Assembly (NCBI GenBank): GCA_934364795.1
Contig: CAKRMK010000014.1
Span: forward strand, 10,773-74,772
Reading direction: 5' to 3'
Length of the DNA: 64,000 nucleotides
Origin: an uncultured Blautia sp.
Lineage (GTDB): Bacteria; Bacillota; Clostridia; Lachnospirales; Lachnospiraceae
A program made the position numbers and the translations under genes. Numbering within the stretch: position 1 is the stretch's first letter; each line of letters begins with the position of its first letter. Under the pieces are notes generated by a model. That model searched no databases, was not told the origin of the DNA, and saw nothing but the letters and a program-made list of their open reading frames with translations. Positions 1 through 64,000 of the stretch are shown here, piece by piece.

Positions 1-868
1 AAGTGCTGTTTAAATTCTGAAGAAGAATATCCTTTGGTGCTGCAACTGCGGAAATAAGTCCAAGCTGTCCAAGTGGCTGGGACGCCATAAAGTAATCCTG
101 ATCATGGAAAGTCTGTTCTTTAAACAAAACAGAGTTTTTTTCGGAAAGCAGGTCCGGATAAAGGGCCTGCAGTTCCTCTCCTGAAAAAAGAGAATTGGAG
201 CTAAGGGAAAAATCTCTGTTAAAAAGCATGATAAACCAGGAGGAATCAATGGTTTTGGTACAATATTCGATCCATTTTCTGGCATTGATGTTGATCACTA
301 TCATTCCGATACGATTTCCAGAACTGCTGCTGTACAGGTTACGGGCAAAATACATGTTCTGCTCATGAAGAGGAGAGGTGTAACACATCAGACGAGGCTG
401 CGAGCTGTCAATGGTATCTTTCAGAAAACTGGATATATCCTCTACATTTTCAAGAATGCCGGAAGTATATGTATGATAAATTGTGTCATGATTGTTATAA
501 ATATAAATGGAATCTGTAAAATTTTTCTCTGAAAGAGCAGAACTGTTATAAATATAAGACATCTGTCTTTCTACAGAAAAAGGATAATTATTTCCGTTTC
601 CAGGATTTTCCAAAGCATCCTGAATGACCTCATTTGACATAAAAAGTGGAATAATAGAATCAATTGTTTCTACCTGTTCCTGTATGGTATCATTTACCTG
701 ATTCAGTTCCCGGACAATAGAATCACGGGATGTTTTTCTTAATATAGAAGATGTTTTGATATAATAAAATCCCACTGAAAATAACAGAACCAGTGCAACA
801 ATAATGGTAATGGTAACTGTGATGAAAAATCTGAGGGAGGGATATTTTTTTCGGGAAAGTCTGTTCAA
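1..868 (-). CDS. Sensor histidine kinase, N-terminal part (cut by window edge)
   Basis: The frame is open for 289 codons from a TTG at 868-866 to the window start, so only the sensor half is present. An AGGAGG site lies 9 bases before the TTG, and no good ATG is available, which is why TTG is chosen. The protein starts with a basic stretch and one membrane helix (about residues 13-33) and continues as a long extracytoplasmic domain, the layout of YesM/LytS-type kinases that sense sugars. It is divergent from the sugar ABC operon starting at 1163, which it probably controls with a response regulator outside the window. The kinase domain is not visible, so the family call rests on layout and context. 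Confidence 0.75.
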   Translation of the reverse strand, partial: MNRLSRKKYPSLRFFITVTITIIVALVLLFSVGFYYIKTSSILRKTSRDSIVRELNQVNDTIQEQVETIDSIIPLFMSNEVIQDALENPGNGNNYPFSVERQMSYIYNSSALSEKNFTDSIYIYNNHDTIYHTYTSGILENVEDISSFLKDTIDSSQPRLMCYTSPLHEQNMYFARNLYSSSSGNRIGMIVININARKWIEYCTKTIDSSWFIMLFNRDFSLSSNSLFSGEELQALYPDLLSEKNSVLFKEQTFHDQDYFMASQPLGQLGLISAVAAPKDILLQNLNST

Positions 869-1101
869 AGGGGAAAACCTCCTGTTAATGCTTTATTTCT
901 TTTAATAAATCTGAAAAAATAACAGTTATTTCTTTCATATTATCCCACATTTGAAAATGTACATCAATTGGATTTAGGGGAATGTCATATTTTTTAAAGA
1001 AAAGCACAAAATTTTTAAATCCACAGGGAGGCTTTATAAAAATGACAGAAATACAGGGAAAAATATGCGGAAATTTTCAAGGAACAGAACAAGGTCTTTT
1101 A

Positions 1102-1130
1102 TTAAAAAATGCTTTGAGATCAGATATAAT
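1102..1130 (+). promoter_or_regulatory. Sigma-A promoter of the GH65 sugar operon
   Basis: TTAAAA, a 17-base spacer and a perfect TATAAT lie 33 bases before the binding-protein start. The rest of the 294-base divergent gap (869-1162) holds AT-rich sequence and no gene I can support; operator sites for the response regulator are expected here but I cannot point to one. Confidence 0.65.
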
Positions 1131-1162
1131 ACACTCATCAACCAAAACAAGGGAGGAACGTT

Positions 1163-2470
1163 ATGAAACGGAAAATGATTTCAAAAATAATTGCAGCAGC
1201 ACTGATTGGAACGATGTGTGCAGGGATGGCTACTACTGTAATGGCTGCAGATGATGAAAAAGTAACTTTAAGTGTGATCAACTATCACGTAGGAACTGAT
1301 TATGCGGCTGAATATTATTCCTATCTGTTTGAGGCATTCCAGCAGACAGAGGAAGGCAAAAATGTGGAATTCAGCTTTGAGGAAATTCCGACAACAGATG
1401 CATTTAACCAGAAAATCAAACTTCTGATCTCCAGCGGAGATCTTCCGGATATTGTATTCAACGGTGGAAACAACATCATTGAGCTGGCTGCAAAATCTGG
1501 AAAAGTAGCAGACCTGACACCTTATTTAGATGCAGATCCAGAATGGAAAGCTTTGTTTGATGATACCTCTTTAGAGTTTAATACAGTTGACGGTAAGGTT
1601 TATGGTATTCCGGTTTCCAAGGAAATTTCCTATATTTATTACAATAAAGACCTGTTTGAGCAGGCTGGAATTGAAGCACCGGAAGTTGCATATGCAACAT
1701 GGGATGAATTCTTTGAAGCATGCGATAAATTAAAAGAAGCTGGAATCACACCTCTTGGAATGGACAGTGCAGATTCAGGCTGGCTGACAAACCTTTGGAT
1801 GAGTGCTCTTATCGGAACAAATGGTGAGGCTGGAAATGAGTGGATGAACACCATGTATCCTACTGATTACAATACACCAGAGGTAATTTCAGCAGCAGAG
1901 AATATTCAGAAAATGTTCCAGAATTACACAACTCCTGATGCGGTAGGCGGAAAATATGACCCGATGGCAACTCACTTCTTCAATGGGGAAGTTGCAATGT
2001 TCCCTAACGGACCGTGGATGATCCCGGATTTCTCTGAAACAGAAAAAGCACCGGAAGGTTTCTATGACAAAGTTGGCGTTATGCTTCTTCCGGGAAACGG
2101 AATGGAAATGGTTCCTACACCTGGTGATATGGTAGGCGCTACAGATCCTGCAAAGATTGAAGCAGCTGTTGCATTCCTGAAATTCGAGACAACACCTGAA
2201 AATCAGATCAAGGCACTGGAAATGACAGGTTTACAGCCGGTATCTGCTAATCTTGAGATTCCGGAGACACTTTCTGAAAGCGATCCTCTGATGGCGGAAG
2301 TTCTGGAACTTCAGGGAAAAGCAGATGTGACCTACGGACAGAATCAGGCATACTGGTATCAGAATACAATTGATACTTTCTCAACAGAGCTTCCAGAGCT
2401 GGCTTACGGCAACATTACAGCAGAAGAATTCTGTACAAAACTGTCAGAAGCAGCAGCTAAAAATGAGTAA
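1163..2470 (+). CDS. Extracellular sugar-binding protein of ABC transporter
   Basis: A 435-residue family 1 extracellular solute-binding protein that captures a sugar outside the cell for the two permeases that follow. The N-terminus is a secretion signal (KRK, hydrophobic stretch, then VMA before ADDE), which suits signal peptidase I. There is no lipobox: the only early Cys (residue 19) is preceded by Gly-Thr-Met. The start has GGGAGG 7 bases upstream. Typical features of the family are visible, including an early SSGDLPDIVF segment and IYYNKDLFEQAGI. The downstream phosphorylase suggests an alpha-linked glucose disaccharide or oligosaccharide as ligand (inference). Confidence 0.9.
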   Translation: MKRKMISKIIAAALIGTMCAGMATTVMAADDEKVTLSVINYHVGTDYAAEYYSYLFEAFQQTEEGKNVEFSFEEIPTTDAFNQKIKLLISSGDLPDIVFNGGNNIIELAAKSGKVADLTPYLDADPEWKALFDDTSLEFNTVDGKVYGIPVSKEISYIYYNKDLFEQAGIEAPEVAYATWDEFFEACDKLKEAGITPLGMDSADSGWLTNLWMSALIGTNGEAGNEWMNTMYPTDYNTPEVISAAENIQKMFQNYTTPDAVGGKYDPMATHFFNGEVAMFPNGPWMIPDFSETEKAPEGFYDKVGVMLLPGNGMEMVPTPGDMVGATDPAKIEAAVAFLKFETTPENQIKALEMTGLQPVSANLEIPETLSESDPLMAEVLELQGKADVTYGQNQAYWYQNTIDTFSTELPELAYGNITAEEFCTKLSEAAAKNE

Positions 2471-2496
2471 ATAATAAAAACGGCAATTATGTAAGA

Positions 2497-2556
2497 TGCC
2501 TGTCACCGGCAAGGAGAGCTTTTTTACAGGCTCTGGCATAGGCCTGGTGACAGGCA
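2497..2556 (+). terminator. Hairpin between binding protein and permease genes
   Basis: TGCCTGTCACC (2497-2507) pairs perfectly with GGTGACAGGCA (2546-2556), with a smaller inner AGAGC/GCTCT stem, followed by GTTTTTAT. It probably acts as a leaky terminator or mRNA-stabilising end that keeps the binding protein in excess over the permeases. Confidence 0.7.
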
Positions 2557-2590
2557 GTTTTTATGCCAATTACAAGTAAGGGGAAAAAGA

Positions 2591-3469
2591 ATGAATACCA
2601 AAAACAAAAAAATCTGGATTTTCCTGTTTACCATTCCCTGTATGATTTTATTTGCACTGGTATACGCAGCTCCGATCATTACAGTTTTTTACACATCTCT
2701 GTGTGATTATTCTGCATTTTCAGCACCTGCATTTCAGGGAATCAAGAACTTTATCACCATATTCAGCGATAATGATTTTATCTGCTCTATTAAAAACACT
2801 CTGGTCTGGGTACTGCTGCAATCTACTTTGCATGTAGGGGTTGGTCTTGCTATGGCTCTGGTACTTCGAAGAAAGCCGAAAGGATGGAAAATTGCAAGAA
2901 CTGCTTATATGATTCCAAATATTATTCCAACAGCTGCAACAGGCGTTATGTTTACCTTGCTTTTAAATCCTATGTTCGGAATTGTAAAGCCTTTTCTTGA
3001 TTTCCTTGGAGTTAATTATGCAATGGTTCCAAACCTGTTTGGAAATTCCAGATATGCATTCTGGACTGTTACAGCAACCTGGATTTTTTATTCCGGATTT
3101 AATACCATTATCTTTCTGGCTGAAATGGGAGCTGTGGATAAAGAAATTTATGAGGCTGCTTCCATTGACGGTGCAACACCCTGGCAGGCAGACCGCTATA
3201 TTACCCTGCCGCTGATGCGAAATGTATGTGGAACTTGCGTTACACTGGCAAGTGTTGCAATGGTATCCCAGTTTGACATCATTTATATGACAACAAAAGG
3301 CGGTCCCGGAACTTCTACTTTGAATCTGCCTATTTATCTGTATAAAGCGGCAACTCTGGAAAATAATTATGGAAAAGCAAATGCGGTGGGTGTAGTCCAG
3401 ATCATTATTGGAATTACGCTGGTTATTTTGATAAAAGGTCTGTTCCGTGAGAAAAAGGAGGCGGCATAA
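2591..3469 (+). CDS. ABC sugar permease, MalF/UgpA-like
   Basis: A 292-residue inner-membrane permease of the carbohydrate ABC class 1 family, with about six membrane helices and an N-terminal basic NTKNKK before the first helix. The cytoplasmic EAA loop that docks the ATPase is seen as EAASIDGATPWQADRYITLP. It follows the binding-protein gene and its stop overlaps the start of the next permease by one base (TAATG), so the two are translationally coupled and should form the heterodimeric channel. No ATPase gene is in the cluster, so a shared MsmK-type ATPase elsewhere is likely. Confidence 0.92.
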   Translation: MNTKNKKIWIFLFTIPCMILFALVYAAPIITVFYTSLCDYSAFSAPAFQGIKNFITIFSDNDFICSIKNTLVWVLLQSTLHVGVGLAMALVLRRKPKGWKIARTAYMIPNIIPTAATGVMFTLLLNPMFGIVKPFLDFLGVNYAMVPNLFGNSRYAFWTVTATWIFYSGFNTIIFLAEMGAVDKEIYEAASIDGATPWQADRYITLPLMRNVCGTCVTLASVAMVSQFDIIYMTTKGGPGTSTLNLPIYLYKAATLENNYGKANAVGVVQIIIGITLVILIKGLFREKKEAA

Positions 3470-4311
3470 TGAGAAAAACAAGCAAAGTAAAAAATGGGAT
3501 CGCATCCTTTTTCAAGTACTTTTTTATGATACTGTTGATTTTTATTTCACTTGCACCTATTATCTGGGCATTCTTAAGTTCTTTTAAATCTTATGCGGAG
3601 ATCAACTCATCTGCTTTGTCACTGCCGTCCAGATTCAGTCTGGATAATTATAAGGCGGCCCTGCAGTATGCGCCAATTCTGAAATATTTTATGAACAGTG
3701 TGATCATTGTTGGCATCAGTGTTCTTGTGACAGTAGCTCTGGTGGCAATGTGCGCTTATGTGATCTCAAGATTTGAGTTCAAAATGAAAACCCTGATCGT
3801 GCTTTTGATTTCTGCTTCCCTGATGCTTCCGGCACAGGCAATTTCCCAGCCTTTGTTTGCAATTTTTCAGAAACTGGGGATTTTTGACACAAAGCTTGGA
3901 CTGATCATTGTGTATTCTGCAATGGGAATTCCAATGTCATTTTTTGTTATGGTAAGCTATTATAAAACCATTTCTACAGCATTGGAAGAATCGGCTTATA
4001 TTGATGGTGCAACTTTTATCCAGACATTTTTACATATTATTTTGCCGCTTGCAAAGCCTGGTCTGGTGACTATTGCCATGATCCAGTTTATCAATATCTG
4101 GAATGAATTTTATTTTGCGCTTATGCTTACAAGCGGTGACCGTGCAAGAACGGTTCCCATTGCCTTGAATTACTATATGGGAACTTTTGCAAACAATTAT
4201 TCTGCACTGTTTGCAGCAGTTGTCATGACAGTATTGCCTACAATTGTTTTATTTATTCTTCTGCAAAGACAGGTCATGGAAAGTCTTACAGCAGGAGCAG
4301 TGAAAGGATGA
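3469..4311 (+). CDS. ABC sugar permease, MalG/UgpE-like
   Basis: A 280-residue partner permease with about six membrane helices and an EAA loop, EESAYIDGATFIQTFLHIIL, near residue 170. The C-terminus QVMESLTAGAVKG is the usual ending of MalG-type subunits. Its start overlaps the stop of the previous permease and its own stop is four bases before the GH65 start, consistent with one transcript. It forms the second half of the membrane channel. Confidence 0.92.
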   Translation: MRKTSKVKNGIASFFKYFFMILLIFISLAPIIWAFLSSFKSYAEINSSALSLPSRFSLDNYKAALQYAPILKYFMNSVIIVGISVLVTVALVAMCAYVISRFEFKMKTLIVLLISASLMLPAQAISQPLFAIFQKLGIFDTKLGLIIVYSAMGIPMSFFVMVSYYKTISTALEESAYIDGATFIQTFLHIILPLAKPGLVTIAMIQFINIWNEFYFALMLTSGDRARTVPIALNYYMGTFANNYSALFAAVVMTVLPTIVLFILLQRQVMESLTAGAVKG

Positions 4312-4315
4312 GAAT

Positions 4316-6682
4316 ATGGATATCAATAAAAAACCAATTTACCCGGTAGAAGCCTGGGATATTACAGAAACCGCATTTTCTATGGAAACCAATTATCGAA
4401 ATGAAACAACGTTTGCATTGTCAAACGGATATATTGGAACCAGAGGAACTTTTGAAGAAGGATATGATTTTTCGGTTGATGAAGGGCTGGAGGGTAATTT
4501 TATCAATGGATTTTATGAAAGTGTGGACATTCCTTATGGAGAGTGGAATTTTGGATTTCCTACCAAAAGCCAGTCACTTCTGAATTTGCCGGATCTGAAA
4601 AAAACAGAAATTTATGCGGATGGTGAACTGTTTGATATGAGGACAGGAAAGGTGGAAGGGTACAGCCGTGTACTTCATATGAAAGACGGTTATGTTGAAA
4701 GAAAGCTGATCTGGACTTCTCCTTCTGGAAAAAAACTGAAACTGGTTATGAAGCGTTTTGTTTCTCTGGCACATAAAAACCGCATGTATCAGCAGATCCA
4801 GATTACACCTGAGAATTTTTCAGGGGAAATTAAGATTCACTCTTATTTAAACGGCAATGTGGAGAATCATACAAGAAAAACAAACCCTCTGATCGGATAT
4901 GGTCCTTTTGGCAGCAGGCTTCATATGGAAAAACTTCTGGCTGATGACGGGGTACTGTACTATGAGGGCACTACTTTGCAAAGTGGCATGACTGTGGGAT
5001 GTGGCAGCAGATACAATATCAAGATGTCAGAGCAGGGAAATGTGCCGGAAGTTGTAACTGTTTTTGCAGCTGATAAAGAAGAAATCCAGGCTGTTTGCGA
5101 GAGTACGGTGGAAGCAGGAGAAAATACAACTGTTACATATGAAAAATTTATTGTTTATACGTCCAGTCAGGACTTGGAAGCCGGGAAAATGGAAACTTTT
5201 GCAAGAGAAGAGCTTGAAACAGCTGCAAATGAGGGCTGGCAGGTGGAATTTCAGAGACATTGTGAAAAGGCTCACGATTTCTGGGATGTGTCAGATGTAA
5301 AGATCTATGATGATGAAGCACTTCAGCAGGGAATCCGTTTCAATCTGTTTCATATTATGCAGTCTGCAGGAAGAGATGGACGCACTGGAATGGGTGCAAA
5401 AGGACTTTCCGGAGAGGGCTATGAAGGACATTATTTCTGGGATACAGAGATGTATGTTCTGCCTGTATTTATTTATACTGCGCCAGAGCTTGCAAAAAAG
5501 CTTCTGGAATACCGGTTCAGGACACTGGATCAGGCAAGGGATCGGGCAAAGGTTCTGGGACATCCAAAGGGAGCGCTGTATCCGTGGCGTACCATTAACG
5601 GAGAGGAAGCTTCTACTTATTTTCCACTTGGAACAGCACAGTATCATATTAATGCAGATATTGCATATGCATTCTGGCTGTATGTAAGTGTTACCGGGGA
5701 TATGGAATTTTTCCGGGATATGGCAGCAGAAGTGCTTGTGGAAACTGCAAGAGTATGGGCAGATGTTGGATATTTTGCAGAGTGTAAGGGAGGAAAATAT
5801 TGCATTTGTGCAGTGACGGGACCAGATGAATACAATGCCGTTACAGATAACAATTTCTATACAAATCTCATGGGAAGGGAAAATATCCGCTATGCGCTGA
5901 AGACTCTGGAAATGCTGAAAGATATGGGAAATGGCGTATATGAAGAGTTTGTTTCCAGAATGGGAATTACAGAGGAAGAGACAGCATATTGGGAAAAAAT
6001 TGTGGAGAATATGTATTTTCCATATGACGAAAATCGCCAGGTATATGCTCTGGATGACCGGTTTATGATGCTTCGTCCCTGGGATGATTCCAGAATTCCA
6101 CCGGAAAAAAGACATCTGCTTTATGAGAATTATCATCCCTTATTTGTTTACAGACAGAGAATGTGTAAACAGGCAGATGCAATCTTTGCGTTGTATCTTC
6201 ACAGCAATCTGTTTACAAAAGAAGAGCTGAGACGAAATTATGATTTTTACCAGGAAGTAACTTTGCATCATTCTTCCCTTTCTAACTGCGTGTTTGGAAT
6301 GCTGGCATGTCAGATCGGATATTATGAGGAAGCATATGAGTATTTTTCTCAGTCAGCAAGAATGGATCTGGATGATTATCATGATAATTTCTATGCTGGA
6401 ATCCATGCTGCAAATATGGGAGGAACATGGCTGGCAATTGTTAATGGTTTTGCTGGAGTCAGGGTTAATGGTGGAGAACTGGAGCTTCATCCTTTTGTTC
6501 CGAAGCAGTGGAAGGGAATGCAGTTTCATATTCTGTACAGGGGAAGAAAACTGAAAATACAGCTTTCTCATGAAAAAACAAGAGTGGAGCTTGTGTCAGG
6601 AGATGCAGTTTCTCTGTGGATAAATGAGAAGGAAGTTCATCTTGATGGGGGAAAGGAAACGGTTTATGAAGAAGAAATATAA
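4316..6682 (+). CDS. Glycoside hydrolase family 65 disaccharide phosphorylase
   Basis: A 788-residue GH65 protein, the usual length of maltose, trehalose, kojibiose and nigerose phosphorylases. These enzymes split an alpha-glucoside with phosphate into beta-glucose 1-phosphate and a released sugar, in the cytoplasm. The catalytic Glu is seen in VTGPDEYNAVTDNN (Glu about residue 505), with the GHYFWDTEMYVLP segment of the (alpha/alpha)6 barrel before it and HHSSLSNC, in the region of the phosphate-binding loop, after it. The exact substrate cannot be read from the sequence. It sits directly behind the sugar permeases and overlaps the HAD gene by 17 bases. A loading site AAGGATGAG precedes the ATG. 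Confidence 0.92.
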   Translation: MDINKKPIYPVEAWDITETAFSMETNYRNETTFALSNGYIGTRGTFEEGYDFSVDEGLEGNFINGFYESVDIPYGEWNFGFPTKSQSLLNLPDLKKTEIYADGELFDMRTGKVEGYSRVLHMKDGYVERKLIWTSPSGKKLKLVMKRFVSLAHKNRMYQQIQITPENFSGEIKIHSYLNGNVENHTRKTNPLIGYGPFGSRLHMEKLLADDGVLYYEGTTLQSGMTVGCGSRYNIKMSEQGNVPEVVTVFAADKEEIQAVCESTVEAGENTTVTYEKFIVYTSSQDLEAGKMETFAREELETAANEGWQVEFQRHCEKAHDFWDVSDVKIYDDEALQQGIRFNLFHIMQSAGRDGRTGMGAKGLSGEGYEGHYFWDTEMYVLPVFIYTAPELAKKLLEYRFRTLDQARDRAKVLGHPKGALYPWRTINGEEASTYFPLGTAQYHINADIAYAFWLYVSVTGDMEFFRDMAAEVLVETARVWADVGYFAECKGGKYCICAVTGPDEYNAVTDNNFYTNLMGRENIRYALKTLEMLKDMGNGVYEEFVSRMGITEEETAYWEKIVENMYFPYDENRQVYALDDRFMMLRPWDDSRIPPEKRHLLYENYHPLFVYRQRMCKQADAIFALYLHSNLFTKEELRRNYDFYQEVTLHHSSLSNCVFGMLACQIGYYEEAYEYFSQSARMDLDDYHDNFYAGIHAANMGGTWLAIVNGFAGVRVNGGELELHPFVPKQWKGMQFHILYRGRKLKIQLSHEKTRVELVSGDAVSLWINEKEVHLDGGKETVYEEEI

Positions 6683-7538
6683 AGCTATCTTTTTTGACTG
6701 GGACGGTACAGCGGTTCTTAGCAGAAAGGCTCCGGTTGAGGAAATTGTTCAGGCAATGGCGCCTCTTCTTGATCAGAAGGTGAATCTGGTGATTGTAAGC
6801 GGAACCACTATTGAAAATATAGCTGGTGGAAAGCTGGCAGAGTATTTTACAAAGGAGCAGTTAAAGTATCTGTATCTGGGACTTGGCCGGGGAGCTTTTA
6901 ATTACAGATATGATAACGGACAGGAGCTGGTTTTCTCTCATATGCTTCCGGATCAGAAACTGTTGGGAGATATTCACAGGATTTGTTTTGAAATTCATAT
7001 GGAGCTTCTGGAACGGTATGGTCTGAATACAGATATTGTTTTTTCCAGACCAAATTACTGTAAAATTGATCTGATGGTGGAAAATCAGAGAGGGGACAAT
7101 CTGTTTATGCAGGAAAATGAGCTGGATATGTTAAAGGATTGTCTGAAAAAACATGGTGTTGCCGGAGGGCTTCAGGGACTTCTGGACATTTCTGTGGCAG
7201 CAGGAGAAAAGTATGGTGTTGAGGTAAAGCCTACCTGTGATGCAAAATATCTGGAGGTGGGAATTTCCAGCAAAAGTGACAATGTGGATCATATTCTGGA
7301 GTACCTGCAGAAGGAGCAAAAAATCAGTGCTTCTGACTGTAGCTTCTGGGGGGATGAATATGTGGGAATTGAGGAAGGAATTTTTGGAAGCGACAGTTTT
7401 ATGAAAACAAAAGAAACGGAGGCTGGGGATTTCTTTGATGTATCAGAGGTTCCTGGAAAACGGCCGGATGGTGTGAAGATGCTTGGGGGCGGCGTTGATA
7501 GGTTTCTGGAGTTCTTGAGGAAACAGGCTGAAAATTAG
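6666..7538 (+). CDS. HAD-superfamily hydrolase
   Basis: A 290-residue HAD phosphatase. The nucleophile motif is FFDWDGTAVL near the N-terminus, motif II is VIVSGTT, and motif IV looks like GDEYVGIEEGIFGSD. The ATG at 6666 is chosen because GGGGGAAAGG lies just before it; a start at 6624 would add 14 residues with no ribosome site. GH65 loci usually carry a beta-phosphoglucomutase here (small HAD with DxDGV), but this protein is longer and has a Cof/IIB-like layout, so it may instead dephosphorylate a sugar phosphate. Its role is inferred from position only. Confidence 0.8.
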   Translation: MKKKYKAIFFDWDGTAVLSRKAPVEEIVQAMAPLLDQKVNLVIVSGTTIENIAGGKLAEYFTKEQLKYLYLGLGRGAFNYRYDNGQELVFSHMLPDQKLLGDIHRICFEIHMELLERYGLNTDIVFSRPNYCKIDLMVENQRGDNLFMQENELDMLKDCLKKHGVAGGLQGLLDISVAAGEKYGVEVKPTCDAKYLEVGISSKSDNVDHILEYLQKEQKISASDCSFWGDEYVGIEEGIFGSDSFMKTKETEAGDFFDVSEVPGKRPDGVKMLGGGVDRFLEFLRKQAEN

Positions 7539-7544
7539 AGGCTG

Positions 7545-7640
7545 TTTTTTATCTTCCACAAAATATGATGCATATATGATACATATCTTGCAGAAAGTCT
7601 TTGGAGAGCCGTTTTAGAGCTTTTGGGGAGTCTATAAGCT
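7545..7640 (-). repeat. Degenerate copy of the palindromic repeat family
   Basis: On the minus strand this stretch reads CTTTCTGCAAGATATG and further on TTTTGTGGAAGAT, matching the ends of the intact repeat at 37588-37753 with insertions between. It fills part of the gap between the HAD gene and queT. Confidence 0.4.
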
Positions 7641-7723
7641 TGTTTCAAAACACGCTTTGGAGAGATATATTCTGTAGTTACAGGAAGGATTATTATAAAG
7701 AAAAAGAAAGAAAAAAGAAAGGA

Positions 7724-7759
7724 AAATGCCATGGCACCGAAAAACGAACCATGGCATTT
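7724..7759. terminator. Bidirectional terminator between convergent genes
   Basis: AAATGCCATGG (7724-7734) and CCATGGCATTT (7749-7759) form a perfect 11-bp stem, with a T-run on the plus side and an A-run on the other side, serving both the sugar operon and queT. Confidence 0.9.
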
Positions 7760-7773
7760 CTTTTTTGTTAAAT

Positions 7774-8280
7774 TTATTTCGCAGAAGCCTGTCTGCCAAA
7801 AATTGTACCTTTGTATTTGGTAAGTGCAGTGAGAAGCACCATTCCAAAGATTCCGCAGGAAATCACTTCACCGGCGCCTACAGTAAGCATCATAAGCGGG
7901 ATGGGAAGATTGACGGAATATCCGTAACGCAGTACGAATGGAACCAGAACTGCGTTGGCAACAATAGGCGGTACCGGTGCAAGCCATTTGCTGCTGTTGC
8001 GAAGCTTATAGGTGAATACAGCTCCGATAAGGGTAGCAATGCTTCCAAATGCAATATCCAGAGGAATTGCTCCGCCAAGCAAATTGGCAAGGATACAGCC
8101 TACGAAAAGGCCTGGGATGGCAGCTGGTGTGAAAAATGGAAGGATGGTCAGGGCTTCGGAAATCCGGACCTGAATCTCTCCATAGCTAAAAGGTGCGAAC
8201 ACCAGTGTCAGTACAACATAGACAGCTGCAATCAGTGCTGCCTGTACAAGGAACAGGGTACTTTTGTTTTTCATATTCAT
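7774..8280 (-). CDS. queT: Queuosine precursor transporter QueT
   Basis: A 168-residue, very hydrophobic protein with about five membrane helices that matches the QueT family (DUF988), including the conserved segment YGEIQVRISEALTILPFF. QueT is the substrate-binding S component of an energy-coupling-factor importer for queuosine precursors such as preQ1; it needs the shared EcfA/A'/T module, which is not in this window. A GGAGAC site lies before the ATG. The 5' leader carries a preQ1-I-like aptamer whose tail runs into this ribosome site, which supports the assignment independently. Confidence 0.9.
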   Translation of the reverse strand: MNMKNKSTLFLVQAALIAAVYVVLTLVFAPFSYGEIQVRISEALTILPFFTPAAIPGLFVGCILANLLGGAIPLDIAFGSIATLIGAVFTYKLRNSSKWLAPVPPIVANAVLVPFVLRYGYSVNLPIPLMMLTVGAGEVISCGIFGMVLLTALTKYKGTIFGRQASAK

Positions 8281-8284
8281 TTGT

Positions 8285-8327
8285 CTCCTTTAGTTTTGTT
8301 TTACGAGTGGAAGGTCACGAACACTCG
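8285..8327 (-). promoter_or_regulatory. preQ1-I-like riboswitch overlapping the queT ribosome site
   Basis: Read on the minus strand, a CGAGTG/CACTCG stem encloses a TTCGTGACC loop and is followed by the A-rich tail AAAACAAAACTAAAGGAG. This is the layout of the preQ1-I pseudoknot (short stem, C-rich loop, A-rich tail). The loop CCTT can pair with the AAGG of the Shine-Dalgarno sequence, implying translational repression when preQ1 is bound. Confidence 0.7.
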
Positions 8328-8437
8328 ATTCATTTTGCGCCGGGAATCGGCGGAAAAGCCGCTTAAGACCTTATTTTTCCGGGCTTTTCAACGGGCATGA
8401 GTATAGCACATTTGGGAGAGGAATGCAAGGGGAAATG
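8292..8437. repeat. Left copy of 146-bp direct repeat (queT leader)
   Basis: Bases 8292-8437 match 26598-26743 in the same orientation with about 8 to 10 mismatches. The block contains the queT promoter, the structured leader and the aptamer, and stops just before the ribosome site. It marks the left edge of the mobile element. Confidence 0.85.
8400..8428 (-). promoter_or_regulatory. queT promoter
   Basis: On the minus strand TTGCAT, a 17-base spacer and an extended TGCTATACT form a good sigma-A promoter, giving a leader of roughly 115 bases before the start codon. The same promoter is present in the right repeat copy. Confidence 0.75.
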
Positions 8438-8443
8438 TGGTCG

Positions 8444-8467
8444 TACCCCATTTGTACCCCATTTTGC
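8444..8467 (+). repeat. Sub-terminal repeat, left (integrase site candidate)
   Basis: Two tandem TACCCCATTT units (8444-8453 and 8455-8464). The same double unit occurs at 26474-26497 right after the integrase stop and again at 38545-38568 after the integrase fragment, so it is tied to this integrase as a core or arm-binding site. Confidence 0.6.
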
Positions 8468-8505
8468 ATAAGAGGTTGATTTATAGTAACGATAATATGA
8501 AAAAG

Positions 8506-8534
8506 CTTCCGGTTCTCACAACAAGGACTGGAAG
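8506..8534. terminator. Terminator of the Xre gene
   Basis: CTTCCGGTTC pairs with GACTGGAAG (one bulge and a G-T pair), flanked by CTTTTTC on the minus strand and TTTTTTT on the plus strand. It closes the Xre gene at 8580. Confidence 0.6.
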
Positions 8535-8579
8535 TTTTTTTGAGTATATATTATTAAATCGAACGTTGAAATACGCATT

Positions 8580-8915
8580 TTAAATCTTATCAGCAACTAA
8601 AGTCAGTGCTTTCATTATATTAACAAATTTACGATACTGGACATCGCCTTTGGACTTTACCTCGGAGATAAGCGCCGTTATTTCAGAGTCTGTTTCGGAG
8701 ATTTCATCAAGCAGTAGATAATCAATACTGATATTCAGAACTGAACAAATAGAGACCAGCGTCTCCAGGGACATAGCTCTGGTTCCTCTCTCAATATGTC
8801 CAAGAAAGGCTGTGGAGATTCCTGTTAATTCTGCCAGTTGCTCCTGGGAGTAGGAATGGGCAATGCGTGATTGTCTTATCTTCTGACCGATTTCTGTATA
8901 ATCAATAGATCTCAT
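8580..8915 (-). CDS. Xre-family helix-turn-helix regulator
   Basis: A 111-residue protein with an N-terminal HTH_3 domain (about residues 8-65); the recognition helix area is SQEQLAELTGISTAFLGHIE. The C-terminal half is charged and helical and may dimerise. An AAGGAGG site precedes the ATG. It is divergent from the gene at 9119, and two direct repeats in between are likely operators. In integrative elements such regulators usually hold the element silent or control cargo; which applies here is not shown. Confidence 0.88.
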   Translation of the reverse strand: MRSIDYTEIGQKIRQSRIAHSYSQEQLAELTGISTAFLGHIERGTRAMSLETLVSICSVLNISIDYLLLDEISETDSEITALISEVKSKGDVQYRKFVNIMKALTLVADKI

Positions 8916-8970
8916 AAAAAACCTCCTTGTAATAATGATTATGCAATCAAAATCTTAAAATACAAATAAA

Positions 8971-9015
8971 CTGACAGAATTAAATGTTGACTGATAGAAT
9001 CATGCAGAATATAAT
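8971..9015 (+). promoter_or_regulatory. Promoter with two operator-like repeats
   Basis: TTGACT (8987-8992), 17 bases and TATAAT (9010-9015) form a near-consensus promoter. CTGACAGAAT (8971-8980) and CTGATAGAAT (8991-9000) repeat at 20-bp spacing, two helical turns, flanking and overlapping the -35 box; they are candidate binding sites for the divergent Xre protein. Confidence 0.65.
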
Positions 9016-9118
9016 AAAAGAAAATAGAAATATAAGAAATTACATTGATAATTGTGAAAAATGATTTATTGGGTGCAGAAAAACATATTTTGTTTTAGCT
9101 GAGTTGGAGGTACGTGCT

Positions 9119-9613
9119 ATGCAACAGACTTTTGAGCTATTGGGAAGAAATGTTACATTTAAAAACAAAGAATGTATATATTTTGGGATATTAAAAAACG
9201 AAGAGTATAAAAGCAAACTGAGAGAGATTTATAACCAACAGGAACCGGAATTCCAAAAGGAACTGGAAACTTATAAGAATAGTGGTGAGACCGTAACTAA
9301 TTATGAGGGCTATTTTCGTGAAATTAGAAGAATTGGTGAAAAATATTTGAATCCAGGACTAGAATATATACTTTCAATTTTATGTCAATATAAATTATAT
9401 GATATTACGCTTGGTGATTTAACTGGCAATAAATATCAGGGGTATAGTGATTGGTATAGTAGTTTTCATGAGATATTTAAAGCGTTTCGAGAAATAAATG
9501 ATGCAGTAGCAGAAATAAAATCAAATGCAGCTGATTATAGGAATGAAAATGAAGTTAATTGGAAAAAAATGGAGAGTGGGTTGGCGGAGGCTTTGGAATA
9601 CAAGGCGCATTAA
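9119..9613 (+). CDS. Unknown protein, first half of a frameshifted gene
   Basis: I do not recognise this 164-residue reading frame. It is soluble-looking and helical with many charged residues. The ATG at 9119 follows GGAGG with a spacing of 8; an upstream TTG at 9104 overlaps that site and is rejected. The frame ends soon after a run of seven A (9563-9569), while the next frame continues with a glycine-rich membrane-like segment. One extra base in the A run would join the two into one protein of about 680 residues, so this is probably the N-terminal half of one gene. The low GC content differs from the core genes. Confidence 0.6.
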   Translation: MQQTFELLGRNVTFKNKECIYFGILKNEEYKSKLREIYNQQEPEFQKELETYKNSGETVTNYEGYFREIRRIGEKYLNPGLEYILSILCQYKLYDITLGDLTGNKYQGYSDWYSSFHEIFKAFREINDAVAEIKSNAADYRNENEVNWKKMESGLAEALEYKAH

Positions 9614-11169
9614 AAGGAGCAATGACTGCCAGTTTTATGAATGCAGCTAGTAGTGCGTTACATGGTGCTGTAAATTTAGTGGGAAATACTTTTGTGAATT
9701 ATAAATCCGGGTCTACAGTCCGTGTAGCGATAAAAACAGCAGATGATGCAAGAAGGGCTGTTTATGAAGCTCAGAAAGATAGAACTTATAGCTTGGAATA
9801 TGCGTATTCTAAATTGTTATATGTTTTAAGGGAAGTTCTGGTTGATAATGGAATAGTAGAAGCACCAGATTATGTAAAAGAAGACTCAGCAGAACAGCGT
9901 GTGTATGGTGAAAAAACCAGATATGAAAAGCAATGCAAAATGCTAAATAATGTTGAAAGAGTAGCAGATATTGAAATGAAAAAAGATATACTGGCTGAGT
10001 GTGTTCGTATTGATCCTTTGAGTTCAGATGTATATATAACAATATTAGAACATTTTCCCGAAGCTCTTAGTGAAGTAGAAAGAATTTTTAACTTCATTGA
10101 CGGGGATATTGAAGCAATAAAATATAAGACGTTAAGGAGAGTGTCTGGACTACTCCTTACTTGGTGGAAAGAGGTAGTTGAAAAGAATGGAAATTATGAG
10201 TCTCAAATAGTTCCATACAGTAAATTACAAGAAGCAAGAAAAAAACTGGCTGACGGTGAAAAAAGGACAGGATGGATTTCGCAAAGACTGCGAGATGAAA
10301 TGGATTATGTCGAGAAATGCTGTATGGTTGAATACTGCAAGGTCATAGACATTTCTACAGACTTTGATTTCAAGACTTTAAAGAAAGCTAAAATAGTAGA
10401 TGGGCAAGTTGTAATTGAAGATGAAATTTCATTAGTGGAAAAAGCTGAAGCTGCCAAAGAAGAAGTACGAAAAATATATGAATCATTAAAAGTAAATGAT
10501 GAAGAGGATTTAAAAAATGCCAAAAGCAAGATTACTGTAATTAATCGTAAATATAAATTGGCAGAAGATTTTTTAAAGGAATTAGATTATCGGCTAGCTA
10601 AAATTGATTTGGAAAAACGTACTTTTGATGGAGTATTATATGCAACTAGAGAGGAAGCCAAATCAGTAGAGGAACGTACGTTAGATGGAATAACATATGA
10701 TACGTTGGAAGAAAAAAATGAAGCAGAGAAGGAAGGCATGAAAATTCTTGAGATTCTTGAAAATGGTGTTAGTAATGGTGATGACGGAGAACTCTTAGAT
10801 GCATGGAAAAAAATTAAAACTATAAAGTTTGTGAGCAAAAATGCTGATCTGTATCTTAATACCATTGAACAGGAAATCTGTAAAAGATATCAAGAATATT
10901 TGAAGGAAAAGAAAGAATTAGAAGAGAGCCCACTGAATAAAAAAGTAGGCATTTGTGTGAGTGTAGCCCTTACAATTGGTGGAGTGGTGTTACTGCTTAT
11001 AGGGGGAATTATATTAAAAGCTATAGGATTATATATGGTGATTTCTCCTTGGAAAGTAATATATTATGATGATAAAAAGAAGTTTGAAAAACTGGAAATA
11101 ACGGTAAATAAAAAGAAAAAGATTTATGATGGCGTAAGTATGGATAATGGAAAATTAGTAATAAAATGA
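9559..11169 (+). CDS. Unknown protein, second half of frameshifted gene; C-terminal membrane helix
   Basis: This frame has no good start of its own: it opens with a TTG at 9559 without a ribosome site, or an ATG at 9622 with AAGGAG only two bases away. It begins with a glycine-rich hydrophobic stretch (WVGGGFGIQGALKGAMTAS), has a long helical middle, two copies of a short motif (RTFDGVLYATREEAKSV and RTLDGITYDTLEEKNEA) and a C-terminal hairpin of hydrophobic segments near residues 470-510. It is likely membrane-associated. I cannot assign a function. The overlap with the previous frame is best read as a frameshift, either decay or recoding. Confidence 0.6.
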   Translation: MEKNGEWVGGGFGIQGALKGAMTASFMNAASSALHGAVNLVGNTFVNYKSGSTVRVAIKTADDARRAVYEAQKDRTYSLEYAYSKLLYVLREVLVDNGIVEAPDYVKEDSAEQRVYGEKTRYEKQCKMLNNVERVADIEMKKDILAECVRIDPLSSDVYITILEHFPEALSEVERIFNFIDGDIEAIKYKTLRRVSGLLLTWWKEVVEKNGNYESQIVPYSKLQEARKKLADGEKRTGWISQRLRDEMDYVEKCCMVEYCKVIDISTDFDFKTLKKAKIVDGQVVIEDEISLVEKAEAAKEEVRKIYESLKVNDEEDLKNAKSKITVINRKYKLAEDFLKELDYRLAKIDLEKRTFDGVLYATREEAKSVEERTLDGITYDTLEEKNEAEKEGMKILEILENGVSNGDDGELLDAWKKIKTIKFVSKNADLYLNTIEQEICKRYQEYLKEKKELEESPLNKKVGICVSVALTIGGVVLLLIGGIILKAIGLYMVISPWKVIYYDDKKKFEKLEITVNKKKKIYDGVSMDNGKLVIK

Positions 11170-11221
11170 AATGCTAATTTATGAAAAATGCACTATATAA
11201 AATTTACGAAGGAGATCAGCT

Positions 11222-12253
11222 ATGAATAAAAAGATGGACTTAAAAAAGATATGTGTTCTTTCTACAATTGGTACAACTGCATTAATTGCCAATCCATTTC
11301 AATGTTTTGCAGATAATAAAGTCATTCAAGTAATATCAACTTATGATGCATTCCAAGCTACTGAGGCGGTTCCAAGTGATGATTCTGATTTTGGTATGTA
11401 TGACCCATATGGTTATGATAATTCTGAATCGGATTATGATGATTCTGATTCAAATTATTGTAATGAGGACGAATCTGATGTAGAGACAAGTGAAGAAGAG
11501 GAATTGGGGACTATGCCAGATATACACGGAATAATAGAAAAATATAATTTACAAGAATTACAGGAAGTTGCTGATGAGTGGTATTCGCAGATGCAAGGGT
11601 TAATGGATGATGTAAATAATATGGATAGCAGTGTGTGGACTATTCGTCTTTGGTACAATGATTATGATAAATGTTATGAAGGATTAGATGAAGCGTATGA
11701 TGATCAATATACCTATTTAGGATATGATCTGGTGAATAATAAGCCAGAGGGAGAGGGGTTAATATATTATGGAGACGTTTTGACGACATGGCAGGATGAA
11801 TCTTTTGCAAGAAAAACTGTTGCAAAATATATAGGAAAATTAAAAGAAGGAAAACCAGAAGGGGTTGGTTTTGAATCTTTTTGTTCAAATATATACGGTA
11901 TTGTAGATTTAACTACAGAATTTGCCTTTGGTGAATATGAAGATGGCTTGTTAAATGGAACTGGAATGTATATAACTGGAGAGGGTGATTCACAGATGTT
12001 TCTTTGTGGAGAATTTGTAGATGGTGTTGCAGAGGGAAAAGTAGCTATATATAGCCATAAAGGAAAACTGTTTGAAGGAACTATGGAAAATGGTGTTAAG
12101 TATGGTGAAGGAAAAGAATATTACGAAAATGGAAATTTGAAGTATGAAGGCGAGTTTAAAGATGGAGTATATGACGGAGAAGGCATTTTATACGACAAGT
12201 ATGGAGATGAAACTTTCAGTGGAACATGGGAAGAGGGAGTGGCTATTTTTTAA
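11222..12253 (+). CDS. Secreted MORN-repeat protein
   Basis: A 343-residue protein with a signal peptide (KKM...LKK, hydrophobic core, cleavage near CFA-DNK), an acidic Asp/Ser/Tyr-rich stretch (about residues 55-95) and at least five MORN-like repeats from about residue 190 onward, for example YIGKLKEGKPEGVGF and YEGEFKDGVYDGEG. MORN repeats form beta-hairpin ladders in binding or scaffold proteins; no enzyme domain is visible. GGAGAT precedes the ATG. It follows the frameshifted gene by 52 bases and probably shares its promoter. The gene's end looks decayed. Confidence 0.8.
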   Translation: MNKKMDLKKICVLSTIGTTALIANPFQCFADNKVIQVISTYDAFQATEAVPSDDSDFGMYDPYGYDNSESDYDDSDSNYCNEDESDVETSEEEELGTMPDIHGIIEKYNLQELQEVADEWYSQMQGLMDDVNNMDSSVWTIRLWYNDYDKCYEGLDEAYDDQYTYLGYDLVNNKPEGEGLIYYGDVLTTWQDESFARKTVAKYIGKLKEGKPEGVGFESFCSNIYGIVDLTTEFAFGEYEDGLLNGTGMYITGEGDSQMFLCGEFVDGVAEGKVAIYSHKGKLFEGTMENGVKYGEGKEYYENGNLKYEGEFKDGVYDGEGILYDKYGDETFSGTWEEGVAIF

Positions 12254-12264
12254 CATATTTTGAA

Positions 12265-12345
12265 AATATAGGAGAAGGGAACATTATATGACAAGGATGG
12301 AACTGAGTATTATAGTGGAAAGTGGAAAAAGGGGATTATGCTTCA
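12265..12345 (+). pseudogene. Remnant MORN repeats after the MORN gene
   Basis: Downstream of the stop, fragments in shifted frames read GEGTLYDKDG and YYSGKWKKGI, clear MORN units. At least two small indels separate them from the preceding gene, so the original protein was longer by one or two repeats. Confidence 0.6.
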
Positions 12346-12448
12346 TAATAATTTAAAATTTTTAATACGTAAGATAAACTCTTGTATTGATGTAATATTT
12401 CCGTGAAGGAGGAAACCAATTACATAACAAATAGTAACCTGTTATACG

Positions 12449-12478
12449 GAGCTGAGACGTGAGTATGCGTTTCAGCTC
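12449..12478 (+). terminator. Terminator before the DUF5688 operon
   Basis: GAGCTGAGACG pairs with GCGTTTCAGCTC and is followed by TTTTTAC. It separates the MORN gene from the next operon; since it is only about 30 bases before the DUF5688 start it could also act as an attenuator. Confidence 0.65.
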
Positions 12479-12505
12479 TTTTTACTTTCATCAAGGAGGA
12501 ATGAA

Positions 12506-13459
12506 ATGTTAAACTACAAAGAATTCATGGAAACGTTAAAACAGACAATTTATTCACAGACAGGCTGGAAATCTGACTGTATGGGGAGTCTGACGGATGA
12601 AGGACCGACATCGGATACGGCATTGGAGATTCATTATATGAATACCGACAGAGATGCATCTGTTATTTCCATCAGAGTTCCGGAACTGTATGCCAGATAC
12701 CAGATCGGAGAAAGTATTACATCCATAGCGGATTCAGTTATCGGGACAATCCGTGAGGATGACAGATTCTGTCTGGCACAGGCGGTCAGCCAGTGCAAAA
12801 ATTTCGAGCTGGCAAAAGAGCATTTATTTATTAGTGCAGAAAGTATTTACAATGAGGAAGCACTGACACAGTGCATATATCAGACTGTCGGTGATATTGC
12901 AATTTGTCCAAACCTTAAACTGCTAGACCGAAACGGTAAGATGATCGGACTGAAAGTTGCCCCGGAATTTCTGAAATTATGGAAGACAGATGAAAACGAA
13001 GTAATAAAGGAGGCCGTGAGGAATTCATCAAAATTATATCCTGCCAGATATTACAACTTTCTGAAAGCCCTGTTTAAGCAGGAGTATAAAGGGGAAGATT
13101 TCATGGAAGAGGACAGTTCTTCCGTCCTTCTGGAAGGAAGTGGGGACAAGTGTATCAGCACCACCATACTACAGCATGGTGCAGCTGCAATTTTCTATCC
13201 GGGAGTCTGCAGAAAAATCTGTGAAGTATTAGGTGCAGAAAGTTTGTATCTGGTGTTCACATCTGTCCATGAAGTTATGGTATCTGCAGTAAGGGCAGAT
13301 ATGTCAGTGGAAGAAATGCAGAGAAGACTGCACAACGGATCCAGGACAGTAAAAGAACCAGAAGAGAAGCTGACAGAACAGGTTTATTGCTATGATGGAA
13401 AAAGTAACTGCATCCGTCTGGCAAAAGGTGAGGGAAAAGTGTTTCAGTGTGATGAATAA
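12506..13459 (+). CDS. DUF5688 family protein (first copy)
   Basis: A 317-residue soluble protein that I place in the DUF5688 family, common in Lachnospiraceae mobile elements. The most conserved part is near residues 230-260, with AIFYPGVCRKICEVLGAESLYLVFTSVHEVM. A second member lies at 16741, and the same segment there reads AIFYPGVAKTFCHKLGADGLYLVF. No enzyme motif is recognisable. AAGGAGG precedes the ATG. It opens a cluster with DUF932, YqaJ exonuclease and a Rad52-like protein, so a role in element replication or recombination is plausible but unproven. Confidence 0.8.
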   Translation: MLNYKEFMETLKQTIYSQTGWKSDCMGSLTDEGPTSDTALEIHYMNTDRDASVISIRVPELYARYQIGESITSIADSVIGTIREDDRFCLAQAVSQCKNFELAKEHLFISAESIYNEEALTQCIYQTVGDIAICPNLKLLDRNGKMIGLKVAPEFLKLWKTDENEVIKEAVRNSSKLYPARYYNFLKALFKQEYKGEDFMEEDSSSVLLEGSGDKCISTTILQHGAAAIFYPGVCRKICEVLGAESLYLVFTSVHEVMVSAVRADMSVEEMQRRLHNGSRTVKEPEEKLTEQVYCYDGKSNCIRLAKGEGKVFQCDE

Positions 13460-13472
13460 GGGGGAATCGTAA

Positions 13473-13553
13473 TTGCAGAGAATCATTATCAGTATTTTAT
13501 CAGCAGCAGTTGTAATCTGGGACGAGATCATGAAAAGAAAAGGAGAGAAATAA
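13473..13553 (+). CDS. Small hydrophobic peptide, 26 residues
   Basis: A TTG start follows GGGGGA at a good spacing and opens a 26-residue frame with a hydrophobic stretch (IIISILSAAVVIW) then a basic tail. It fits between two tightly packed genes and its stop is two bases before the next ATG. It could be a small membrane peptide or chance. Confidence 0.4.
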   Translation: MQRIIISILSAAVVIWDEIMKRKGEK

Positions 13554-13555
13554 TT

Positions 13556-14488
13556 ATGGCAGCAAACGTGGAGACAATGTTTTATACAAGAGAAAAACCA
13601 TGGCACGGATTGGGAACAATGGTAGCAGAAGCGCCAAATTCCAAGGATGCATTGCGCCTTGCAGGACTTAACTGGAAAGTTCTCCAGGAGCCAGTCTACA
13701 CAGAAAATGAAGAACTGATCCAGGGGTATAAAGCGAATGTAAGGGACACAGACCGCAAGGTGCTGGGCGTAGTAACAGACCGTTACAAGGTAATCCAGAA
13801 TGAAGAAGCCTTTGCTTTTACAGATACATTACTGGGCGAGGGTGTCCGTTATGAGACAGCCGGTTCCCTGCAGGAAGGACGCCGTGTGTGGATGCTTGCC
13901 AGACTGCCAAGGGAGTTTATCATTGGCGGTGAGCGGATCAGTCCGTATATGGTATTTTCCAATACCCATGACGGTTCGGGAGCCGTGAAGACTGCCCTGA
14001 CTCCAATCCGTGTAGTCTGCAATAACACACTGAACCTGGCACTCCGTACAGCAAAGCGGAGCTGGTCTATGATCCATACTGGGGATATCAGTGGAAAAAT
14101 TGAAGAAGCCAAGAACACCCTGCTTCTGGCAGACGAATACATGACTGCGCTGGGACAGGAATTTGAGAATCTGAGAAAAATCAAGCTGTCAGAGAAACAG
14201 GTATTGGATTATATTAAGATTCTTCTTCCAATGGAAGAAAATTATTCTCTGCTTCAGAAACGTGGTGTAGAAAAACTGAGAGCAGACATGAAAATGAGAT
14301 ATTTTGATGCACCTGATCTGAAAGACGTTGGAAACAACGGATATAGATTTGTAAATGCAGTATCTGATTTTGCAACACATTCTACACCAAGAAGAAAGAC
14401 AGCAAATTATAAAGAAAATATTTTCGCCAGGACAGCTGATGGCAATCCGATGATTGACCGGGCATATCAGCTGGTCAAGGCAGCATGA
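13556..14488 (+). CDS. DUF932 phage/plasmid-like protein
   Basis: A 310-residue protein of the DUF932 / TIGR03299 family, found on plasmids, phages and integrative elements. Family hallmarks are the N-terminal TREKPWHGLGT, the central ISPYMVFSNTHDGSGAVKTA and VVCNNTLNLAL. Its biochemical role is not known; it usually travels with recombination and replication genes, as here. AGGAGAG lies 10 bases before the ATG. Confidence 0.88.
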   Translation: MAANVETMFYTREKPWHGLGTMVAEAPNSKDALRLAGLNWKVLQEPVYTENEELIQGYKANVRDTDRKVLGVVTDRYKVIQNEEAFAFTDTLLGEGVRYETAGSLQEGRRVWMLARLPREFIIGGERISPYMVFSNTHDGSGAVKTALTPIRVVCNNTLNLALRTAKRSWSMIHTGDISGKIEEAKNTLLLADEYMTALGQEFENLRKIKLSEKQVLDYIKILLPMEENYSLLQKRGVEKLRADMKMRYFDAPDLKDVGNNGYRFVNAVSDFATHSTPRRKTANYKENIFARTADGNPMIDRAYQLVKAA

Positions 14489-14498
14489 GTTACCAATG

Positions 14499-14591
14499 GG
14501 ACTATCGCAATAAGCAGTTTTTATGCAGAATATGGATGTTAATCATAATTACATCTATATCGTGTATGGATATCAGCGGATGCGATAGTCC
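14499..14591 (+). promoter_or_regulatory. Long stem-loop with T-run between DUF932 and next gene
   Basis: GGACTATCGCA (14499-14509) and TGCGATAGTCC (14581-14591) are perfect 11-base complements 71 bases apart, followed by TATGTTTTTT. This may be a structured terminator or leader; no protein is convincing in the 135-base gap. Confidence 0.55.
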
Positions 14592-14623
14592 TATGTTTTT
14601 TCAGAGTATAGGAGACAGGCATA

Positions 14624-14968
14624 ATGAAGCAAAAAGTGAAAGAGGAATTAAAACAGGAATTTGTCCAGAAACTTTACGGGGAATTTTCCACTTACAGAGA
14701 ACATCTGCTGTGTGAAAACCCGACTGATCTGATCGCCGAGGCATACAAGATTGAGACGTTTTCATCATTATATGAGGTGCTTCTGGCAAAATCAGCACAG
14801 CTTAGTGATGTTGCGCTTTTAAACCTTTTGAACATGTCAAGCGGGATTCTGGAAGGTATGTACAAGAAATGGCTTGGTGTAAAAGACCATTCTTACCAGG
14901 AACTGGAAGAGTATGTGGGACATGAGGTAGAAGAACTGGAAGGATATGATCTTCCGGAAGCAGTATAA
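14624..14968 (+). CDS. DUF3848-like small protein
   Basis: A 114-residue, acidic, helical protein. The pattern YREHLLCENPTDLIAEAY followed by a helix ending in LEGMYKKWLGV resembles DUF3848 proteins of Lachnospiraceae mobile elements. Function unknown. GGAGAC precedes the ATG. It sits between DUF932 and the exonuclease gene. Confidence 0.55.
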   Translation: MKQKVKEELKQEFVQKLYGEFSTYREHLLCENPTDLIAEAYKIETFSSLYEVLLAKSAQLSDVALLNLLNMSSGILEGMYKKWLGVKDHSYQELEEYVGHEVEELEGYDLPEAV

Positions 14969-15021
14969 AGACGCAAGAAATAAAAGTCTGGAAAATGAAA
15001 GAAAACAGGAGGACAGGAATT

Positions 15022-15957
15022 ATGAGACGAAAAATGACACCGACAGGGAACCTTACAAGAGAAGAATGGTTACAGCTTAGAAGAAACGGAATCGGTGGTT
15101 CCGATGCTTCTGTGATCATGGGAAAAAATCCTTACAGAAGTATTTTACAGCTGTGGGAAGAAAAAACAGGAAAGCTGCCAGTTACAGATAACGGAAACGA
15201 GTTTACTTACTGGGGAAATGTGATGGAGCCGATTATCCGTAAGGAATTTATGAACCGTACCGGGCTTAAGGTGCGCCAGAAACATGCAATGATTTTTCAC
15301 GAAGAGTATCCGTATCTGTTTGCAGATGTAGACGGAATTGTTACAGACGAGCGGGGTGAGAAATGTATCTTTGAAGCAAAGACAGCGAGTCAGTATAAGG
15401 CTGACCAGTGGGAAAATGGTGTACCCGAGGAATATGTATTGCAGGTACAGCACTACCTGGCGGTATGCGGCATGAATAAGGCATATATAGCGGCACTGAT
15501 TGGTGGCAATAAATTTGTCTTCACCATAATTTACAGAGATGATTCCTTAATTGAAGAACTGATCGTCAAGGAAAAGGAGTTCTGGGAAGAGTGCGTACTT
15601 ACGGACACAGAGCCTATTGTAGATGATTCTGAGGCAACCCAGGAATATCTGAATACAAAATATAGCAATTCTGTTGCAAGTACGATTCAGCTTAATGTAG
15701 ACATGAAAAAAGTTATAGCAGAGTACCAGGACGTTGATTCAAAAGTCAAAGAACTTGAGAAAAAGAAAACTGGACTTGCCAATCAGATCAAGGCTGTTAT
15801 GGGGGCATACGAGACTGGTGAACTAGATGGAATTGTTGTTTCCTGGAAGAAATTCAGCCGGGAATCTGTGGACGGCAGAAGGCTTCGAAGGGAAAAACCA
15901 GAAATATTTGCAGAGTATAGCAATGTCAGCTCATATAGAAAATTGTCTGTTGCATAG
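15022..15957 (+). CDS. YqaJ-family phage recombination exonuclease
   Basis: A 311-residue YqaJ / lambda-exonuclease family nuclease that resects double-stranded DNA 5' ends for single-strand annealing. The N-terminal REEWLQLRRNGIGGSDASVI is diagnostic, and the PD-(D/E)XK core shows as LFADVDGIV followed by IFEAKTA, with EYVLQVQHYLAV after it. The C-terminal third is coiled. AGGAGG lies before the ATG at 15022, which is preferred over 14995. Its partner is the annealing protein encoded next. Confidence 0.92.
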   Translation: MRRKMTPTGNLTREEWLQLRRNGIGGSDASVIMGKNPYRSILQLWEEKTGKLPVTDNGNEFTYWGNVMEPIIRKEFMNRTGLKVRQKHAMIFHEEYPYLFADVDGIVTDERGEKCIFEAKTASQYKADQWENGVPEEYVLQVQHYLAVCGMNKAYIAALIGGNKFVFTIIYRDDSLIEELIVKEKEFWEECVLTDTEPIVDDSEATQEYLNTKYSNSVASTIQLNVDMKKVIAEYQDVDSKVKELEKKKTGLANQIKAVMGAYETGELDGIVVSWKKFSRESVDGRRLRREKPEIFAEYSNVSSYRKLSVA

Positions 15958-15978
15958 GGATTACAGGGGGAAAAGCTA

Positions 15979-16713
15979 ATGGCAGAAAAAAGAATCCGGA
16001 ATTTAAATCCGGAAGAGATTGAGTGCCGTGTAGGTGCAATCATGGAGCAGGGGATTACTCTGCTCCTTTATAAAAATGCAAGGGTAGACCAGACCATACT
16101 GGACGAAGTGTTTGGAATCTGCGGATGGCAGAGACGGCATAATATGATCGGAAATGAACTGTACTGTATCCTCAGTATCTGGGATGATGAGAAAAAACAG
16201 TGGGTTCAGAAGGAAGATGTAGGAACAGAAAGCGACTATGAAAAGGCGAAAGGTGCCGCATCGGACTCTTTTAAACGGGCCTGCTTTAATATTGGAATTG
16301 GACGGGAGCTGTATTCGGCTCCTTTTATTTATATTCCCATAAATAAAGTGCGGATGGGCGAAAAGAATGGGAGAAAGTCTGTGAAGGACAGCTTTTCTGT
16401 GAAGATGATACAGACCTCTGCCGATAAGGTGATCACAGCACTGGAGATTGTAAACCAGAGAAGTGAAAAGGTGTTTAGCTATCAGATGTCAGAAGCAGCT
16501 TCCATACAAGTGGCAGATTCTGAGGGTGAGAAAGAGCAAGTCCAGAGAATATCAGAGAGGGAAATTCAGATCTTGTATGCGGAGCTTGGAAGAACCGGGG
16601 TTACGATGCAGCAGATCCTGAAAAGGTATGAAATCGCATCCATACAGGAACTGGACCAGGTGACTTATAAGAGAGCACTCAATGGCCTGAAACGGACGAA
16701 AAATGCAGCATAA
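15979..16713 (+). CDS. Rad52/Sak-like single-strand annealing protein
   Basis: A 244-residue protein whose N-terminal part matches the phage Rad52/Sak group: a GWQRRH segment, then a segment ending in KGAASDSFKRACFNIGIGRELY. These proteins bind single-stranded DNA and anneal complementary strands. It lies 21 bases after the YqaJ exonuclease, forming the classic exonuclease plus annealase pair. The C-terminal 70 residues look like a separate small helical domain. The pair may help circularisation, replication or recombination of the element. Confidence 0.85.
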   Translation: MAEKRIRNLNPEEIECRVGAIMEQGITLLLYKNARVDQTILDEVFGICGWQRRHNMIGNELYCILSIWDDEKKQWVQKEDVGTESDYEKAKGAASDSFKRACFNIGIGRELYSAPFIYIPINKVRMGEKNGRKSVKDSFSVKMIQTSADKVITALEIVNQRSEKVFSYQMSEAASIQVADSEGEKEQVQRISEREIQILYAELGRTGVTMQQILKRYEIASIQELDQVTYKRALNGLKRTKNAA

Positions 16714-16740
16714 AACAAAGAAAATGGAGGAGAAATCAAT

Positions 16741-17640
16741 ATGGATTATAAAAAATTTGTGGAAGAACTGGTAAAGGAAATCGGGAAAGAAACAGGATTA
16801 AGAGTGGAATTTTGTGCAGCGGATGAAGAGAAAACACAGGATTGTATGAATGTGTACACGAATGAAAATGGAAAGCTTCGATTGCTGACAGAGAAGATAT
16901 ATTGCAAAATGAAAACAGAGGGGAAAACGCTCTCTGAGGTTGTACAGGCAGTCAAACAGTCAACTGATGATTTCCTGAAAATGGGAATCTCAGGTAAGCT
17001 GAAACAGCTGCAGTGTTATGAGCAGGTAAAAGACAAGCTTTTTATCAGACTGCTTAATGTGGAGAAAAATAAGGAAGAACTGGGAAATTCCCTTTACAAA
17101 CAGAATGGGGAAATTGCATTGACTTTATATATGAAGATTTCCAATGAGGACGGAAAGCTTACGAGTTGTAAAGTACCTTTAAGCTATGTCGAGAAATGGC
17201 CTGTAAAGAAAGAGACTGTTTTTGAGGAAGCTATGAAAAATACCATGTCGATGATGCCGCCAAGAGTATGCGAATTATTGAAATTGGTTCTGAATCCGGC
17301 TTATGAGGGAGAGGATATCTATGCTTCTGACTATATTCCGGAAAAAGGCGGGATAGGAAACTGTATGAGTACAAGTTCAAAAACAAATGGGGCAGTGGCA
17401 ATCTTTTATCCAGGAGTTGCAAAGACATTCTGTCATAAGCTTGGGGCAGATGGCTTGTATCTGGTATTTACAAGTGTTCATGAGGTGATGATTCATGATG
17501 AGGAAAGTGTGGAGCCTGAAAATTTGAAAACAATTCTGGAAGAGACAATAGAAGAAGCAATCCCGGAAGAGGATGTGCTTACCAGACATATTTATCACTA
17601 TGATCTGAAATCAGACCAGATCGAAATGCTAGCGGCATAG
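16741..17640 (+). CDS. DUF5688 family protein (second copy)
   Basis: A 299-residue paralogue of the protein at 12506. It shares the start pattern (YKKFVEELVKEI against YKEFMETLKQTI), the central PPRVCELLKLVLNPAYEGED and the C-terminal GLYLVFTSVHEVMIHD block, but overall similarity is modest, so the duplication is old or the two were acquired separately. GGAGGAG precedes the ATG. It closes the recombination operon. No catalytic motif is evident. Confidence 0.8.
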   Translation: MDYKKFVEELVKEIGKETGLRVEFCAADEEKTQDCMNVYTNENGKLRLLTEKIYCKMKTEGKTLSEVVQAVKQSTDDFLKMGISGKLKQLQCYEQVKDKLFIRLLNVEKNKEELGNSLYKQNGEIALTLYMKISNEDGKLTSCKVPLSYVEKWPVKKETVFEEAMKNTMSMMPPRVCELLKLVLNPAYEGEDIYASDYIPEKGGIGNCMSTSSKTNGAVAIFYPGVAKTFCHKLGADGLYLVFTSVHEVMIHDEESVEPENLKTILEETIEEAIPEEDVLTRHIYHYDLKSDQIEMLAA

Positions 17641-17659
17641 TGTTACAAGTGAGTTTCTG

Positions 17660-17692
17660 GCTGGTGATTTTCGGATGACCGGGATCACCAGC
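17660..17692 (+). terminator. Hairpin at end of recombination operon
   Basis: GCTGGTGAT (17660-17668) pairs with ATCACCAGC (17684-17692), 20 bases after the DUF5688 stop, without a clear T-run. The following 230 bases before the Rpn-like gene are AT-rich and contain no gene I would defend. Confidence 0.45.
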
Positions 17693-17924
17693 TAGGAATG
17701 TAAGATCAAAAAGGTATCAAATCTAACGACCGTCAGATCTGGAACGGTATATACCGTGGCAAAGCTAGTGGAAAGGGTTACTTTTGATACTTTTTTTTAC
17801 AACGTCAGTTTTGATACAGATGTAGCACTGAGGTTTATAAAATTTTCAGATTTAGGTAATTTCTTTTCATGGAAATACCGTATGGATTATGATATATTAA
17901 GTATAGAAGAAACGGATATAGGAG

Positions 17925-18887
17925 GTGTCGAAAACGGCTGAGAAAAACAACATAAAACCGGATACCATACTAAAGACATTTTGGCGGGATAATGATCATT
18001 TCGCAGATTTATTTAATGCAGCGTTATTTGATGGAGAACAGGTACTGAACCCTGCTGATCTCATGGAAGTAGATACAGATGTTTCCTCCATGGTGAAATT
18101 TAACAACCATGCAGAGACGGTTCAGAAAGTCCTGGACGTGGTGAAGAAAACAGCCTATGGTGTGGATTTTGTAATCTGGGGGCTGGAGAACCAGAGTAAA
18201 ATCCACTATGCAATGCCTTTACGGCATATGATCGGGGATTCCTTTTCGTATCTGAAGGAATACAACGAGATTGCAGCCAGGAACAAGGCTGAGAAAGGGT
18301 TTGAGTCTTCTGATGAATTCCTTTCCAACTTAAAGAGGACAGACAGGCTTCATCCAGTGATAAGCCTGTGCGTATATTATGGGGAGAAAGAATGGGACGG
18401 ACCGTTCTGTCTGGCAGATATGCTGGAAATCCCGGAGAAGCTGAAACCATTGGTATCTGATTATAAAATGAACCTGCTTCAGTTAAGGAAAAGCGGATCG
18501 CTGAGATTCCATAATCCAGATGTGGACACGGTATTTGATGTAAGCCGTTCTATTTATGAGAAAGACTTCCAGAAGATCAATACAGTATATAAAGAAAAGG
18601 CGATACCAGCAGAACTTGGAGTCGTGATCGGAGCAATCACAGAATCCCAGAAACTGATTAACCATGCTTTGCAATCAGAGAAAAAAGGAGGGCAGATTTA
18701 TATGTGTGGTGCATTAGAGGAATTGGTAAACGAGGGTGTCGAGCGTGGCAAACAGGAAGGAATTTTAGCTAATATCAGAATCTGCAAAAATTTAAATGCC
18801 AGCAAAGCTGATACAATTAAAAATATTGCAAAAGAATTTTCGTTGCCAGAAGAGAAAGCAGTGGAATATGTAGAAAAATATTGGTAG
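17925..18887 (+). CDS. Rpn/PDDEXK family nuclease-like protein
   Basis: A 320-residue protein of the Rpn (transposase_31-like) PD-(D/E)XK group. The core is seen as VDTDVSS, then GVDFVIWGLENQ (the D...ExQ element) and HYAMPLRHM, all in the N-terminal third. Rpn proteins are DNA endonucleases that promote recombination or act in defence. The GTG start at 17925 overlaps the only GGAGG nearby, so the true start is uncertain; homologues usually begin close to here. The C-terminus ends in a short helical domain (KADTIKNIAKEFSLPEEK) typical of the family. It follows the recombination operon but has its own unit. Confidence 0.75.
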   Translation: MSKTAEKNNIKPDTILKTFWRDNDHFADLFNAALFDGEQVLNPADLMEVDTDVSSMVKFNNHAETVQKVLDVVKKTAYGVDFVIWGLENQSKIHYAMPLRHMIGDSFSYLKEYNEIAARNKAEKGFESSDEFLSNLKRTDRLHPVISLCVYYGEKEWDGPFCLADMLEIPEKLKPLVSDYKMNLLQLRKSGSLRFHNPDVDTVFDVSRSIYEKDFQKINTVYKEKAIPAELGVVIGAITESQKLINHALQSEKKGGQIYMCGALEELVNEGVERGKQEGILANIRICKNLNASKADTIKNIAKEFSLPEEKAVEYVEKYW

Positions 18888-18915
18888 GCATAAAATATTG
18901 CCAGAGTTGAATGTG

Positions 18916-18941
18916 GAGCAGAATCTATAACGGTTCTGCTC
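18916..18941 (+). terminator. Terminator after the Rpn-like gene
   Basis: GAGCAGAA pairs with TTCTGCTC across a 10-base loop and is followed by TAATTTTG. Confidence 0.65.
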
Positions 18942-18974
18942 TAATTTTGTTTATAGCAGAAAGGAAATAATAAA

Positions 18975-19712
18975 ATGAAAGTCTATGGGTATTGTAGAAT
19001 TTCTACATCCAAGCAATCAATGGAGCGGCAGATCAGAAATATCAAGCTGGCATATCCAGACGCAGTTATTGTAAAAGAAACATACACAGGAACGAAAATA
19101 CAGGGACGAAAAGAATTTGAAAAGCTGCTCAAAATAGTTTCTACTGGTGATACGCTGGTCTTTGACTCGGTATCTCGCATGAGCCGTACTGCACAGGAGG
19201 GGTACGAAATGTACCAGAAACTATATAACCAAGGAGTATCCCTGGTATTTTTGAAAGAACCTCATATAAATACAAGCACTTATCAACAGGCAATGGAAAA
19301 TCAGTTGTCCGTAAATGTAAAAACAGGCGATCAAGCTTCTGAAGAATTATTGTCTGGTATATTCGGTGCTCTTAACCGATATATGCTGAATCTTGCAAAA
19401 AGGCAGATTCAGCTTGCCTTTGAACAGGCAGAGAAAGAAGTTACCGATTTACACCAAAGAACACGTGAAGGAATCCAGACTGCGAAACTAAATGGAAAGC
19501 AGATAGGATTGCCTTGCGGAACAAAGTTGATTACTGAGAAGTCCGTGAAATCAAAGGAAATGATACAAAAATATAGTCGGGACTTTTCTGGTGGATTGAA
19601 TGATGCAGAGTGTATCAAGCTTATTGGAATATCAAGAGGAAGTTATTACAAGTACAAGCGTGAACTGAAAAATATGTACATGTCAGATACTTCCAAAAGT
19701 ATTCGGGAATAA
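18975..19712 (+). CDS. Serine recombinase (resolvase/invertase family)
   Basis: A 245-residue small serine recombinase. The catalytic Ser is residue 10 in YCRISTSKQS, followed by conserved Arg residues (the DSVSRMSRTAQEG segment). The C-terminal 60 residues form a short helix-turn-helix region ending in ISRGSYYKYKREL. It could resolve dimers or invert a segment; no nearby pair of crossover sites was obvious. The element has a tyrosine integrase as well, so this enzyme is probably not the integrase. AAGGAA precedes the ATG. Confidence 0.9.
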   Translation: MKVYGYCRISTSKQSMERQIRNIKLAYPDAVIVKETYTGTKIQGRKEFEKLLKIVSTGDTLVFDSVSRMSRTAQEGYEMYQKLYNQGVSLVFLKEPHINTSTYQQAMENQLSVNVKTGDQASEELLSGIFGALNRYMLNLAKRQIQLAFEQAEKEVTDLHQRTREGIQTAKLNGKQIGLPCGTKLITEKSVKSKEMIQKYSRDFSGGLNDAECIKLIGISRGSYYKYKRELKNMYMSDTSKSIRE

Positions 19713-19809
19713 ATCCAACATAATCTAGTGTGTTCCAATATGGTCTAAGATGTACCAAGGTTTCAAAACAGATTCATAATGTACATAATCTTTGGAAAGG
19801 TGGGATAAT

Positions 19810-19983
19810 ATGTTGGATAATACACCAGATACACTTACATTGAAAGAGCTTGAAGAACTTTTGCAAATTGGAAAAACTTCCGCATTGAGGCTTGTAAACG
19901 AAGGCAGACTCGCAGGTCATAAGATCTGTGGAAAATGGATATTCCTTAAGGAAGATATCCTGGAGTACATTAAAAATAGTTGA
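19810..19983 (+). CDS. Excisionase-type DNA-binding protein (MerR-like HTH)
   Basis: A 57-residue protein with one winged helix-turn-helix: TLKELEELLQIGKTSALRLV then KICGKWIFLKEDILEYI. This is the excisionase/helix_turn_helix_17 pattern. The ATG at 19810 follows AAAGGTGG; a TTG six codons earlier is less likely. It may assist recombination directionality or regulate the mobilization genes that converge on it. Confidence 0.8.
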   Translation: MLDNTPDTLTLKELEELLQIGKTSALRLVNEGRLAGHKICGKWIFLKEDILEYIKNS

Positions 19984-19991
19984 TGTTGCTG

Positions 19992-20017
19992 AGGCAAGGG
20001 AAGGCGTTTCCTTGCCT
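19992..20017. terminator. Terminator between convergent genes
   Basis: AGGCAAGGGAA pairs with TTTCCTTGCCT and is followed by TATTTTAG; it lies between the excisionase-like gene and the relaxase gene on the other strand. Confidence 0.75.
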
Positions 20018-20035
20018 TATTTTAGCTGGCTCCGT

Positions 20036-20545
20036 TTAAAGCTGTAGGTCACGATGTATATATGGATAGTAATGCTTATGAATGGCATTTACTAAACTGA
20101 GAATGTTTTGTTTTATTTCTTTTAATTCTGATTTGGAAGTATGCAATTTTTTTCCTGTTTGAAAACTTACTGAATTGATTGCATAGTGAATATGCAGATT
20201 GTCAGTATCATTATGAATAGCGAAAAATATCTGATATTCATTAGAAAATTGCTGTGCGATAGAATCCGCAAGCTCTATTGCACAAATGCGATTGAATCTG
20301 TAGTCTTTCGGGAAAGATATAATCATATGATACATCCTTCGTTTAGAATTTTTCTTATAGTACTTTTGTACCTGTATCATCTGATGTGGAGCCTTTTGGT
20401 AACTGGTACTGACACCATAAGCGTTACGATAATAGACTTTTTGTTTATGGTGTTTGCCATGTCCGGAAATGTAGGCAATTAGTTGTTCGATATCCTTGTC
20501 ACGGGGATAAGTATGCTGTTTAATATGAATTACAATTTTTCCCAT
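20036..20545 (-). CDS. Short MobA-type relaxase
   Basis: A 169-residue relaxase consisting of little more than the nuclease domain. The metal-binding HUH motif is clear in IHNDTDNLHIHYAINS, the candidate nicking Tyr lies in the N-terminal part, and the C-terminal helicase or primase-like region of full MobA proteins is missing. Relaxases cut one strand at oriT and lead it into a recipient. An AGGAGG site lies before the ATG and its start overlaps the stop of the MobC gene, so the two are coupled. It may be a minimal active relaxase or a truncated one; its proper stop and intact motif favour activity. Confidence 0.8.
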   Translation of the reverse strand: MGKIVIHIKQHTYPRDKDIEQLIAYISGHGKHHKQKVYYRNAYGVSTSYQKAPHQMIQVQKYYKKNSKRRMYHMIISFPKDYRFNRICAIELADSIAQQFSNEYQIFFAIHNDTDNLHIHYAINSVSFQTGKKLHTSKSELKEIKQNILSLVNAIHKHYYPYIHRDLQL

Positions 20546-20802
20546 AATTTGTCGACCTCCTGTTCAAGAACGGGATCGTTATCGTAGGCTTCCAGTATGT
20601 AATTTAGGATATCCTGAACCTGGCATAGGATTTGGGGGAGCGAGCCGCAGATATTCTTACTGTTTGATAGTATGGTACATTTACGTATATAATCCGACAT
20701 ATCCATATTCATATCGGAAGCATTCTTCTGAAGTAGTATCTTTTCCTTTGGAGATACTCGTATGTTGATTTGTTCTGTCTTGTTAGATCTTTTGAGTTTC
20801 AT
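20530..20802 (-). CDS. MobC-like mobilization accessory protein
   Basis: A 90-residue protein with a ribbon-helix-helix start (KTEQINIRVSPKEKILLQKNA) followed by MNMDMSDYIRKCTIL, the pattern of MobC accessory proteins that bind oriT and help the relaxase. A GGAGG site precedes the ATG. Its stop overlaps the relaxase start by 16 bases. Confidence 0.8.
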   Translation of the reverse strand: MKLKRSNKTEQINIRVSPKEKILLQKNASDMNMDMSDYIRKCTILSNSKNICGSLPQILCQVQDILNYILEAYDNDPVLEQEVDKLWEKL

Positions 20803-20841
20803 AATAAAATCCTCCTTCTATATACTTATAGTATTATATAT

Positions 20842-20881
20842 AACAGGATTCGCAAAAAAATAATTGCTGTGAAATCCTGTT
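20842..20881. promoter_or_regulatory. Inverted repeat upstream of mobC, oriT candidate
   Basis: AACAGGATT and AAATCCTGTT flank a 22-base loop and are followed by a T-run on the plus strand. Position directly upstream of mobC suits an origin of transfer, although the hairpin also reads as a terminator. The remaining 250 bases up to the next gene hold AT-rich sequence with no clear gene. Confidence 0.35.
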
Positions 20882-21156
20882 TTTTTATATGCGAGTGTAT
20901 GTAGAACGTGCCAGAGTCGGAAACGTTGCAAAATTTTTGTATATACATTCGCTTTAGTAGAATGTAATAGCTGGAAATAAAATTCTATTCAGAACCGGAA
21001 AAAAGGAGCAAATTATTTGTATTTATGAGACGTATGTGTGAAATGGTGGGAAATTTCCCATTTTTTTGAAGAAAGAGATATTAAATGTTGTATTTGTTTA
21101 TGGTAATATAGAGTTATTATAAGGTAATTGTGTCTTTCATTGGGAGGAGGAATAAG

Positions 21157-22419
21157 ATGGAGTCAGAAAATATATTTAAAAGTGCTATAGCAGTTGTGTG
21201 TAACGATTTAGGATTGCTGCAAAAAGAATTGGCAAATTTTCTTGTGATAAGTACAGGAGGATTATCAAAATATAGCGAGCTACCCTATAAATGGAGAAGG
21301 ATTGATAATCGCAGAGTGATATTACTTATATTATATTTCGGGGAGAATTCAGTATCGTCTTATGATGCGTTTAAAAAGAGACTTAACCAAGAAGTTTCTA
21401 TTAATCTACAGGCAGAGGAAGATATAAGGAAGAAATTTGAGGAAGCACGAGAAAAGGCATTCAAAATTGTGAGAGAAAGATTGGAGGACTTGGATAAAGA
21501 TAAAGTGAGAGCGACGAATGCGGAGAGAAAAAAATTTCGTGAGAGAATATCTTTAAAATTTCCAAAGCAAGTAGAAATATATGAGAAGGGAAAAGAAACG
21601 GGAGAAATTGAGGTAAAAGTAGACAGTACGTTATCGGAGAATCAAATAGTTGCAGAAGCAGACAGTGTATTGGCAGAGGATCAAACCGATGTAGAAGCGG
21701 ACAGTGTATTGGCGGAGAATCAAACTGCTGCAGAAGCAGACAGTGTATTGGCAGAGGATCAAACCGCTGTAGAAGCGGACAGTGTATTGGCAGAGAATCA
21801 AACAGTTGCAGAAGCAGACAGTGTGTTGCCAGAGAATCAAACAACTGTAGAAGCAGATAATGGATTAATGGAAAAACAAGCAGTTGAGAGCGTGCAGAAT
21901 AATAAAACAGACGAAGCTTCGGAAGCGATACCGTTAGATGAATATTCCCAGGTGCAACGGGAGGCTGAAAAAGAATATAAGGCTGCATGTGTAATGACGA
22001 CACATGACGAAGAATACATACAACATATGCTACGAGCTGCTGAATTGGGGCATCGGGATGCAAAATATTATCTGGGAGTTGCGTATATGGATGGGGATAA
22101 CGTAATTCGAGATCCAGAAAAAGCTGTGACATATTTTTTTGAAGCTGGAAAAATGGGATCTATTAATGCAGTTTATAAATTGAAAATATGTTATGCCGAG
22201 GGAATTGGCGTTGAAAAAAATGAAAGAAACGCAACATGGCTGTTGAGGATTCTTAGAAAAAATCACTATCAACCAGACAGCCCTACAGTAGATATTAGCT
22301 TAGATCCAAAGGTAAAATTAGCAAATAATTATAAAAAGGAATTTAAGGAGTTTATTCCTAAAACACTGAATGATAGAAAACTTCAAGAACTTATTTTAAC
22401 ATGGAAAAATAAAATTTGA
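21157..22419 (+). CDS. Sel1-repeat protein with HTH-like N-terminus and tandem repeats
   Basis: A 420-residue protein with three parts: an N-terminal segment resembling a phage-type helix-turn-helix (LGLLQKELANFLVISTGGLSKY), a charged linker leading into six 13-residue acidic repeats with core DSVLAENQT (about residues 156-233), and C-terminal Sel1-like repeats (AAELGHRDAKYYLGVAYMDG and the next unit with YAEGIGVEKNE). Sel1 repeats bind protein partners. The ATG at 21157 follows GGAGGAGG. A related but broken gene lies at 37403. Function unknown; it may be a regulator or defence scaffold. Confidence 0.7.
   Translation: MESENIFKSAIAVVCNDLGLLQKELANFLVISTGGLSKYSELPYKWRRIDNRRVILLILYFGENSVSSYDAFKKRLNQEVSINLQAEEDIRKKFEEAREKAFKIVRERLEDLDKDKVRATNAERKKFRERISLKFPKQVEIYEKGKETGEIEVKVDSTLSENQIVAEADSVLAEDQTDVEADSVLAENQTAAEADSVLAEDQTAVEADSVLAENQTVAEADSVLPENQTTVEADNGLMEKQAVESVQNNKTDEASEAIPLDEYSQVQREAEKEYKAACVMTTHDEEYIQHMLRAAELGHRDAKYYLGVAYMDGDNVIRDPEKAVTYFFEAGKMGSINAVYKLKICYAEGIGVEKNERNATWLLRILRKNHYQPDSPTVDISLDPKVKLANNYKKEFKEFIPKTLNDRKLQELILTWKNKI
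21622..21891 (+). repeat. 39-bp in-frame tandem repeat
   Basis: Six full 39-base units start at 21622, 21661, 21700, 21739, 21778 and 21817, followed by a degenerate seventh. Units alternate between GAGGATCAAACC and GAGAATCAAAC types, suggesting a 78-base higher-order period. Because 39 is a multiple of three, unit gain or loss keeps the frame. Confidence 0.95.
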
Positions 22420-22431
22420 AATTACAAGAAG

Positions 22432-22467
22432 GAGCCTTTAATTCTAAAGTGGTGGAATTAAAGGCTC
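22432..22467 (+). terminator. Terminator of the Sel1-repeat gene
   Basis: GAGCCTTTAATTC (22432-22444) and GAATTAAAGGCTC (22455-22467) form a perfect 13-bp stem followed by TTATTTTG. Confidence 0.9.
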
Positions 22468-22528
22468 TTATTTTGACTTTGTAGCATAAACAGGTATGGA
22501 ACATATGCCGATTGCGTAGCGTATTTTA

Positions 22529-22617
22529 CTACGGAAACTTGTGGTTGCCGTTTAATGTGTATTGTGGAAACTGCGGAAATTAGCGGTTTCCGTAGATAGT
22601 ACTATGCGGAAATTTTG
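22529..22617 (+). repeat. Iteron-like motif cluster before the replication-like genes
   Basis: The motif CGGAAAC/T recurs: ACGGAAACTT at 22531, TGGAAACTG near 22565, GCGGAAATT near 22573, the reverse GGTTTCCG near 22585 and GCGGAAATTT near 22606. The cluster lies in a 430-base gene-free stretch (22468-22895) directly upstream of a coiled-coil protein and a P-loop protein, a reasonable place for an origin of replication. Confidence 0.4.
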
Positions 22618-22895
22618 AGTTGTAATAGTTGTAACTAATTAAATTGATAGTATAGTAAACGTATGATAGAATCAAATCATCAATCAGGGATACCTTATGG
22701 CAGGATATGTAATATATCCGTAGGCTGAACTGATTGTGCAGGATGTGAATATCTTATTGAGAAGGGATTGTCCTAGCAGAAAAACTTCGCTTCATAATAA
22801 GAAAGTTCAGTTCTGCTGAAAATAACGAGCGCTCAGATTTATTTTCAAAATAAAATTTTGTACCACAATAACCATTGTAGAAGGAGGAAAAAATT

Positions 22896-23396
22896 ATGGA
22901 AGCTAATAATGAGTTAAACAAAGACGAAATTAACTGGGAGGATGCTTACGGCGACCAGTGCAAACTGTACAAAAAAACGAAGAAAAAGCTAAAAAAGAAT
23001 CGCCACAAGATTAAGCAGCTAAAGAAGGCAAAAAAGGATGCCTGTGGTTTCGAGAAGCGTCAGGTAAATAAGAAGCTTCTAAAACACCAAAAGCAGGAAA
23101 AAGTGCTTCGGGATGAAGTTAAGGCGTTAAAAAAGGTTCTTTATACTACGAAGAACGAGTTGTCAAAACAACAGATGGAGAACCAGCAACTGAAAACGCA
23201 ATCATTGTATGAGAACCAGATCATTGAACTGAAGGCGCAAATGAAAAGCCGTGATCAGATTACAATGATGTTGTTACAAGAAGCTCTGCCAGGACTGGTA
23301 GATAAGTATTGGAAACATGGCGGTTCTTCCAACGGCAGAAAATCCAAGTCAATAGTTGATGATGTACCTTTCAAAATTACTGATTTGGATGAGTAA
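22896..23396 (+). CDS. Lysine-rich coiled-coil protein
   Basis: A 166-residue protein that is basic and strongly helical from about residue 25 to 125 (runs such as KKTKKKLKKNRHKIKQLKK), predicted to form a coiled coil. I do not recognise a family. GGAGG precedes the ATG and the gene lies 54 bases ahead of the P-loop protein gene, so both are likely cotranscribed. It may be a replication accessory or DNA-bridging factor (inference from charge and context). Confidence 0.65.
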   Translation: MEANNELNKDEINWEDAYGDQCKLYKKTKKKLKKNRHKIKQLKKAKKDACGFEKRQVNKKLLKHQKQEKVLRDEVKALKKVLYTTKNELSKQQMENQQLKTQSLYENQIIELKAQMKSRDQITMMLLQEALPGLVDKYWKHGGSSNGRKSKSIVDDVPFKITDLDE

Positions 23397-23407
23397 AAAA
23401 TACATAT

Positions 23408-23431
23408 GGTGGCTGGAAAATCCCAGCCACC
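23408..23431 (+). promoter_or_regulatory. Hairpin just before a ribosome site
   Basis: GGTGGCTGG pairs perfectly with CCAGCCACC around a 6-base loop, 8 bases before the AGGAGGTG of the P-loop gene. No T-run follows, so it is more likely to affect translation or RNA processing than termination. Confidence 0.5.
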
Positions 23432-23450
23432 AGGACTAGGAGGTGCCAAG

Positions 23451-24995
23451 ATGGACAAATTCAAGGAACAGGATAGCTTCCTTTATTATAAGAATGAACT
23501 GGTGGCAACTTTTATTCCTGTGATAAGTTTTGTAGAAGTACTCCATAATCGGGTAACTGACAGCTACACATACAAATATCATGTTTCTATAAAAACGGTA
23601 GACTGTGAGATGGGGCAGGAGCGGGTATTTGATTCTTTGCAAAACATTTCTTTTCACAAGCATTGGAAGGAATGTGCAGGAAGCGATAATCTATCTAAAC
23701 GTCAGAAAAAGCTACTGAATGAATACCTGTACTTGCTGGGAAGCCGGGCACCTAAAAGGGAACAGGAATGTTTTAACAGAATCACCTGTCAGGAAACTTC
23801 TGCGATGCGGGAAAACGCTTGGTTCGAATTGGCTGATTATTTAGTAAACTTACTGACCATAAAGGGAAAGGAAACGGAAGTACTTTTTCTGTGCAAGATG
23901 GCTGCGCTTATGAAGCCATTATTTGAAAAAGCAAACCATCCGATGAATTTTTTTATATTTCTGCATGGTCATTCGGGAGTCGGTAAGACAGTGCTGGCAA
24001 AACTGTTCTTTGTTCAAGATTCTGGACAGGATAAGAATTTCAAAATGGACAGCCAATTGGATGTGGAAAAAGCGCTTCAATATTATCAAGGTGACACGGT
24101 GCTTATTGATGATTATCATCCAGAAGCTTCCGATTACAGAAAAAAGAAACAAAATTCAGTAATGGATTTGCTTGCGCGCCAAACGGATTGTAATGGAAAA
24201 GCACTTGCTGTTTCAACTGCCGAGATTCGTGAAGGATGTTTTTCGCTCCAAGACCGTGAGATTCAAATTGAAATCAGTGATACAGAAGTAGACTGGGAAA
24301 AATTTGCATATGTCCAGAAGAATATTATTCAGTTTAAGAAGCTTTTATATATCGTATGTCATGAAATATATGCAAACCAAGGACAAATAATGACGCTGAT
24401 CGCCAATAATACCAGGCACAAAGCAGGCACTTTCCGTATTACATACTATATAGAAACCATGAAATTAGTGGTGGTTATTTTAGAGTTCGTGCTTAGGAAA
24501 ACGCCACTTGGAAATTTGCTGGAAAAGAAAATGGGAAACACCACCATGGGACAACATTGGTATCAGTTGCTGGATGAAATAGAAAATCGACAGAATCGGT
24601 ATATGATGTGCCTCAAGGACAATGAAAATGGAATAGATTTAATAACGGTGTTTTTCAGAATGGTCAATGATGAGAAAGTTTTTCGGAGAGTCCCAGGAGA
24701 GCTTATGAAAAAGCATTCTGATAACAATGTGAAAGATATTTATTCGTTTGGAGCCGTTATTTATGTTGCGGAGCGAACACTTCTTGTAGGCATACAAAGA
24801 TATTTTGAAAATGAACCAGAGCAAAGGAAAGAGGTGAGAACCTATAAAAAGAAAATGATCGAAGCTCTAAAGGCAGAAGAGATATTGTTAGTAGATAATT
24901 CAAAAGCTAATACTAAGAAAAAGAATGGAAAACGTTTCTATGAAATTGATTATAAACGTTTGAAATATTTCTGTCAGCTTCAAGATGCAAAGTAA
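23451..24995 (+). CDS. P-loop ATPase, probable replication protein
   Basis: A 514-residue protein with a Walker A motif HGHSGVGKTVLAK near residue 182 and a Walker B-like TVLIDDYHPEA near 220, followed by LARQTDCNGKALAVST, which resembles the sensor region of superfamily 3 helicases and VapE/D5-like phage proteins. A C-terminal basic tail could be a winged helix. ATG at 23451 follows AGGAGGTG; an upstream GTG at 23406 is rejected. Together with the upstream motif cluster it may replicate the excised circular element. Confidence 0.65.
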   Translation: MDKFKEQDSFLYYKNELVATFIPVISFVEVLHNRVTDSYTYKYHVSIKTVDCEMGQERVFDSLQNISFHKHWKECAGSDNLSKRQKKLLNEYLYLLGSRAPKREQECFNRITCQETSAMRENAWFELADYLVNLLTIKGKETEVLFLCKMAALMKPLFEKANHPMNFFIFLHGHSGVGKTVLAKLFFVQDSGQDKNFKMDSQLDVEKALQYYQGDTVLIDDYHPEASDYRKKKQNSVMDLLARQTDCNGKALAVSTAEIREGCFSLQDREIQIEISDTEVDWEKFAYVQKNIIQFKKLLYIVCHEIYANQGQIMTLIANNTRHKAGTFRITYYIETMKLVVVILEFVLRKTPLGNLLEKKMGNTTMGQHWYQLLDEIENRQNRYMMCLKDNENGIDLITVFFRMVNDEKVFRRVPGELMKKHSDNNVKDIYSFGAVIYVAERTLLVGIQRYFENEPEQRKEVRTYKKKMIEALKAEEILLVDNSKANTKKKNGKRFYEIDYKRLKYFCQLQDAK

Positions 24996-25069
24996 ATAAA
25001 ACAAGCGATATATTATCTGGATGAACTGAATAAAACAACTCACGATGTGAACGAAAGGAGTAATGTAAG

Positions 25070-25267
25070 ATGAGAAAAATAAAAATTGAAACACCAGAAA
25101 TGGAACCACTGGCAATTAGCCAGGAACAGGCAAAGGCACGCTATAATATGGGAACTTATATGATTGACAAGGTTGCTGGTGATGCGAAAGCGATAGTCCG
25201 TATAGGGCGTAGAAAAGTATATCTGGTAGGTAAGCTTGATGACTATATCAATAAGCTGGCAGAATGA
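25070..25267 (+). CDS. Excisionase-like DUF6462 protein
   Basis: A 65-residue protein with a single DNA-binding helix-turn-helix: SQEQAKARYNMGTYMIDKVA then VRIGRRKVYLVGKLDDYINK. Such proteins sit directly before Tn916-type integrases and act as excisionase or recombination directionality factor, as here (57 bases upstream). GAAAGGAG precedes the ATG. Confidence 0.8.
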   Translation: MRKIKIETPEMEPLAISQEQAKARYNMGTYMIDKVAGDAKAIVRIGRRKVYLVGKLDDYINKLAE

Positions 25268-25323
25268 CATAGGTGCGCTCACTCAGCTGTTATGGCTGGG
25301 TGGGCAGAAAAGGAGTAGATAGA

Positions 25324-26463
25324 ATGGCAAAAGATGCAAGAGGACGAGAGCTTCCAAAGGGAATCAGACAGCGGGATAATGGAACCTTTGAGGGCCGTGT
25401 TGCTGTGGATGGAAAGAGAGTTAGTGTTTATGGTAATACAGTGACAGAGGTGAAAAAGAAAATCGCTGAGACCAAGTATAAGATGGAACATGGCATTTAT
25501 GTAGATCAATGCAATATTTCATTTGATGAGTGGTTCAATACCTGGTTGGAAGAGTACAAGAAAAACAGTGTAAAAAGTGGTACTGTTTTTTCATATAAAA
25601 ATTATTACAAGTATTACATAAAGGATGAGTTGGGAATGCGGAAGCTCCGGGATCTGCGGGGCGAACACATACAGCACCTTTATAACAAATTGAAACAAGA
25701 TGGAATTGCGACTTCGACTATTAAAATTGTTTCCGCTGTACTCAGTGGCTGTATGAAGCAGGCTTTAAAAAATGGGTTAATAGAAAGAAACCCAGTACCG
25801 TTGGCAATTTTACCGAAAGCAGGTGTAAAAAAGCAAAGTAGGGTACTGACCCAGGAAGAACAGACGCTGTTTCTTAAGTATGCAAAAGCAAAGGATAGCT
25901 ATTTATATAATTTCTTTGCGCTGGCATTGCGGACAGGAATGCGTAATGGAGAACTGCGTGGATTAAAGTATTCTGATATCGACAAAAAGAAAATGGTGAT
26001 TCATGTGGTTAGAACTTTGAAGTATGAAGAAGGAAGGGGATTATACGAGGATACACCGAAAACTGCTAGTTCTACGAGAGATATTCCGCTGACGGAAGAT
26101 ATGCTTCAGATTATTGAAAACCAGAAAAAATTCTGGGGGATATCCAAAATTATCAATAAAAATGAATATGTATTTCACCAGGGAGATAAAAGACCTATTA
26201 GCAGAGACTGTGTACAGAGTGAGATTGATCGGGTGATTGCATTGATAAGAGAAGATGGAATTAATTTCGAACGCTTTACCTGTCATGGATTCAGACATAC
26301 GTTTGCCACCAGAGCTATAGAATCTGGTATGCAGCCACAGACGCTGAAAACAATTCTGGGGCATTCTACACTGAGTATGACGATGGATTTATATTCTCAT
26401 GTATTACCGAGCACCAAAGCTGAAGAGATGGAAGCTATTTCGGGTGCATTCAAGATTTCATGA
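25324..26463 (+). CDS. int: Tyrosine integrase, Tn916 Int-like
   Basis: A 379-residue site-specific recombinase. It has an N-terminal arm-binding domain (KGIRQRDNGTFEGRVAVDGK), a core-binding helical domain and a catalytic domain with Arg207 in RTGMRNGEL, the HGFRHTF box, LGHSTLSM and the nucleophile Tyr357 in MDLYSHV. ATG at 25324 follows AAGGAG; the frame extends upstream to 25273 without a ribosome site. It lies at the right end of the element, beside the excisionase gene, and would integrate and excise it. Its last 685 bases are repeated at 37851-38535. Confidence 0.95.
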   Translation: MAKDARGRELPKGIRQRDNGTFEGRVAVDGKRVSVYGNTVTEVKKKIAETKYKMEHGIYVDQCNISFDEWFNTWLEEYKKNSVKSGTVFSYKNYYKYYIKDELGMRKLRDLRGEHIQHLYNKLKQDGIATSTIKIVSAVLSGCMKQALKNGLIERNPVPLAILPKAGVKKQSRVLTQEEQTLFLKYAKAKDSYLYNFFALALRTGMRNGELRGLKYSDIDKKKMVIHVVRTLKYEEGRGLYEDTPKTASSTRDIPLTEDMLQIIENQKKFWGISKIINKNEYVFHQGDKRPISRDCVQSEIDRVIALIREDGINFERFTCHGFRHTFATRAIESGMQPQTLKTILGHSTLSMTMDLYSHVLPSTKAEEMEAISGAFKIS

Positions 26464-26473
26464 ATGGGGTACG

Positions 26474-26497
26474 CACCCCATTTCTACCCCATTTCGC
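26474..26497 (+). repeat. Sub-terminal repeat, right (integrase site candidate)
   Basis: CACCCCATTT and TACCCCATTT in tandem, 10 bases after the integrase stop, matching the pair at 8444-8467 in the same orientation. Confidence 0.6.
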
Positions 26498-26527
26498 TTT
26501 AAATCTGACAAATACAGACAGAAAGGA

Positions 26528-26559
26528 ATACCGCAGAAAACGCTGATTTTCTGCGGTAT
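26528..26559. terminator. Terminator of the integrase gene
   Basis: ATACCGCAGAAAA (26528-26540) and TTTTCTGCGGTAT (26547-26559) form a perfect 13-bp stem. The T-run after it is weak. Confidence 0.75.
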
Positions 26560-26597
26560 TCGTATGGTTTTGTGGAAGATAAATTCTTATTTTTTTA

Positions 26598-26743
26598 AGT
26601 TTTGTTTTACGAGTGGAAGGTCACGAACACTCGATTCATTTAGCGCCGGGAATCGGCGGAAAAGCCGCTTAAGACCTTATTTTTCTGGGCTTTTCAACGG
26701 TTGAGAGTATAGCACATTTGGGAAAGGAATGCAAGGGGAAATG
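26598..26743. repeat. Right copy of 146-bp direct repeat (orphan queT leader)
   Basis: This copy has the same promoter, structured leader and preQ1-I-like stem as the queT leader, read on the minus strand, but the tail breaks off before the ribosome site (AAAACTT then A-run) and no queT follows. It points towards the 3' end of the integrase gene. It marks the right edge of the mobile element. Confidence 0.85.
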
Positions 26744-26758
26744 AGGGGTGTACCCACA

Positions 26759-26884
26759 ATGGAATTTAAAATGGTGAGATCCTTTGCGTATAGCATGAAT
26801 GAACTTGTTTATTTGAAAAATGATGAAGCGGTATGTGATAGTCTTCAGGTGGCGGAGAAATTTGGAAAGAGACACGATAAATAG
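26759..26884 (+). pseudogene. Fragment of phage Rha-family regulator
   Basis: A 41-residue frame reads MNELVYLKNDEAVCDSLQV and then AEKFGKRHD before a stop. This is the N-terminal pattern of phage Rha regulatory proteins, which are normally 200 or more residues. The rest is missing, so this is a prophage remnant, not a working gene. Confidence 0.65.
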
Positions 26885-26902
26885 GTGACTCAGAATGGAA
26901 AA

Positions 26903-26931
26903 TTGACAAATCACAGAAGCTGGCATATAAT
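26903..26931 (+). promoter_or_regulatory. Consensus promoter of the antitoxin RNA
   Basis: TTGACA, exactly 17 bases, TATAAT: a full-consensus sigma-A promoter with no protein gene downstream on this strand, as expected for a small RNA. Confidence 0.85.
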
Positions 26932-26938
26932 ATACTTA

Positions 26939-27042
26939 TCAAGACAGCCAGTAAGGGAGGTTAAGGCTCCCCGTCCTGGCAATTAAGTGTTAAATAAGAT
27001 TTAGCCGCCTAATCTTTTCCAGGGACAGGGCGGCTATTTCTT
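26939..27042 (+). ncRNA. Antitoxin-like antisense RNA
   Basis: The transcript from the consensus promoter would contain a GCCAG...CTGGC hairpin (about 26944-26982) and end at the TAGCCGCC/GGCGGCTA stem (27002-27036) followed by TTTCTT. It runs antisense to the 3' end of the holin-like toxin mRNA, the arrangement of RatA and TxpA in Bacillus. RNA ends are estimated. Confidence 0.65.
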
Positions 27043-27117
27043 ATGTGTGTATGTAAGGATAGATACAATTAAGCTGGCTGTCGTCAGAATAATCATAAAG
27101 ATCTCATAATCGCTCAT
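27034..27117 (-). CDS. Holin-like type I toxin, 27 residues
   Basis: A 27-residue peptide starting MSDYEIFMIILTTASLIVSI and ending in THKK, a single membrane helix with a basic tail. It matches the putative holin-like toxin family (TxpA/BsrG-type). AGGAGG lies 8 bases before this ATG; an in-frame ATG at 27123 is too close to it. TCCTG (27128-27132) and CAGGA (27141-27145) can pair to hide the ribosome site in the mRNA, a usual feature of type I toxins. Excess peptide would damage the membrane; the opposite-strand RNA should keep it silent. The stretch up to 27345 has no other gene. Confidence 0.8.
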   Translation of the reverse strand: MSDYEIFMIILTTASLIVSILTYTHKK

Positions 27118-27345
27118 AAGCATCCCCTCCTGTCAAGATTCAGGATCAGGGAACCACAGCCGCTCTACTGGCTGCCTGGATAAATATATTATGTTTGATT
27201 TATATGTTGGGCCTCTTCAATTTTTTGCTGTATTAAGTGAATATTTAAATCATCCCAATAATTCGGGATAATATTTGCAGCAGAAAAAGTGAAAAGCTGT
27301 AATAAAACAGTAATTCTATATTTTTTTATGGAGATTTCTGACAGC

Positions 27346-28089
27346 TATTTTTCTGCATCAGCCAGATTCTTTTTTAATTCGATCATCTTATCACGTAGTT
27401 CAGCTGCCTGCTCGAAATTCAGGTCTGTGGCTGCCTGGCGCATCTGTTTTTCAAGCTGCTGGATAGATTCTTCAATTCTTTGGTACTCATGGATTCCGGA
27501 TCCTTCTTTAGCTTCATTTCTGTTTGTGCAACAGCCTTGGAAACAGCAATCAAGTCACGGACTGCTTTTTTAATAGTGGTAGGAGTGATCCCATGTTCTT
27601 CATTATACCGTTCCTGGATTTCCCTTCTTCGGTTGGTTTCTTCGATAGCATTTTTCATAGAATCTGTCATCACATCTGCATACATGATAACGTGCCCATC
27701 ACTGTTTCGGGCTGCACGGCCGATGGTCTGGATCAGAGAGGTTTCGGAACGGAGAAAGCCTTGGCAATATAGGTGTCAGAAGAGGGAACGTAAGCCTCCG
27801 GCTGGTAGTAATCGTAATAGGAGACAAAGTATTCCACTGCATTCTCAGGGAAGAATTACTTAAATTCTCCATAGAGCTGTGCTGCCAGTGTTTTATTATG
27901 TGCCAGAATCAGTGTTGGCTTGTTCAGCTGCACAATAACATTCGCCATAGTAAACGTCTTATCAGACCCTGTTACTCCCAGAAGGGTCTCAAACTGGTTT
28001 CCCTCTTTAAAGCCTTTCACCAGCTTGGCAATAGCCTGCGGCTGGTCTCCAGTCGGTTTGTACTCCGAATGCAATTCAAAATGATCCAT
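27346..28089 (-). pseudogene. Decayed uvrB copy
   Basis: The start ([20 protein letters not shown]) and the C-terminal UVR part match UvrB, but the gene is dead: the Walker A Gly is changed (GVTGSDKT instead of GVTGSGKT), codon 78 or so is a stop where the intact gene has Glu, about 1.2 kb is deleted at a CCTT junction near 27757-27770, and the frame shifts again near 27475. The intact gene is at 50475-52463; the two differ at many silent sites, so the copy is old or came from another strain. Confidence 0.92.
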
Positions 28090-28165
28090 AGTTTTCTCCT
28101 GATGTTTTTGAAAAAATAACAGTATAGTTCCTTTTCACATCATTATATCATTCCCCATAAAAAAA

Positions 28166-28196
28166 GTACAGAACAAACCGAATGTTTGTTCTGTAC
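28166..28196. terminator. Terminator of the GH2 operon
   Basis: GTACAGAACAAAC (28166-28178) and GTTTGTTCTGTAC (28184-28196), a perfect 13-bp stem flanked by A-run and T-run, efficient in both directions. Confidence 0.92.
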
Positions 28197-28227
28197 CTTT
28201 TTCCCTATACCACGTTACGTTCCATCA

Positions 28228-30414
28228 TTACGCCCAGTAAATTCTGCATCCAGTCTCATGGCTCATATGAACCGGATGGCCAGGTGTATGCTTCGGCATA
28301 TAAAATACATCATGGTATTCGTTTCTGGCCAGAAGCTTTCCATCCTGCTCTATCCACAGCGCAACATCATAGACGCTTCCACTGTGAATCGTTCCGTCGA
28401 AATCCCAGAGCTTTGTGAGAGAATCCTCTGCTATGACAATTTCTTTCACATCCTCAGCTACTACTTTGCCTGCTTCGTCAGTAATGCTGTAGCCTACCTG
28501 GCAGGTTCCAAGCGGATAACTGTAATCGTTTACCGCATAAATTGCATCCAGCTTGTCTTTAAACTTTAAAAATATTCCAACTGGCATATTGCTTTCCAGC
28601 ACAGCCTGCAGACCCTTTTTCGGAAGACCCCAGTAATCATAAATTCCGTAAAATGTTTGCGGACACATATCATTAAATAAGAACTGCACATAGCCTGCAT
28701 TTGGCTTATACTTCTGCATACGGTAATGTTCAATAAAATATTTCAGCAAATAATACTGATATTGTCCAATTGAATCCAAATTTTCCAGTATCGGCTGCAA
28801 ACGGCGGTATACAGGTGGCATTTTTTTCAAGTCATCGATACATGGTGGTGCATCAAAGCCGAACTCTGTATTCATCTTTTCTGTCGTTCCATAGATATCA
28901 CTGTAATGTCCATCTGCACCGTCCAGTGAACCTGTATAGTTGTGGCTGTCTCCGCTGTCTGGATCATTTACGCAGAAAGAACCTTTAATGACCGGACGGC
29001 TTGGATCATGCTCACATACTGCTGCAAACAGCTTCGGACCTGGGCTTACCTTCATTGCATCACAGTCAGCCCGATCCATATCCGGAGTTGGATTTAATGT
29101 AAGATTACCCGGCTCATTCATACAGATCCAGCAAAACAGAGAAGGATGTTTTTTTAGCATATCGACGGTTTCCAGGTAAATATGGATAAAACGGTCTGCA
29201 AATGCTTCGTCAACCGGATGCATCCAGTTATATTCAGAATCATGCATAATTCCAAGGCCAAGTTCATCACACAGCTCATAGAAAACTGGAAGATCTACAT
29301 GTACGTGTACGCGAAGCATATTAAAGCCGCTGTTTTTTATTTGCAGCAAGTCTCTGCGATAACGTTCTTCGTTCATTGCAGAAACGTAGGCATCTGGAAA
29401 ATATGCTGTTCCTCTCATGTAGAAATCTTTTCCATTTAAAATAAATTTTGTCATTTCCGGTGTGCGATGCATCTCGATTTTCCGGAAACCAGTTGTCTCC
29501 TCATAAGATTCCATTACTGAGCCATCTTTTGTACAGAGCACAACCTTTACCCGGTAGACAAAAGGTGTTCCCTTATCCCATGTATTCCAGAGACGGACAT
29601 GAGAGAGTGCTCCATCCAGGCTGGCAACGGTCGGTTCAGAGCCATTGCATGACTGTGTACCAATCAGATCCTCATTCTTAAAAAAGACCACCGCTCCGGT
29701 AAAGCAGTCTGTAATACTCCACTTCAAAGCCGCAGTTTTAAGATTCTTTATCTTAACTTTCAAATGCAGACTGGCATTCTCCAGCGTATCATCCAGCTGA
29801 TAAGAAAATTCCGGGTTTTCTGCAAAGCCAGCTCCTTTTTGTATTTTCAGGCTGACGCTTCCATAAATGCCGACCGGATTTACATCTCTTTGAATGAACG
29901 TGTCAGAATGCTCATAAGTACCTTTTACCATATTTCGGTAGATTAAAAAGGTACGCCGTTCCTGCCGGTTTGCCGCAACCTCGTCATCCCATGGCGACCA
30001 GACCTTTACAATCAGTCGGTTCTTTCCGTTTCTCTGTACTGCCTCGTCTAGTGAAAAAGAAAATGGAGCTGAATACCCTTCATGACAACCAAGGTAAACG
30101 CCATTCAGCCAGACTTTGCAGTAATAATCCACATTTGTAAAACAAAGTTCTATATGTTCTTCTGCTCCAAGTGCCAGCTCAAACTCTTTTTTATACCACC
30201 ATGGGGCATCATTAAAATAACGCAGTTCTCTTCCCCAGTACGGATGCTCCGAAAAAAGGAGCTGCAGGTGCTTTAATTCTGGCAGTGGCTCCCATTCCGA
30301 AATCTGTGGTCCCTGCAGTGTCATAAAATCCTCACGTTCCGGCAGACCAAGCTGCTCACACGTATCATGTACATCCTGTAAAATATTCCAGTTCTTTGAT
30401 AAATCCAGTTTCAT
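28228..30414 (-). CDS. Glycoside hydrolase family 2 enzyme
   Basis: A 728-residue GH2 protein with no signal peptide, so cytoplasmic. Domains in order: sugar-binding jelly roll (PWWYKKEFEL, NGVYLGCHEGYSAPF), immunoglobulin-like domain, and TIM barrel. The acid/base Glu434 is in WICMNEPGN and the nucleophile Glu517 in KMNTEFGFD. GH2 covers beta-galactosidase, beta-glucuronidase and beta-mannosidase activities, and the sequence alone does not decide which. AGGAGG precedes the ATG. It is the last gene of an ABC sugar operon, so it likely splits the imported oligosaccharide. Confidence 0.9.
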   Translation of the reverse strand: MKLDLSKNWNILQDVHDTCEQLGLPEREDFMTLQGPQISEWEPLPELKHLQLLFSEHPYWGRELRYFNDAPWWYKKEFELALGAEEHIELCFTNVDYYCKVWLNGVYLGCHEGYSAPFSFSLDEAVQRNGKNRLIVKVWSPWDDEVAANRQERRTFLIYRNMVKGTYEHSDTFIQRDVNPVGIYGSVSLKIQKGAGFAENPEFSYQLDDTLENASLHLKVKIKNLKTAALKWSITDCFTGAVVFFKNEDLIGTQSCNGSEPTVASLDGALSHVRLWNTWDKGTPFVYRVKVVLCTKDGSVMESYEETTGFRKIEMHRTPEMTKFILNGKDFYMRGTAYFPDAYVSAMNEERYRRDLLQIKNSGFNMLRVHVHVDLPVFYELCDELGLGIMHDSEYNWMHPVDEAFADRFIHIYLETVDMLKKHPSLFCWICMNEPGNLTLNPTPDMDRADCDAMKVSPGPKLFAAVCEHDPSRPVIKGSFCVNDPDSGDSHNYTGSLDGADGHYSDIYGTTEKMNTEFGFDAPPCIDDLKKMPPVYRRLQPILENLDSIGQYQYYLLKYFIEHYRMQKYKPNAGYVQFLFNDMCPQTFYGIYDYWGLPKKGLQAVLESNMPVGIFLKFKDKLDAIYAVNDYSYPLGTCQVGYSITDEAGKVVAEDVKEIVIAEDSLTKLWDFDGTIHSGSVYDVALWIEQDGKLLARNEYHDVFYMPKHTPGHPVHMSHETGCRIYWA

Positions 30415-30428
30415 ATATCCTCCTGTAT

Positions 30429-31271
30429 TCAGCTCTTGACAGCACCTGCTGCCATGCCCTCCATTACCTGTTTATTTAAAAAGAAATATACTACAATCGT
30501 CGGAAGAATTGCAATTACGATTGCTGCAAAGGTAGCCCCCCAGTCTCTGCGTCCCATCTCACCGACAAAAGCATTCAGTCCGATTGGAAGAGTTTTCATC
30601 TCGTCTTTTGTCATAAATGTATTTGCATAAGTAAACTCATTCCAGATTGACACAAAGTTATAGATAATCACTGTGATAGTGGAATTTTTTGCCATTGGAA
30701 ATACTATCTGCCTGAAAATCCTAAAATTACCTGCTCCGTCAATTGCTCCCGCCTCCAGGAGCTCATTCGGTATGTATTTCATGAATCCAACATACAGGAA
30801 AATACACATTGGCAGACTGAAGCCGATCTGCGGCAGAATAACGGCAGCATAGGTATTACGCAATCCCAACGTATTATAAGTCTGGAACATTGGGATCAGA
30901 CATGAAAATGTGGGAATCATCATGCCAAGTAAAAAAAAGGTCAATACCTTTTCGCTCTGTTTGAAGCGAATTTTGCTGATCGCATAGGCCGCTGGTGCAC
31001 TTAGTACTACGATACCAAACAGTGTACATACAGCTACAACCACACTGTTAAGGAAATAGCGCACGAGACTGGACTGCGTAAACGCTTTGATATAATTTCC
31101 AAGATAAAAGCTGCCAGGAAGCGCATATGGCGCAGAACCGGCAATTTCCTCTGGTGTTTTTAAGCTTGCTGTAAGAACCCAAAATACAGGGTAGCTTTGC
31201 AGCACTACAAAAAAGATAATGAAGATTAGAAATATTATTTTTGTTTTCTTACCTGCCTGTAACGTTTCCAT
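30429..31271 (-). CDS. ABC sugar permease, MalG-like
   Basis: A 280-residue permease with about six membrane helices, EAA loop EAGAIDGAGNFRIFRQIVFP, and the typical C-terminus KQVMEGMAAGAVKS. It is the second permease of the GH2 locus, 12 bases after the first and 14 bases before the GH2 gene. No ATPase gene is present nearby. Confidence 0.92.
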   Translation of the reverse strand: METLQAGKKTKIIFLIFIIFFVVLQSYPVFWVLTASLKTPEEIAGSAPYALPGSFYLGNYIKAFTQSSLVRYFLNSVVVAVCTLFGIVVLSAPAAYAISKIRFKQSEKVLTFFLLGMMIPTFSCLIPMFQTYNTLGLRNTYAAVILPQIGFSLPMCIFLYVGFMKYIPNELLEAGAIDGAGNFRIFRQIVFPMAKNSTITVIIYNFVSIWNEFTYANTFMTKDEMKTLPIGLNAFVGEMGRRDWGATFAAIVIAILPTIVVYFFLNKQVMEGMAAGAVKS

Positions 31272-31283
31272 CTAATCCCCCCA

Positions 31284-32150
31284 TCAATCACTGAATTTTT
31301 TCTGAATCAGTTTTACGATTCCTACGGCTACTAATGACTCAATCAAAATAAATACCGCAAGTGTACTTCCATAGCCAAAGTTTGACATACTGAATGCCGT
31401 TTTATACATATAGGTTGCTACAAGTTCTGTTGCATTACCAGGACCACCTCCGGTCAGGATGTAAGATACATCAAATCCCTTCAGACAGCCGTTTACAAGA
31501 ATGACCAGAACCACAAAAAACATATTTTTAATCGCTGGAAGCTTGACAAAGAAATATGCCTGTATCCAGCTACATCCATCGATATACGCAGCCTCTATGG
31601 TGTCTTTGGAAACATTCATCAGTGCGGCATAAAAAATAACCATATATAATCCGCAGAATTTGTATCCATCAATCAGAGTCACCCATGGCAGTGCATATTT
31701 AAAATCAGATAAAAAAGCTATTGGCTTGAGATGCATCAGCTTCATCAGTGCTGGTATTACACCGAGTGGCTGAACTGACAGCAGTTTTTCAAAAATCTTG
31801 CAGACTGCCATAGAGGAAATAATACAGGGAATGAAGTACAATACCCGGAATATATTGGACCCCTTTTTAATTCCGGAAAGCAGGGTAGCCATTAAAAGTC
31901 CCATAAACATCTGAAAGACTGTGCCGAGCAACAGGAAAAACATATTATTCAAAAAAGCAGTTCGCAAATTTTTATCTGATAGCATCCGGCTGTAATTTTC
32001 CAAGCCTGCAAATGTTTTTTCTCCGATTCCATTCCAGTCCATAAAGCTGTAGCCAATAGTTTGAAGCATTGGGAAAAGAACAATCGACACGTAAACCACA
32101 AGTGCAGGCAATAAAAAAAGCCATGGTTCTATTTTTCTTTTTGGCTTCAT
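31284..32150 (-). CDS. ABC sugar permease, MalF-like
   Basis: A 288-residue permease with about six membrane helices; EAA loop EAAYIDGCSWIQAYFFVKLP. GGAAG precedes the ATG. It pairs with the downstream permease to form the channel for the sugar delivered by the binding protein encoded upstream. Confidence 0.92.
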   Translation of the reverse strand: MKPKRKIEPWLFLLPALVVYVSIVLFPMLQTIGYSFMDWNGIGEKTFAGLENYSRMLSDKNLRTAFLNNMFFLLLGTVFQMFMGLLMATLLSGIKKGSNIFRVLYFIPCIISSMAVCKIFEKLLSVQPLGVIPALMKLMHLKPIAFLSDFKYALPWVTLIDGYKFCGLYMVIFYAALMNVSKDTIEAAYIDGCSWIQAYFFVKLPAIKNMFFVVLVILVNGCLKGFDVSYILTGGGPGNATELVATYMYKTAFSMSNFGYGSTLAVFILIESLVAVGIVKLIQKKFSD

Positions 32151-32169
32151 ATTTGTCTTCCTTTCTGAT

Positions 32170-32202
32170 ATCCGGGGCTTTTGAAAATCATAAGCCCCGG
32201 AT
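32170..32202 (-). terminator. Hairpin between binding protein and permease genes (GH2 locus)
   Basis: ATCCGGGGCTT and AAGCCCCGGAT form a perfect 11-bp GC-rich stem right after the binding-protein stop. No T-run follows on the minus strand, so it more likely stabilises the upstream mRNA end than stops transcription. Confidence 0.7.
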
Positions 32203-32216
32203 GCTGTTTCTCTGTC

Positions 32217-33497
32217 TTATTTCTGATTTTTTACATATTCATCCATATTTGCAGCCCACTCTTCAGGAGTTTCCTGACCAAGTGCAAGGATGACGGTCTC
32301 TTTTTCCAGCGGCTCTACGAGTGCAGAATCAATAACTACATCCCAGCATTTTGCATACTCCTTCACATTGGACACATCCTCAATGATCTGCTGATATACC
32401 TTTGGAAGACTCTGCATTGTTTCTTCATCTGGCATTACGGATGGAAGCTGATTGTAAGAAAGGCTTGCATCTGCATAATGCTCAAGAAGGTATTTCATCC
32501 ACGCTTTCATCTCATCGTCCACAGCATCGGTGCGAATCGCAGTTCCAATACCGGAGTTTGCAAAGAAATCGGTTGGTGTTGTTACATCTGCATCTGAATA
32601 GGTTGGCATAGTGAAGTATCCAATATTATCTTTAATGTTTCCGTCCTCACCGATCATATCTGCCTGATCAAGTGCCCATGTACCATTATACATAATTGCA
32701 GCCTGTCCGGAAGCAAAGAGGTCAATCATTGTATCGTAATCTGCACTGCTCCAGCCCTCCTGGAAGTACTGTGCAACATCCTGAATAAACTGTGCTCCTT
32801 TCAGACCTGCTTCTTCACCAAAAGATCCTTCTCCGGATACTGCATTTTCAATATATTCATTTCCTGTCAGTCGGAATGGAACCTGTGCAAAGTAGCGGAG
32901 GATTGGCCAGTCACCACCCATTGCGATCGGAATAATTTCCTGGTCCTGTAACAGCTTGCAGTCTGCAAGTAACTCATCAAATGTTTTGGGAGCTTCTGTA
33001 ATTCCAGCCTGCTCAAACAGATCTTTGTTGTAGAAGAAATATTCGGTGTTGCACTGCAGCGTCATCAGATTCAGGCTGCCATCTGAAAGTCTTGCATATT
33101 CTTTTGAGATTGTGAAAATCTGATCATACATTCCAAGCTCTTTGTACAAATCATCAAAGGAATAGGCCTTTCCGTCTGCAACAATATCTGCAAACCAGGT
33201 ATCTGGATCGGAGTCAAACCATTCAGGCAATTCATCGCTTGCTGCCAGAATTTTCAGCTTCTGCAGATATGCAGTACGGTCTGAAATATTCTCAATTTCA
33301 AAATTAAAGTCCAGATCAGGATTCTCCTCCTGGTACTGTTTGGCAATATCCTGTATTGCTAAAATTGCTGATTCAGATGCACTTCTGGATGACAGCCAGT
33401 TAATATTCAGTTCCCGATCTGCTGCATTTACTGTTACTCCAAATATAGAAGATGCCATGGCAGCTGTTAATGCTGCAATAAGTATTCTTTTTTTCAT
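32217..33497 (-). CDS. Extracellular sugar-binding protein (GH2 locus)
   Basis: A 426-residue family 1 solute-binding protein with a secretion signal (KKR, hydrophobic stretch, cleavage near VNA-ADRE) and no lipobox cysteine, as in the other sugar locus. The segment FFYNKDLFEQAGITEAPKTF is typical of the family. GGGAG lies 9 bases before the ATG. It is first in the transport operon and lies directly downstream of the two-component genes, which are separated from it by a terminator. Confidence 0.9.
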   Translation of the reverse strand: MKKRILIAALTAAMASSIFGVTVNAADRELNINWLSSRSASESAILAIQDIAKQYQEENPDLDFNFEIENISDRTAYLQKLKILAASDELPEWFDSDPDTWFADIVADGKAYSFDDLYKELGMYDQIFTISKEYARLSDGSLNLMTLQCNTEYFFYNKDLFEQAGITEAPKTFDELLADCKLLQDQEIIPIAMGGDWPILRYFAQVPFRLTGNEYIENAVSGEGSFGEEAGLKGAQFIQDVAQYFQEGWSSADYDTMIDLFASGQAAIMYNGTWALDQADMIGEDGNIKDNIGYFTMPTYSDADVTTPTDFFANSGIGTAIRTDAVDDEMKAWMKYLLEHYADASLSYNQLPSVMPDEETMQSLPKVYQQIIEDVSNVKEYAKCWDVVIDSALVEPLEKETVILALGQETPEEWAANMDEYVKNQK

Positions 33498-33544
33498 TAC
33501 GTTTTCTCCCTTTTAATTTTATTTTTTGTTCCTGAATATACTTC

Positions 33545-33554
33545 AAACCGGTTT
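33545..33554. promoter_or_regulatory. Palindrome upstream of the binding-protein gene
   Basis: AAACCGGTTT, a perfect 10-base palindrome about 50 bases before the start codon, in the region where the operon promoter and the response-regulator site should be. Function is inferred from position. Confidence 0.4.
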
Positions 33555-33595
33555 AAATTTTTTTCTGGAACTCTTTGTTGTCTTAATTATAATAA

Positions 33596-33631
33596 AATAC
33601 GAATCTCTCCGGAATGGAGAAAATTCGTATT
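33596..33631 (-). terminator. Terminator of the two-component genes
   Basis: AATACGAAT and ATTCGTATT enclose an inner TCTCC/GGAGA stem; on the minus strand it is followed by TTATTATAATT. It separates the regulator transcript from the transport operon. Confidence 0.75.
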
Positions 33632-33643
33632 ATTGGTAAAATC

Positions 33644-35266
33644 TTAAGTTGTCTTTAGATAATTGCTGCTTACATTCTGATACTGCTTCGGCGATACACC
33701 AAAATATTTTTTAAAGCATTTACTGAAGTAACTGACATCGAAAAATCCAACCCTTTGAGCTACTTCTGTCACATTGTAATTTGTTCTCTGGAAAAGCTTT
33801 CCGGCCATTTCCATTCGTGTTTGTAAAATATATGCTCCAATCGTTGTATCTGTTTGTTTCTTAAAAAGAAAGCACATATACTGAAGATTGACATCCAGTG
33901 CATCTGCAATCTGTTCCAGGCATAATTCATCATCCTGATAATGTGCCTTGATGTATTCCTTCGTTCTTCTCACAATGGCAGAGTTGCTGCTGTTCTTTGA
34001 AAGGTGTACCTGCTGTAAGATCTGTTCTCCATAGCGGATGAGTTCCGTCTGAATTTCTGAGACAGAACTGATTTCAATATAATCACTGGAAAAAAGCTTG
34101 CTGTTTTTTTCGGCCGTTTCTGTCACTCCGTACTCCATAGCGAAATCCAGCAACGCAGACGACACCTGGTTAATCTGCAGCAAAAACTGTTCCCGAGATG
34201 GCTGGAGCAATGCAAGAGAGTCTACAAATGTCCGCAGCATTTCTTTTACCAGGCTCCTCTGATTCTGTCGCATAGCAGCAACCAGTCGTTGGATAAAATC
34301 ATCATTTTGCAGCAGATAGCCGTTTTCCTGCTGCTCTTCAGAGGCATCCTCTACGTAAAAAACACCGGAATGTTCATAAAAACACCGTTTTCGTTCCATT
34401 GCAAACGCTTCAATGTAGGATTCATAAAGCTGATTCGCTTCTGCATAAAATCCTCCAATTACAGCAGTGGTTCCAAGATTGCCCTCTGGGTCACATACCT
34501 CAATTGTTTTTTCCAGCAGTGGCCGAATCCACTCTGCATCATGATGTGATTCACACATTCCCACAAGAAGGCAGAGTGATTTCTGAAAATTGATGTAACT
34601 GATGCAGCAGTTTTTTTCTCCAAGTAATTCACAAAACACATTTTCTACCGTAAAGTAGTAAAGCTCATAATCTGTTTTTTCCCAATTGCCCGGTAAACGA
34701 TTAACCCGGTAAAGTATGGCGACATGGCGTCTGGCATCCAGTCGATAGCCCACCTCGGAAGCAAGCTTCTGCATTACATCCTGATCCTTATCTTTTCTCA
34801 CAAACTGTGATGCCGCAAAATGTTTCATATAATTTTGATAGTTCCGCTTTTTTCTATCCAGCACCTCCAGATTTTGATCCTTTTTCACTTCCTGATCGAT
34901 CCGTTCGCTGGTTTGCCTGAGGCTCTTATACAGACTTTCGACCGTTACAGGCTTCAGCAGAAAATCCTGTACTCCCATCTGGATGGCTTTCTGCGCATAC
35001 TCAAACTTGTCATAGCCGGAAATAATAATAAAACGGGACGGAAGCATTTGCTTCTGTATATATGAAATTACATCAAAGCCTGTCATTTGTGGCATACTGA
35101 TGTCGATCAAAATAATTTCCGGATGGTACTGTTCGATCAGCTCAATACCAAGCTTTCCATTTCCGGCGTCACCTACCACAGTAAACTCATCTTTAAAGCT
35201 TCTGACATATTTTATTAATGCCTGTCTGAAAAAATACTCATCATCAATAATAACGATTTTCTTCAT
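33644..35266 (-). CDS. YesN-type response regulator with AraC domain
   Basis: A 540-residue regulator. The receiver domain (about 1-120) has the phospho-acceptor Asp55 in ILIDISMPQMTGFD and Lys in FLLKPVT; a central region of about 300 residues follows; the last 100 residues are an AraC double helix-turn-helix (LEQIADALDVNLQYMCFLFKK, then VGFFDVSYFSKCFKKYFG). Its start overlaps the kinase stop by 23 bases. It should activate the adjacent GH2/ABC operon when the kinase senses the sugar. Confidence 0.93.
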   Translation of the reverse strand: MKKIVIIDDEYFFRQALIKYVRSFKDEFTVVGDAGNGKLGIELIEQYHPEIILIDISMPQMTGFDVISYIQKQMLPSRFIIISGYDKFEYAQKAIQMGVQDFLLKPVTVESLYKSLRQTSERIDQEVKKDQNLEVLDRKKRNYQNYMKHFAASQFVRKDKDQDVMQKLASEVGYRLDARRHVAILYRVNRLPGNWEKTDYELYYFTVENVFCELLGEKNCCISYINFQKSLCLLVGMCESHHDAEWIRPLLEKTIEVCDPEGNLGTTAVIGGFYAEANQLYESYIEAFAMERKRCFYEHSGVFYVEDASEEQQENGYLLQNDDFIQRLVAAMRQNQRSLVKEMLRTFVDSLALLQPSREQFLLQINQVSSALLDFAMEYGVTETAEKNSKLFSSDYIEISSVSEIQTELIRYGEQILQQVHLSKNSSNSAIVRRTKEYIKAHYQDDELCLEQIADALDVNLQYMCFLFKKQTDTTIGAYILQTRMEMAGKLFQRTNYNVTEVAQRVGFFDVSYFSKCFKKYFGVSPKQYQNVSSNYLKTT

Positions 35267-37115
35267 AGTGTTTTCTCCCCGCTGTTTCTTGGTCTCTTTC
35301 CAGTATAGACGATGTTGTTTCGTCTAAATGTTCCAGCTTCGGAATCCGTAATATCACGATTGTCCCTTTCCCTGGTTCGCTTTCCAGTTGGATGCCGTAT
35401 TCGGTTCCATATAAAAGCCGCACACGTCTGTTGATGCTGAATAATCCGAAAGAACCCTTTTCCTCGCTACGGGCTTCATCAAGGTCCTTATTCAGCTGCC
35501 GGAGTTTTTCCGGCTCAATTCCGTTTCCATCATCCTTTACGGTAATTACAACAGTATCCGCTGCATTTTTTATGCTCAGTGAGACGAAACACATACGACC
35601 ATCTGATGCTGTTCCGTGAACAATCGCATTCTCCAGAATCGGTTGCAGAGTCAATTTTGGAATTACGTACTGTTCCGTTCCCTTTTCACATACGATTTCG
35701 TAATCAAAATACTCCATGTGGCGTAATTTTTCAATGTATAAATACTGTTTTACCATATCAATTTCTGTAGCAATGGTTATAATATCGGATCCCTTGCTTA
35801 ACGAATGGCGATAGAATCTGGCAAGTGTAGAAATTGCTTCGCCTGCCTCATCATAAATACCAAGATCTATCATAGATTTGATCATTTCAAGCGTATTGTA
35901 CAGAAAATGAGGTTTAATCTGCTCCTGTATCAACCGAAACTGATAGTCATTTTTTTCACGTTCTTCTTCATAAATGGTTTGTAAAAGCTGTTGTGTCTGT
36001 TCGGCAAATGTATTATACCCACGGTATAAAATCTGGATTTCTTCGGAAGTTCCAGGCACTTCTACCGGTGCATAGGCTTCTTTTACTACATTCTTCATGA
36101 CCTCACTCAGATCCAGGATTGGCCCAGATATGGCTCTGGCATTCCACCAGGATAAAAGTGCAAAAAACAGAATCACCAGTAAATTACAGATAAAAAAGAT
36201 CCTTGCAAACAAATGCTGTTCTTTCATCAGCTCATCCATTGGAATCACATGAATGAGCTTCCAGTCTGGCAGTGACATTTGTGTTGAGCAATAGACAACA
36301 TTTTCCTTGGTTAAATAGCCCTGTGTTTCCAGATTCTCTACATCCCTCTTGGAAAAGGGAAAGGCTTCCCGTATGGTTTTTCCTGTGTAATTCAGGTCCG
36401 ATGCAAGTAAAATAGTATTTTCCTGATCCGTTATGTAAAACGTAACCTCGCTGTTATTTGGCCTGTAGTTTACAAATGGCGAGGCTATAGTTGATGCTTC
36501 GATGAAAAACATAAGGTATCCATAAGTTTCTCTTGTATTTAAATCAACAATCGGCTTTGATATCAAAAAAACATATTTTCCGTTTTCCTTTAATGTTTCT
36601 CTTGCAGGCAAATAAAAATAAGGACCTGTTATCATCGCCTGTCTTGCATTTTGATGCTGTTTCATTATCTGTTCTTTATCAAACGAATCCAGTTCCGACA
36701 GATTATATCCGCCAGCCTGAAAAAAACTTCCGTCTTTCGCCATAATATCCCACATTGCAATATTAGGGCTCAGGGCAATAATGGCATTAATAATGGTATT
36801 GATTTTTTTGCGGACAGCATATTGTTCTGCTTCAGATTCCGGCAGTGTTGGATACGTTCGGGCGATACGGATAATTTCATCATTGATCGATGCTGATATG
36901 CTGAAATTGATGACGTGCTGCAGTGTACTTTCCAGATTATCTGTGATAGAAGCAAGCTCTCGCCTGGTACTGCTTACTGCAAGCTGCGAAAAATATTTTT
37001 GTGAAGAAAACTGAAACACCCCCATAATGAGCAACATAATTCCTAAAAAACATCCAACAAAAGAGAAAAAAATCCGGTTTCTCAATTTTGCAAACCATTT
37101 TTGTACTTTTGTCAT
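35244..37115 (-). CDS. YesM-type sensor histidine kinase
   Basis: A 623-residue membrane kinase: N-terminal helix (about 13-35), extracytoplasmic sensor domain, second helix (about 285-305), HAMP region, then the LytS/YesM kinase core with His403 in QIKPHFLYNTLE and an ATP-binding domain (VKDDGNGIEPEKL, GLFSINRRVRLLYG). Most relatives have Asn where this one has Lys before Pro-His. ATG at 37115 follows GGAGG by five bases; an upstream ATG at 37133 would place that site inside the gene. It is cotranscribed with the response regulator. Confidence 0.92.
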   Translation of the reverse strand: MTKVQKWFAKLRNRIFFSFVGCFLGIMLLIMGVFQFSSQKYFSQLAVSSTRRELASITDNLESTLQHVINFSISASINDEIIRIARTYPTLPESEAEQYAVRKKINTIINAIIALSPNIAMWDIMAKDGSFFQAGGYNLSELDSFDKEQIMKQHQNARQAMITGPYFYLPARETLKENGKYVFLISKPIVDLNTRETYGYLMFFIEASTIASPFVNYRPNNSEVTFYITDQENTILLASDLNYTGKTIREAFPFSKRDVENLETQGYLTKENVVYCSTQMSLPDWKLIHVIPMDELMKEQHLFARIFFICNLLVILFFALLSWWNARAISGPILDLSEVMKNVVKEAYAPVEVPGTSEEIQILYRGYNTFAEQTQQLLQTIYEEEREKNDYQFRLIQEQIKPHFLYNTLEMIKSMIDLGIYDEAGEAISTLARFYRHSLSKGSDIITIATEIDMVKQYLYIEKLRHMEYFDYEIVCEKGTEQYVIPKLTLQPILENAIVHGTASDGRMCFVSLSIKNAADTVVITVKDDGNGIEPEKLRQLNKDLDEARSEEKGSFGLFSINRRVRLLYGTEYGIQLESEPGKGTIVILRIPKLEHLDETTSSILERDQETAGRKHYEENRYY

Positions 37116-37159
37116 AATTTCCTCCATTTTCATGATCTGTACTGCTTTTCTTAATTTTT

Positions 37160-37188
37160 ATTATAACCAGTTTATATCTGTTTCTCAA
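37160..37188 (-). promoter_or_regulatory. Promoter of the two-component operon
   Basis: On the minus strand TTGAGA, 17 bases, TATAAT. Spacer and flanks closely match the promoter at 52722-52750 upstream of uvrB (both spacers end AAACTGGT), which supports a shared origin of the two regions. Confidence 0.75.
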
Positions 37189-37206
37189 TCAATAATTTCC
37201 CACAAA

Positions 37207-37297
37207 CTAGGGTGTGTTTGGAAAATGCTTTCTGCAAGATGTGCGTCACAGCTTGTGGAACCTTTGTCCCGCAAAGTGTGGAATGCAGATTGCAGAA
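37207..37297 (-). repeat. Internally deleted copy of the palindromic repeat
   Basis: Starts CTAGGGTGTGTTTGGAAAA and continues TGCTTTCTGCAAGATGTG, as in one end of the repeat at 37588-37753 read in reverse, then jumps to CCCGCAAAGTGTGG from the other half. The central palindrome is lost, and the far end runs into the hrcA fragment. Confidence 0.7.
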
Positions 37298-37351
37298 AGG
37301 AGCAGATGTTTCATGGATGAAGTGTTAGATGAGCGCAAAAGAAAAATGTGA
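37292..37351 (+). pseudogene. Fragment of the hrcA 5' end
   Basis: The ribosome site and first 12 codons of hrcA are present (CAGAAAGGAGCAGAT, then MDEVLDERKRK), followed by a stop. The intact gene starts at 53708; about 50 bases align with few differences. This is a leftover of a duplicated uvrB-hrcA interval. Confidence 0.85.
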
Positions 37352-37402
37352 AGATAAAAAAGATGAAAGCGAAGAGTGTGAAGAAACAGATGGTATTTAA
37401 TA

Positions 37403-37852
37403 TAGCGATAATAATATAAATAATTTTATAAATAAAGCAAAGAAGATTATGCTGGAAAGATATTGTGAATTAGAAAATGGGTCATTAAGAAAGGATGATG
37501 AGGAAAGAGATAACATACGTCGTTATATATTACAAAAATATCCAACGGTTGTAGAGAAATACAAAAAGGATCATTTGAAAACTAAGTCTAGAGTCTGTTT
37601 GAAAAATCATTCCCACAATCTGCACGCCCCACTTTGCGGTATATTTTACCCGAATTCAGTTGCCGTAGCCCGCTACGGCGCCCTCATCCGGGCAAAATCT
37701 CCCACAAATTGTGACGCACATCTTGCAGAAAGCCTTTTTCAAACATGCTCTAGTAAGGATGTTGAGCTGGAGAATCAAAGCAACGAAATGAAAACAGAGG
37801 AAGAAGTTAGATGTGATAATTCAAAAGTGTTATCAGAGGCAATATCTATAAA
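37403..37852 (+). pseudogene. Fragment related to the Sel1-repeat gene, split by a MITE-like repeat
   Basis: The frame before the insertion (MLERYCELENGSLRKDDEER, then RRYILQKYPTVVEKYKK) resembles residues about 95-145 of the protein at 21157 (VRERLEDLDKDKV, ISLKFPKQVEIYEKGKE). After the repeat, the frame resumes with VELENQSNEMKTEEE and then fuses into integrase sequence at ATAGAAAG. The start of the gene, the tandem repeats and the Sel1 part are absent. Confidence 0.6.
37588..37753. repeat. 166-bp MITE-like palindromic repeat
   Basis: Ends are inverted repeats: CTAGAGTCTGTTTGAAAAA at the left, and CTAGAGCATGTTTGAAAAA at the right when read in reverse. The centre contains the perfect palindrome GCCGTAGCCCGCTACGGC. 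There is no coding capacity. It interrupts the Sel1-related fragment. Two further degraded copies lie at 37207-37297 and 7545-7640. Confidence 0.8.
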
Positions 37853-38535
37853 TAGAAAGAAACCCAGTGCCGTTGGCAATTTTACCGAAAGCAGGAGCCA
37901 AAAAGCAAAGTAGGGTGCTAACTCAAGAAGAACAGACATTGTTTCTTAAGTATGCAAAAGCCAAGAATAGCTACTTATATAATTTCTTTGCTCTGGCATT
38001 GCGGACAGGAATGCGTAACGGAGAACTGCGTGGATTAAAGTATTCTGATATTGACAAAAAGAAAATGGTGATTCATGTGGTTAGAACTTTGAAGTATGAA
38101 GAAGGCAGAGGCTTATACGAGGATACACCGAAAACTGCCAGTTCTACGAGAGACATTCCGCTGACAGAAGATATGCTTCAGATTATTGAAAACCAGAAAA
38201 AATTTTGGGGGATATCCAAAATTATCAATAAAAATGAATATGTATTTCACCAGGGAGATAAAAGACCTATTAGCAGAGACTGTGTACAGAGTGAGATTGA
38301 TCGGGTGATTGCATTGATAAGAGAAGATGGAATTAATTTCGAACGCTTTACCTGTCATGGATTCAGACATACGTTTGCCACCAGAGCTATAGAATCTGGT
38401 ATGCAGCCACAGACGCTGAAAACAATTCTGGGGCATTCTACACTGAGTATGACGATGGATTTATATTCTCATGTATTACCGAGCACCAAAGCAGAAGAGA
38501 TGGGAGCTATTTCGGGTGCATTCAAGATTTCATGA
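37851..38535 (+). pseudogene. 3' two-thirds of a second integrase gene
   Basis: Collinear with 25779-26463 over 685 bases without indels, and identical over about 290 bases from the position equivalent to 26135. All catalytic residues are retained (RTGMRNGEL, HGFRHT, LGHST, MDLYSHV) but the N-terminal DNA-binding part is missing and no ribosome site precedes the remaining frame. The double CCCCATTT-type repeat follows at 38545-38568. It is the end of a second, mostly deleted integrative element. Confidence 0.92.
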
Positions 38536-38593
38536 ATGGGGTATGCACCCCATTTCTCCCCCATTTCACATAATTTGGTGTATTTTCAGATTT

Positions 38594-39790
38594 TTACATG
38601 CCTAATAAATACCACAGAACCAATCCTCCAGTAATTATAACCGTAATAATCCCACATATAGTCATCCACCGTGGATGCTTATAACTCTTTCCCATAATGT
38701 CACTACGCGTAGCACCGACCAGGCAGATTACAAGGATAAGCGGTATGATAAGTCCGTTTAAAGTACCAGCAAGAATAAGAAGATTTGCGGGACGTCCGAT
38801 TACAAACATCAGGAAAGTACAAAGTCCGATAAACAGGCCTGTAATAAGGCGAGTATGCTTTTCTAACCATGGATGCAATGTTTTTATAAAGGAAATTGTT
38901 GTATAGGAGCAGCCTATTGTAGCAGTAACCGAAGCGGAAAGCAAAATAATCCCAAACAGGCGGTATCCGATTTCGCCTGCTCCACGGCGAAAAGCATCAG
39001 AAGCAGGATTGCTTTCATCCAGAATAAGCCCGGAAGATGCAGATACAACCCCAAGGACTGCCAGGAAAAGTAAAATCCTGACAACGGAGGCAATTATAAT
39101 TCCCATAACAGAGCTGGAAGTGATCTGCTTTTCATTTTCTTTTCCTGTAATATTCGCATCCAGCAGGCGGTGAGCTCCGGCAAAGGTAATATAGCCGCCA
39201 ACTGTGCCCCCAAGTAAAGTACGGATTCCATCACCAAGATCTGATATTCCTGCAGATGGAAGAAAAGTTTCTTTTAAGGCTGTTCCAAATGGTGGATGTA
39301 CAACCAGAATAATAACAAAAATAATTACAATCGTGGAAATTCCAAGTATTTTTGAAATCATATCCATAGCTTTTGTGGCATTGGGAATCAGAAAAATTCC
39401 AATTGCAATAATTCCTGTAATAAGAATTCCAACAGGCTGTGGAAGGCCAAACAAGGTCTGGAAGCCCAAAGCGCCACCGCCTACATTGCCAATGGTAAAA
39501 ACAATACCTCCGGCTCCAATCAGTAATGAGAGTAAAATTCCAAGTCCGGGAAGCAGTTTATTGGCAATATCCTGACCATGCATACCTGAAATACAGACAA
39601 CTCGCCACACATTGATCTGTACAACCAGGGAAAGAATACAGGAAATCAGGATTACAAAACCGAAGCTTCCCTTAAGAAGGTCTGTATAATGAGAAGTCTG
39701 GGTAAGAAATCCAGGCCCGATAGCTGAAGTGGCCATAATGAAAGCTGCACCCAGAAGTACGCTAAGAGAATTATTTTTTGCTGGTTTCAT
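38594..39790 (-). CDS. Nramp-like membrane transporter lacking the metal motif
   Basis: A 398-residue protein with about eleven membrane helices and overall Nramp (SLC11) similarity, for example SAIGPGFLTQTSHY in helix 1. Classical Nramp proteins have DPGN in helix 1 and MPHN in helix 6 to coordinate manganese or iron; here the corresponding places read GPGF and GTVGGYITFAGAH, so the substrate is probably not a transition metal. Its ATG overlaps the LysR stop by four bases, so it is coexpressed with the regulator. Confidence 0.8.
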   Translation of the reverse strand: MKPAKNNSLSVLLGAAFIMATSAIGPGFLTQTSHYTDLLKGSFGFVILISCILSLVVQINVWRVVCISGMHGQDIANKLLPGLGILLSLLIGAGGIVFTIGNVGGGALGFQTLFGLPQPVGILITGIIAIGIFLIPNATKAMDMISKILGISTIVIIFVIILVVHPPFGTALKETFLPSAGISDLGDGIRTLLGGTVGGYITFAGAHRLLDANITGKENEKQITSSSVMGIIIASVVRILLFLAVLGVVSASSGLILDESNPASDAFRRGAGEIGYRLFGIILLSASVTATIGCSYTTISFIKTLHPWLEKHTRLITGLFIGLCTFLMFVIGRPANLLILAGTLNGLIIPLILVICLVGATRSDIMGKSYKHPRWMTICGIITVIITGGLVLWYLLGM

Positions 39791-40671
39791 AGTTGGTATT
39801 CCTCCTTATGTAATTCATAGCGGATTGCTTTTTTCATATAATCAATAAAAATGGAGACAGACTTAGAGGGATCAGGGGAAGAACAGGATAAATAAATATT
39901 CCGTTTTAATGTGTAATTTGGAATTTTACGCAAAGTGATCTGGTCTGTCATGACTTTCCAGGTGATAGCCGGGAAAAATGCAAGTCCCATATTCTGTTCA
40001 ACCAGGGCTGTAACCGTTTGCTGATTATCACATTCTAACGGAACTTTTGGGTGGATTCCAAGGGGAACGAAATAACGTCTGGTAAGATCACCAAGAGTAT
40101 TTTCCTGGGTAAGAAGAATGAATTTTTCATTTTGCAGCATTGAGGGAGTAATTTCTTTTTCTTTTGCCAGAGGATGGTGAATGCTCATTCCAAGGAGGCA
40201 TTCTTCCTGAAAAAGAAGCTGGGAAGGAAGCAGGGCTGCAAGTTCTTCAGAAGCGTGTATCACTACGTCATAGGACTGCTTCATTCGTTCTTTTTCATAA
40301 TTGGAAATAGAAAAACGGATGTCCGGATGAGAATCGCTGAATCCGGCAATCAATTCCGGGAACAGCTTTGTAGCGTTAAAAAGAATCAGCTTTACAGATG
40401 GCTGTTCCTTCTGAGATGCAAGGGTCAGCTCCTGGATAGCCTGTGCCTCCAGATCCAGCATTTTCAATGTATAACGGTAAAGAATTTTTCCGTTTTTGTT
40501 CAGCTCGATTTTTTTTCCATGACGGTCAAAAAGGGAGAGATTTAATTCTTCTTCTAATAAATGAATGGTTCTGCTTAGAAAAGGCTGGGAAACATGGAGT
40601 CTTCTGGAAGCATCAGAAATGTTTTCTGTTTCTGCAATCAGCTTGAAGTATTTTAAATGTTTAAGTTCCAT
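39787..40671 (-). CDS. LysR-family transcriptional regulator
   Basis: A 294-residue LysR protein: N-terminal winged helix-turn-helix (FKLIAETENISDASRRLHVS, QPFLSRTIHLLEEELNLSLF), linker helix, then a two-lobed effector domain. It is divergent from the transporter and catabolic operon at 40958 and cotranscribed with the Nramp-like gene, so it likely controls both directions in response to a pathway metabolite. AGGAGG precedes the ATG. Confidence 0.93.
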   Translation of the reverse strand: MELKHLKYFKLIAETENISDASRRLHVSQPFLSRTIHLLEEELNLSLFDRHGKKIELNKNGKILYRYTLKMLDLEAQAIQELTLASQKEQPSVKLILFNATKLFPELIAGFSDSHPDIRFSISNYEKERMKQSYDVVIHASEELAALLPSQLLFQEECLLGMSIHHPLAKEKEITPSMLQNEKFILLTQENTLGDLTRRYFVPLGIHPKVPLECDNQQTVTALVEQNMGLAFFPAITWKVMTDQITLRKIPNYTLKRNIYLSCSSPDPSKSVSIFIDYMKKAIRYELHKEEYQL

Positions 40672-40791
40672 AACAGTTCCTCCTAGATAAAACTCATTAT
40701 AATTATCTTGCAGAAAAAATTCAATATTTTACTTATAACAAAAATGATATAAGCATAAAAAAAACAGGTCTATGAAAATTGGTAAAATCAG

Positions 40792-40819
40792 TTGACGAAA
40801 AACGAAAAATCAATATAAT
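40792..40819 (+). promoter_or_regulatory. Promoter of the transporter-catabolic operon
   Basis: TTGACG, 16 bases, TATAAT in the divergent gap. The predicted start site lies only a few bases before a strong terminator-like hairpin. Confidence 0.7.
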
Positions 40820-40828
40820 GAAATTATC

Positions 40829-40872
40829 AAAAGCAAAGGCGCTTGAAAAAACAAGTTCCTTTGCTTTTTTTT
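40829..40872 (+). terminator. Attenuator-like terminator in the leader
   Basis: AAAAGCAAAGG and CCTTTGCTTTT with an inner CTTG/CAAG stem, followed by eight T. It lies between the promoter and the gene start at 40958, so most transcripts would stop within 50 bases unless read-through is controlled. Confidence 0.8.
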
Positions 40873-40957
40873 GTATTCTTTTTTAGTTTCAATTATACGC
40901 GCGCTTATAGTTACAAAGAAACCAGACAATCTTTACGAAAGAAATGAGGCGAACAAT

Positions 40958-42202
40958 ATGGAAAAGAAACTTACCATAAAAGATTACTTAAAAAGTCTTG
41001 GACCTGGAGCAATTATGGCTGCCGCAATTATCGGACCAGGTACTGTAACTACAGCGTCAACTCAGGGAGCAAATTATGGATATGAAAGCCTTTGGTTGAT
41101 CCTTCTGGCATGTGTGATTGCATATTTTTTTCAGGAACCAGGAGCAAGAATCGCACTTGGATGTAAGACAGATGTAATGACAGGCATCCGTTCCCATCTT
41201 GGAAAAGGCTGGGCCGTCTTTTTGTATATTGTAGTTCTTGTAGGTTCCCTTGCTTTCCAGGCAGGTAACTTATCCGGTGCAAGCATGGCACTGGAATATC
41301 TGATCCCAGGAACCTCCAATTTATTCTGGGCAGTAGCCGTATCAGTTTTTGCACTTATTATTGTTCTTTTAAAGAAATATAACATCATTGAAAACGTAAA
41401 TCAGGTTTTGATCCTTTTAATGGTAGCAGCATTCGTGATTACTGCTTTAACCTGTAAGGCTGATGTAGGAAGCCTTGTTACAGAAGGTTTTTCCTTTAAA
41501 ATCCCAGGTGGAAATGCAACACTTGCACTTTCTCTTCTGGCAACAACTGTTACTCCAAACCTTGTTTTGGGATATTCTTCTTTCCTGAAAAAGAAATACG
41601 GTGAAAATACCACAGAGGATGTGACAACTCTTATTAAAACCAATAAATTCGGTCTTGGATTTAACATGGTGGTTACTTTCCTGATCACAGGCTCCATCAT
41701 TATCTGTTCCGGTACTTTGTTACATCCACAGGGAATCCAGATTACATCAGCAGGAGAGATGGCACAGCAGCTGGTTCCTCTTCTTGGCAGATTTGCAGGA
41801 GTATTCTTCTCCTTTGGATTATTTGCAGCAGCTTTTTCCTCTGTAATCTATCAGATTTCACTTCACAGCATGCTTCTTCCAAAAGCATTTGGGCTTAGCG
41901 AGGATGACAGTGCAAAACATAACGTTGCCATTACATTAATTGTATTTATCGTTCCGGTTATTCTGGTTGCATTAATTGGCGGTTCTCCAACACAGCTTAT
42001 TATTGCTGCACAGGCGCTTAACGGTGTTGCGCTTCCTCTTGTATTTATTCTTTGCTGGGTGCTTTGCAACCAAAAAGAGTTTATGGGAGAGTACAAAAAC
42101 AATCTTCGCCAGAACATTATTTTTGGAATTGTAACATTACTTACTTTAATGTTCTCTTTAAATACCATTATCAACAGCGTATTGCCTAAGATTTTCGGAT
42201 AA
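40958..42202 (+). CDS. Nramp-like membrane transporter lacking the metal motif (second)
   Basis: A 414-residue protein with about eleven membrane helices. Helix 1 reads LGPGAIMAAAIIGPGTVTTA, where a classical Nramp has DPGN, so both metal ligands are replaced (GPGT); helix 6 has VTPNLVLGYSS rather than MPHN. The ATG at 40958 follows GAGG; the frame extends upstream to 40871 without a ribosome site. It is the first gene of the catabolic operon and probably imports the starting compound or an ion the enzymes need. Confidence 0.82.
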   Translation: MEKKLTIKDYLKSLGPGAIMAAAIIGPGTVTTASTQGANYGYESLWLILLACVIAYFFQEPGARIALGCKTDVMTGIRSHLGKGWAVFLYIVVLVGSLAFQAGNLSGASMALEYLIPGTSNLFWAVAVSVFALIIVLLKKYNIIENVNQVLILLMVAAFVITALTCKADVGSLVTEGFSFKIPGGNATLALSLLATTVTPNLVLGYSSFLKKKYGENTTEDVTTLIKTNKFGLGFNMVVTFLITGSIIICSGTLLHPQGIQITSAGEMAQQLVPLLGRFAGVFFSFGLFAAAFSSVIYQISLHSMLLPKAFGLSEDDSAKHNVAITLIVFIVPVILVALIGGSPTQLIIAAQALNGVALPLVFILCWVLCNQKEFMGEYKNNLRQNIIFGIVTLLTLMFSLNTIINSVLPKIFG

Positions 42203-42241
42203 GGTTTACTTAAAAACTAAGATGTCAGGAGGAAAACTCAA

Positions 42242-43390
42242 ATGAAAACAGAAGTGCTGAAAAATGTGGATGCAAATAAAGAAAAAATGATCCAGCTTGT
42301 ATCAGATCTGGTAAAAATTCCAAGTGTCAGTGGAAATGAAGCAGAGCTTGCAAAATTTCTTATGGATTACTGTACGAAGCTTGGATTTGAATGTGAGATT
42401 GACCGCCATGGAAACTTTTTCGCTTTTATAAAAGGAAAAAGACCAGGAAAGCGACTGATTTTTAACAGTCATCTGGATACCGTTGAAGTTGGAGAAGGCT
42501 GGAGTGTGGATCCTTACTCTGGAAAAATTGATGAAGATAAAATCTGGGGACGTGGAAGTACAGACTGTAAGGCAGCCATGGGAGCACAGATCACAGCAGC
42601 ACTTTCTGTTCTGGAAGCAGGAGCTGATTTTGCAGGAGAAATCTGCCTGATGTATCCGGTTGAAGAGGAAGTTCAGAACGTTCAAAGAAAAGGAACTTAT
42701 TTATCTTTGATGGATGGATTTACCGGTGATTATGCTGTAAACGGTGAAGATACAGACCTTCATGTATGCCTTGCCTGTGAGGGAATGCTGGAAGTAAAGA
42801 TTACCACGCATGGTGTGGGAGCTCACGGTGCAACGCCCAAGCAGGGTAAAAACGCAATCACAATGATGTGCAAAGTTGTAGAAGAGCTGAATAAAATTGT
42901 TCCTGGAACAAACGAATATACAGGCAGCGGCTCTATTAATCCTGGTGTAATTGAAGGTGGTTGTCGTTCCAGCGTTGTTCCGGACAACTGTGTGCTTAAA
43001 TGCTCCAGATTTATTGTCCCAGGTGAAAACGGACAGTTATTTGTGGATCAGATAGAGGAGATTTTCAGAAAATTAAAAGCCGAAGATCCGGATTTCAAAG
43101 CAGATGTGGAACTGGTTTATGACTCCAATCCATCTTTGGTAGACAAAGAGTCTCCTATTGTACAGGCAATTAAAGAAGCACATGGTGATATTGGAAAAGA
43201 GTGTCCGTTTTATGGGACACCACAGCATGATGATGCAGATTTTCTTACCAATGTAGCACATATTCCTACTGTTCTGTATGGACCTGGAACCGGAGTTCTG
43301 GCACATATGCCTGATGAATATGTAAAAATTGCAGAGGTCGAAGAAGCTGCAAAAGTTTATGCTATGACAATCCTGAATATTTTAAAGTAG
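42242..43390 (+). CDS. M20-family metallohydrolase (ArgE/DapE/YgeY-like)
   Basis: A 382-residue zinc hydrolase of the M20 group, which removes acyl or amino acid groups from N-substituted amino acids. Zinc ligands are visible: FNSHLDTVEV, GRGSTDCKAAMGA, MYPVEEEVQ, plus the dimerisation-domain GVGAHGATPKQGKNAI and the C-terminal GTPQHDDADF. AGGAGG precedes the ATG. It is the first enzyme of the run, so it may release the free amino compound used downstream. Confidence 0.88.
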   Translation: MKTEVLKNVDANKEKMIQLVSDLVKIPSVSGNEAELAKFLMDYCTKLGFECEIDRHGNFFAFIKGKRPGKRLIFNSHLDTVEVGEGWSVDPYSGKIDEDKIWGRGSTDCKAAMGAQITAALSVLEAGADFAGEICLMYPVEEEVQNVQRKGTYLSLMDGFTGDYAVNGEDTDLHVCLACEGMLEVKITTHGVGAHGATPKQGKNAITMMCKVVEELNKIVPGTNEYTGSGSINPGVIEGGCRSSVVPDNCVLKCSRFIVPGENGQLFVDQIEEIFRKLKAEDPDFKADVELVYDSNPSLVDKESPIVQAIKEAHGDIGKECPFYGTPQHDDADFLTNVAHIPTVLYGPGTGVLAHMPDEYVKIAEVEEAAKVYAMTILNILK

Positions 43391-43501
43391 GATGTTAGAA
43401 TCAAAATAATAAAAATACAACGATGTATGGAGAAGCAGAGTAATTTTCAAAAGGAAAAGACTCTGCATTCTCTGTATAAAAAGAAATGGAGGATGGTAAA
43501 C

Positions 43502-44638
43502 GTGGGCAAAAAACTTAGGGTAGGTATTGTAGGTTTTGGCTATATGGGAAAAATGCATGCCATGTGTTATGACAATATCAAATATTATTATAACAGTGAT
43601 TTTGAAGTGGAACTGTATGGCGTGGTTTCCTCGAAAAAACCGGAAGAACTTCCTGTTAAGTTTGAAAAGTATTTCCAGTCTGTAGATGAGATGCTGGAAG
43701 ATGAGCTTGTGGATATTGTGGATATCTGCGCTCCAAATTATATGCATGAAGAAGTTCTTACAAAAGCAATCAATAAAGGAAAATATATTTATTGTGAAAA
43801 ACCACTTACAACGGATCTGGAAAGTGCCAAAAAGATAAAATCGCTTGTGGAAAAAACGGGCTACAACAAAACAAGCAGGGTAACGTTTGAGTACAGATTT
43901 GTGCCTGCTATTATAAGAGCAAAGCAGATTATTGAAAGTGGCGGTATTGGTAAGATCATTCATTTTAATTTCCGCTATTACGGCTCTGAATTTCTGGATC
44001 CGGGACGGCCCATAAGCTGGCAGTCCACAAAAGAACTTTCCGGTGGTGGAGTCCTTTATGCACTTGGAACTCATTCTATTGATCTGATCCGTTATCTGGT
44101 AGGAGATGTAGAAGAAGTATTTGCCCAGAAGTTTACCCATTATAAAGAGCGTCCGCTGAAAGAAAATCCGGGAAAAATGGTAGAGGTAGGAATTGAAGAT
44201 ATAGTAAATACCCAGCTTACCTGTAAAAACGGTGCAATAGGAACCCTTTTACTTTCCCAGGTAGCTGCCGGTGCAGGAACGGATTTTACTTTTGAAATTT
44301 ACGGAGAAAAGGGTGCAGTAAAATTTGATCATGCAAATGCAAATGTAATCTATTACTTTAATAATGAACTTCCAAAAGATCCCGTTGGAGGATTTGGGGG
44401 ATATCAGGCAATTGAAACCACACAGAAATATGGCGGTGAGGCAGTTTTCCCTCCTGCAAGAGTGACCATTTCTTGGAGCAGATACCACATTGCCAGTGTG
44501 TATGATTTTCTTCATGCTGTGGCAGAAGAAAAACAGGTTTCCCCGGATCTGATGGATGCATTTAAAGTACAGCAGATTACAGATGCGATTTACCGTTCAG
44601 CAGAAACAGGAAAAATAGAAAAAGTAGAGGAGGAGTAG
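43502..44638 (+). CDS. Gfo/Idh/MocA-family oxidoreductase
   Basis: A 378-residue NAD(P)-dependent dehydrogenase. The N-terminal Rossmann motif is VGIVGFGYMGKMHA; YCEKPLTTDLESAKKI carries the family Glu-Lys-Pro; the catalytic region has GGGVLYALGTHSIDLIRYL. The GTG at 43502 is chosen because GGAGG ends 9 bases before it; the ATG at 43493 touches that site, and a frame from 43427 has none. Family members usually act on sugars, inositols or imine-type compounds; the substrate is open. Confidence 0.88.
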   Translation: MGKKLRVGIVGFGYMGKMHAMCYDNIKYYYNSDFEVELYGVVSSKKPEELPVKFEKYFQSVDEMLEDELVDIVDICAPNYMHEEVLTKAINKGKYIYCEKPLTTDLESAKKIKSLVEKTGYNKTSRVTFEYRFVPAIIRAKQIIESGGIGKIIHFNFRYYGSEFLDPGRPISWQSTKELSGGGVLYALGTHSIDLIRYLVGDVEEVFAQKFTHYKERPLKENPGKMVEVGIEDIVNTQLTCKNGAIGTLLLSQVAAGAGTDFTFEIYGEKGAVKFDHANANVIYYFNNELPKDPVGGFGGYQAIETTQKYGGEAVFPPARVTISWSRYHIASVYDFLHAVAEEKQVSPDLMDAFKVQQITDAIYRSAETGKIEKVEEE

Positions 44639-44640
44639 AA

Positions 44641-45621
44641 ATGGAGCATTTGGAAATGTTGCATGGAGCTTTAAATCTTGTAAAGATAAATGCAGGATTA
44701 AAGCCAGAGGAACGAGCCCTGATCGTGTGTGATACAGAAAATATCAGTATTGCAAAGGTTCTGGCTTATGCTGTAAAAAGTGTGGGGGCAGAGTATAGCA
44801 TCTGTATTATGGAACCTCGTTCCACACACGGAGAAGATCCAACAGAGGCAATATCAAAAGCAATGCTTGGTGCAGATGTGATTTTTGCACCTACGAAATT
44901 TTCCCTTTCCCATTCTAATGCAAGAATTAAGGCAAATGAAAATGGAGCACGTTTTATCAGCATGCCGGATTATACAGAAGATATGATGAAAGGCGGAGCA
45001 CTGGATGCAGACTTCCTTGGAATTTATGAAAAAGTTCAGAAGCTGCGTGATATTCTTACAAATGCAAATCTGATTCATATTACAACAAAAGCCGGAACAG
45101 ATATTACTATCCACGCAGAAGGCAGAGTGGGAAATGAAGTATCTGGTGTATGCAGAACCTGTGGAACATGGGGATCCCCGCCAAATATCGAAGTCAATGT
45201 TTCCCCAATTGAGCAGCTTACCCAGGGCGTGGTAGTGGTTGATGGAAGTATCCCTATGCCGGAAATCGGAGTGGTGACACAGCCTGTAGTTCTTACGATT
45301 AAAGATGGTAAAATTGTTGAATTTAAAGGTGGAAAAGAGGCAGAAACATTCCAGAGACTTCTGAAAGTGGAAGAAAATCCAAATAATAACGTACTTGCAG
45401 AGTTTGGAATCGGAATGAATGACAAGGCAACCTTGAAGGGCTCTATGCTGGAAGACGAAGGTGCATATGGAACCTGTCATTTCGGTTTTGGCCATAATGC
45501 AGATCAGGGCGGAGTAAACGAAGCTTCTGTCCATATTGATTGTGTATACAAAAAAGCAACAGTGGAAATTGATGGAAAAATTGTGATCAAAGATGGCGTA
45601 TTACAGGAGGTAGAAGGATGA
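44641..45621 (+). CDS. M29 aminopeptidase / NicX-like metalloprotein
   Basis: A 326-residue protein of the M29 aminopeptidase T / 2,5-dihydroxypyridine dioxygenase-like group. Probable metal ligands lie in AEFGIGMN and in CHFGFGHNADQGGVNEASVHID near the C-terminus. The family holds both peptidases and iron-dependent ring-opening enzymes, so the reaction is uncertain. It starts two bases after the previous stop, and its own stop overlaps the next start by four bases. Confidence 0.75.
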   Translation: MEHLEMLHGALNLVKINAGLKPEERALIVCDTENISIAKVLAYAVKSVGAEYSICIMEPRSTHGEDPTEAISKAMLGADVIFAPTKFSLSHSNARIKANENGARFISMPDYTEDMMKGGALDADFLGIYEKVQKLRDILTNANLIHITTKAGTDITIHAEGRVGNEVSGVCRTCGTWGSPPNIEVNVSPIEQLTQGVVVVDGSIPMPEIGVVTQPVVLTIKDGKIVEFKGGKEAETFQRLLKVEENPNNNVLAEFGIGMNDKATLKGSMLEDEGAYGTCHFGFGHNADQGGVNEASVHIDCVYKKATVEIDGKIVIKDGVLQEVEG

Positions 45622-46700
45622 ACAAAAATATAATGCTTATGGCAGGTCCTACCGCTTTACCAGAGCGTGAAATAAAAGCTATGGACCGTCAGGTGATTTT
45701 TCACAGATCACAGGAGTTTGAAGATATTACAAAGGAATTAAACGAAAATCTGAAAAAAGTATTTAAAACAAAGCAGGACGTAATGGTTCTTACCGGTTCC
45801 GGAACAGCTGCGATGGAGGCTACCATCCAGAATTGTTTTTCTCCTGGAGATGAGGTTGTTGCTGTTGTAATTGGTGTATTCAGCAAGCGAATGGCAGATA
45901 TGGCAGAGGTTTACGGCCTGAATGTAATCCGTGTGGAAAAACCTAACGGAGAAGTTGCACTTGTAGAAGATGTTCTGGAAAAAATGACAGATAAGACAAA
46001 AGGTGTTTTTGTTGTACATAATGAAAGTGCAACTGGTGTTACCAGTGATATCCAGGCATTTGGTGATGCTTTAAAAGATACTAATGCACTTCTTTGTGTG
46101 GATACGGTAAGTGGAATCGGAGCTTTGGATTTTGCATTTGATGACTGGCATGTGGATGTGGCTTTTGCAAGTTCCCAGAAGGCTCTTATGGGAGCTCCTG
46201 GTACAGCAGTGATCTGCCTTAGTGAGAAAGCCTGGGAAGCAACAAAAACTTCAAAATTCCCTAAATTTTATCTGGATCTTACTATGGCCCGTGATTTCGG
46301 GGTAAAAGGACAGCATCCCTGGACCCCGGCTGTATTTTCCATTATTGGATTAAACGAAAGTGTGAAAATGATCTGCGAAGAGGGGATTGACAATGTAATT
46401 GCAAGAAACACTGAACTTTCCGACATGACAGTAAAGGGGCTTGCAAAACTGGGAATCCATTTGTTTGCAAAGGATCCTATTTATGCATCTAAGTCAGTAA
46501 ATACATTTTATTATGAAAAAAGCCCCCAGTTTGTTGCAAAATTAAAAGAAGAATTTGGAATCGAGATTTATAACGGACAGGCTGATCTTCATGATACCAC
46601 TTTCCGTGTGGGAACTATGGGATATGTTGCCAAGACAGATATTGCTGCATTTTTGTATGCTGCAGAGCAGGTTGTAAAAGAACTGGAAACTGAAGAATAA
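45618..46700 (+). CDS. Class V aminotransferase (alanine-glyoxylate/serine-pyruvate type)
   Basis: A 360-residue PLP enzyme. The N-terminal LMAGPTALPEREIKAM and LTGSGTAAMEA are typical of this group and the PLP Lys is in ASSQKALMGAPG. Substrates in the family include alanine, serine, ureidoglycine and 2-aminoethylphosphonate. It is translationally coupled to the M29-like gene, suggesting consecutive steps. Confidence 0.88.
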   Translation: MNKNIMLMAGPTALPEREIKAMDRQVIFHRSQEFEDITKELNENLKKVFKTKQDVMVLTGSGTAAMEATIQNCFSPGDEVVAVVIGVFSKRMADMAEVYGLNVIRVEKPNGEVALVEDVLEKMTDKTKGVFVVHNESATGVTSDIQAFGDALKDTNALLCVDTVSGIGALDFAFDDWHVDVAFASSQKALMGAPGTAVICLSEKAWEATKTSKFPKFYLDLTMARDFGVKGQHPWTPAVFSIIGLNESVKMICEEGIDNVIARNTELSDMTVKGLAKLGIHLFAKDPIYASKSVNTFYYEKSPQFVAKLKEEFGIEIYNGQADLHDTTFRVGTMGYVAKTDIAAFLYAAEQVVKELETEE

Positions 46701-46758
46701 GAGAAGACTTTCGGAAGCAATAAAACGATAAAGAGACATGTAAGAGGAGAAGCAAATC

Positions 46759-47970
46759 ATGGATTATATTACTGAGAAATTTGCAAAACTTGGAGTGGAC
46801 AGTGCACCTGGACAGGAATTAAGACAGAGTGTGGATAATCTGAAGATGATCGGAGATAAGATTGAGGGGATTCCGGTGGATTTTTCCCATGGAGATGTAG
46901 ATGCCTTTACCCCTACACCAGGAGCAATTGAAGTGTATCTGGAAGGCTACAAAAAAGGTGGATTTCAGGCATATACAGAATACCGTGGAAAAGAATTTTT
47001 AAGGGAGCAGGTTGCAGCTGATCTGGCAGCCTTTACCGGAGCACCGGTGTCTGCAGCAGACGGCCTTATTCTGACTCCTGGAACCCAGGGCGCCCTGTTT
47101 CTTGCAATGGGTTCTGTGATCGGTCACGGAGACAAGGTGGCAATTGTAGAGCCGGATTATTTTGCAAACAGAAAACTGGTTGAGTTTTTTGATGGAGAAC
47201 TGGTTCCAATCCAAATGGATTATATGAAATCTTTTGATAAAGCTGGTTTAAATCTGGAACAGCTTGAGGAGGCTTTTAAAAACGGAGTAAAATTATTCCA
47301 GTTTTCCAATCCAAACAACCCTACAGGTGTCATCTATTCTCACGATGAAATTGTGGAAATTGCAAAACTGGCAGAGAAATATGGAGCAACTGTTATTGTA
47401 GATGAACTTTACTCCAGACAGATTTTTGACAATCATCCATATACCCATCTTCGTGCACAGAATATTGTAAATCCGGATAACCTGATTACCATTATCGGAC
47501 CTTCCAAAACAGAGTCTTTAAGTGGATTCAGATTAGGTGTGGCATTTGGTTCACCTAAGCTTATTACAAGAATGGAAAAACTGCAGGCAATTGTTTCTCT
47601 TCGCTGTGCAGGATACAATCAGGCTGTTTTCCAGACATGGTTCCATGAACCGGAGGGATGGATGAAAGAGCGTGTAGCTGCACATCAGGCAATCCGTGAT
47701 GATCTGCTTCAGTTATTTGGAAGTGAATCAGGTGTCAGCGTACGTCCTACAGAAGGCGGCAGCTATATTTTCCCAAGAGTAGAGGGATTAATTCCAAATA
47801 TTAAAGATTTTACCAAGATATTAAGAATTCAGGCAGGGGTAACCGTAACTCCGGGAACAGAATTCGGACCGCAGTTTACAGACTGTTTCCGTCTGAACTT
47901 CTCACAGGATGCGAAAAAAGCCCATGATGCAATTGTAAGAACCCTTCAGATTATAGAACGTTACAGATAA
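46759..47970 (+). CDS. Class I/II aminotransferase
   Basis: A 403-residue fold-type I PLP aminotransferase. Visible motifs: LTPGTQGALFLAM (cofactor phosphate loop), FSNPNNPTGVIYSHDEI, VDELYSRQIF (Asp to pyridine nitrogen), the PLP Lys in GPSKTESLSGFRLG, and the substrate Arg in FRLNFSQ. GGAG precedes the ATG. It may act on an amino acid related to aspartate, given the neighbouring dehydrogenase. Confidence 0.88.
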   Translation: MDYITEKFAKLGVDSAPGQELRQSVDNLKMIGDKIEGIPVDFSHGDVDAFTPTPGAIEVYLEGYKKGGFQAYTEYRGKEFLREQVAADLAAFTGAPVSAADGLILTPGTQGALFLAMGSVIGHGDKVAIVEPDYFANRKLVEFFDGELVPIQMDYMKSFDKAGLNLEQLEEAFKNGVKLFQFSNPNNPTGVIYSHDEIVEIAKLAEKYGATVIVDELYSRQIFDNHPYTHLRAQNIVNPDNLITIIGPSKTESLSGFRLGVAFGSPKLITRMEKLQAIVSLRCAGYNQAVFQTWFHEPEGWMKERVAAHQAIRDDLLQLFGSESGVSVRPTEGGSYIFPRVEGLIPNIKDFTKILRIQAGVTVTPGTEFGPQFTDCFRLNFSQDAKKAHDAIVRTLQIIERYR

Positions 47971-47998
47971 AAATAACGGAAAGCCAGAGGATAAAAAA

Positions 47999-48751
47999 GT
48001 GAAAAAAGTTGGATTTTTAGGCTGTGGAAAAATTGGAAAACATATGCTAAGTGATCTTTTGGAGGGCGGTATCCATAAAGTTACATTTGTTCAGGATCCT
48101 TTTTATGAAGCAGAAGATACTCCTTATGTAATTACCAAAAAAGCAGGGGAAGAGCTGCTTGAGGAAACGGACCTTGTTATTGAATGCGCCATGGCCAGTG
48201 TATTAAAAGAAAATTTTGATGCAATTATCAAACATTGTGATTTGATGGTATTTTCTGTGACCGCATTTGCGGACGAAGCATTTTATCAGCATGCAAAAGA
48301 ACTGGCATCCAAATATAAAAAATCTATTTATCTTCCTCATGGGGCAATTCTGGGGGTAGACGGAATTGCAGATGGCAGAAAAATTGTTAAAAGTGTATCA
48401 ATTGAAACCATTAAAAGTCCTAAGAGTCTTGGGCTTACCACAGATAAATATGAGGTAGTATATGATGGAGATACCCGGGGCGCATGTGCTGCATTTCCAA
48501 GAAATGTTAATGTACATGCAACTATTGCACTTGCGGGAATTGGATTTGACAAAACCCATTCAAAAATTGTGGCAGATCCTTCAGTGACTACCAATTCGCA
48601 TATTGTACGTGTGGAAGGTGAAGGAATGAATTTTGAAATTCATATAAGCAGCGAGTCAAAAGGTGCAGTTACAGGTAAGTATACTCCTTATTCCGCAGTT
48701 TCCAGTATGCATAAAGTGCTGGGAGAACATGCAGAATTTAAATATGTTTAA
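47999..48751 (+). CDS. Aspartate dehydrogenase-like protein
   Basis: A 250-residue protein of the NadX / L-aspartate dehydrogenase family (DUF108). Rossmann motif VGFLGCGKIGKHML, VIECAMASV, then LPHGAILGVDGI and FPRNVNVHATIALAG, which hold the conserved active-site residues. It interconverts aspartate with iminoaspartate or oxaloacetate plus ammonia using NAD(P). The start is GTG, with CAGAGG as ribosome site. No nadA or nadC is nearby, so a catabolic role is more likely than NAD synthesis. Confidence 0.85.
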   Translation: MKKVGFLGCGKIGKHMLSDLLEGGIHKVTFVQDPFYEAEDTPYVITKKAGEELLEETDLVIECAMASVLKENFDAIIKHCDLMVFSVTAFADEAFYQHAKELASKYKKSIYLPHGAILGVDGIADGRKIVKSVSIETIKSPKSLGLTTDKYEVVYDGDTRGACAAFPRNVNVHATIALAGIGFDKTHSKIVADPSVTTNSHIVRVEGEGMNFEIHISSESKGAVTGKYTPYSAVSSMHKVLGEHAEFKYV

Positions 48752-48773
48752 TTAAAAAGCGAGGAACATAAAG

Positions 48774-50420
48774 ATGAATGCAGCGCAAGTCCTTGTGAAA
48801 TGTCTGGAAAACGAAGGTGTAAAATATATTTTTGGAATTCCGGGAGAGGAAAATCTGGAAGTGATGAAGGCACTGACAGAATCTTCCATAAAATTTATTA
48901 CGGTCCGTCATGAGCAGGGAGCTGCCTTTATGGCAGATGTATATGGCAGGCTTACGGGAAAAGCCGGAATCTGCCTTGCAACATTAGGACCGGGGGCAAC
49001 CAATCTGATGACAGGCGTAGCTGATGCCAATTCAGATGGTGCACCGCTGGTTGCTATCACAGGTCAGGTGGGAACAGAGAGAATGCATCTTACTTCTCAT
49101 CAGTATCTGGATCTGGTGGAGATGTTTGAACCGGTAACAAAGAGAAGCAAACAGATTTTAAGACCAGACACAGTAAATGAAATTGTAAGAATAGCATTTA
49201 AATATGCGGAAAGTGAAAAGCCAGGTGCAGCACATATTGACCTTCCCTGCAATGTGGCAGGAATGGAAGTTCCAGAGGGGCAGGCTTCGCTTCCTATCAG
49301 ACATCCCCAGAAACATATTGAACTGGCAGATCTGGAGAATATTGAGGATGCGGCTGCCATGATCTTTCAGTCAAAAAATCCTGTAATTCTGGCAGGACAT
49401 GGGGCTGTGCGCGGGCATGCGTCAAAGGCAATCGGAAAGTTTGCCCAGACCATGAAAATTCCTGTGATCAATACTATGATGGCAAAGGGAATCGTAGCTT
49501 ATGACAATCCTTATTCTATGTGGACGGTAGGGCTTCCACAGGAGGATTACCAGAATGTTGTGCTTAAAGAAGCCGATCTTGTGATTGCGGTAGGATATGA
49601 TCTGGTGGAATTTGCGCCAAGGAAATGGAACCCGGATGGAAACCACAAAATCATTCACGTTGATACAAGAGGCAGTCATATTAACAAGTTGTACCAGCCC
49701 AATGTGGAGGTTATAGGTGATATTTCTGATTCTCTGGAAAGAATTCTGAAAAGATGTGGACAGACAAAAGAATCAGAGCGGTTCAGGGAAATTAAGCATA
49801 TGATGGAAGCTGAATATCAAAGCTACAAAGACGATACCAGCTTTCCTATGAAACCCCAGAAAATTTTGTATGATATCCGCCAGGAAATGGATCGGAATGA
49901 TGTAATGATTTCTGACGTAGGGGCTCATAAAATGTGGATTGCCCGGCATTATAGATGTTATGAACCAAATACCTGTATTATTTCCAATGGATTTGCGTCT
50001 ATGGGAATTGCCATTCCGGGAGCAATTGCTGCGAAACTGGTTTATCCGGAAAGAAAAGTTCTGGCTGTAACTGGTGACGGCGGTTTTCTTATGAACTGTC
50101 AGGAATATGAAACGGCGGTTAGAATGGGAATACCCTTTGTTACCGTTATTTTCCACGATGACAGCTATGGCCTGATCAAATGGAAAGAACAGGATCGGTT
50201 CGGAGAGGATTTCTTTGTGAATTTCTCAAATCCGGATTTCGTAAAATTCGCAGAAAGTATGCATGCTGTAGGTTATCGGGTTACAAAAGCGGAAGAGTTT
50301 CCTGGAATCCTGAAGGAGGCTTTTTTGCAGAAGGTACCGGCAATTATTGACTGTCCGGTGGATTATGGAGAGAATACGAAACTTACAGAATATCTGAAAA
50401 ATCTGTGTGAAAGATTATAG
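48774..50420 (+). CDS. AlsS/IlvB-like TPP-dependent enzyme
   Basis: A 548-residue thiamine diphosphate enzyme with three domains: the N-terminal domain has the catalytic Glu in VRHEQGAAFMADVYGR, the centre is the nucleotide-fold domain, and the C-terminal domain has the TPP motif GDGGFLMNCQEYETAVR. TSHQYLDLVEMFEPVTK resembles catabolic acetolactate synthase. No regulatory subunit follows, which argues against branched-chain amino acid synthesis. In this context it may decarboxylate or condense the 2-oxo acid made by the aminotransferases. Confidence 0.85.
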   Translation: MNAAQVLVKCLENEGVKYIFGIPGEENLEVMKALTESSIKFITVRHEQGAAFMADVYGRLTGKAGICLATLGPGATNLMTGVADANSDGAPLVAITGQVGTERMHLTSHQYLDLVEMFEPVTKRSKQILRPDTVNEIVRIAFKYAESEKPGAAHIDLPCNVAGMEVPEGQASLPIRHPQKHIELADLENIEDAAAMIFQSKNPVILAGHGAVRGHASKAIGKFAQTMKIPVINTMMAKGIVAYDNPYSMWTVGLPQEDYQNVVLKEADLVIAVGYDLVEFAPRKWNPDGNHKIIHVDTRGSHINKLYQPNVEVIGDISDSLERILKRCGQTKESERFREIKHMMEAEYQSYKDDTSFPMKPQKILYDIRQEMDRNDVMISDVGAHKMWIARHYRCYEPNTCIISNGFASMGIAIPGAIAAKLVYPERKVLAVTGDGGFLMNCQEYETAVRMGIPFVTVIFHDDSYGLIKWKEQDRFGEDFFVNFSNPDFVKFAESMHAVGYRVTKAEEFPGILKEAFLQKVPAIIDCPVDYGENTKLTEYLKNLCERL

Positions 50421-50434
50421 AGGATATTTAGGGA

Positions 50435-50472
50435 AAATAAGGTTGTCGCAGTGGAGCGTGACAACCTTATTT
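50435..50472. terminator. Bidirectional terminator between the catabolic operon and uvrB
   Basis: AAATAAGGTTGTC (50435-50447) and GACAACCTTATTT (50460-50472), a perfect 13-bp stem, with T-rich sequence on both sides. Confidence 0.9.
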
Positions 50473-50474
50473 AT

Positions 50475-52463
50475 TTAATTTTCTGCATCAGCCAGATTTT
50501 TCTTAAATTCAATCATTTTATCACGAAGCTGTGCTGCCTGTTCAAAATTCAGATCGGCAGCAGCCTGACGCATCTGTTTTTCAAGGGCTGCAATAATATT
50601 TTTCAGCTCTTTTTTGCTCATGGATTCCGGATCTTTTTTCAATTTTATCTCTGTCTGTGCTACTGCTTTAGAAACTGCAATCAGGTCACGGACAGCCTTC
50701 TTTATGGTGGTTGGAGTGATGCCATGCTGTTCATTGTAGGCTTCCTGGATTTCACGGCGGCGGTTGGTTTCCTCAATGGCATTTCGCATGGAATCAGTCA
50801 TCACGTCCGCATACATGATAACGTGTCCCTCACTGTTCCGGGCTGCACGGCCAATGGTCTGAATAAGTGAGGTTTCAGAACGGAGAAATCCTTCTTTGTC
50901 TGCATCCAGGATGGCAACAAGGGTGATTTCAGGAATGTCAAGTCCCTCCCTTAAAAGATTGATTCCTACAAGAACGTCAAATACATCCAGACGCATGTCG
51001 CGGATAATCTCGGCGCGCTCCAGGGTATCAATGTCAGAGTGAAGATAACGGACCCGGATTCCCACATCTTTCATGTACTGTGTAAGGTCTTCTGCCATTC
51101 TCTTTGTGAGGGTGGTAATGAGGACTTTATTTTTCTTGGCAGTTTCTTTATTTACTTCTGAAATAAGATCATCGATCTGACCTTCTACAGGCCGCACCTC
51201 TACCTTGGGATCCAGAAGTCCGGTAGGGCGTATGATCTGCTCGGCACGAAGAAGCTCATGGTTGTATTCGTAATCTCCGGGAGTAGCAGAAACAAACAGA
51301 ACCTGATCCAGCTTGTTCTCAAATTCTTCGAAACTAAGAGGGCGGTTGTCCTTGGCGGAGGGAAGGCGGAAACCGTAATCTACAAGAGTCTGTTTCCTGT
51401 TCTGGTCACCGGCGTACATAGCACCCACCTGTGGAACTGTTTTATGGGACTCATCAATAATAAGGAGAAAATCGTCTCCAAAGTAGTCCAGCAAGGTATA
51501 AGGCGGCTGGCCTGGCTCAAGTCCGGAAAGGTGGCGGGAATAATTCTCAATACCGGAACAGAAACCGGTTTCTTTCATCATTTCGATATCAAAATTGGTG
51601 CGTTCGGAAATACGCTGTGCTTCCAGTAGTTTATCTTCGCTTTTGAAATAGTCTACCCGTTCTTTTAGTTCTTCTTCAATGGCAATGGCAGCTTTCTGAA
51701 TCTGCTCGGCCGGAACTACATAGTGAGAGGCAGGGAAAATGCCGATGTGAGAGAGCTGGCATTTTATTTCACCGGTGAGGACGTCAATTTCGGAAATTCG
51801 GTCAATCTCATCACCAAAAAATTCCACTCTTATAGCAGTGTCAGAGCTGTTGGCCGGAAAAATCTCCAGGGTATCGCCGCGGACACGGAAGGTACTGCGG
51901 TGGAAATCCATTTCATTGCGGGTGTACTGAATGTCAATTAATTCCCGGATGACTTCATCACGGTCCTTGGTCATACCTGGACGCAGGGAAATCATCATGT
52001 CCTGGAATTCCTGGGGGGAACCAAGTCCATAGATACAGGAAACAGAAGAGATGATAATAACATCTTTCCTTTCGGACATGGCGGCAGTAGCGGAAAGGCG
52101 GAGCTTGTCAATCTCATCATTGATGGCAGAGTCCTTGGCAATGTAAGTGTCAGAGGAGGGAACATAGGCCTCTGGCTGATAATAATCATAGTAGGAGACG
52201 AAGTATTCCACCGCGTTCTCCGGGAAAAATTCTTTAAATTCACCATAAAGCTGTGCCGCCAAAGTTTTATTATGGGCAAGAATCAGAGTTGGTTTATTAA
52301 GCTGGGCGATGACGTTTGCCATGGTGAAGGTCTTACCGGAGCCGGTAACACCAAGTAAAGTCTCGAACTGGTTTCCTTCTTTGAAACCTTTGACCAGTTT
52401 CTCAATTGCCTGGGGCTGGTCGCCGGTGGGGTGGTATTCGGAGTGTAATTCAAAATGATCCAT
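50475..52463 (-). CDS. uvrB: Excinuclease ABC subunit B
   Basis: A full-length 662-residue UvrB, the damage-verifying helicase-like subunit of nucleotide excision repair. It has Walker [13 protein letters not shown] near residue 40, the [12 protein letters not shown] beta-hairpin that clamps DNA, the Walker B DESH box (LIIDESHKT), helicase motifs to QTIGRAARN, and the C-terminal UVR domain ([19 protein letters not shown]) that binds UvrC. ATG follows AGGAG. uvrA is not in the window. A decayed second copy lies at 27346-28089. Confidence 0.97.
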
Positions 52464-52492
52464 AGTATTCTCCTGTTTTAAATAATTTTCAT

Positions 52493-52645
52493 TTATCCAA
52501 AAGTTAAAGTATGTTTCTCATATTTTTCTTTTCTTCCCTTTTTCAGTTCTGCATCTGGATCAAAGCCTTCTGGCACATATTTTGAATTTTCTTTAACTGA
52601 TTCAATTAGTTCTCTGAATGCCGTTATCTTTTCATCCTCATTCAC
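52493..52645 (-). CDS. Possible small protein, 50 residues
   Basis: A frame from GTG at 52645 encodes an acidic, helical peptide with [20 protein letters not shown]. An upstream frame reading [19 protein letters not shown] ends with a TGA that overlaps this GTG region, so the two may be coupled genes or one gene with a frameshift. The sequence resembles the tail of small antitoxin-like proteins, but I cannot name the family. The rest of the gap to 52989 contains no other gene. Confidence 0.35.
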
Positions 52646-52721
52646 TTGTGTACTCTTTCTGCTGTTCAAGCTGTTCCAGACAATATTTTTCTGCCAGAAT
52701 TATGTGTTTACTTCTTAATTT

Positions 52722-52750
52722 ATTATAACCAGTTTACACTTGTTCCTCAA
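52722..52750 (-). promoter_or_regulatory. Promoter upstream of the small ORF and uvrB
   Basis: TTGAGG, 17 bases, TATAAT on the minus strand. It resembles the promoter at 37160-37188 in boxes, spacer and flanking bases. Confidence 0.7.
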
Positions 52751-52989
52751 TCAGTATTTGCCGTATATTACTTTGGCTATTAAAATTTTTAGCTTTTCGA
52801 TATAAATTATAACACAGAAAATTAAATTTGTACACATAATTCGAACATTCGTTCTATAATTTTTGCCTCTTATGCATTGATTTTCAAAAACAGGATTGTT
52901 ACTATATATAAAAAGCAATGACAGAGTCATAAAAAAGATTGTGACGGTAGTAAGTATTTTATACATATTTAAAACAGGGAGAGGTTGGA

Positions 52990-53532
52990 ATGAATATTTG
53001 TGTATATGGCGCATCAAGTGCCACGTTAAAAGATATTTATTATGAAAAAACAGAAGAATTTGGAAGAGCCATGGGAAAAAGAGGTCATGGCCTGGTATTT
53101 GGGGGAGGCGCTACAGGAATGATGGGTGCAGCAGCCAGAGGTGTGGCAGCAGAGAAGGGATACATACTTGGAATTGCTCCCCGTTTTTTTGATCAGCCAG
53201 GTGTTTTATATGAAAAATGTACAGAGTTTATTTTTACAGAAACCATGAGAGAAAGAAAAAAGCTTCTGGAAGAAAAATCAGATGCCACAGTTGTGACACC
53301 AGGTGGAATCGGAACCTATGAAGAATTTTTTGAAATCTTTACATTAAAAAGCCTGAACAGAATTGACCGCCCCATTGTTCTTTATAATATCAATGGATAT
53401 TACGACAGAATGAAAGAGCTTCTTGAATATACAGCCAAAGAAAATTTTATGGATTCTTCGGTATTAGAGCTGGTGGTATTTCTGAATGATCCTGATGCAG
53501 TTTTGAATTATCTGGAGAACTACAGGAAATGA
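52990..53532 (+). CDS. LOG-family protein (TIGR00730)
   Basis: A 180-residue Rossmann-fold protein of the LOG / TIGR00730 group, whose studied members are nucleoside 5'-monophosphate phosphoribohydrolases. The motif TPGGIGTYEEFFE and the upstream VFGGGATGMMGAAARG are diagnostic. GGGAGAGG precedes the ATG. Its in vivo substrate in bacteria of this type is not established. It lies ahead of the heat-shock operon but has no shared function with it. Confidence 0.88.
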   Translation: MNICVYGASSATLKDIYYEKTEEFGRAMGKRGHGLVFGGGATGMMGAAARGVAAEKGYILGIAPRFFDQPGVLYEKCTEFIFTETMRERKKLLEEKSDATVVTPGGIGTYEEFFEIFTLKSLNRIDRPIVLYNINGYYDRMKELLEYTAKENFMDSSVLELVVFLNDPDAVLNYLENYRK

Positions 53533-53606
53533 TGTATTAGAGGAAAGATTTGCAGGGAAATAAAGTAAAAAGTATCAAAAAAGATGAAAAAATTTTGTAA
53601 AAAATA

Positions 53607-53635
53607 TTGACAAAAAGAATGGAGAGGTGTATCTT
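53607..53635 (+). promoter_or_regulatory. Heat-shock operon promoter
   Basis: TTGACA, 17 bases, TATCTT, ending 13 bases before the CIRCE element. Confidence 0.8.
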
Positions 53636-53648
53636 AACAGCATAGATG

Positions 53649-53675
53649 TTAGCACTCTTAAAAAATGAGTGCTAA
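53649..53675 (+). promoter_or_regulatory. CIRCE operator (HrcA binding site)
   Basis: TTAGCACTC, nine bases, GAGTGCTAA: the exact CIRCE consensus, placed at the start of the hrcA transcript. HrcA bound here represses the whole operon until heat stress. Confidence 0.98.
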
Positions 53676-53707
53676 CAAAAAGGAATTCAGAAAGGAGCAG
53701 ATATTTC

Positions 53708-54748
53708 ATGGATGAAGTATTAGATGAGCGCAAACGGAAAATACTGAAAGCAATCATCAAAACTTATATGGAAACAGGCGAGCCGGTAGGTTCCAGAACA
53801 ATTTCCAAATATCCGGGCTTAAATGTCAGCTCTGCTACGATCCGAAATGAGATGTCCGATTTAACGGATATGGGCTACATTGTACAGCCCCATACCTCAG
53901 CAGGAAGAATTCCATCAGATAAAGGCTATCGCCTTTATGTGGATGAACTTACCAGGGAAAAGGAAGCCGAGATCGCAGAAATCCGTGACATGATGATTGA
54001 AAAATCAGACAAGATGGATAAGGTATTAAAGCAGGTTGCAAAGGTTCTTGCAAATAATACCAATTATGCGACTATGGTTGCTGTTCCACAATATAAAGGA
54101 AGCACCCTGAAGTTTATTCAGCTTTCACGAGTTAATGAACGACAGCTGATCGCGGTTGTTGTATGTGAAGGAAATGTTATCCGGAACCAGATCATTAATA
54201 TTGAAGAGGAGATGGATGACCAGACGATCCTGAAGCTGAATCTTCTTCTGAATACCAACCTGAACGGCGTTCCCATCCAGGATATCAATCTTGGTATGAT
54301 CGCCAGACTGAAAGAGCAGGCCGGAAGCCACAGCGGTGTGGTTGCAGATGTGCTGGATGCAGTTGCAGCTACCATCCATGTGGATGAAGAAGATATGAAA
54401 GTATATACATCCGGAGCGACCAACATATTTAAGTATCCGGAGCTTGCAGATACATCCAAAGCCAGTGAGCTGATTTCCACTTTTGAAGATAAACAGGAAC
54501 TTGCGGACATGGTTCGTGAGGAAATGGGAGATTCAGAGAATACAGGAATTCAGGTATATATCGGAGATGAAGTTCCGGTGCGTACCATGAAGGACTGCAG
54601 CGTGGTTACAGCCACATATGAGCTTGGCGATGGAATGCGTGGAACCATTGGAATCATTGGTCCCAAGCGTATGGATTATGAGAATGTGGTGGACAGCTTA
54701 AAGAAATTGAAAGTCCAGCTTGATGAAATGGTAAATAAGAAAACCTAG
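53708..54748 (+). CDS. hrcA: Heat-inducible transcription repressor HrcA
   Basis: A 346-residue HrcA. N-terminal winged helix-turn-helix (VGSRTISKYPGLNVSSATIR), followed by the GAF-like and dimerisation domains. ATG at 53708 follows AAAGGAG; an in-frame GTG 13 codons earlier lies inside the CIRCE element and is rejected. It represses its own operon through the CIRCE site. A 12-codon fragment of this start is found at 37313. Confidence 0.96.
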   Translation: MDEVLDERKRKILKAIIKTYMETGEPVGSRTISKYPGLNVSSATIRNEMSDLTDMGYIVQPHTSAGRIPSDKGYRLYVDELTREKEAEIAEIRDMMIEKSDKMDKVLKQVAKVLANNTNYATMVAVPQYKGSTLKFIQLSRVNERQLIAVVVCEGNVIRNQIINIEEEMDDQTILKLNLLLNTNLNGVPIQDINLGMIARLKEQAGSHSGVVADVLDAVAATIHVDEEDMKVYTSGATNIFKYPELADTSKASELISTFEDKQELADMVREEMGDSENTGIQVYIGDEVPVRTMKDCSVVTATYELGDGMRGTIGIIGPKRMDYENVVDSLKKLKVQLDEMVNKKT

Positions 54749-54764
54749 AAAGGCGGTTGAAAGC

Positions 54765-55439
54765 GTGTCAGAAGAAATGAATAAAGAAGCCGAAGTACCA
54801 GAAGAAGCAGTTGAGATTCCGGTAACTGACGGAAGTGAAGAAGAGGCAGCAGATACAGCCCAGGCAGCAGAAGAGAAAACTTCCGAAGAAGAAACTTCCA
54901 GCGAAGCAAAGGCAGAGGAAAAAGAGGAGCCACAGCAGGAAGAAAGTTCACAGAAGGAACCGGAAACAAAAACAAAAACTTCTTTCTTTGGCAAAAAGAA
55001 AAAAGAAAAAGATAAATTTGAACAGCAGATCGAAGATCTTACAGACAGACTGAAGCGAAGCATGGCTGAATTTGATAACTACCGTAAAAGAACGGAGAAA
55101 GAAAAATCCAGCATGTATATCATCGGTGCGAAGGACATTGTAGAAAAAATGCTTCCAATTGTAGATAATTTTGAAAGAGGTCTTGCACAGGCACCGGAAA
55201 ACGATCCCTTTGCAGAAGGCATGAAAATGATTTACAAACAGATGATGACAGCTTTTGATGAGATGGGTGTAAAACCAATCGAGACTGTAGGTAAGGAATT
55301 TGATCCGAATCTGCACAATGCAGTAATGCATGTGGAGGATGATTCAGTAGGCGAGAACATTGTTGTGGAAGAATTCCAGAAGGGATATACTTACAAGGAT
55401 TTCGTTGTAAGACACAGCATGGTCAAAGTTGCTAACTGA
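54765..55439 (+). CDS. grpE: Nucleotide exchange factor GrpE
   Basis: A 224-residue GrpE. The first 75 residues are a long acidic Glu-rich tail, then a coiled coil (EQQIEDLTDRLKRSMAEFDN, YRKRTEKEK) and the beta domain ending VGENIVVEEFQKGYTYKD. It releases ADP from DnaK. The start is GTG with AAAGGCGG eight bases upstream. It is second in the heat-shock operon. Confidence 0.96.
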   Translation: MSEEMNKEAEVPEEAVEIPVTDGSEEEAADTAQAAEEKTSEEETSSEAKAEEKEEPQQEESSQKEPETKTKTSFFGKKKKEKDKFEQQIEDLTDRLKRSMAEFDNYRKRTEKEKSSMYIIGAKDIVEKMLPIVDNFERGLAQAPENDPFAEGMKMIYKQMMTAFDEMGVKPIETVGKEFDPNLHNAVMHVEDDSVGENIVVEEFQKGYTYKDFVVRHSMVKVAN

Positions 55440-55505
55440 TTTTAGACAGTCATTTAACTAACATTCAGAATAGATGTTTAATATTTTAACAGGAGGAAAA
55501 TTATC

Positions 55506-57383
55506 ATGGGAAAAATCATTGGTATTGATTTAGGTACAACAAATAGCTGTGTAGCTGTTATGGAAGGTGGACAGCCAACCGTTATCGCAAATACAGAAGG
55601 ATCCAGAACAACACCATCAGTTGTAGCTTTTACAAAAACAGGTGAGCGTCTGGTAGGTGAGCCTGCTAAACGTCAGGCAGTTACAAATGCAGAGAAAACA
55701 ATTTCTTCCATCAAAAGAGAGATGGGTACAGATTACCGTGTAACAATTGATGACAAGAAATATTCCCCACAGGAAATTTCCGCTATGATCCTTCAGAAAC
55801 TGAAAAAAGATGCAGAAGGATATCTGGGAGAGCCTGTTACAGAAGCAGTTATCACAGTTCCGGCATATTTCAATGATGCACAGCGTCAGGCAACAAAGGA
55901 TGCAGGTAAGATTGCAGGCCTTGATGTAAAGCGTATTATCAACGAGCCTACAGCAGCAGCTCTTGCATATGGTCTTGACAATGAAAAAGAGCAGAAGATC
56001 ATGGTATATGACCTTGGTGGTGGTACATTCGATGTTTCCATTATTGAAATCGGTGATGGAGTTATCGAGGTTCTTGCAACAGCTGGTAACAACCGTCTTG
56101 GTGGTGATGATTTCGACCAGAGAATCACAGATTACATGCTTTCCGAGTTCAAGAGAACAGAGGGCGTTGACTTAAGCGGTGACAAGATGGCTCTTCAGAG
56201 ATTAAAAGAAGCAGCAGAAAAAGCAAAGAAAGAGCTTTCTTCCGCAACAACTACAAATATCAATCTTCCGTTCATCACAGCAACTGCTGAGGGACCGAAG
56301 CACTTTGATATGAACCTTACAAGAGCTAAATTTGATGAGCTTACACATGACCTTGTAGAGAAAACAGCAGAGCCGGTTCGCCGTGCACTTTCTGATGCAG
56401 GCCTTACAGCTTCTGATCTTGGCCAGGTACTTCTGGTTGGTGGATCTACACGTATCCCGGCTGTACAGGATAAAGTAAGACAGTTAACTGGCAAAGAGCC
56501 AAGTAAAGCTCTGAACCCTGATGAGTGTGTTGCACTTGGTGCTTCTATCCAGGGTGGTAAGCTTTCCGGTGAGTCTGGTGCAGGTGACATCCTTCTTCTT
56601 GATGTTACTCCACTGTCACTGTCTATCGAGACTATGGGTGGCATCGCAACTCGTCTGATCGAGAGAAATACAACAATCCCGACCAAGAAGAGCCAGATCT
56701 TCTCCACAGCAGCAGATAATCAGACCGCTGTAGATATCAATGTATTACAGGGTGAGCGTCAGTTTGCGAAAGACAATAAGTCCCTTGGACAGTTCCGTCT
56801 GGATGGAATCCCGCCAGCACGTCGTGGTGTTCCGCAGATCGAGGTTACATTTGATATTGATGCCAACGGTATTGTAAATGTATCTGCAAAAGACCTTGGT
56901 ACAGGTAAAGAGCAGCACATTACCATTACAGCTGGTTCCAATATGTCTGAATCCGAAATCGATAAAGCTGTCAAAGAAGCAGCAGAGTTCGAGGCACAGG
57001 ACAAGAAACGTAAAGAGGCAATTGATACAAAGAACAATGCAGACTCTATGGTATTCCAGGTTGAGAACGCATTAAAAGAAGCAGGAGATAAGATTGATGC
57101 AAATGACAAAGCAGCTGTAGAAGCTGACCTGAATGCATTAAAAGATATCCTTGCAAAATATACAAATACAGAAGATCTTGGAGATGCACAGGTTGCAGAG
57201 ATCAAAGCAGCTCAGGAGAAGATGATGGAAAGTGCTCAGAAGCTTTTCGCAAAGATGTATGAGGCACAGAACCCACAGGGCGGCGCAGGTCAGGCTGGCC
57301 CGGACATGGGAGGAGCTTCCCAGGGCGGCAATGAGGCAGGCTACGGCGATGATGTTGTAGATGCTGACTACAAAGAAGTTTAA
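55506..57383 (+). CDS. dnaK: Chaperone protein DnaK (Hsp70)
   Basis: A 625-residue Hsp70 with the ATPase signature [17 protein letters not shown] at the N-terminus, [13 protein letters not shown] and [14 protein letters not shown], the substrate domain with [17 protein letters not shown], and a Gly/Gln-rich tail ending VVDADYKEV. It lacks the 24-residue insert of Gram-negative DnaK, as usual in Firmicutes. CAGGAGG precedes the ATG. Works with GrpE and DnaJ encoded on either side. Confidence 0.98.
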
Positions 57384-57429
57384 TTAAATAAAGAATCTGA
57401 TTCCGTTTATTTCGGAAGCTGAAACTGCA

Positions 57430-57454
57430 GCCCGGCCATGATCTATGACCGGGC
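57430..57454 (+). promoter_or_regulatory. Hairpin between dnaK and dnaJ
   Basis: GCCCGG (57430-57435) pairs with CCGGGC (57449-57454), with an inner CAT/ATG. There is no T-run, so it probably lowers or stabilises rather than stops the downstream transcript. Confidence 0.5.
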
Positions 57455-57498
57455 AGTGGTGGTGGAAGATAAATACAAAAAAGTTAGGAAAAGAAATC

Positions 57499-58695
57499 AT
57501 GGCTGATAAAAGAGATTACTATGAAGTCTTGGGCGTTGATAAAAACGCAGACGAGGCTACGTTAAAAAAAGCATATCGTCAGCTTGCCAAGAAGTATCAT
57601 CCCGATGTGAATCCGGGAGATAAGGAAGCTGAAGCGAAATTTAAAGAGGCAACAGAGGCTTACAGCATCTTAAGTGACCCGGATAAGAGAAGACAGTATG
57701 ACCAGTTTGGCCATGCAGCCTTTGAAAACGGAGGCGGTGGCGGAGCAGGCGGCTTCGGCGGCTTTGATTTCTCCGGCTCTGATATGGGTGATATTTTCGG
57801 AGATATCTTCGGAGATCTGTTTGGTGGCGGCGGAGGCCGCAGACGTGCAAACAATGGTCCCATGAAAGGGGCAAATTTACGTGCACGCATCAATATCACC
57901 TTTGAGGATGCTGTATTTGGCTGTGAGAAAGAACTTGAGATCACACTGAAGGATGAATGTACAACCTGCCATGGAACTGGTGCGAAAGCTGGTACTTCAC
58001 CGGTTACCTGTCCGAAATGTAACGGAGAAGGACAGATTGTTTACACCCAGCAGTCCATGTTTGGAATGGTGCGTAATGTACAGGTGTGTCCGGACTGTCA
58101 TGGAACAGGTAAGATCATCAAAGATAAATGCCCGGATTGCCGTGGTACCGGATATATTGCAAACCGTAAGAAGATTAAAGTATCTGTTCCTGCTGGTATT
58201 GACAATGGACAGAGCATTCGTATCCGTGACAAAGGTGAGCCTGGAACAAATGGTGGTCCAAGAGGTGACCTTCTGGTGGAGGTAAATGTGGGACGCCATC
58301 CGATTTTCCAGAGACAGGATATGAATATTTATTCTACAGCACCGATTACTTATGCACAGGCTGCACTTGGCGGCGAGGTAAAACTGAATACGGTAGACGG
58401 CGAGGTTCTTTACGATGTGAAGCCAGGAACCCAGACCGATACCAGAATTCGTCTGAAGGGGAAAGGTGTTCCGTCTCTTCGCAATCGGAATGTCCGCGGT
58501 GATCATTATGTAACACTGGTAGTTCAGGTTCCAACGAATTTGAATGAGGAAGCAAAAGAAGCACTTCGCAAATTTGATGCGGCCTGCGGAAACCGTCCAG
58601 CTGGCAGTGAGACAGAAAATTCCGAAAAATCAGAAAAGTCTGAAAAAAAGAAAAAAAGCTTCATGGACAAATTAAAAGAAACTTTTGAAGAGTAA
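57499..58695 (+). CDS. dnaJ: Chaperone protein DnaJ
   Basis: A 398-residue type I DnaJ: J domain with YHPDVN, Gly/Phe-rich linker, four zinc-binding CxxCxGxG repeats ([36 protein letters not shown]) and the C-terminal client domain, ending in a Lys/Ser-rich tail. ATG at 57499 is chosen from the family start [13 protein letters not shown] and an AGGAAAAG site; the frame extends to 57445. It stimulates the DnaK ATPase. Confidence 0.98.
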
Positions 58696-58722
58696 AAAAG
58701 CAGTTTTTCTATAAAAGAATAA

Positions 58723-58748
58723 AGAAAAGGGGAGATATCCTCTTTTCT
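58723..58748 (+). terminator. Terminator of the heat-shock operon
   Basis: AGAAAAGGGGA and TCCTCTTTTCT (one mismatch) around a 4-base loop, followed by T-run. Confidence 0.85.
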
Positions 58749-58808
58749 TTTTTTGTTACTTATTGTATATTAGAAAGTAGCCGCAAGAATCCGGAAAGGA
58801 GTTTTGCT

Positions 58809-59480
58809 TTGAAAACAAAGAAAAAGGATCTGTTAAACAAAGTTATTCCCAGTTGGGGGGTCATCCCTCTTTTTACTATATTAGCAGTGAATTGTCTGAT
58901 TTACTGGGGAAGCAGTGCGCTTACAGCTGGCAGATATCATTATGATTTTACAATGGCTATTGACAGGGCAGTACCGCTACTGCCTGGATTTGTGTGGATT
59001 TATATTCTTGCCTTTCCATTCTGGGCAGCAGGTTATGTGCTGGCTGCGAAACGGGGAAAAGATATGTTTTACCGGTTTGTGGCTACAGATTTGACCATAC
59101 ATTTTATATGCTTTATCTGTTTTGTTTTAATTCCTACCACAAATGTGCGGCCGCAGCTTGCAGGGAATACTGTATCAGAGAAAGTACTGCAGCTGGTTTA
59201 TTCTTTAGATGGAGGAAACAGCCCATCGAATCTGTTTCCCTCTATTCACTGTTATGTGAGCTGGATGTGCTGGAAGGCTGTAGCAGGTTCTAAGAAAATC
59301 CCAGGATGGTATCAGGTATTTTCACTTGTTTTTGCAGTGCTGATCATTGTTTCAACTCAGGTATTAAAACAGCATTATATTGTGGATGCAATTGTGGCAC
59401 TTGTTCTTGTGGAAATATTCTGGAGATTTTACCAGAAAGGGCAAAGGCACAGATGGGTATGTAAGATATTTAAAATTTAG
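58809..59480 (+). CDS. PAP2-family membrane phosphatase/phosphotransferase
   Basis: A 223-residue membrane protein with about six helices and the PAP2 active-site motifs: SNLFPSIHCY (PSxH) and STQVLKQHYIVDAI (SxxxxxxHxxxD). The usual first motif is weak, as in inositol-phosphotransferase-like members. It probably acts on a lipid phosphate or undecaprenyl pyrophosphate. The start is TTG, supported by GGAAAGGAG nine bases upstream. It stands alone between the heat-shock operon and prmA; the 160 bases after it hold nothing I can name. Confidence 0.82.
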   Translation: MKTKKKDLLNKVIPSWGVIPLFTILAVNCLIYWGSSALTAGRYHYDFTMAIDRAVPLLPGFVWIYILAFPFWAAGYVLAAKRGKDMFYRFVATDLTIHFICFICFVLIPTTNVRPQLAGNTVSEKVLQLVYSLDGGNSPSNLFPSIHCYVSWMCWKAVAGSKKIPGWYQVFSLVFAVLIIVSTQVLKQHYIVDAIVALVLVEIFWRFYQKGQRHRWVCKIFKI

Positions 59481-59642
59481 TTTTTAATTTTATTTGGAAC
59501 TCATTGATTTACTGCATAAATCAAAGCTTTCTAATGTTTTGCGGATTCCAAAGTTAAAAATCTTATTGTACAGGCATGAACGTTTTTGGAGATTTTGGAA
59601 CCCGATACCATATGAAAATTACAAGAAGATTGGAGAAATAAT

Positions 59643-60596
59643 ATGAAGTGGAATCGTTTTACCATCAAAACCAAAACTGAAGCAGAAGATGTTATCATTT
59701 CCGCACTTGCTGATGTTGGAGTGGAAGGTGTTGAAATTCAGGACAAGCAGCCTCTTACTGAGACAGACAAAGAGCAGATGTTTGTAGATATTATGCCAGA
59801 AGGCCCGGCAGACGACGGAATTGCTTATCTGAACTTTTATCTGGAAGAGGACACAGAAGTAGAACCAATGCTTGAGAAGGTTCGTGCTGTTCTGGAGGAA
59901 GTACGGGGATATATGGACATTGGTGAGGGCACTATTACAGAATCCCAGACAGAGGACAAAGACTGGATCAACAACTGGAAAGAATTTTTCCATCAGTTTT
60001 ATGTGGATGATATTCTGATTGTTCCGTCCTGGGAAGAAGTAAAAGAAGAAGATAAGGATAAAATGATTCTTCACATTGATCCGGGTACAGCTTTTGGAAC
60101 AGGAATGCATGAGACTACACAGCTTGTGATCCGTCAGCTGAAAAAGTTTGTGACAAAAGATACACAGATGCTGGATGTTGGAACCGGAAGTGGTATCCTT
60201 GGAATTGTAGCACTGAAGCTTGGCGCGGCACATGTTGTTGGAACAGACCTTGATCCATGTGCTATTCCGGCAGTGGCAGATAATAAAGAGGCCAATGGTA
60301 TCAAGGATGAAACTTTTGATATGCTCATTGGAAATATTATTGATGACAAAGAAGTTCAGGATACAGTAGGCTATGAGAAATATGATATTGTAACAGCCAA
60401 TATTCTGGCAGATGTGCTGGTACCTCTTACCCCTGTAATCGTAAGCCAGATGAAAAAAGGCGCTTATTATATTACCTCCGGAATTCTGGATGTAAAAGAA
60501 GAGGTAGTTGTCCAGGCGGTAAAGGATGCAGGACTTGTGCTGGTTGAGGTAACTCACCAGGGCGAGTGGGTATCTGTGACAGCAAGAAAGGAATAA
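59643..60596 (+). CDS. prmA: Ribosomal protein L11 methyltransferase
   Basis: A 317-residue PrmA: N-terminal L11-recognition domain, then a class I methyltransferase with the SAM-binding MLDVGTGSGILGIVALKLGA and the catalytic-site TANILADVL. The GTAFGTGMHETTQL segment is diagnostic. It trimethylates L11 in the cytoplasm. GGAG precedes the ATG. It is followed three bases later by rsmE, a common pair in Firmicutes. Confidence 0.96.
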   Translation: MKWNRFTIKTKTEAEDVIISALADVGVEGVEIQDKQPLTETDKEQMFVDIMPEGPADDGIAYLNFYLEEDTEVEPMLEKVRAVLEEVRGYMDIGEGTITESQTEDKDWINNWKEFFHQFYVDDILIVPSWEEVKEEDKDKMILHIDPGTAFGTGMHETTQLVIRQLKKFVTKDTQMLDVGTGSGILGIVALKLGAAHVVGTDLDPCAIPAVADNKEANGIKDETFDMLIGNIIDDKEVQDTVGYEKYDIVTANILADVLVPLTPVIVSQMKKGAYYITSGILDVKEEVVVQAVKDAGLVLVEVTHQGEWVSVTARKE

Positions 60597-60598
60597 TT

Positions 60599-61351
60599 AT
60601 GCAGCGCTTTTTTGTAGAACCATACCAGATCCAGGAAGAAGAACACAGGATTATTCTTACAGGATCCGATGTCAACCACATGAAAAATGTACTTCGCATG
60701 CGAATTGGCGAAGATGTATGGATCAGTGACGGAAAAGAAAAAGAGTACCATTGCACCATAGAGAGCTTTGAAGAGGAGAATGCAGTTCTTCATATTTTAT
60801 ATGCACAGGAGCCACAGTATGAGCTTCCAAGCCGTATTTACCTGTTTCAGGGACTTCCAAAGGGTGACAAAATGGAGCTGATCATTCAGAAAGCTGTGGA
60901 ACTTGGAGCTTATGCAATTGTTCCTGTAGAGACAAGACGCTGCGTTGTGAAGCTGGATGAAAAGAAAGCACTAAAAAAGACTGCCAGATGGCAGCAGATT
61001 GCAGAAAGTGCGGCGAAGCAGTCAAAGAGAATGCTGATCCCACAAGTGAAGCAGGTAATGGGCTGGAGAGATGCTCTTGCTCTTGCAAAAGAACTGGATG
61101 TACTTCTGATTCCCTACGAGCTTGCCAAAGGTATAAAAGAAACAAGAGAAATACTGTCCAATATAAAACCGGGGCAGTCTGTGGGAATTTTTATCGGGCC
61201 GGAAGGCGGATTCGAGGAAGAAGAGGTTCAGGCTGCCATGGAAGCTGGCGCAAAGCCGGTAACACTGGGAAAAAGGATCCTGCGTACGGAAACAGCCGGA
61301 ATGACCATGCTGTCTATTCTGATGTTTACGCTGGAAAAAGAGGAAGAATAA
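60599..61351 (+). CDS. rsmE: 16S rRNA (uracil-1498-N3)-methyltransferase
   Basis: A 250-residue RsmE of the SPOUT class: N-terminal PUA-like domain (MQRFFVEPYQIQ) and a knotted C-terminal domain with IGPEGGFEEEEV and LGKRILRTETAGM, which bind SAM. ATG at 60599 follows AAAGGA; the frame extends to 60566 inside prmA. It methylates N3 of U1498 in 16S rRNA. Confidence 0.95.
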   Translation: MQRFFVEPYQIQEEEHRIILTGSDVNHMKNVLRMRIGEDVWISDGKEKEYHCTIESFEEENAVLHILYAQEPQYELPSRIYLFQGLPKGDKMELIIQKAVELGAYAIVPVETRRCVVKLDEKKALKKTARWQQIAESAAKQSKRMLIPQVKQVMGWRDALALAKELDVLLIPYELAKGIKETREILSNIKPGQSVGIFIGPEGGFEEEEVQAAMEAGAKPVTLGKRILRTETAGMTMLSILMFTLEKEEE

Positions 61352-61354
61352 GAA

Positions 61355-62509
61355 ATGGAAGCATATTTTGACAACTCTGCTACCACAAGATGTTATCCAC
61401 AGGTGGCAGAAATCGTAGTAAAAACAATGACAGAGGATTTTGGAAATCCTTCTGCCATGCATCAGAAGGGCGTGGAAGCAGAGAAATATGTCCGTGAATC
61501 TGCAAAGATACTTGCAGGCCTTCTGAAAGTAAATGAAAAAGAAATTATATTTACTTCCGGTGGAACAGAGTCAAATAACCTGGCGCTGTTCGGCGGGGCA
61601 GATGCAAATAAAAGAAGCGGAAACCACATTATCACCACTTCAGTGGAGCATGCGGCAGTAGGACAGCCTGTAGAGCGCCTGGAAAAGATGGGATATGAGG
61701 TGACTGTGGTTCCGGTAGATCACAGAGGCGTAGTACGGCTGGATGCTTTGGAAAAAGCACTGCGTCCGGATACCATTCTTGTGTCCACTATGTATGTAAA
61801 TAATGAGGTTGGCGCAGTTATGCCAGTAGAGGAGATTGCAAAGCTGGTTCATGAAAAAAGCCCGAAAGCCCTTTATCATGTAGACGCCATACAGGCCTTT
61901 GGAAAATACCGGATCTATCCGAAAAAAATCGGAATTGACATGCTTTCTGTAAGCAGTCACAAGATTCACGGACCTAAGGGTGTTGGATTTTTGTATATTA
62001 ATGAAAAAGCAAAAGTACAGCCACAGATCCTGGGAGGCGGCCAGCAGGCAGGAATGCGTTCCGGTACTGATAATGTACCTGGAATAGCAGGACTTGGTGT
62101 TGCGGCAAGCATGGTGTATACAGATTTTGACGAAAAAATCCAGCATATGTACCAGCTGAAAGAACGTCTTGCAGAAGGTTTTCTGAAACTGCCGGATGTA
62201 CGGATCAACGGCATGGAGCTGTCAGAAGGTGCACCACAGATCTTAAGTGCAAGCTTCATGGGAGTGCGAAGTGAGGTTTTACTTCATACTCTTGAAGAAA
62301 AGGGAATTTATGTTTCAGCAGGAAGTGCCTGCTCCAGCCACAAACGTAAGGCAGCAGGAACTTTAAGTGCAATGGGAATGGAAGCAGCACAACGAGAAAG
62401 CACTTTACGTTTCAGCTTTTCAGAAGAAAATACCTTTGAAGAAGTGGATTACTGTCTGGAAGTAATTGGACAGGTGCTCCCTATGCTTAGAAGGTATTCC
62501 AGACATTAA
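61355..62509 (+). CDS. Cysteine desulfurase (NifS/IscS-like)
   Basis: A 384-residue PLP enzyme that takes sulfur from cysteine. The PLP Lys203 is in SSHKIHGPKG and the persulfide Cys326 in SAGSACSSHKRK; the short loop around it is of the NifS/IscS class. It is three bases after rsmE and 135 bases before thiI, the arrangement of NifZ-ThiI in Bacillus, so it most likely feeds sulfur to ThiI for 4-thiouridine. A small GC-poor hairpin with T-run near 62590-62620 may reduce read-through. Confidence 0.92.
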   Translation: MEAYFDNSATTRCYPQVAEIVVKTMTEDFGNPSAMHQKGVEAEKYVRESAKILAGLLKVNEKEIIFTSGGTESNNLALFGGADANKRSGNHIITTSVEHAAVGQPVERLEKMGYEVTVVPVDHRGVVRLDALEKALRPDTILVSTMYVNNEVGAVMPVEEIAKLVHEKSPKALYHVDAIQAFGKYRIYPKKIGIDMLSVSSHKIHGPKGVGFLYINEKAKVQPQILGGGQQAGMRSGTDNVPGIAGLGVAASMVYTDFDEKIQHMYQLKERLAEGFLKLPDVRINGMELSEGAPQILSASFMGVRSEVLLHTLEEKGIYVSAGSACSSHKRKAAGTLSAMGMEAAQRESTLRFSFSEENTFEEVDYCLEVIGQVLPMLRRYSRH

Positions 62510-62644
62510 AAATATCAGGAAAAGGTCAAAAGCAGTTCATGCCTGCATGATAAGGCATTTGATCTGGAGCTTACAGAACATAAGAAAGTAGCTATTTACA
62601 AAGTAAATTAGCAGCTTTTTAATAAAATAACAGGAGGAAACGAA

Positions 62645-63826
<1,182 letters not shown>

Positions 63827-63855
63827 AACCAATTAAATATACAGGTACAAAAAAA

Positions 63856-63877
63856 GAGGAACTGTTTACAGTTCCTC
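63856..63877 (-). terminator. Terminator of the gene at the right edge
   Basis: GAGGAACTG and CAGTTCCTC around TTTA; on the minus strand a run of T follows, so it ends the partial gene at 63896 and may also slow transcripts from thiI. Confidence 0.85.
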
Positions 63878-63895
63878 CATTAATTACCGAAATAA

Positions 63896-64000
63896 TTATT
63901 CAACGGTATATTTGTCGATGATTTCCATAACGCTGTCAAGAGCAGCTCCGTCAGCATGGATATTGAGGTCGATCGGTTTGGATAAATCCAGGCTGAAGAT
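63896..64000 (-). CDS. C-terminal end of an unknown protein (cut by window edge)
   Basis: The last 34 codons and stop of a minus-strand gene, reading FSLDLSKPIDLNIHADG and ending DKYTVE. The good terminator right after it supports a real gene. Too little is visible to name the family. Confidence 0.6.
   Translation of the reverse strand: MFSLDLSKPIDLNIHADGAALDSVMEIIDKYTVE

Follow-up and report, generated by a model that had tools for sequence, protein, structure and literature searches.

The 18.3-kb stretch between two copies of the queT leader in the window, the 64,000 nucleotides of an uncultured Blautia sp. contig that were analysed, is an integrative element. We put at about 85% the probability that the tyrosine integrase of this element has its chromosomal site in the queT leader, namely in the preQ1 class I aptamer. 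Sequence comparison shows that the aptamer is duplicated across the element, that the same arrangement recurs in other genomes, and that two other elements have relatives with a single leader. Insertion in the window probably followed the same route.

Leader copies and gene content of the element

Repeat comparison in the window identified a direct repeat of 152 nt (8289-8440 and 26595-26746) with 94% identity and a spacing of 18,306 bp. The original prediction that two queT-type leader blocks flank a mobile element was thereby borne out; the block length, given there as 146 bp, was measured as 148-152 bp. As had also been proposed, both copies contain, when read by eye, a sigma-70-like promoter (-35 TTGCAT, 17-bp spacer, -10 TATACT), a leader and a preQ1-I-like aptamer. 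The left leader (8289..8437, minus strand; repeat comparison) has its promoter at 8400..8428 on the minus strand (-10 at 8400-8405, -35 at 8423-8428). Its 36-bp aptamer (8292..8327, minus strand; P1 CGAGTG/CACTCG, supported by P1 covariation and a sub-gathering Rfam match) is the putative attL core, and the leader is joined through the ribosome site AAAGGAG to queT (7774..8280, minus strand; Pfam QueT PF06177, E 7e-51), the gene behind the targeted leader. The right, orphan leader (26595..26743, minus strand) has its own promoter (-10 at 26706-26711, -35 at 26729-26734) and a 36-bp aptamer (26598..26633, minus strand), the putative attR core. It departs from the left copy directly after AAAACAAAACT and has no ribosome site, in line with the claim that only the left copy runs into queT.

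The tyrosine integrase gene (25273..26463, plus strand; Pfam Phage_integrase, E 2.3e-28) points with its 3′ end toward the orphan leader, with 135 bp between the end of its stop codon and the orphan aptamer. The integrase at one end, together with target repeats flanking the whole, marks this as a site-specific tyrosine-integrase element. Adjoining the integrase is an excisionase-like protein (25070..25267, plus strand; phrog_16129, E 3.3e-4). The element may still excise today. The left end encodes a helix-turn-helix regulator (8580..8915, minus strand; Pfam HTH_3, E 2.2e-14), followed by a YqaJ/RecE-like exonuclease (14995..15957, plus strand; Pfam YqaJ, E 1.3e-40; phrog_434), a Rad52/Erf-like annealing protein (15979..16713, plus strand; phrog_1097) and a serine resolvase-type recombinase (18975..19712, plus strand; Pfam Resolvase, E 3.9e-22). 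A NikA-like mobilization protein (20530..20802, minus strand; Pfam NikA-like, E 4.3e-10) lies next to a short MobP-like relaxase domain of 169 aa (20036..20545, minus strand; Pfam Relaxase, E 4.5e-22; NCBIfam relaxase models below cut-off), whose gene may be cut short. Scanning 19 element proteins with Pfam detected no conjugation genes. The element is thus a candidate integrative and mobilizable element (IME), a class marked by a relaxase in the absence of a complete conjugation module.

On the element side of each leader copy lies an arm-type direct repeat, TACCCCATTT twice, at 8442..8467 and again at 26472..26497 (both plus strand, repeat family D7), the latter centred 136.5 bp from the aptamer centre; these are candidate arm sites of the integrase. 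A terminator-like hairpin (26526..26561, minus strand; -22.2 kcal/mol) faces the orphan promoter and is followed by a T-rich stretch in the leader sense. Outside the orphan leader, a region at 26745..26881 (plus strand) begins with 21 bp (TTTTAAATTCCATTGTGGGTA) common to the stretch upstream of the leader in genome G616 and continues with a 41-codon open frame, whose Pfam matches (Phage_pRha, E 0.017; PheRS_DBD1, E 0.0049) are weak and fall below cut-off. This region is presumably the end of an older element, which the orphan leader itself seems to border, so that leader replacement may have happened repeatedly. A blastn match of 26595-26760 to L087 (92.8%) consists mostly of the leader itself. 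The right flank of the window also contains a decayed uvrB duplicate.

Recurrence of the arrangement and single-leader relatives

Integrase relatives were sought in 397 genomes. Ten genomes contained a relative of at least 50% identity, and in six of them (G463, G422, G431, G413, G343 and G351) a queT-linked aptamer lies within 11 kb; a search for integrases of this type beside queT leaders had been suggested with the original prediction. None of nine loci with an integrase below 50% had a queT-linked aptamer in the roughly 8-10 kb examined on either side. Altogether 13 orphan aptamers were compared: that of the window, ten from the 397-genome set, and those of G650 and G660. In seven of these (the window, G463, G431, G413, G660, G354 and G337) an integrase or its remnant faces the orphan, with 134-181 bp between its last codon and the edge of the aptamer. 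The combination of integrase, arm repeats and orphan is found again in elements whose integrases are only about 50-61% identical. Elements with related integrases occupy queT leaders in the same arrangement, with the aptamer as the target, which upholds the likeness to elements carrying the 3′ end of a tRNA gene that had been drawn with a riboswitch leader in the target's place.

Several loci count against this reading. For four members of the integrase clade (G276, G397, G566 and G383) the stretch examined contains no aptamer, the G422 integrase is located at the queT end, the two G362 copies are on opposite strands, and no integrase was found in G223 or G650. Targeting of queT does not form one clade in the integrase tree (5 changes against a shuffled mean of 7.3, with 30 of 500 shuffles as low), and the tree rules out a one-to-one tie of integrase clade to target. 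In single-protein searches for related loci, the integrase gave one weak relative per search and queT gave no relative. A phage reservoir was considered and dropped, since no viral contig contained the exact aptamer pattern or the exact leader core and no plasmid matched the leader. Two phage-collection matches (L002 and L003) are unannotated scaffolds with the aptamer in front of queT, as seen in at most 2.5 kb of each, and the window integrase had no match in the phage collection at E 1e-8.

Arm-type repeats, picked by eye, match at both ends in 11 of the 13 pairs, each pair having its own sequence; those of G650 do not match each other, which again counts against the reading. Only exact arm repeats distinguished the loci from a control region (12 of 79 versus 0 of 79), and even among these 12, L024 and L169 look unlike the others. 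A looser detector allowing one mismatch proved unspecific (25/79 versus 15/79 in the control region). An attachment site symmetric about the aptamer, an idea from the window alone, was abandoned, the left distances being 102-139.5 bp and the right 127.5-148.5 bp; the right distance falls at 136.5-138.5 bp in 8 of 11.

Alignment with element-free relatives, which the original prediction had called for, was achieved for G431 and G463. G659 matches G431 at 97.6% over 5.1 kb up to the linked aptamer; the match resumes at the orphan leader and continues outwards at 97.0% and then 95.6%, and the 6.9 kb lying between the G431 leader copies is absent from G659; G666 aligns to G463 in the same manner, without the intervening element. 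These pairs show that the present promoter and leader of queT came with the element in G431 and G463, and that those resident before are now in the orphan copy. The two G463 copies are not told apart by a global alignment of 120 nt (62/160 and 59/137), and only blastn of the promoter part does so. The G659 leader has arm-type repeats upstream and 0.7 kb of extra sequence before the flank, and therefore may itself belong to an older element. The window was compared with another species, G640, which has a single leader and a queT protein 93% identical to that of the window; its case therefore rests on analogy with the relatives. By that analogy the promoter at 8400..8428 is probably element-borne, and the idea that the element supplies the leader of queT, directly favoured by the G659/G431 and G666/G463 comparisons, extends to the window. 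A tandem pair of leaders at element-free sites, the arrangement named as contrary to the prediction, was not seen: G640, G636, G659 and G666 each have one leader. In favour of the same reading for the window, the 100 nt upstream of its queT-linked aptamer agree at 96/100 with G616 (queT 78%) and at 73/100 with G640 (queT 93%). The ribosome-site side matches G640, G636 and G616 alike at 29/30 and is thus uninformative on descent.

Aptamer identity and the position of the crossover

Rfam PreQ1 (RF00522) spans the left copy end to end at 25.3 bits, below the gathering score of 39, and no match at gathering was found in the window or in 14 related loci. Covariation of P1 was assessed in 19 rows chosen for diversity, 15 of them distinct, with 500 shuffles. 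The stem is paired in 98.9% of cells, 18 cells are changed on both sides and the covariation score is 0.581, each value being reached by 0 of 500 shuffles; coarser measures were reached more often (4 pairs changed on both sides by 121/500, 5 further pair types by 128/500). The aptamer has the edges described for type I of class I (PMC11625349), with UU above the 5′ strand, and UC ahead of the 3′ strand. With a covarying P1, these edges, an A-rich tail and a position upstream of the preQ1 gene queT (PF06177), assignment to the preQ1 class I aptamers is well supported by sequence despite the sub-gathering Rfam score. A promoter-like motif is present in 72 of 81 linked leaders. The motif AAGGTC occurs in 53 of 81 (2/81 on the other strand; shuffled mean 1.86). 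In 42 of these 53 leaders its start lies 43-46 nt 5′ of P1, and it could pair with the complementary GACCTT of the aptamer loop. It is at most a possible switching partner, because a neighbouring variable base does not covary by eye.

The 36-bp aptamer is identical between copies in 7 of the 13 pairs. In G463, G413, G362 and G422 the exact match ends at both 36-bp borders, with 75% similarity persisting over 75 nt of leader further upstream in G413; the G463 copies share a stem rare among the loci (GGTGAG/CTCACC). Six pairs differ within the 36 bp, with four stem positions affected in G341, and this counts against the main reading. The linked stem of G431 equals that of G659 and differs from the G431 orphan stem, and the linked loop base of G343 equals that of its congener G703 and differs from the G343 orphan. 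Such stem and loop differences between copies point to the 5′ edge of the aptamer as the likely crossover, which would leave the aptamer body, the ribosome site and queT chromosomal. Mid-loop strand exchange predicts hybrid stems in G431, G660 and G341, unless overlap mismatches were resolved at a later stage, and was rejected given that these stems differ between copies while each is intact.

A crossover in the A-rich tail behind the stem, by which the element would bring the whole aptamer, appears unlikely, if still worth weighing. It accords with the point at which copy identity stops, the same base behind AAAACAAAACT for 11 of the 13 pairs (one base earlier in G223, three later in G660), and with congeners that give mixed signals: in G661, which shares its genus with G431, the linked copy carries the other stem (CGAGTG), and in G702, a congener of G343, the loop base is T. 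Set against it, G659, the nearest relative of G431 (97%), carries the linked-copy stem rather than the orphan stem, the C of the G343 orphan is found in neither congener while the linked base equals that of G703, and G660 agrees with G431 in both its linked and its orphan stem. A crossover 5′ of these bases needs no extra changes to explain them; the G341 stems, which differ as whole units, fit either position. For the window, a crossover in or beside the 5′ arm (about 8322-8328) is consequently the more likely one on these comparisons. The original prediction had the right copy break in the A-rich tail of the aptamer; as the place of the crossover, this tail is less likely than the 5′ edge.

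Proposed route, alternatives and known systems

In the circular form, the attachment site would run from the integrase end through arm repeat, terminator-like hairpin, aptamer core, leader and promoter to the other arm repeat. Recombination of the element core with the aptamer before queT would leave on the gene side the element promoter, element leader, aptamer, chromosomal ribosome site and queT. On the far side, the previous resident promoter and leader, severed from queT, would run into the element hairpin beyond the integrase, which may terminate transcription from the cut-off promoter. Each repeated insertion would exchange promoter and leader anew. With the element-supplied promoter and leader joined to the aptamer, queT would keep a riboswitch-type leader and probably its regulation.

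An origin of the two copies in homologous recombination, or in a segmental duplication that included the leader, with the element arriving later or by another route, is very improbable. The repeats are longer than an integrase core in the window (94% over about 150 bp) and in G650 (no difference over the first 60 nt or more upstream of the aptamer), and the decayed uvrB duplicate would suit such events. However, exact identity is confined to the 36-bp aptamer in four pairs (G413 with the weaker upstream similarity noted above), and integrase, arm repeats and orphan recur together across integrases this divergent. We also consider it rather doubtful that the leader is a passive landing site, queT expression being kept by chance and the element promoter and leader being captured host DNA with no selected role. 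Replacement of a leader may indeed disturb a gene, as expression was thought likely to be altered by a prophage in a preQ1 riboswitch (PMC10117131). Against this stands the retention of the promoter-like motif and AAGGTC in linked leaders; both are kept in most arm-adjacent leaders too, despite differing sequences, which suggests selection. Integrase-mediated insertion at the aptamer remains our preferred reading. We lean, with less assurance, toward a wider proposal: elements in one bacterial family may use the riboswitch as a standard docking site with an exchangeable promoter-leader-terminator cassette, repeatedly swapping queT control while keeping preQ1 control, and this may be widespread and a source of regulatory variation for preQ1 uptake.

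Islands and prophages in dusA likewise have a dedicated integrase family and exchange the 5′ end of a host gene, with promoter-like sequences noted before and after insertion (PMC4482086). Their core lies in coding sequence, whereas here the target is the queT leader, the aptamer lies upstream of the start codon, and promoter and untranslated leader are exchanged. The Enterococcus cecorum prophage likewise lies in a preQ1 riboswitch; it is mentioned in passing, precedes a nucleoside hydrolase gene, and the account does not state restoration of the leader in the part available (PMC10117131). Some streptococcal ICEs in rbgA and ebfC also alter upstream sequence including the promoter (PMC4701971); in contrast to the present case, expression is expected to be affected rather than resupplied, and the available text of that report has no occurrence of the word riboswitch. 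Our literature search found no report joining preQ1-riboswitch insertion with 5′-end replacement, each being in print alone.

Integrative elements bearing a tRNA gene's 3′ end hold a piece of the target in their attachment site, by which the target stays whole. The queT elements would extend this principle to a regulatory RNA, with the riboswitch aptamer, a hairpin of conserved sequence, as docking site; they differ in that the mended target is a leader and the supplied piece is the 5′ part with the promoter. An element would thereby rebuild the control region of the gene it enters, which would let promoters and riboswitch leaders be replaced horizontally in nature and would account for orphan riboswitches that have no gene. 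The model predicts further riboswitches as docking sites, and the integrases may be tools for insertion at a defined leader. A more distant integrase, from G509 (42% identical), is accompanied by a 65-bp repeat adjoining a tRNA-Gly gene.

Leader copies flanking the window element

A leader block lies on both sides of the window element (8289-8440 and 26595-26746, 94% identical), as had been predicted. Each copy holds two promoter-like boxes spaced 17 bp apart (as read by eye), followed by the leader and a 36-bp aptamer. The prediction that the left copy alone leads to queT also held: it runs into a ribosome site (AAAGGAG) and queT (7774-8280, minus strand; Pfam QueT, PF06177), while the right copy, an orphan, diverges directly after AAAACAAAACT. 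The window aptamer matched the Rfam PreQ1 model only below the gathering score, and no PreQ1 match at gathering was found in 14 related loci. We examined the aptamer stem P1 in 19 aptamers picked for diversity (15 distinct; one, in locus L163, without queT behind). P1 cells were paired in 98.9%, and 18 had changed on both sides versus a shuffled mean of 5.3; two coarser P1 measures were unremarkable, being equalled or exceeded in 121 and 128 of 500 shuffles. The motif AAGGTC is complementary to GACCTT in the loop of the aptamer and a possible alternative pairing partner for it; 53 of 81 queT leaders of relatives contain it, and 42 of the 53 have its start 43-46 nt upstream of P1.

Between the window copies lie genes for a regulator, phage-type recombination proteins (YqaJ/RecE-like and Rad52/Erf-like), a serine recombinase, a relaxase domain and a NikA-like protein, an excisionase-like protein and a tyrosine integrase (25273-26463, plus strand). 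The stop codon of the integrase gene and the orphan aptamer are separated by 135 bp. None of the eight element proteins examined belonged to defence families. The best description of the window element is integrative and perhaps mobilizable. One reading frame with a Sel1 repeat contains five tandem copies spaced 39 bp apart (21605-21877).

Integrase and queT leaders across genomes

Relatives were reached via a Sutcliffiella genome and its phylum, and the survey covered 397 genomes of one family, at a guess Lachnospiraceae-like from names among the integrase matches. There is one genome per species; many are drafts, and in some the contig breaks off at the leader. The window integrase had matches in 38 genomes at E 1e-60 or better. 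Ten genomes had a match of at least 50% identity, and in six of these a queT-linked aptamer lies within 11 kb; other integrases of this type at queT leaders, which the original prediction had proposed to look for, were thus found. Among weaker matches, none of nine loci fetched with about 8-10 kb on either side shows the aptamer. The association of the integrase with queT leaders is general.

The aptamer pattern, with one mismatch allowed, occurred in 159 of the 397 genomes, and a reversed control pattern was absent among the matches listed. At least two copies were present in 13 genomes, 10 of which hold an orphan, that is, a copy with neither ribosome site nor queT behind it. As for the others, G312 has two queT-linked copies, G565 has copies at contig ends, and the second copy of G351 is a different, preQ1-like aptamer (L163, 6410-6445), whose stem differs (TGACAG/CTGTCA) and which is not followed by queT. 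Adding the window, G650 and G660 brings the orphan set to 13 copies. Of 94 distinct copies whose fetched loci extend far enough past the core, 80 have a ribosome site directly behind it; the other 14 comprise the 13 orphans plus the second G351 copy. The set of pairs is small, and divergent aptamers are missed because it was found by sequence identity.

In 7 of the 13 cases, an integrase or integrase remnant points towards the orphan and ends 134-181 bp short of it. The integrase is 4 kb away in G343; a fragment lies 1.1 kb away in G362, where the two aptamers are on opposite strands; an N-terminal fragment alone is seen in G341, at 1.7 kb; and the G422 integrase sits at the end next to queT, with the orphan on another contig. 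No integrase was found in the stretches fetched for G223 and G650. Repeats picked by eye, putative integrase arm sites, occur on both sides with element-specific sequence in 11 of 13 pairs (for example TTTTGGAC in G431, GGGGTAC in the window and TTTTGGCG in G660); those of G650 differ between sides, and G341 is outside the measured set. At the expected position, 12 of 79 linked leaders have exact 8-mer tandem repeats upstream, versus 0 of 79 control stretches. The orphan is followed in 9 of 13 cases by a hairpin of at most -12 kcal/mol with a T-rich stretch after it, and in 4 by a weaker hairpin, counted without a shuffled control. Many orphans have, by eye, a TTTAT-like motif about 14 nt past the core on the element side, perhaps an integrase or excisionase binding site.

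Origin of the linked leader and position of the crossover

G431 has a congener with a single leader, G659. The two align at 97.6% identity for 5.1 kb, as far as the linked aptamer, and at 97.0%, then 95.6%, from the orphan leader outwards; the 6.9 kb between are absent from G659, which carries about 0.7 kb extra between leader and flank. Over the 230 nt upstream of the aptamer, G659 agrees with the G431 orphan in 208 of 232 alignment columns versus 128 of 316 for the linked copy. Because the sequence upstream in G659 matches the orphan and not the linked leader, the G431 orphan is the resident leader, and queT now stands behind the element's. G666 shows the same for G463: by blastn, its leader matched the orphan promoter part (71% over 119 nt), joined to an aptamer and queT at 85%, and gave no match to the linked leader; a 120-nt global alignment did not discriminate between the copies. 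In these relatives, the single-leader genomes, sought as element-free counterparts, therefore align with the orphans and bear out the prediction that the element supplies the leader driving queT. Arm-type repeats lie upstream of the G659 leader itself, so this resident leader may in turn be the gift of an earlier element.

In the window, upstream agreement runs against queT identity. The G640 queT protein is 93% identical to the window's, with only 73 of 100 nt agreeing upstream of the aptamer, whereas those of G616 and G636 are 78-79% identical, with 96 and 95 of 100. The window leader and queT thus seem to have different histories. The two window copies both belong to the G616/G636 type, and this would be consistent with the leader having been replaced twice in succession. 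Upstream of the window orphan, 21 bp recur upstream of the G616 leader, where they adjoin a doubled arm-type repeat and an integrase piece (Pfam E 1.9e-5, just under the cut-off); in the window they are followed by a frame of 41 codons whose phage-type matches are all weak. The window orphan leader may derive from an earlier element, similar to the G659 case.

The core is identical in 7 of 13 pairs (window, G463, G413, G354, G362, G650 and G422). The exact match is confined to it, stopping at both ends, in G463, G413, G362 and G422, with diverged similarity farther upstream in the G413 leader (75% over 75 nt). It extends upstream in the window (58/60 nt) and G650 (60/60 nt); in the remaining pairs 10-24 of 60 nt agree, ungapped. 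Cores differ at stem bases 3 and 22 in G431 and G660, at stem bases 3, 5, 20 and 22 in G341, at loop base 11 in G343, at base 8 in G337 and at base 36 in G223. The linked stem of G431 (CGTGTG/CACACG) is that of G659, and its orphan has CGAGTG/CACTCG; G660 shows the same difference. At the G343 loop base, the linked copy shares A with the congener G703, against C in the orphan. Congeners are not uniform: the G661 linked copy has the other stem (CGAGTG), and the loop base of G702 is T. Should queT retain the resident aptamer, the crossover would fall at or 5' of the differing bases; on few cases and parsimony, this places it within or adjacent to the P1 5' arm. Tn916-type integrases tolerate mismatches in the overlap, and such tolerance would be needed in G431 and G660.

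Integrase relationships and other targets

On an integrase tree of nine queT-associated rows and 13 others, queT association required 5 changes versus a shuffled mean of 7.3, with 30 of 500 shuffles as low; queT targeting is therefore weakly clustered, and either it arose or disappeared more than once or some insertions decayed or moved. One supported group contains all queT rows and four rows without an aptamer nearby. A more distant integrase, in G509, sits at a tRNA-Gly gene.

Among the literature matches listed, there was no report of elements rebuilding a riboswitch leader; a 2020 study of regulated-gene integrity may list the target. Two comparable cases are described: an Enterococcus cecorum prophage located in a PreQ1 riboswitch, mentioned in passing (PMC10117131), and dusA islands, whose insertion gives the target a new 5' end in place of the old one (PMC4482086).

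Same-clade integrases with arm repeats in G276 (L145) and G383 (L147) have no aptamer in the stretch fetched; read by eye, the next gene is vitamin-transporter S component-like in G276 and acetolactate synthase-like in G383, and leaders other than that of queT may be their targets. In L150 (G331), a 76-bp direct repeat flanks a more distant integrase, and no tRNA gene was found there. The window holds a second, N-terminally truncated copy of its integrase (37852-38535, plus strand; 717 bp at 96% DNA identity), which has a similar arm repeat and no leader copy and adjoins another gene. Right of the orphan leader lies a decayed uvrB duplicate (27346-28100), two pieces of which are about 80% identical to parts of 50475-52463.
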